DNA of 18,094 nt from a bacterium (GTDB lineage: Bacteria > Blakebacterota > Blakebacteria > Blakebacterales > Blakebacteraceae), in the NCBI GenBank assembly GCA_025774205.1, contig JALGWK010000106.1, positions 1 to 18,094 of the forward strand, read 5' to 3'. Under the pieces are notes generated by a model. The model saw only the letters and a list, made by a program, of their open reading frames with translations, ran no database searches and was not told where the DNA came from. Positions 1-18,094 of the stretch are shown here, piece by piece (the first letter of the stretch is position 1; the number at the start of each line of letters is the position of its first letter). Made by a program: the position numbers and the translations under genes.

Positions 1-138
1 GATGCGCTGCCCGGCTTCGACCATGTCTTCATATCTGGCGAATCCAAGTGAATGCCAGCGGTTGAACTGGAAATTATAGAGTACCTTCCGGTGGAATCGA
101 TGCCAGCCGGTGGGGAATATGAAATCGTGGTTCGCCAT
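1..138 (-). CDS. Partial N-terminus, possible alpha/beta hydrolase
   Basis: Only the first 46 codons are present and the frame is open to the window edge. The start is ATG at 138-136, preceded by a purine-rich GGGAGAAG ribosome binding site. The protein begins MANHDFIFPTGWHRFHRK and continues with an aromatic-rich stretch (YNFQFNRWHSLGFARYEDM). From memory this resembles the N-terminal cap region of FrsA/acylaminoacyl-peptidase-like alpha/beta hydrolases, but no catalytic motif lies inside the window, so the family call is tentative. It follows the class V aminotransferase in the same direction and probably belongs to the same transcript. There is no signal peptide, so a cytoplasmic location is likely. 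Confidence 0.4.
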   Translation of the reverse strand, partial: MANHDFIFPTGWHRFHRKVLYNFQFNRWHSLGFARYEDMVEAGQRI

Positions 139-244
139 GGGGTGCTTCTCCCGCGGAAACAAATGGGCCTTATTCCATCCCTGAACGTACTGCGCGTAGA
201 TCCGATGAAGGCTCTCCAGGCAGAGTAAGCGCCTCAGATGGAGA

Positions 245-370
245 AGAACCGCAGATCGCCGAAGATGTCATCCGTATCTTCTGTTGATCCACCCACCGGC
301 ATGGGGAGAACCGCAGATCGCCGAAGATGTCATCCGTATCTTCTGTTGATCCACCCACCGGCATGGGGAG
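245..370. repeat. Exact 62-bp tandem duplication
   Basis: Bases 245-308 and 307-370 are identical, giving two adjacent copies with a period of 62 bp. Each copy includes the 3'-terminal codons of the class V aminotransferase (reading LPMPVGGSTEDTDDIFGDLR on the minus strand). Because 62 is not a multiple of three, the second copy is read out of frame and the natural stop at 234-236 is bypassed. The lack of any mismatch between copies indicates a very recent event or an assembly artefact. Confidence 0.97.
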
Positions 371-1194
371 TGTCGCCGCGAACGTACGAGCCTCATCAAG
401 GTAGCGTGGATAGAGCTTCCGGCGCTCCTCCTCACTCAGGCTCTCCGGATCGAGACATTCGTCCTTCAGGGCATATTCGAGCGAGAAGGACTGGATCACT
501 TCCTCATACTCCCGGTGACTCCAGGCTCCGCTGCGGTTGTCGAACTCGTAGAGAGGGAGAAAGCGACACCCCTCGCGCGCCACGAAGTCGATCGCGTCGA
601 GGATGAACTCCACGTCGGTGTCATCCATGATGTAGTGCAGTCCGATCCGGCACCAGCCGGGCTTGATCCCCTGATACCCCTCACTGATCCACCGGCGGAA
701 CTGCTCCGAGGTGTCGTCATCGATACCGAGCAGGCGATGCCCGTACGGACCGGCGCAGGAACAGCCGGCCCGGGACTGGATGCCGAAGAGGTCGTTCAGA
801 AGAACGGTCACGAACTTCGGATGGAGATACCCGCCCCGGGGATCTTTCACATTGAAGGAGATGATACAGATACGCTGTTCCGGATCAGGATTGCCGAGGA
901 CTTCTATGAGGGGATTGCCGCCCATCCTGGCCATCGCCCTCCGGGTGAGTTCCTGTTCCCGTTCCTCGATCGCCTCCACCGTGATGGCATTTTTGACCAT
1001 GAACGCGAGGGCGGCCTTCATGATCTGCAGCACCCCGGGGGTGCCCGCCTTTTCCCGTTCCTCGATATCGGCGATGAAGTCGTGGTCCCCCAGGCCTACG
1101 TAATCGACGGTCCCCCCGCCGCACCCCGGTCGAACCGGGGCCTCCCAGGAACTTGTGAGGCGAGATGAAGACCGCGTCGAGGGAAGGATCTCCT

Positions 1195-1239
1195 CCCTCC
1201 AGCGGGGTGTGCCCCCCCGGGGTATCCCCCGCTGGAGGG
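1195..1239. repeat. Perfect 13-bp inverted repeat inside a coding region
   Basis: The left arm 1195-1207 (CCCTCCAGCGGGG) and right arm 1227-1239 (CCCCGCTGGAGGG) are exact reverse complements. They are separated by 19 nt that contain a further C-run/G-run pairing. The element lies within the class V aminotransferase and encodes the Gly/Pro-rich peptide PPAGDTPGGHTPLEGG, just before the conserved LDAVFISPHKF segment. Its position between conserved blocks suggests an inserted palindromic unit or a locally expanded loop. Confidence 0.85.
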
Positions 1240-2024
1240 TTCATGTCGATCTTCACGTAGGGCGCGCTGGCGGCATAATCGAAGCAGGCCAGGGCGCCAT
1301 GCCGGTGCAGGATCCGGGCGATCTCGTTCACCGGGGTCAGCATCCCCGTTACGTTGGAGGCAGCCGAAAACGATCCTATCTTTAACCGGCCTTCATAACG
1401 GGGATCGGTGAGGATCTCCTCGAGGTGGTCGAGATCGATCTGCCCCTCCGCGTTGAGACCGGTCGTGACGACCGTCGCCAGTCCCTGCCGCCAGGTGACC
1501 TCGTTCGAGTGATGCTCGAACGGCCCCACGATGACCACCGGCTGATGCTCCCGGATGAACCGGTACCACGCCTCGAGGTCGCCCCCCTCCGGATATTCCT
1601 CGAACATCCGGGAGATCAGCTGCCATGTCGCCGGCGGGAGAGCCACCCCGACCAGTTGCTGGAACTTGTCGATGGCAGCGGTCGCGCCGGTGCCGACCGG
1701 GATGATCCGCCCCTGCGGGCCGGCGTTGACGGCATCCTTGATGATCCGTCCGGCCTCCTCCATGAGCCGGCTCATGCTGCGGCCGGTGATATCATCCTCG
1801 GTATGGGTATTGGCGTACTGTCGCTGGATATCCTGCAGGTACCGTTCGATGAAGGAGAGGTTGCGGCCGGAGGCGGTGTAGTCGCAATAGACCATCAACC
1901 GCTCCCCGAAGGGGGTCTGGATAATGGAGTCCACGCCGACGCTCTGGCCGCGCAGGAAAGCGAAATCTATCTCAGCCGGTTTCAACATGCATCACCACCC
2001 CTGATCCCCTTCATCTTGTCCCCT

Positions 2025-2324
2025 TCATCCCAGCTGACCGGAGAAGAAGAGTCGTCCGGTCCTCAGTTCCTCTTCCACCGCCTGCTGGGTCGTCATCTCC
2101 AGTACGATGGTGACATGATCGAGCGGTTCAGCATCGAGCCGTCCGATCAGTCCGCCGACGATCTCCTGGTCGCGGATCTCCAGTATCTCCCGGTATCTGG
2201 CTGCCATCCTCAGGCGGAGGCCGATATTATCTCCGGTGACGTTCTCCGCCGCTGTCCGGAGTTCGTCGATCGTAGCGTAACGTGCCTCGATATCATTGAT
2301 GGTTACATGGTTCCGCAGATCCAC
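2025..2324 (-). CDS. Small unknown protein between two aminotransferases
   Basis: I do not recognise this family. The protein is about 99 residues, soluble, with mixed charge and probably alpha/beta content. There is no signal peptide, membrane segment or cysteine motif. GTG at 2324-2322 is chosen as start because a strong GGAAGGAG site sits 8 nt before it. An in-frame ATG at 2345 would add seven residues but has no visible ribosome binding site. The gene begins 32 nt after the class III aminotransferase stop and ends 36 nt before the class V aminotransferase start, so co-transcription is likely. It could be a specificity or accessory factor for one of the flanking PLP enzymes, but nothing in the sequence proves that. 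Confidence 0.65.
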   Translation of the reverse strand: MDLRNHVTINDIEARYATIDELRTAAENVTGDNIGLRLRMAARYREILEIRDQEIVGGLIGRLDAEPLDHVTIVLEMTTQQAVEEELRTGRLFFSGQLG

Positions 2325-2356
2325 GCCGTGGTCTCCTTCCATCATCGAACTGCCGT

Positions 2357-3676
2357 TCAGGAACTCAATACTGTTCTGACCGCCTCCAGGGTTACGGCTA
2401 TGTCCTCATCGCTGTGGGCCAGTGACGCAACCGAGTGGAGGGCTGATGAGGGGGTCATGTAGATCCCGTGTTCGAAGAGCGAGAGAGCGAACCGCTGATA
2501 GCGACCACGATCCACGTGGGCACAGAACTCCCTGAAATCGGTGATCGCGGAACGCTCGGTAAACAGAATCTGGAGCATCGGCCCCACTCCCTGGGCGATC
2601 GCGGCGGTGCCGGTCTCCTCGAAGACCCGGTTCAGGCCGCCGGTGAGACTCTCACCGATCTCCCACAGACGTTTGAAGGCTGCCCCGTCATCCTTCGAAA
2701 GTTCGGTCAGGTTTACGCGAGAAGCGAACATGCCGGCCCGGGAGGCGTTCTGGGTTCCGTAGTGAAGCACGCCGCCCCAGGCGAGCGCTTCCATGATCTC
2801 ACCCCGTCCGGCGAAGGCCGCGACCGGGAGCCCGGCTCCGAGCCCCTTCCCCATCGTCACGATGTCGGCGTCAACACCGTAGAGTTCCTGGCATCCTCCC
2901 GGCGCTATCCGGCACCCCGTCACCGTCTCATCGAGGATGAGGAGGATGTCATTGGCCCGGGTGAGTTCCCGGAGTCCCTGCAGGTATCCGTCGGCGGGCG
3001 GGATCACACCGATGTTGGCCATGATCCCTTCGGTGATCACGGCCGCGATCGAACCACGGTAGTTGCTGATGGCCCGTTCGACAGCCTCGAGATCGTTCCA
3101 GGGGATCACGATCGTGTCTTCAAGCGCTCTCCGGTTCAGGCCGGAACTGTCCGGGATCTTCACCGGATCGTTGGGGTGACCGAAGAGGACGGCAGGCTGG
3201 GGATGCGCGCTGACCAGGTAATCGTCGTACCAGCCGTGGTAGTGGCCTTCGAACTTGATGAAGCGGGGCCGACCGGTGAAACCCCGGGCGAGTCTGATGG
3301 CGGCCATCGTGGCCTCGGTGCCGGTATTCGCGAAGCGGACCTTTTCAGCCCCCGGAACGAGACCGGATATGAGTTCGGCCACCTCGATCTCCACCTCGGT
3401 CGCGGCGGCGAAGAGAGTACCGGTCGACGCGGCCTCACTGATGGCTTCCACGATGAGGGGGTGAGCATGCCCGAGAGGGAGCGCTCCGTAGGCCATCATC
3501 CAGTCGATGTAGCGGTTACCGTCCACATCCTCGATCGTGGCTCCCTCGCCCCGTTTGATGAACAACGGGTAATCACCATAGTTCGCGGGACCGCGGGAGG
3601 GTGAACTCCCTCCCTCGACCAGGACCTTCAGGGCCCGTTCGAAGAGTTCCTTCGATCGATCAGTCTTTATTACCAT
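2357..3676 (-). CDS. Class III aminotransferase, glutamate-1-semialdehyde aminomutase-like
   Basis: A full-length, 439-residue PLP enzyme of the HemL-like branch of class III aminotransferases. Visible motifs are the phosphate-binding NTGTEA (117-122), the HYHGWYDD segment (145-152), the cofactor aspartate in LILDET (246-251) and the Schiff-base lysine Lys277 in MGKGLGAG. A genuine heme-pathway HemL normally reads DEVMTGFR and LGKIIGGG at these places. The differences (DETVTGCR, MGKGLGAG), together with neighbours unrelated to heme, suggest a paralogue acting on another amino or oxo acid. The start is ATG 3676, preceded by GAGGAAGG. It follows the Rossmann dehydrogenase by 31 nt, consistent with one operon. 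The frame is intact. Confidence 0.85.
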   Translation of the reverse strand: MVIKTDRSKELFERALKVLVEGGSSPSRGPANYGDYPLFIKRGEGATIEDVDGNRYIDWMMAYGALPLGHAHPLIVEAISEAASTGTLFAAATEVEIEVAELISGLVPGAEKVRFANTGTEATMAAIRLARGFTGRPRFIKFEGHYHGWYDDYLVSAHPQPAVLFGHPNDPVKIPDSSGLNRRALEDTIVIPWNDLEAVERAISNYRGSIAAVITEGIMANIGVIPPADGYLQGLRELTRANDILLILDETVTGCRIAPGGCQELYGVDADIVTMGKGLGAGLPVAAFAGRGEIMEALAWGGVLHYGTQNASRAGMFASRVNLTELSKDDGAAFKRLWEIGESLTGGLNRVFEETGTAAIAQGVGPMLQILFTERSAITDFREFCAHVDRGRYQRFALSLFEHGIYMTPSSALHSVASLAHSDEDIAVTLEAVRTVLSS

Positions 3677-3707
3677 GTCTGGTTCGCCTTCCTCTTCAAC
3701 GGTTTGT

Positions 3708-4844
3708 TCAGGGAAGATTGACGCCGAGCCGCACGGCGTATTCTCTGAATCTCCTGATCAGTTCCCGGCCCCGCTCCTCCGCTTCCTCGGGGTGAAGGCT
3801 CGGACAGTCGAAACCGAGTTCCTCTTTCATGATACCGGTCGTGGTATCGGTGAACCTGGCGGTCCCATCCGCTGCTATCTCTAAGATCCCGTCGAAGGAG
3901 TGTGAGGCCTCGTTGATGGCGATCGCATCCTCCGCGGTCAATCCCTCGATCGGGGCGAGATCTATCTTTCCGGAAGAGACCACGACCGGGTAGCCGCCGG
4001 GCAGTCCGCCCGGCGCGGGGGCATGCAGAAGGGCCGGTTTCTCGCTGAAAAGCGCCTTCACCAGACGCAGGGAGGACCCCGCCGTCAGGAAGCTCCAGGC
4101 CGGTCCGTCCGGCAGGGGATAGGGAGTATGGAGCAGAAAGTGGGCGTCTACCTCGTTCGTGATCTCCCGGCCTTCATGCTCCACCCGAAGGAAGTATGGT
4201 GGAAATTCTCTCCCTGGAGCAACGGCGCTGAACACCGCCGGTTCGAAGGAATGGTGGGCCACGAGGTAGATGACGATCTCATCGTAGGGAATTCCGGTCT
4301 TTTCGGCGATGAGGTGCTGCAGCTTCGGGACCATCTCATCCAGGTTCCCGACGCCGGCCAGCGGCGCCAGCCCCACCCTGCCCAGCATGCAGTTCACCAC
4401 GTCGGGAAAGGGAGCGGTCAGCGCGATCCCGTCATAGTCTGCCTCACGGAGCCCCTTCATGACGCGCCAGGTCAGCGGAAAGTGGATCGGCAGCCAGGCG
4501 CCGAAGCGCGCCTCGGAGAGACGTTCACGCTGCGGCGCGGGCAGGAGATCGGTCAGCCACCAGGTCTGCATCGATACGGTGCTGAGCACGAGATCGGGTT
4601 TGACCTGGTCGACCGCCTCGGCCAGCGCTCCCTCAACGGTCACATCGAGGGGTTGGAACCGGATTTCGGGCCGACAACCCTGGGCCAGGGCTCCCAGCCG
4701 GGCCAGGTTGCAACGGGCCTCTCCGTCACGGTCGGGGAGATCGCAGGCCACAATCGGTCCGATCGCGTCATCCCGGGCGAAGAGCTCGAGCATCGCGCTC
4801 CCCAGATGACCGAGACCGATGAGCATGACAGTCGGATTCGCCAT
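3708..4844 (-). CDS. Rossmann-fold dehydrogenase (saccharopine-dehydrogenase-like)
   Basis: The 378-residue protein opens with a dinucleotide-binding strand-turn-helix, GLGHLG (Gly10, Gly12, Gly15). An acidic residue at the end of the second strand (CDLPDRD, Asp35) is typical of NAD preference. The rest fits the two-domain pattern of saccharopine/opine dehydrogenase relatives: an N-terminal cofactor domain, then a catalytic domain with an AHHSFEP segment near residue 200. The exact substrate cannot be read from the sequence. Its place between a DUF3052 gene and two aminotransferases suggests oxidation or reduction of an amino acid, imine or keto acid linked to transamination. The start is ATG 4844, three nt after the DUF3052 stop, with GAGGAAC as ribosome binding site inside the upstream gene, so translation is probably coupled. 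Confidence 0.72.
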   Translation of the reverse strand: MANPTVMLIGLGHLGSAMLELFARDDAIGPIVACDLPDRDGEARCNLARLGALAQGCRPEIRFQPLDVTVEGALAEAVDQVKPDLVLSTVSMQTWWLTDLLPAPQRERLSEARFGAWLPIHFPLTWRVMKGLREADYDGIALTAPFPDVVNCMLGRVGLAPLAGVGNLDEMVPKLQHLIAEKTGIPYDEIVIYLVAHHSFEPAVFSAVAPGREFPPYFLRVEHEGREITNEVDAHFLLHTPYPLPDGPAWSFLTAGSSLRLVKALFSEKPALLHAPAPGGLPGGYPVVVSSGKIDLAPIEGLTAEDAIAINEASHSFDGILEIAADGTARFTDTTTGIMKEELGFDCPSLHPEEAEERGRELIRRFREYAVRLGVNLP

Positions 4845-4847
4845 CGT

Positions 4848-5225
4848 TCAGTTCCTCTTTTTCCTGCGCTGGGTGAAGCAGAGGCCGGACCAGGTCTCGT
4901 CAATCGAGCTGACCTTGAAGTCGACCAGCCCGGTCCCCAGTCCGAAATCCCTCACCACCTGCTGGGTGAGGTCGCTCTTTACACCTGACGCCTTCTTCGG
5001 CCAGATGAGCCACAGCCGGCCGCCCTGCTTGAGGATCTTCTCCGCCGCCGGGAACCGTTTCCCGAGCTCCGCCAGTGATCTCACGAAGAGCAGGATGATA
5101 TCATTCTCACCACGCGCCTGTCTGCGGATTCGCACCTCCGGCGGCAGCGTCCCCAGGGCTGAGTCAAAATCATCAGGAGTTCCGAGGAGGGGTAGACGTG
5201 GATGAGGAGGACGCGGTTCATTCAC
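4848..5225 (-). CDS. DUF3052 family protein with a short N-terminus
   Basis: The core matches DUF3052: GTPDDFDSALGTLPPEV, IILLFVRSLAEL, GGRLWLIWPKKASGV, then DETWSGLCFTQRR at the C-terminus. The function is unknown. It starts at GTG 5225-5223, which overlaps the pyrDK stop as GTGA, a classic coupling arrangement, giving 125 residues. Related proteins usually carry about 20 more residues before the GTPDDF-like motif, including a KPG turn. Here only NEPRPPHPRLPLL precedes it, so the N-terminus is either divergent or lost. An alternative ATG at 5221 is in another frame and opens a 46-codon frame (MNRVLLIHVYPSS...) that does not lead into the DUF3052 core. Confidence 0.75.
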   Translation of the reverse strand: MNEPRPPHPRLPLLGTPDDFDSALGTLPPEVRIRRQARGENDIILLFVRSLAELGKRFPAAEKILKQGGRLWLIWPKKASGVKSDLTQQVVRDFGLGTGLVDFKVSSIDETWSGLCFTQRRKKRN

Positions 5226-6864
5226 ACTACGGTCTTGCAGCCGGGTCCCCCCGATCCGTGAGGATCGATGATCTTCCGGCCGGTCTTGTCGCGGGTGTAC
5301 TCGTCCGGTGTGAATTCGGCGGCGGTGAAGACGGGGCCGTCGATACAGAGGCGTTTGCCGTTGGGGATCGAACACTTGCCGCAGATACCGATGGCACAGC
5401 TGGTCACCCGCTCCACGAGGTGGTAGATATCTCCGGCAGGAGCGAACCGGCGCTCGACCCGGTCGGCCGCGGCCATGGCCACCTCCGGCCCGCAGTTGAA
5501 GTAGAGCGCTCCCTCGACATCCTCCCGTTCCAGCACCTCTTCGAGCAGATCGCCCACATACCCCTGATAGCCCGCGCTCCCGTCATCGGTCGACACATCG
5601 AGTGGTCCCAGGGCCCGCAGTCGCTCGATGTAGGTCAGTTCATCTTCGGTGACCGCGCCGAGCACGAACCGCTTCGGGCCGGGATGATGTTCGGCCGCGT
5701 GCATCACCGGCGCGATTCCGCAGCCGGCTCCCACGAAGACGACCTGCCGGTCCTCGGGGAAGGAGAATTCCCTGCCGTACGGACCCCGGATCCCACCAGT
5801 TCCAGTCCTTCGCGATCACTGGCGACCGAGAACGGCTTCGAGAAGCCGGTGCCCACCTTGAGGAAGACGAACTGCCCGATCCCGGCGTCGAGGTTCTGAT
5901 GGAATCGGAGGAGTCTGATCGATTCACCGTACTCTTCTATCTCCGACACCACGAACGGGGTGTATTCCATCAGCTTCTCGGAGAGGGTCATCTCCGCGGC
6001 GAGGTCGGTACCCGAGACCAGGTCCTGTTCGAGCTGGTGGAAGTAGTGCTTCACACCTTCCGAATCGAGTCCCCCGAGGGCGGTTCCGATCGCGAAGTGG
6101 AAATCGGGATCGATCTCCTGGAGGGTTCTGATGTTGGCCGCGCCCCTGATCCCTCCCATGCAGATGATCGGCAGGGAGACCACCGACCGGATCCGCCTGA
6201 CCGCGGCCACGGTGACCGGGAAGAGGAGTCCGCCCGAGAGCCCGCCAAAGCCCTTGCTGATCTCCGGATTGGGACCCCCGATCGTGTTGATGGCCGAAAG
6301 GGCGTCGGCACCGGCCCCGGCAGCCGCCGCGGCGACCTCTTCGAGCCGGTCGACACCGGCATTCAGCTTCACGATGAGAGGTCTGTCTGTCGCGCGCCTT
6401 GAAGCCCTCACGATCGAGGCGACCACCTCGGGATTTCCGCCGATAAGGATCCCGCCCTTTTCGATATGGGGGCAGGAGAGATTCAACTCGATCCCGTCGA
6501 CGTCCCCGGCCCGATCGTACTCCGCGACCGCGTGTTCGAAACCCTCTTCGTTCCCTTCACCGATCTGCGCCATGAGGAACACGTCGTCAGAGACCGATTC
6601 CCGCAGGTTCCGGAAGCCTTCGATCATGAGATCGAGACCGGGATTGGCATACCCGACCGCGTTCCAGAGGGAATCGGGGGCAGGCTGGCTGATGATATCC
6701 TCCGGGTTGCCCTCCCGCGGTTCGATGGTGGTGCTCTTCCCCACGAACCAGCCGATCTGGGGGACATTCTGCAGCATCCAGCGGGCGGTATCCTCGTTCG
6801 TTGCCACCACCCCCGAAGGGATCCCCCAGGGGCCCTTTATCTCTTTACCCAGGAATGAGTACAT
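5222..6864 (-). pseudogene. pyrD: Fused dihydroorotate dehydrogenase PyrD-PyrK, frameshifted in the reductase half
   Basis: Residues 1 to about 300 form a class 1 dihydroorotate dehydrogenase barrel that oxidises dihydroorotate to orotate: GIPSGVVATNEDT, the catalytic-loop NLSCPH, INTIGG, GGLSGG, CMGGIRG. The same frame runs without a stop into a PyrK-type FAD domain (KPFSVASDREGLELV). At Val357 (5796-5794) the frame breaks. The sequence resumes in another frame with GIRGPYGREFSF, VGAGCGIAP (NAD/FAD domain) and a [2Fe-2S] motif CAIGICGKC...RLCIDGPVF, ending at 5222. About 18-20 residues usually found between LELV and the RGPYG motif are absent; the phase fits a 3n+1 nt deletion. The start is ATG 6864, because GGGAGG lies 4 nt upstream; an upstream GTG at 6882 overlaps the pyrF stop. 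Since this enzyme should be essential unless another copy exists, a sequence error is possible. Confidence 0.85.
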
Positions 6865-6868
6865 GGAA

Positions 6869-6874
6869 CCTCCC
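6869..6874 (-). promoter_or_regulatory. Ribosome binding site deciding the pyrD start
   Basis: GGGAGG on the minus strand ends 4 nt before ATG 6864-6862. It favours this ATG over the upstream in-frame GTG at 6882, which overlaps the pyrF stop codon. The resulting protein begins MYSFLGKEIKGPWGIPSG. Confidence 0.7.
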
Positions 6875-6878
6875 GGTC

Positions 6879-7646
6879 TCACAGAACCGCCGCGATATCC
6901 TTCAGAACATCCCTGGCTGCTGCCTGCCGATCGTCGGCGGCGGTGATCGCCCGTCCGATCACCAGCAGTGATGATCCTGCCGCGACTGCCCGCCCCGGGG
7001 AGAGGACCCGTTTCTGATCCTCACCGGCGGGTGTGGTGGTACCCCTGATGCCCGGGGTGACGAAGAGGAATTCCGGACTCATCCGGTTCTTCAGGGGCTC
7101 CATGTCCGCCGCCGAGCAGACGATGCCGTCCAGACCGGCTTCTTCGGTCAGCAGGGTCAGGTGCGCGACATGCTCCGCGACCGTTCCGGGTATTCGACAT
7201 TCAGTATTGAGTGCCTCTTCATCCAGGCTCGTAAGCACGGTGACCGCCAGTACCTTCGGCTTCTTCCCGCCGGGGGAATCCGCCTCTTCCACCCCGATCC
7301 GGGCGGCTTCCATCATCGCCAGCCCGCCGGAAGCATGGACGTTGAACATCGCCACCCCGAGTCCGGTGGCCGCTCCGGCAGCCCCTTTCACCGTGTTGGG
7401 TATATCGTGGTATTTCAGATCGAGGAACACCTCGGCACCGCCGTCGGTCACCAGCGATATGACCTCGGGGCCGAAGCGGGTAAACGACTCCTTGCCCACC
7501 TTGAAGAGACCGACGAAGGGGCTCAGCTCCTCGATCCTCTCCCGGACCTCATCGATCGAGTCCAGGCCATCAAGGGGCAGGCAGACCATCCGGCGCGCGA
7601 GTTCCTCTTTTGCCGACAGTTCTATCACCCTGCCATCCTTTCTCAC
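6879..7646 (-). CDS. pyrF: Orotidine 5'-phosphate decarboxylase
   Basis: Converts OMP to UMP, the last step of de novo pyrimidine synthesis, in the cytoplasm. The 255-residue TIM-barrel protein has an N-terminal substrate aspartate in CLPLDGLD (Asp26), the catalytic Asp-x-Lys-x-x-Asp array in LDLKYHDIPNT (Asp76, Lys78, Asp81), and the phosphate-binding TPGIR and VIGRAIT segments near the C-terminus. Length and motif order are normal for the group of PyrF that is fairly short. The GTG start at 7646 overlaps the pyrE stop as GTGA. A second in-frame GTG at 7628, with AAGGA 7 nt upstream, is an equally credible start giving 249 residues. The gene is intact and sits directly between pyrE and pyrDK. 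Confidence 0.95.
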   Translation of the reverse strand: MRKDGRVIELSAKEELARRMVCLPLDGLDSIDEVRERIEELSPFVGLFKVGKESFTRFGPEVISLVTDGGAEVFLDLKYHDIPNTVKGAAGAATGLGVAMFNVHASGGLAMMEAARIGVEEADSPGGKKPKVLAVTVLTSLDEEALNTECRIPGTVAEHVAHLTLLTEEAGLDGIVCSAADMEPLKNRMSPEFLFVTPGIRGTTTPAGEDQKRVLSPGRAVAAGSSLLVIGRAITAADDRQAAARDVLKDIAAVL

Positions 7647-8329
7647 TTCTCGATCCTGGGAAAACCGTGCTGGTCACCCCAGGAGAATGGATCCATCCGC
7701 CACTCATCGAGCAGAGCGATCTGGTCGGTGGTGAGTCGTCCGCTCACGCGGGCAGTCTCAAGAAGGACGTCGAACGTCAGAAGGGATCTCACTTCGCACG
7801 GTGGATCGAGATTCGCGAACTGCTCCGAAGCGCGATCGAGTCCATAGTTGAAGATGGAAACACACCATCCACAGGTGCCGCTGGCCACCCTGACCGCTTC
7901 GACCGCTTTCGCCGAACTCCCACCGGTGGAGATAAGGTCTTCGATGACGATCACTTCGCGGCCTGCCAGGTCCGATCCGGCATCGATCCCTTCGATCCGG
8001 TTCCGGAGACCATGTCCCTTCGGTTTGTCACGGATATAGATGTACGGAAGATCGAGCAGGTCAGCCAGCGAGGTACCGTGGGGGATACCGGCAGTGGCGG
8101 TCCCGGCGACCACATCGATGGTGATATTCTCCTGCTCGATGATCAGGGCCAGTCCCCGGGCGATCATCTTCCTGCTCTCCGGATCGAAAAGGAACATCCT
8201 GTTGTCATTGTATACGGGCATCCGGTAACCGGAGGCCCACTGGAACGGATCATCCGGATCGAGTTTGATGGCGCCGATGCTCAATCCCTGCTCGGCCAGC
8301 TTGCTGCCGATATCCTCAACCGTGTTCAC
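7643..8329 (-). CDS. pyrE: Orotate phosphoribosyltransferase
   Basis: Attaches PRPP to orotate to give OMP, upstream of PyrF. The 228-residue protein carries the orotate-site SGYRMPVYNDNR motif (residues 33-44), a flexible catalytic loop RDKPKGHG (100-107) and the PRPP-binding loop VIVIEDLISTGGS (126-138). A C-terminal extension after about residue 185 (TFDVLLETARVSGRLT) is seen in many bacterial OPRTs. The start is GTG 8329-8327 with GGAAGG 7 nt upstream. No in-frame ATG is better placed. It is the first gene after the promoter at 8360-8387 and overlaps pyrF by 4 nt. The frame is intact. Confidence 0.95.
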   Translation of the reverse strand: MNTVEDIGSKLAEQGLSIGAIKLDPDDPFQWASGYRMPVYNDNRMFLFDPESRKMIARGLALIIEQENITIDVVAGTATAGIPHGTSLADLLDLPYIYIRDKPKGHGLRNRIEGIDAGSDLAGREVIVIEDLISTGGSSAKAVEAVRVASGTCGWCVSIFNYGLDRASEQFANLDPPCEVRSLLTFDVLLETARVSGRLTTDQIALLDEWRMDPFSWGDQHGFPRIEK

Positions 8330-8359
8330 GATTCCGCCTTCCTGATACAGGTCGTGCGT

Positions 8360-8387
8360 ATGGTATGCGACCGGTCCCCGATGTCAA
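8360..8387 (-). promoter_or_regulatory. Sigma-70-type promoter of the pyr operon
   Basis: On the minus strand a perfect -35 TTGACA (8387-8382) is followed by a 16-bp spacer and TACCAT (8365-8360, 4 of 6 to TATAAT). Transcription would start near 8352, leaving a leader of about 25 nt before the pyrE GTG. That is too short for a classic pyrimidine attenuator, so any control must act at the promoter itself. Confidence 0.6.
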
Positions 8388-8397
8388 GACAGGTCGC
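8367..8397. promoter_or_regulatory. Inverted repeat straddling the pyr -35 box; operator or terminator candidate
   Basis: The arms GCGACCGGTC (8367-8376) and GACAGGTCGC (8388-8397) are complementary at 9 of 10 positions and enclose 11 nt that include the -35 hexamer. Centre-to-centre spacing is 21 bp, two helical turns, as expected for a dimeric repressor site. The element also lies only a few bases after the upstream thioredoxin stop, so a hairpin at the end of that transcript is an alternative. No U-tract follows. Confidence 0.5.
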
Positions 8398-8402
8398 TTC
8401 AC

Positions 8403-9218
8403 TCACGGTCCACCCCGCCTGCGTTTCTCTTCCAGAAGCTGTTTAACCGCCGTGATCATTTCCTCATGACGTTTCCCCTTGAAGCGGATCACACCCCGGT
8501 CGTCGATGATATAGATCGTCGGCCAACCGGTAATATTCCAGGCGGTGGCGATCGGCCCTTTCCGGGGATCCTCGCCATGTCCATCCCACCAGGCGCGGTA
8601 GGCGAGCCGTTCTTCTTTCTTCGCGTCGATGGCGATGATACGCGATTCGTCGCTGTTCACTCCGAGTATTTCAACAGGCTCATCAGCCATGACCTCCAGG
8701 AGAAGCCGTTGATATGGATACTCGCTGCGACAGGGTCCACACCAGTGTCCGGTGAACACAAGTACCACGATCGAGCCACGATAATCACTGAGATTGAAGG
8801 TGACACCATCCATGTCCGAGCCACTGATATCGGGTGCCTCATCCCCGATCATCAGATTCTCGATCACCCACCGCTGGCGTTCGAACAGCTTTTCATACCC
8901 GGGATTGTCGTCCGATATCGCGGTAAGACATGAGAGGACGTCAGACTTGTGAGCAGGCGTCAGGCGTCCCATCGTCAACCGGTTGGTGAGTCTCCAGAAA
9001 TGCATCCGTGCTTCGCGTACGAAATCCTCGGTCGTTTTCGCCTCCTCGAGCAGGACTGTGTACACACCGATCAGTTCCTCGACCACATGATCTTCGAAAA
9101 CTGATCCGCCGGTATCATATTCGGTGGCCTCACGGAATCCGATCTCCTGCTGAGCCAGGAGCATGCCTGAAGTGGATACCACCAGGAGGAGTGGCAACCA
9201 GATCCTGAATGATCTCAT
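8403..9218 (-). CDS. Exported TlpA/ResA-like thioredoxin-fold protein
   Basis: The 271-residue protein starts at ATG 9218, selected because AGAGGTGA lies 5 nt upstream and because it places a signal peptide (MRSFRIWLPLLLVVSTSG...LAQQ) at the N-terminus. The in-frame ATG at 9257 would bury the signal. Residues 25-120 form an unassigned, probably helical domain. The thioredoxin domain follows: APDISGSDMDG, the strand VVLVFTGHW, the redox motif WCGPC (159-163), and a cis-proline GWPTIYIID near the C-terminus. It probably acts in the periplasm as a thiol-disulfide reductase. It is intact and is the best internal reference for the broken thioredoxin gene at 16468-17545. The 73-nt gap to pyrE holds the pyr promoter, so it is probably a separate unit. 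Confidence 0.85.
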   Translation of the reverse strand: MRSFRIWLPLLLVVSTSGMLLAQQEIGFREATEYDTGGSVFEDHVVEELIGVYTVLLEEAKTTEDFVREARMHFWRLTNRLTMGRLTPAHKSDVLSCLTAISDDNPGYEKLFERQRWVIENLMIGDEAPDISGSDMDGVTFNLSDYRGSIVVLVFTGHWCGPCRSEYPYQRLLLEVMADEPVEILGVNSDESRIIAIDAKKEERLAYRAWWDGHGEDPRKGPIATAWNITGWPTIYIIDDRGVIRFKGKRHEEMITAVKQLLEEKRRRGGP

Positions 9219-9326
9219 ACTGTCACCTCTGTAATTATTGATGGACATCTTTCCCATTAAACGAAATCACCTGTCCTTTTGCCATGTCAGAGTCGGAGTT
9301 TCCGATTACCATGCTCCGCACTCGAT

Positions 9327-10079
9327 ATGACCGATTCAGATAATAGCAGAGAGCGCTCAGGGATCCTCGCCGCGATCGGCTTTCCCCTCCTCATCGTGGG
9401 GATCCTGGTTCTGGTCTATGCCTTTCGGCAGGAGATCTGGAACATCTTTTCGACCCCGGAGAACGTCCGTGAATGGGTATCCGGGTGGGGGATCACCGCG
9501 CCCCTGATCTTTATCGGAGCCCAGATACTCCAGGTTCTGGTGTTCATTATCCCGGGCGAGACGGTCCAGGTCGCCGGAGGCTATCTCTTCGGGTTCCTGG
9601 GAGGTCTGGGACTCACCACGCTCGGGATCGCCATCGGATCCGCGGTAAATTTCCACCTTGCCCGTGCCCTCGGAACCCCGTTCGTGACCAGGTTCTTCAA
9701 CAAGGATCAGGTCCACAAGATAGAACGGATCGCGGCAAGTCCCCGGGCCCAGATCGGCTTCTTCCTGCTCTTCGTGATCCCGGGAATACCGAAAGACATC
9801 CTCTGCTACGTGGCCGGTCTCTCCCCGATGCGGTTCTTCTTTTTCCTGGGAGTATCGATGGTCGGTCGGCTGGCCGGCATCATCGGCAGTACTCTTATGG
9901 GGAGCGCCGCCGCCGGACAGAAATGGACGATCGCGATCGTCATCCTCGCGGTCTCCGTGGTTCTTTTCGCGGTGGGATTCATCTACCGCGCCCGGATCGA
10001 GAAGTGGGTGGAACGGTACGCGGGCGAGACCGAAGAATCGGATGATCCCGACCGAGAAAGGGAAGAACGGTCGGAGTGA
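9327..10079 (+). CDS. VTT/TVP38-DedA-type membrane protein
   Basis: A 250-residue integral membrane protein of the SNARE-associated (VTT/TVP38) family. Segments in order: an N-terminal helix (ILAAIGFPLLIVGILVLVYA), a pair of helices containing the re-entrant-loop signature IIPGETVQVAGGYLFGFLGG, then LFVIPGIPKDILCYVAGLSP with the second conserved proline-glycine loop, and a final helix ending in a charged C-terminal tail. Relatives are linked to lipid scrambling and membrane homeostasis; substrate specificity here is unknown. ATG 9327 is chosen over the in-frame ATG at 9279 because it leaves a short polar head before the first helix, though neither has a strong ribosome binding site. This is one of only two plus-strand genes in the window, divergent from the thioredoxin gene. 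The 108-nt space between them holds no promoter I can defend. Confidence 0.85.
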   Translation: MTDSDNSRERSGILAAIGFPLLIVGILVLVYAFRQEIWNIFSTPENVREWVSGWGITAPLIFIGAQILQVLVFIIPGETVQVAGGYLFGFLGGLGLTTLGIAIGSAVNFHLARALGTPFVTRFFNKDQVHKIERIAASPRAQIGFFLLFVIPGIPKDILCYVAGLSPMRFFFFLGVSMVGRLAGIIGSTLMGSAAAGQKWTIAIVILAVSVVLFAVGFIYRARIEKWVERYAGETEESDDPDREREERSE

Positions 10080-10121
10080 CCGCTCTCCCCGAAGAACCAT
10101 CAGAGAACCGCGCGGGTACGC

Positions 10122-10574
10122 CTACTTCTTCTTCTCGAAACTGAAGGCCCCCTCATCGGCCTGCTCACCTCCCACGAAGACCTGGAAGGTCCCCGACATC
10201 CGGTTCCCTTCGACCTTCCCCTTGATGTAGACATCCGCGTCGCTCATGAAGGTGTAACAGGAGAACTCAGCGCCTTCATGCTTGAAGTCCTCTATGTCGC
10301 TCCACAGTTCCTCATCCATCACTCGCGCCATCAGGGATCCTGAATATGATCCGCTCTCGTAAACCAGCGTGATCCCCATCTCCCCTGAAAAATCGGAGGC
10401 GTCAAAGGTCCCCTCCCAGGTGCCGGCGAACATGGCGGCGTCCCCGGCCCCTCCGCCGCTCCTGGTATCAACTTTGGCAGCCGAACCGGCACAACCCGCG
10501 GCAGCCGCCAGCAGGGTGAGAACGACCGCGGATCGGATGATCTTCGTCACCCGTGCCCCTCTGTATTCTGTCAT
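10122..10574 (-). CDS. Small lipoprotein of unknown function
   Basis: The 150-residue protein begins at ATG 10574 with AAGGGAG upstream. It has a basic N-terminus, a hydrophobic segment and a lipobox LAAAAGC (Cys near residue 28), so it should be lipidated and held in the inner or outer membrane. A Gly/Ser-rich linker follows, then a beta-rich domain starting GTWEGTFDASDF with repeated GxYxG/GTF elements (SGSYSGSL, GNRMSGTFQVF). This is typical of small lipocalin-like beta barrels described only as hypothetical. It ends in a lysine tail. It is the last gene of the molybdoenzyme/thiI/TerB run, 75 nt after the TerB stop, and converges on the VTT gene with 42 nt between them. Confidence 0.75.
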   Translation of the reverse strand: MTEYRGARVTKIIRSAVVLTLLAAAAGCAGSAAKVDTRSGGGAGDAAMFAGTWEGTFDASDFSGEMGITLVYESGSYSGSLMARVMDEELWSDIEDFKHEGAEFSCYTFMSDADVYIKGKVEGNRMSGTFQVFVGGEQADEGAFSFEKKK

Positions 10575-10649
10575 CTTGAACTCCCTTCGAACCGTCGGAA
10601 CAGGTCAGGCTTCCCTCTGCATAACGGAAAGAAGGGCAGGCAGGTTTCG

Positions 10650-11151
10650 TCAGGGTTGCTCCTGACGGTTTTTCAACACCTCCAGGTGTTCCCGGAAGCG
10701 GGAGCGGACGGCGATGAAATCGCGCTGGGAGAGATGCAGTTCCCCGGAGATCTTCCGGATTTCCGCATCCTCCACCGAAGTGATCGATTCTGACCTGGTC
10801 GAATTCCCGCGTCACCAGATACCCTGCAGTCCCTCCGAAGAGCTGATTGTGCGTCTTGGCCATCTGCACGACGATCATCGCCTGCTCGGGCGGGATGCTG
10901 CCGTACTCCACGACCTGGCGCTCCATCTCGCGGGTCTCCTCGTCATCGATCTCCATATCGGCGTGAGCGACACGGCCGAGGATGTAGGCAAAGAGCGCGA
11001 TATATCGGGCCTGATCGGGATCGAGACTGTCGAGAGCTTCGACGATCTTCCGTACGGTTCCGATCGACGAGTGATCACTCCCTTCCCCGACCTCTCCGAC
11101 TTCTCCGTCACCACCGCCCCCACCCGCTCTCAACCTGTCCAGTATCCCCAT
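10650..11151 (-). pseudogene. TerB-domain protein, frameshifted with loss of about 20 residues
   Basis: The gene starts at ATG 11151 (MGILDRLRAGGGGG), with AAAGGAGG upstream, only 4 nt after the thiI stop. After a Gly-rich linker comes a TerB/DjlA-type helical domain: YIALFAYILGRVAHADMEIDDEE with its metal-binding-like acidic loop, then QLFGGTAGYLVTREFDQV. After Val120 (10794-10792) the frame breaks. Downstream, another frame gives ESITSVEDAEIRKISGELHLSQ and ends in LKNRQEQP at stop 10650-10652. The family normally has a second helix pair (LLxxLFxVAAAD) between these blocks, which is missing here, so about 20 residues have gone; the phase fits a 3n+2 nt deletion. Read as written, the first frame runs on into the lipoprotein gene. 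TerB domains are linked to stress and tellurite-type responses; no specific role can be given. Confidence 0.8.
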
Positions 11152-11155
11152 GATC

Positions 11156-12346
11156 TCAAGCCTCCTTTGCCTCGACTCCGTCAGTGCCGATCGATACGAT
11201 CTCGGTCTCTTCAGCGATCTGCCCCACCAGGGCTTCGATCGCCATGCTCTCTTCCAGCGCCACAACCTTCGCGATCGTGGCCTGCGTACTCGGGTTGCGC
11301 GAGATGAGCGAGCAGCAGTCCTTGTAGGCGCCGGTTGCGTCATCCCACATACCTATACGTCGAACCAGGTCGACCAGTTCGGTCTTGTCCATACCGATCA
11401 GGGGACGGAAGACCGGGATCGACACAGCCCGGTCGACGACCACGATGTTCGGCATGGTCTGCGAAGCGACCTGACCAAGGCTGTCCCCGAGGACCAGCCC
11501 GTCATATCCGAACCGTTCCGCCAGTTGCTCCCCCACCCTCACCATGAGCCTGCGGAAGGCAACCAGTTCATAGCGCTGCAGTCCGCTGTCGGAACCGAGC
11601 AGGGCCACTTCGAAGGGCGCGTAGTCGGCCAGGTAGATCCGGGTCGAGCGGGTGAAGACGCTCAACCGGGACCAGAGGGCGGGCATCTTCGAGGCATGCA
11701 CCGCTTCGCTCCGGGAGAGCGCGTGGAAGTGGAGGAAATCTACTTCAGCGCCGCGTCGGGCCATGTACCAGGAGGAGGCAATCGAATCGAATCCACCGGA
11801 GAGGAGCGAGAGAACCCGGCCATTGGTCCCGACCGGCAATCCGCCCGGGCCCTCGACGCGGTCGAGCCAGATCAGGCTCTCCCGCTTGCGGGCTGATATG
11901 TGTACGGTCACCTCCGGATGGTCGAGATCGACCCGGGCGCCGGTACGCTCCCGTACGACCGCGCCGATCCGGTTGTTGATGTCCGAACTGGTGAAGGGGA
12001 GTGACTTCTCGCCCCGGCTGCTGTCGATGGCGAACGAGGCCATCCCGCCCTCGCGATCCTCCACGATCGCCAGGACGGTCTCTTCGATGGCTTCCAGGGT
12101 GCTCTCGCAGCTGCACACCTCGGCGCACCAGGCGATGCCGAACACACCGGCCAGCCTGTCCAGGGAGCTCTGGAGCAGATCCCGTTCGACCTCGATGAGC
12201 AGCTGACTCGACTGCCGGTCCACCTGGTCATCGCGCAGACCGAGGGCCTCCCTGATGTTCCGGACCAGCCGGTTGATGAAGTCGGGCCGGTTCCTGCCCT
12301 TCAGGGCTATCTCGGCGTACCTCACGAGGATCGTGGAGGAATCCAT
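11156..12346 (-). CDS. thiI: tRNA 4-thiouridine / thiazole sulfurtransferase ThiI
   Basis: A 396-residue cytoplasmic enzyme that adenylates tRNA U8 for 4-thiouridine formation and may serve thiazole synthesis. The N-terminal ferredoxin-like part (YAEIALKGRNRPDF) and THUMP domain (to about residue 165) precede the PP-loop ATPase motif SGGFDS (183-188). The catalytic domain continues with VLGDSLGQVASQT and RPLIGMDKTELV, typical of ThiI. The C-terminal rhodanese domain of E. coli ThiI is absent; a CC pair in YKDCCSL is the likely site of the disulfide-forming cysteine. The start is ATG 12346, 3 nt after the membrane-anchor stop, with GGAGG overlapping that gene's end. It is intact. Its place in a molybdoenzyme operon may reflect shared sulfur chemistry or simple linkage. 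Confidence 0.93.
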   Translation of the reverse strand: MDSSTILVRYAEIALKGRNRPDFINRLVRNIREALGLRDDQVDRQSSQLLIEVERDLLQSSLDRLAGVFGIAWCAEVCSCESTLEAIEETVLAIVEDREGGMASFAIDSSRGEKSLPFTSSDINNRIGAVVRERTGARVDLDHPEVTVHISARKRESLIWLDRVEGPGGLPVGTNGRVLSLLSGGFDSIASSWYMARRGAEVDFLHFHALSRSEAVHASKMPALWSRLSVFTRSTRIYLADYAPFEVALLGSDSGLQRYELVAFRRLMVRVGEQLAERFGYDGLVLGDSLGQVASQTMPNIVVVDRAVSIPVFRPLIGMDKTELVDLVRRIGMWDDATGAYKDCCSLISRNPSTQATIAKVVALEESMAIEALVGQIAEETEIVSIGTDGVEAKEA

Positions 12347-12349
12347 GCG

Positions 12350-13198
12350 CTATCCTCCCGTTCCCTTTCTGATGATCCCTTCGACGCGCGTGACCTCGGC
12401 CCCGGTGGTCCTCTGGATCCCCAGCGCGTAGAACGAATACCGGTCTATCAACACCCCGGCAGTCACACAGATGAGCGCGATGGTCGGTATCCTCAACAGA
12501 AAGCATCCCGCCCCCAGGAGGTCGACGATCACGATCCTGACCAACAGGTGGCTCCGTCGCCAGGTGATCGCGTTCGGATTCCTTGTCGCGCCGACCGACC
12601 TCATCCGCTCGATCGTTTTCCAGCGTGCTTCGGTCAGGACGATATCGATCGCGATCAGAAGGTACAGCAAGGAACTCACTCCCTCCACCGGTACGGTACC
12701 CGCGGACGCGTGGAGGAGCACTCCCCAGAGCAGGCCGATGACCAGTGGAGCCGGAACCGCCGCTCCCCGCCAGGTCATCTGACCCCCGAGACGATAGACA
12801 ATGCCGATCGCCGGCAGGAGGAGGAGTGACGTGACGACCGCCGTCGGTCGCGCGATCGCGGCGATGGCGGGTCCGGCGATGAGACTTCCCGCGAGTGACG
12901 CCAGCAGCACCGTAACCAGGAACACTTCAATGCTGAGCGGGCTGCGGAGGATTCCGGTCAGGGCATACGGCATCCGGGTCCTCCGCCCAAGGTGGCGGAG
13001 CGAGAAGATGAGCCCGCCCCCGAGCAGCGCCAGACTGCCCAGCATGATCTCGTTGCCCGGCCAGATAACCGATCGGGCCGTGATCCAGAGGAGAGGGAGG
13101 GCACCCATGATCCCCGCACCCATCATCCCGAGGGAGGTGAAGATGACCAGGGGGAGGTCCCCCGCCGGATCGAATCTGCCGCTTCCCGTGACCTTCAC
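12350..13198 (-). CDS. DmsC/NrfD-type membrane anchor subunit
   Basis: The 282-residue protein has about eight hydrophobic segments, including LVIFTSLGMMGAGIMGALPLLW region helices, LGSLALLGGGLIF, VFLVTVLLASLAGSLIAGP and ALICVTAGVLIDRYSFYALG. The overall layout matches the DmsC anchor of DMSO-reductase-like complexes, which holds the catalytic and iron-sulfur subunits at the membrane and exchanges electrons with quinol. The SPLSIEVFL and SSLLYLLIAIDIVLTEARW segments are consistent with that family. The start is GTG 13198-13196, overlapping the ferredoxin-subunit stop as GTGA. Upstream in-frame codons lie inside that gene and lack sense. It is followed after 3 nt by thiI. Confidence 0.78.
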   Translation of the reverse strand: MKVTGSGRFDPAGDLPLVIFTSLGMMGAGIMGALPLLWITARSVIWPGNEIMLGSLALLGGGLIFSLRHLGRRTRMPYALTGILRSPLSIEVFLVTVLLASLAGSLIAGPAIAAIARPTAVVTSLLLLPAIGIVYRLGGQMTWRGAAVPAPLVIGLLWGVLLHASAGTVPVEGVSSLLYLLIAIDIVLTEARWKTIERMRSVGATRNPNAITWRRSHLLVRIVIVDLLGAGCFLLRIPTIALICVTAGVLIDRYSFYALGIQRTTGAEVTRVEGIIRKGTGG

Positions 13199-13776
13199 TG
13201 TTCCAGCACCTTCCGCAGTTGTTCCAGGCGCTTCTCCCGCAGGTTGCCGCCCGGCTCCCTGAAACGGAGGGAGGGCCGGCATCCGGCCGGATCGATGAAA
13301 CCGGGGATCGAGGCGGGCGAGGTCGCTTCAAGGTCTTCATCGGTGAGTCGAATCAGGGCGCCGACAGGACAGGCCGCGATACAGGCTGGTGAGTGACCGT
13401 TGTCGACCCGTTCATGGCAGAAATCGCACTTCATCATGATCCCGGACCGCTCGTCGAAGACCGGCGCGCCGAAGGGACAGGCCATCTCGCAATAACGGCA
13501 GCCGAGGCACCGCTCCCCGTCCAGCACCACGATGCCGTCAGCGCGTCGTTCGTAGGCTCCGGAGGGACAGGCCCGGAGACAGGCGGGATCTTCGCAGTGA
13601 TGGCAGGCCACCGAGAAATGCCACGTCGGACCGCCCGGAACCCGGTCGAGGTTGAAGGGCACGATCCGACGCCAGGGGGTCTCATCGGACCACCCCTTCT
13701 CCATGCGGCAGGCAAGCACACAGGCGCCGCAGCCGACGCATCGGTCGAGATCGAGTATGAAGCCTGCCCTGCTCAT
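13195..13776 (-). CDS. DmsB-like iron-sulfur electron-transfer subunit
   Basis: A 193-residue ferredoxin with four [4Fe-4S] cluster motifs. Cluster one is CVGCGACVLAC (Cys13, 16, 19, 23), followed by CHHCEDPACLRAC, CLGCRYCEMAC and CDFC...CIAAC. This sixteen-cysteine array is the standard wiring subunit between a molybdopterin catalytic subunit and a membrane anchor. The ATG at 13776 overlaps the catalytic-subunit stop as ATGA; a GTG or ATG further upstream would lie inside that gene. The C-terminal tail of about 45 residues (PASIPGFIDPAGCRPSLRF and a coiled basic end) lies beyond the last cluster. No signal peptide is present, consistent with a cytoplasmic-facing complex or export in company with another subunit. 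Confidence 0.92.
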   Translation of the reverse strand: MSRAGFILDLDRCVGCGACVLACRMEKGWSDETPWRRIVPFNLDRVPGGPTWHFSVACHHCEDPACLRACPSGAYERRADGIVVLDGERCLGCRYCEMACPFGAPVFDERSGIMMKCDFCHERVDNGHSPACIAACPVGALIRLTDEDLEATSPASIPGFIDPAGCRPSLRFREPGGNLREKRLEQLRKVLEQ

Positions 13777-15785
13777 ACCCGCCCGACCTCCACCAGGCAC
13801 TCATAGAAGGTGGCGCCGTGGTTCATGTCGGTGATCCCGTCATCGGTCAACAGGTTCAGCCACGGATCATCCTCCCGGCACCGGCCTTCGATGACGTGGA
13901 CCACACCCTCACGGAGACCGTGGTCGAGATGGACCTCGATCACCACGCGACCCCGGTCGTTCCACACGACCGCCCGGTCACCATCAGCCAGGCCGCGGGA
14001 TCGGGCGTCAGCCGGATTGATATCGAGTCGACGGGGACGATCGACACCCCTGATCCAATCGAGATTCCCGAACTGGGAGTGGATCCGCTCCCTGGTCTTG
14101 CAGGTCAGCAGCTGGAGGGGCCATAATTCCGCGGCTGTTGAGGCAGACCCCTCATCCAGCGGTTCCCATGAGGGCAGTGGATCGACTCCCCACAGCTCGG
14201 CGGCTTCCTCCGACCTGAACTCGATCTTCCCCGACCGGGTCGGGAAGGTTCGATTGCTCCAGGCCACCTCACCGGTTCCCTTCAGCACGACCGGTTCCGA
14301 CTCCATCCGCTCGAGGAGGTTCCCCTCCCCTTCCGGCAGCATCGCGCGAAGCAGTTCCCGCCGATCCCCGTCGAACCAGTGGGTGTCGAATCCGAACCTC
14401 CCGCACAGATCCCTCCAGATCTCCGTCTCCGGTCTTACCTCGCCCGGAGGGTCCAGAACCTTCTGACGCAGCTGCAGGTAGGGGTGCCAGTAGGCGGTTA
14501 CGAGGTCCTCTTCCTCGAAGAGGGTTTTGGCCGGCAATACGTAGTGGGCCATGCGGGCGGTGTCGGTGAGGAACTGATCGACGACCACGAGCAGGTCAAG
14601 TCGGGAGAGCGCCTCCCTCACCCGGTCCGTCCGGGGATGCTGGCTCACCGGGTTGGCCTTCTCGAACCAGGCCCCCCGTACCGGCGGATCATCCAGTTCG
14701 AGGAGCGCGGCCCCGAGTCGCGAGGTCGGGAAGGATCGTGTCTCCCGGTCGGGAACCGGAGGGAGCGGCGGCGGCCGCAGGCCGTGACTGGCGAGGTTCG
14801 CGTACTGCCATCCCCCGCCCCGGACACCGATGTTCCCGGTCAGGGCGGGCAGCAGCGCCACGGCGCGCATTGTCTGTCCGGCCTGATGGTGCCGCTGCAG
14901 TCCGAAGCCGGCGATCAGCAGTGCCGGTCGGGTTTCGCCGTAACGGATCGCGAGGGCGCGGATCTCATCCACTCCCACACCGGTGATCTCCGCCACCCGT
15001 CCGGGGGTGAACGCACGCGCCCGCTCCAGGTACGGATCCACGCCGACAGCAGTCGATTCGAGGAAGGATCGGTCGATGAGTCCCTCCGCCTCGAGGATCG
15101 CCGCGATCCCCAGGGCGAGAGCGCCGTCGGTGCCGGGACGGGGCTGGAGATGGATATCCGCCGCGTCGGTGGTATCGGTCGACCGGGGATCGATGACCGC
15201 CAGGCTCGCTCCCTGCTGCCGGGCATCCAGGATCAGCCTCATCTGATGCACGTTCGTCTCGGCCGGGTTGTGCCCCCACAGCAGGATGAACCGGCTCTCC
15301 CGGGTCAGCACCGGGTGGTTGTGGAGATTGTCTCCATAGGTGAGTCGGCTGGCTTCCAGGCCGGCCGGCCAGCAGAGGTCGCCGTGAGCCCGGGTCGGTC
15401 CCCCGTACTGGTTCCAGAACACCTCGGCCAGTGACGACAGCGCTCCATGATTGCCGGAACCTTCATAGAAGAGGGCGGCCTGCGGACCGTGACGTTCGCG
15501 CAGTTCCTTCAGGCCGGCGGTGATCCCGTCGAGGGCCTCCTCCCAGCCGATCTGATCAAATCCCTCCCCGTCAAGCCGGCGGCGGAGGGGTGTGAGGATC
15601 CGATCGGGCGACGAGATCCGCTCCACGTAACTGAGCCCCTTCAGGCAGACGCCGCCGTCGGTCGCGGGATTGAGAGGGTCTCCCTCGATGGAGACGATCC
15701 GTCCCTCCCTGACCGTCACGAGCATGCCGCAGGTACAGTAGCAGTTCCGGGGACAGACCGTGCGTATGACCCGATCACCTTCCAT
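13773..15785 (-). CDS. Molybdopterin oxidoreductase catalytic subunit (DMSO-reductase superfamily)
   Basis: A 670-residue bis-MGD enzyme. The N-terminal [4Fe-4S] motif is C11-x3-C15-x3-C19-x27-C47 (CPRNCYCTCGM ... GVCLKG), with an extra Cys17 inside it and the conserved Lys49. The candidate molybdenum ligand is Cys138 in HGDLCWPAG. Cofactor-binding segments include LLWGHNPAETN, VIDPRSTDT, the GFGLQRH region, GNIGVRGGG and a C-terminal MGD domain with INPADARSRGLADGD and MNHGATF. The protein starts MEGDRVIRTVCPRNC and has no twin-arginine signal, so it should stay in the cytoplasm, unlike DmsA. The substrate is unknown; polysulfide, thiosulfate, formate or S/N-oxides are all open. The start is ATG 15785, 8 nt after the mobA stop, so cofactor maturation and enzyme are made together. 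Confidence 0.9.
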   Translation of the reverse strand: MEGDRVIRTVCPRNCYCTCGMLVTVREGRIVSIEGDPLNPATDGGVCLKGLSYVERISSPDRILTPLRRRLDGEGFDQIGWEEALDGITAGLKELRERHGPQAALFYEGSGNHGALSSLAEVFWNQYGGPTRAHGDLCWPAGLEASRLTYGDNLHNHPVLTRESRFILLWGHNPAETNVHQMRLILDARQQGASLAVIDPRSTDTTDAADIHLQPRPGTDGALALGIAAILEAEGLIDRSFLESTAVGVDPYLERARAFTPGRVAEITGVGVDEIRALAIRYGETRPALLIAGFGLQRHHQAGQTMRAVALLPALTGNIGVRGGGWQYANLASHGLRPPPLPPVPDRETRSFPTSRLGAALLELDDPPVRGAWFEKANPVSQHPRTDRVREALSRLDLLVVVDQFLTDTARMAHYVLPAKTLFEEEDLVTAYWHPYLQLRQKVLDPPGEVRPETEIWRDLCGRFGFDTHWFDGDRRELLRAMLPEGEGNLLERMESEPVVLKGTGEVAWSNRTFPTRSGKIEFRSEEAAELWGVDPLPSWEPLDEGSASTAAELWPLQLLTCKTRERIHSQFGNLDWIRGVDRPRRLDINPADARSRGLADGDRAVVWNDRGRVVIEVHLDHGLREGVVHVIEGRCREDDPWLNLLTDDGITDMNHGATFYECLVEVGRV

Positions 15786-15793
15786 GTGACCTA

Positions 15794-16471
15794 CTATATG
15801 GAAGAGGAGGAAGGGTTGGAAGCCGATCCCCCCCGCAGGAGTTCGAAGTCGGCCGGCGTATCCACGCTCCAGAGCGCGGCTTCCAGATCTTCCGGGATCG
15901 CGATCCGCTCGAACCGGCCGGTCTCGATCACGACCCTGGCCGAGGAGGAGAAGGAGGTGGAGAAGGTGGTGGTGGAGGAAGAGGTGGTGGCGAAGGTGGC
16001 GGTGGATCCTTCACCGGAGTCGACGTCGGGCCGGGCCAGGACGGCAGGTGTATATACCGAGAAGAGCGGCTGAACCGTTCCCGATCGGTCGATCACGGTC
16101 AGCCCCTCTTCGCCCGTCCGCCGACCTGCCTGTCCGATGAGCCATTCAAGCGCGTCCGGGGTGACCAGCGGCATGTCGCAGCCGATTACCAGGAGCGGTG
16201 ACATGAAATGTTCGAGCAGTCTGGTGATCCCGTGCAGGGGGCCGGCAAACGGGATCAGGTCGGGGATGAAGGGGATCGACGGAAGCGTCCAGGCTTCGGG
16301 GGTATCCATGCCTGAAACCGCGACAGGCTGTTCCGTCGCGAGCGCGTTCCTGACCGCCCGCTCCAGCATGGTCTCCCCGTCCAAGACCAGGTGCGCCTTG
16401 TCGATGCCCATCCGACGGCTCCTGCCGCCGGCCAGTACGCCGATGGAGATCAGCCCGCGATCAACGATCAT
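15794..16471 (-). CDS. mobA: Molybdenum cofactor guanylyltransferase MobA
   Basis: Joins GMP to Mo-molybdopterin to give MGD. The 225-residue protein has the GTP-binding signature LAGGRSRRMGIDKAHL (13-28), the metal-site GCDMPLVTP (97-105), IDRSGTVQPLFSVY and the C-terminal WSVDTPADF. Between residues 156 and 177, where relatives have a short amphipathic helix, this copy has a run of Ser and Thr with a few Phe and Ala, encoded by a simple pyrimidine-rich repeat. That run may have replaced or expanded the helix; both flanks stay in frame. The ATG at 16471 overlaps the stop of the upstream thioredoxin gene as ATGA. It lies immediately before the molybdoenzyme it would serve. Confidence 0.9.
   Translation of the reverse strand: MIVDRGLISIGVLAGGRSRRMGIDKAHLVLDGETMLERAVRNALATEQPVAVSGMDTPEAWTLPSIPFIPDLIPFAGPLHGITRLLEHFMSPLLVIGCDMPLVTPDALEWLIGQAGRRTGEEGLTVIDRSGTVQPLFSVYTPAVLARPDVDSGEGSTATFATTSSSTTTFSTSFSSSARVVIETGRFERIAIPEDLEAALWSVDTPADFELLRGGSASNPSSSSI
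15942..16005. repeat. Purine-rich simple-sequence tract within mobA
   Basis: The plus strand carries about 64 bp built from GAG, GGT, GGA and GAA units with some twenty GG dinucleotides; only a few bases are C. The coding (minus) strand is therefore almost all pyrimidine plus A and encodes Ser/Thr. Such a tract can form two-tetrad G-quadruplexes or H-DNA and is prone to slippage. Being in frame, it changes the protein without stopping it. Confidence 0.85.
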
Positions 16472-17545
16472 GGATACCGCGGAAGGGCGATCCCCCCGGC
16501 CAGGATCCGTCCCAGCATGACGGTATCACCGCCGCGGACCAGATTTCCCTCCCGATCGATGAGCATCTCGAAATACCCCAGCGTTCCGAATGGATCAAAG
16601 GACCCTCCGAGACCGTCAAAAACGAGTGGAAAGGGCAGCCGTCTCCCCTGCCAGTAGAGTTCCGAGATCCCGCCGGGACCGTAGAGGATCGGTTCGAGAT
16701 CATCCAGATTGTCAACTTCCGGGTGCTGCGTGTGTACGATCACGATGGCGAACTCAGATCGCCGGTCGGAAAACTGCTCGAAGAGATCAATCATCGCAGG
16801 CAGACTGCTGCGAACGCACGACTTTCACGTCGCGGTAGTCATCGAAACTGATATCGAGGTCGGCGCCCGCTGCATCGGTGACCTGCAGGTCGGGCGGATT
16901 CCTGCCGTAATACGTCGCAATGGGAGTCACACCGAAATCGAGGGCGCCCAGATCAAGATCTTCACCAGGTCCAATCCTGAAAGAGCCGTTCTCCCGGCGG
17001 AACTCGATACCGGGAGTGTAAAGATTGTAGTCGTACGATCCCGGCGGCAGGAGGATACGGAAGGCCTCCTGGTGGGCGATCGTCGACGGCAGGGCGCCGG
17101 GGATCGGAACGAGGATGGAGACATAGTTCTCCGTCGGCTCTTCCCCGAAGAAGGTGCAGACAAGTTCTCCCCTGACCGTCGCCAGCGGCTTCAGTTCGAT
17201 GACGATCTCGTCATTGCCCGTTCTGACCACAAACATTCCCCCGGTGCCGCTCTCGCTGTCGACCGCCATGAGAGCATCCGGCCGACCGGTGAACGGAAGA
17301 CCTGAGAACCGACCATCGTGATCGGTGGTGACCGCCCGATCGGCGGCCAGCCTGCCATCGATCATGGCCCAGTTGAAGCCGACCTCCATCCCGACCGCCG
17401 GCCGATCGAGGACGTCCACTACCCTGCCGCTGAGCGCGCGTTCCGCCTGTTCCGCTTCCCGGTCGTTCTCCGCGGCAGGCGGGTTCACGGGGAGTGAGAC
17501 CTGCACCACGGCCGCGATGAGGGTGGTGATCACGATCCCGGTCAT
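16468..17545 (-). pseudogene. TlpA-like thioredoxin with N-terminal carboxypeptidase-regulatory-like domain, active site deleted
   Basis: The start is ATG 17545 with GGAGAGGAG upstream. A hydrophobic N-terminus (MTGIVITTLIAAVVQVSLP) suggests export. Residues 40-130 form a beta-sandwich of the carboxypeptidase-regulatory type (SGRVVDVLDRPAVGMEVGF ... TTDHDGRFSGLP). The thioredoxin domain begins with LDISFDDYRDVKVV and then breaks at Val243 (16819-16817). A second frame continues as CVRSSLPAMIDLFEQF, HTQHPEVDN and YFEMLIDREGNL to the stop at 16468. Alignment to the intact thioredoxin in this window (VVLVFTGHWCGPCRSEYP) shows that about ten residues, including WCGP of the redox motif, are gone; the phase fits a 3n+2 deletion of roughly 32 nt. 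As written, translation ends at 16787, and 16794-16468 is only the detached C-terminus. It overlaps mobA. Confidence 0.82.
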
Positions 17546-17587
17546 ATCCTGCTCCTCTCCGTGGGGAATCATAGTCTTCCGTGGAGT

Positions 17588-17651
17588 GCCGACGCCAGTC
17601 CGGGAGCCTGTCGGACCAACCGGCGAACGCGAGGTTCGGGCTGGCGTCGGC
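17588..17651. repeat. Long intergenic inverted repeat with pseudoknot potential
   Basis: The 246-nt space between the divergent thioredoxin and padR genes holds an inverted repeat: 17588-17602 pairs with 17637-17651 over 15 positions (11 perfect outer pairs from GCCGACGCCAG/CTGGCGTCGGC, one G-U, then three more). A second pairing, 17605-17614 (AGCCTGTCGG) with 17651-17661, uses the loop of the first and sequence 3' to it, which is the geometry of an H-type pseudoknot. No T-run follows either stem, so a simple terminator is unlikely. Confidence 0.7.
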
Positions 17652-17791
17652 CGACCAGGCTGCTGAGCCGGGTGCGGCGGGTACCTCAAGTCTCACCTTC
17701 CTCTACCATTTTAGGGAAACCGGGACCGTCGCCCCTGCGTACCACAACCGTACCGGGAGGTCGGTGCGAAACCCGATGGCTGGAGAAAAAC

Positions 17792-18094
17792 ATGCCGGAT
17801 GATCCGATGGAACTGGTCCAGGGCACCCTGGACATGCTCATCATGAAAACCCTGATCCGGGGACCCAAACATGGCTGGGACGTGCTCTGCTGGCTCCGTG
17901 AGATTTCCGATGGTGAACTCGCCATAGAGGAAGGGGCCATCTACCCGGCCCTCTACCGGATGGAGGATCGGGGATTCATAAAGGCGGACTGGGGAATCTC
18001 CGAGAACAATCGGCGGGCCAAGTACTATCAGCTGACCGCCAGGGGCCGGAATGAACTCACGGCCCGCTCAGATACCTGGGGCCGTTACGTCCGC
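17792..18094 (+). CDS. PadR-family transcriptional regulator, 3' end cut by the window
   Basis: The 101 visible codons begin at ATG 17792 with GGAG 6 nt upstream and stay open to the edge. The opening ELVQGTLDMLIMKTL, the GPKHGWDVLCWL segment, the wing-helix core EGAIYPALYRMEDRGFIKADW and the wing KYYQLTARGRNEL are the hallmark order of PadR winged-helix repressors. TLDMLIMKTL followed by GPKHGW is the subgroup often found in front of MacB-like ABC efflux permeases. The C-terminal dimerisation helix is just beginning at the edge. It is divergent from the thioredoxin gene and may control itself or a downstream transporter outside the window. Confidence 0.93.
   Translation, partial: MPDDPMELVQGTLDMLIMKTLIRGPKHGWDVLCWLREISDGELAIEEGAIYPALYRMEDRGFIKADWGISENNRRAKYYQLTARGRNELTARSDTWGRYVR

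Follow-up and report, generated by a model that had tools for sequence, protein, structure and literature searches.

The window analysed here, a stretch of 18,094 nt, is the entire contig C348 of the draft bin G000 (527 contigs, 3.09 Mb, 85.9% complete), and it carries four genes on the minus strand whose reading frames are each broken at a point where sequence is missing. The phylum comprises four genomes only, namely G000 itself, a relative of the same genus (G001, bin Meg19_1012_Bin_119, Meg19 being a sediment core from the Guaymas Basin; PMC10290634), and two relatives of the same family (G002 and G003). The broken genes and their junctions are the following:

170-1988, minus strand: class V aminotransferase gene, broken twice, by about 50 missing nt at ~1121 and by a 62-nt duplication at 245-368
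245-368, minus strand: a 62-nt unit in two identical tandem copies, within the 3' part of the aminotransferase gene and at 245 nt from the contig end
1118-1126, minus strand: junction 1, in the aminotransferase gene, about 50 nt missing relative to G001
5222-6882, minus strand: pyrD/pyrK-like fused gene (pyrDK), with a DHO_dh domain followed by NAD-binding and DHODB Fe-S domains, broken by junction 2
5790-5797, minus strand: junction 2, in pyrDK, lacking 61 nt that G001 and G002 both have
10656-11153, minus strand: TerB-like gene, broken by junction 3; the name is that of the original prediction, and the broken frame has no Pfam match
10788-10795, minus strand: junction 3, in the TerB-like gene, lacking 59 nt that G001 and G002 both have
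16471-17545, minus strand: TlpA/AhpC-TSA-like gene, broken by junction 4; a damaged copy of a gene whose G001 copy encodes a probable selenoprotein
16828-16834, minus strand: junction 4, in the TlpA-like gene, lacking 32 nt present in G001, just 5' of an in-frame TGA

The original prediction held that four genes change frame and lack sequence at these sites, and alignment to the relatives confirms it; its estimate of 30-60 nt per gene was a good one. Sized against G001, the window lacks 50 nt at ~1121, 61 nt at ~5793, 59 nt at ~10791, and 32 nt at ~16831, and the alignment to G002 returns the same 61 nt in pyrDK and the same 59 nt in the TerB-like gene. The relatives' copies are uninterrupted at the window break points, except for the TGA of the fourth gene, and the conserved genes among those broken, such as pyrDK, retain 80-90% protein identity on both sides of the breaks with no other decay.

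Breaks, duplications and gaps across the bin

The comparison was extended to 46 readable G000 contigs (468 kb, a sample that leaves out several contigs of 2-3 kb that read as N) against 609 kb of G001, which yielded ~136 kb of comparable coding sequence. Within it, G000 has no fewer than eight additional deletions that break a frame, 10-164 nt in size:

C111: 31 nt, in an EF-G-like gene (named from its length and elongation-factor similarity, without a dedicated search)
C220: 53 nt
C302: ~56 nt (a protein-level estimate; 35 net by DNA alignment) and 10 nt
C344: 59 nt
C359: 29 and 164 nt
C371: 41 nt, with a 6-bp inverted repeat

A 20-nt difference on C356 is ambiguous, as it lies close to the end of a G001 contig. 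The density of breaks is higher in the 18-kb window contig, with its four, than in the rest of the G000 sample, and the reverse comparison reveals about three or four candidate breaks in G001 itself; some of the differences between the two bins could be true species differences or errors in G001.

Alongside the losses, G000 has many exact tandem duplications of the two-copy kind, 33-62 nt in size; six sit 234-427 nt from a contig end, among them the one at 245-368 of the window, and those on C372 and C376 are distant from contig ends. At C381, G000 exceeds G001 by 33 nt, exactly one 33-nt unit, and in the window the spacing of matches across 245-368 differs from that in G001 by 62 nt, by arithmetic from the coordinates, equal to the unit of the duplication. 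The original prediction did not mention this duplication, which is judged to be an assembly error. Moreover, G000 contains runs of 6, 11, and 21 Ns. The 11-N run falls within a gene that reads as triosephosphate isomerase, at a point where the conserved motif of this enzyme would require ~39 nt, so the gap appears underestimated; no relative's copy of this stretch was found in the sample. Lastly, contig ends in both bins overlap perfectly by 114 nt.

The in-frame TGA of the fourth gene

Next to junction 4 lie two features that concern decoding, the first of which was not mentioned in the original prediction:

16825-16827, minus strand: TGA in frame, probably read as selenocysteine, where a CxxC motif would have its first Cys (T-U-K-S-C; T-U-K-E-C in G001)
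16794-16813, minus strand: candidate bSECIS hairpin, the same in G001, with its apical loop GUC 19 nt downstream of the UGA

The G001 homologue carries the TGA at L046:2189 (G001:C171) and stays open for 360 residues as far as the contig end, this TGA being the only one in frame, while eight of eight distant homologues from other families have Cys at the same position; the first Cys of the CxxC motif is thus replaced in a second species and matched by Cys-containing homologues. The G001 protein just exceeds the cut-off of PF00578 (AhpC-TSA), with 26.4 bits against 26; the window fragment alone has no match. At eight degenerate codons that follow the UGA, G000 and G001 agree exactly, against a background of 60% per codon, which lends modest support to the selenocysteine reading. 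The hairpin fits the published bSECIS limits (PMC13188914), as do 85 of 200 random positions, and these constraints are therefore too permissive in GC-rich sequence to be decisive. A contig scan for a third TGA-bearing homologue, in a phylum of four genomes, gave only the G001 bin, and most of the frames returned by a screen for further conserved in-frame TGA codons overlapped conserved genes or lay antisense to them.

The machinery for such decoding is encoded in both genomes, which carry tRNA-Sec, SelA, and SelB, together with a SelD (G000:C412:1-276, L218; G001:C273:7717-8634, L217) whose in-frame TGA (TCAGUASKL) takes the place of the catalytic Cys of a distant relative, so that this SelD probably contains selenocysteine itself. 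Taken together, tRNA-Sec, SelA, SelB, and the TGA-containing SelD make UGA-selenocysteine decoding well supported for the lineage. In G000, selA is split across two contigs that overlap by 114 nt (C467:3671-4609, L111; C490:3-299, L112).

Judged from sequence, the product of the fourth gene is most likely a Prx/TlpA-like selenoprotein with a UxxC motif, which would add a new member to a known family. Prx-like thiol:disulfide oxidoreductases with PF00578 and a UxxC motif are tabulated as a selenoprotein family (PMC9312934, PMC13188914), and the protein resembles them in its PF00578 match and UxxC motif, in its Cys-containing homologues, and in the presence of the selenocysteine machinery in the same genomes. 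It differs from them in an N-terminal region of ~215 residues with a sub-threshold match to CarboxypepD_reg, in having close copies in no other genus of the genomes searched, and in the damage done to the window copy by the 32-nt deletion. A doubtful extension of this reading would be that, with the deletions as artefacts, the genus possesses a selenoprotein undescribed in this uncultured lineage, in which a weakly carboxypeptidase-regulatory-like N-terminal region is combined with a UxxC redoxin domain, possibly as a subfamily of its own. Annotation pipelines that treat TGA only as a stop would report this selenoprotein as truncated pieces.

Recoding had been put forward as a remote explanation of the breaks, and it is now probable at one site of the four, in the form of standard UGA-selenocysteine decoding and with no tie to the missing 32 nt. 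The 32-nt deletion is unrelated to the UGA recoding and merely adjoins the TGA.

Origin of the breaks

The original prediction tied the window breaks to adjoining palindromes and to a preceding valine codon. All the inverted repeats that it named are present, one of them (GGATCC/GGGTCC) with a mismatch, and a loss of this kind, in which short hairpins lead to sequencing dropout or replication slippage so that the adjoining segments are preferentially lost, is favoured by the perfect 7-bp inverted repeat at the aminotransferase junction, uncommon in that 3% of window positions have an arm so long within 20 nt, and by the 6-bp repeat at C371. However, junction 1 alone among the four adjoins an unusually long repeat, the remaining three having arms of 3-4, and arms of at least 4 lie within 20 nt of 69% of window positions. 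The longest arm within 20 nt averages 4.14 at 14 breaks of the G000 bin against 4.06 at random positions (P 0.42), which is background and makes hairpin-linked loss very improbable. The similar breaks elsewhere in the genome likewise vary in size without any link to palindromes. As for the valine codons, one lies within three codons of three of the eight breaks outside the window, where 22% is expected per break, and this is no enrichment; breakpoints can be placed no finer than a few nucleotides, so that whether a break immediately follows a valine depends in part on how its position is drawn. The palindrome and valine pattern of the four window breaks is chance. What endures of the proposal that the assembly loses short hairpin-forming segments is the loss in assembly, without the hairpin, whereas a hairpin-linked deletion or excision process finds no support: breaks of 10-164 nt run throughout the bin, in company with N-gaps and with exact duplications close to contig ends.

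The frames are truly broken in the given sequence, as they would be if small deletions had turned these genes into real pseudogenes in the organism or in part of its population; yet the genes affected include conserved and probably needed ones (pyrDK, the EF-G-like gene), their flanks are otherwise undecayed, and the exact duplications and N-gaps would be left unexplained, so that true gene loss is hardly to be expected. A process of a new kind that restores the genes through excision or recoding could appeal to the probable recoding of UGA as selenocysteine in the fourth gene. It is rendered extremely improbable by the 10-20 conserved residues absent from the DNA, which recoding cannot supply, and by the relatives' genes, which run uninterrupted through the same points, the fourth gene's TGA excepted.

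Conversely, the four frame-breaking deletions are very probably assembly artefacts, a reading drawn from the assembled sequence and its relatives. Sequence is missing or duplicated relative to close relatives within otherwise conserved genes, and the breaks are found bin-wide, in varied sizes and independently of any local sequence motif. Undersized gaps, unmerged overlaps, and short N-gaps together indicate faulty contig joining. Such errors would arise in short-read metagenome assembly at the step, suggested by these features, where contigs are joined into scaffolds: contigs truly tens of nucleotides apart would be joined with a gap too small or nil, so that sequence is lost, contigs truly overlapping by tens of nucleotides would be joined unmerged, so that their shared sequence is written out twice in exact tandem copies, and some joins would retain a short N run. 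We infer that the fault lies at this joining of scaffolds, i.e., in a wrong gap estimate, and likewise the type of assembler involved. The perfect 114-nt overlaps of contig ends are expected if the largest k-mer of the assembler was about 115; the Meg19-series bins from Guaymas are IDBA-UD assemblies (PMC10290634), and G000 was presumably assembled with the same program. For assemblies of the IDBA-UD type, errors of local assembly, and sequence that is duplicated at joins, have been described (Chen et al. 2020, PMC7111523), and G000 shares with them presumably unsupported joins within genes, overlaps kept as duplicates, short N-gaps, and perfect overlaps of contig ends whose length is close to that of the largest k-mer; in contrast to them, the unmerged overlaps of G000 have no Ns between the copies and are known from assembled sequence alone.

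Gene-breaking artefacts in a draft bin can thereby mimic a patterned biological process, and G000 proteins are untrustworthy at such joins. A cheap test consists in looking for breaks bin-wide against a bin of the same genus and in searching for exact duplications near contig ends.

Other repeats in the window and the bin

An Rfam search of the window found no family. Its intergenic segment at 17591-17680 has counterparts on G000:C363 (93% over 69 nt) and on contigs of G002 and G003 (77-84%), and it is a second dispersed element of the family Blakebacteraceae. The other, a dispersed repeat of ~70 nt on G000:C359 (L069:19691-19763), occurs about 20 times, complete or in part, in the G001 contigs sampled and seven times in those of G000. 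Lastly, an imperfect 15/30-nt tandem repeat with Ser/Thr-rich coding occupies 15937-16006, within a gene at 15794-16471 that, by eye, looks like a molybdenum cofactor guanylyltransferase.
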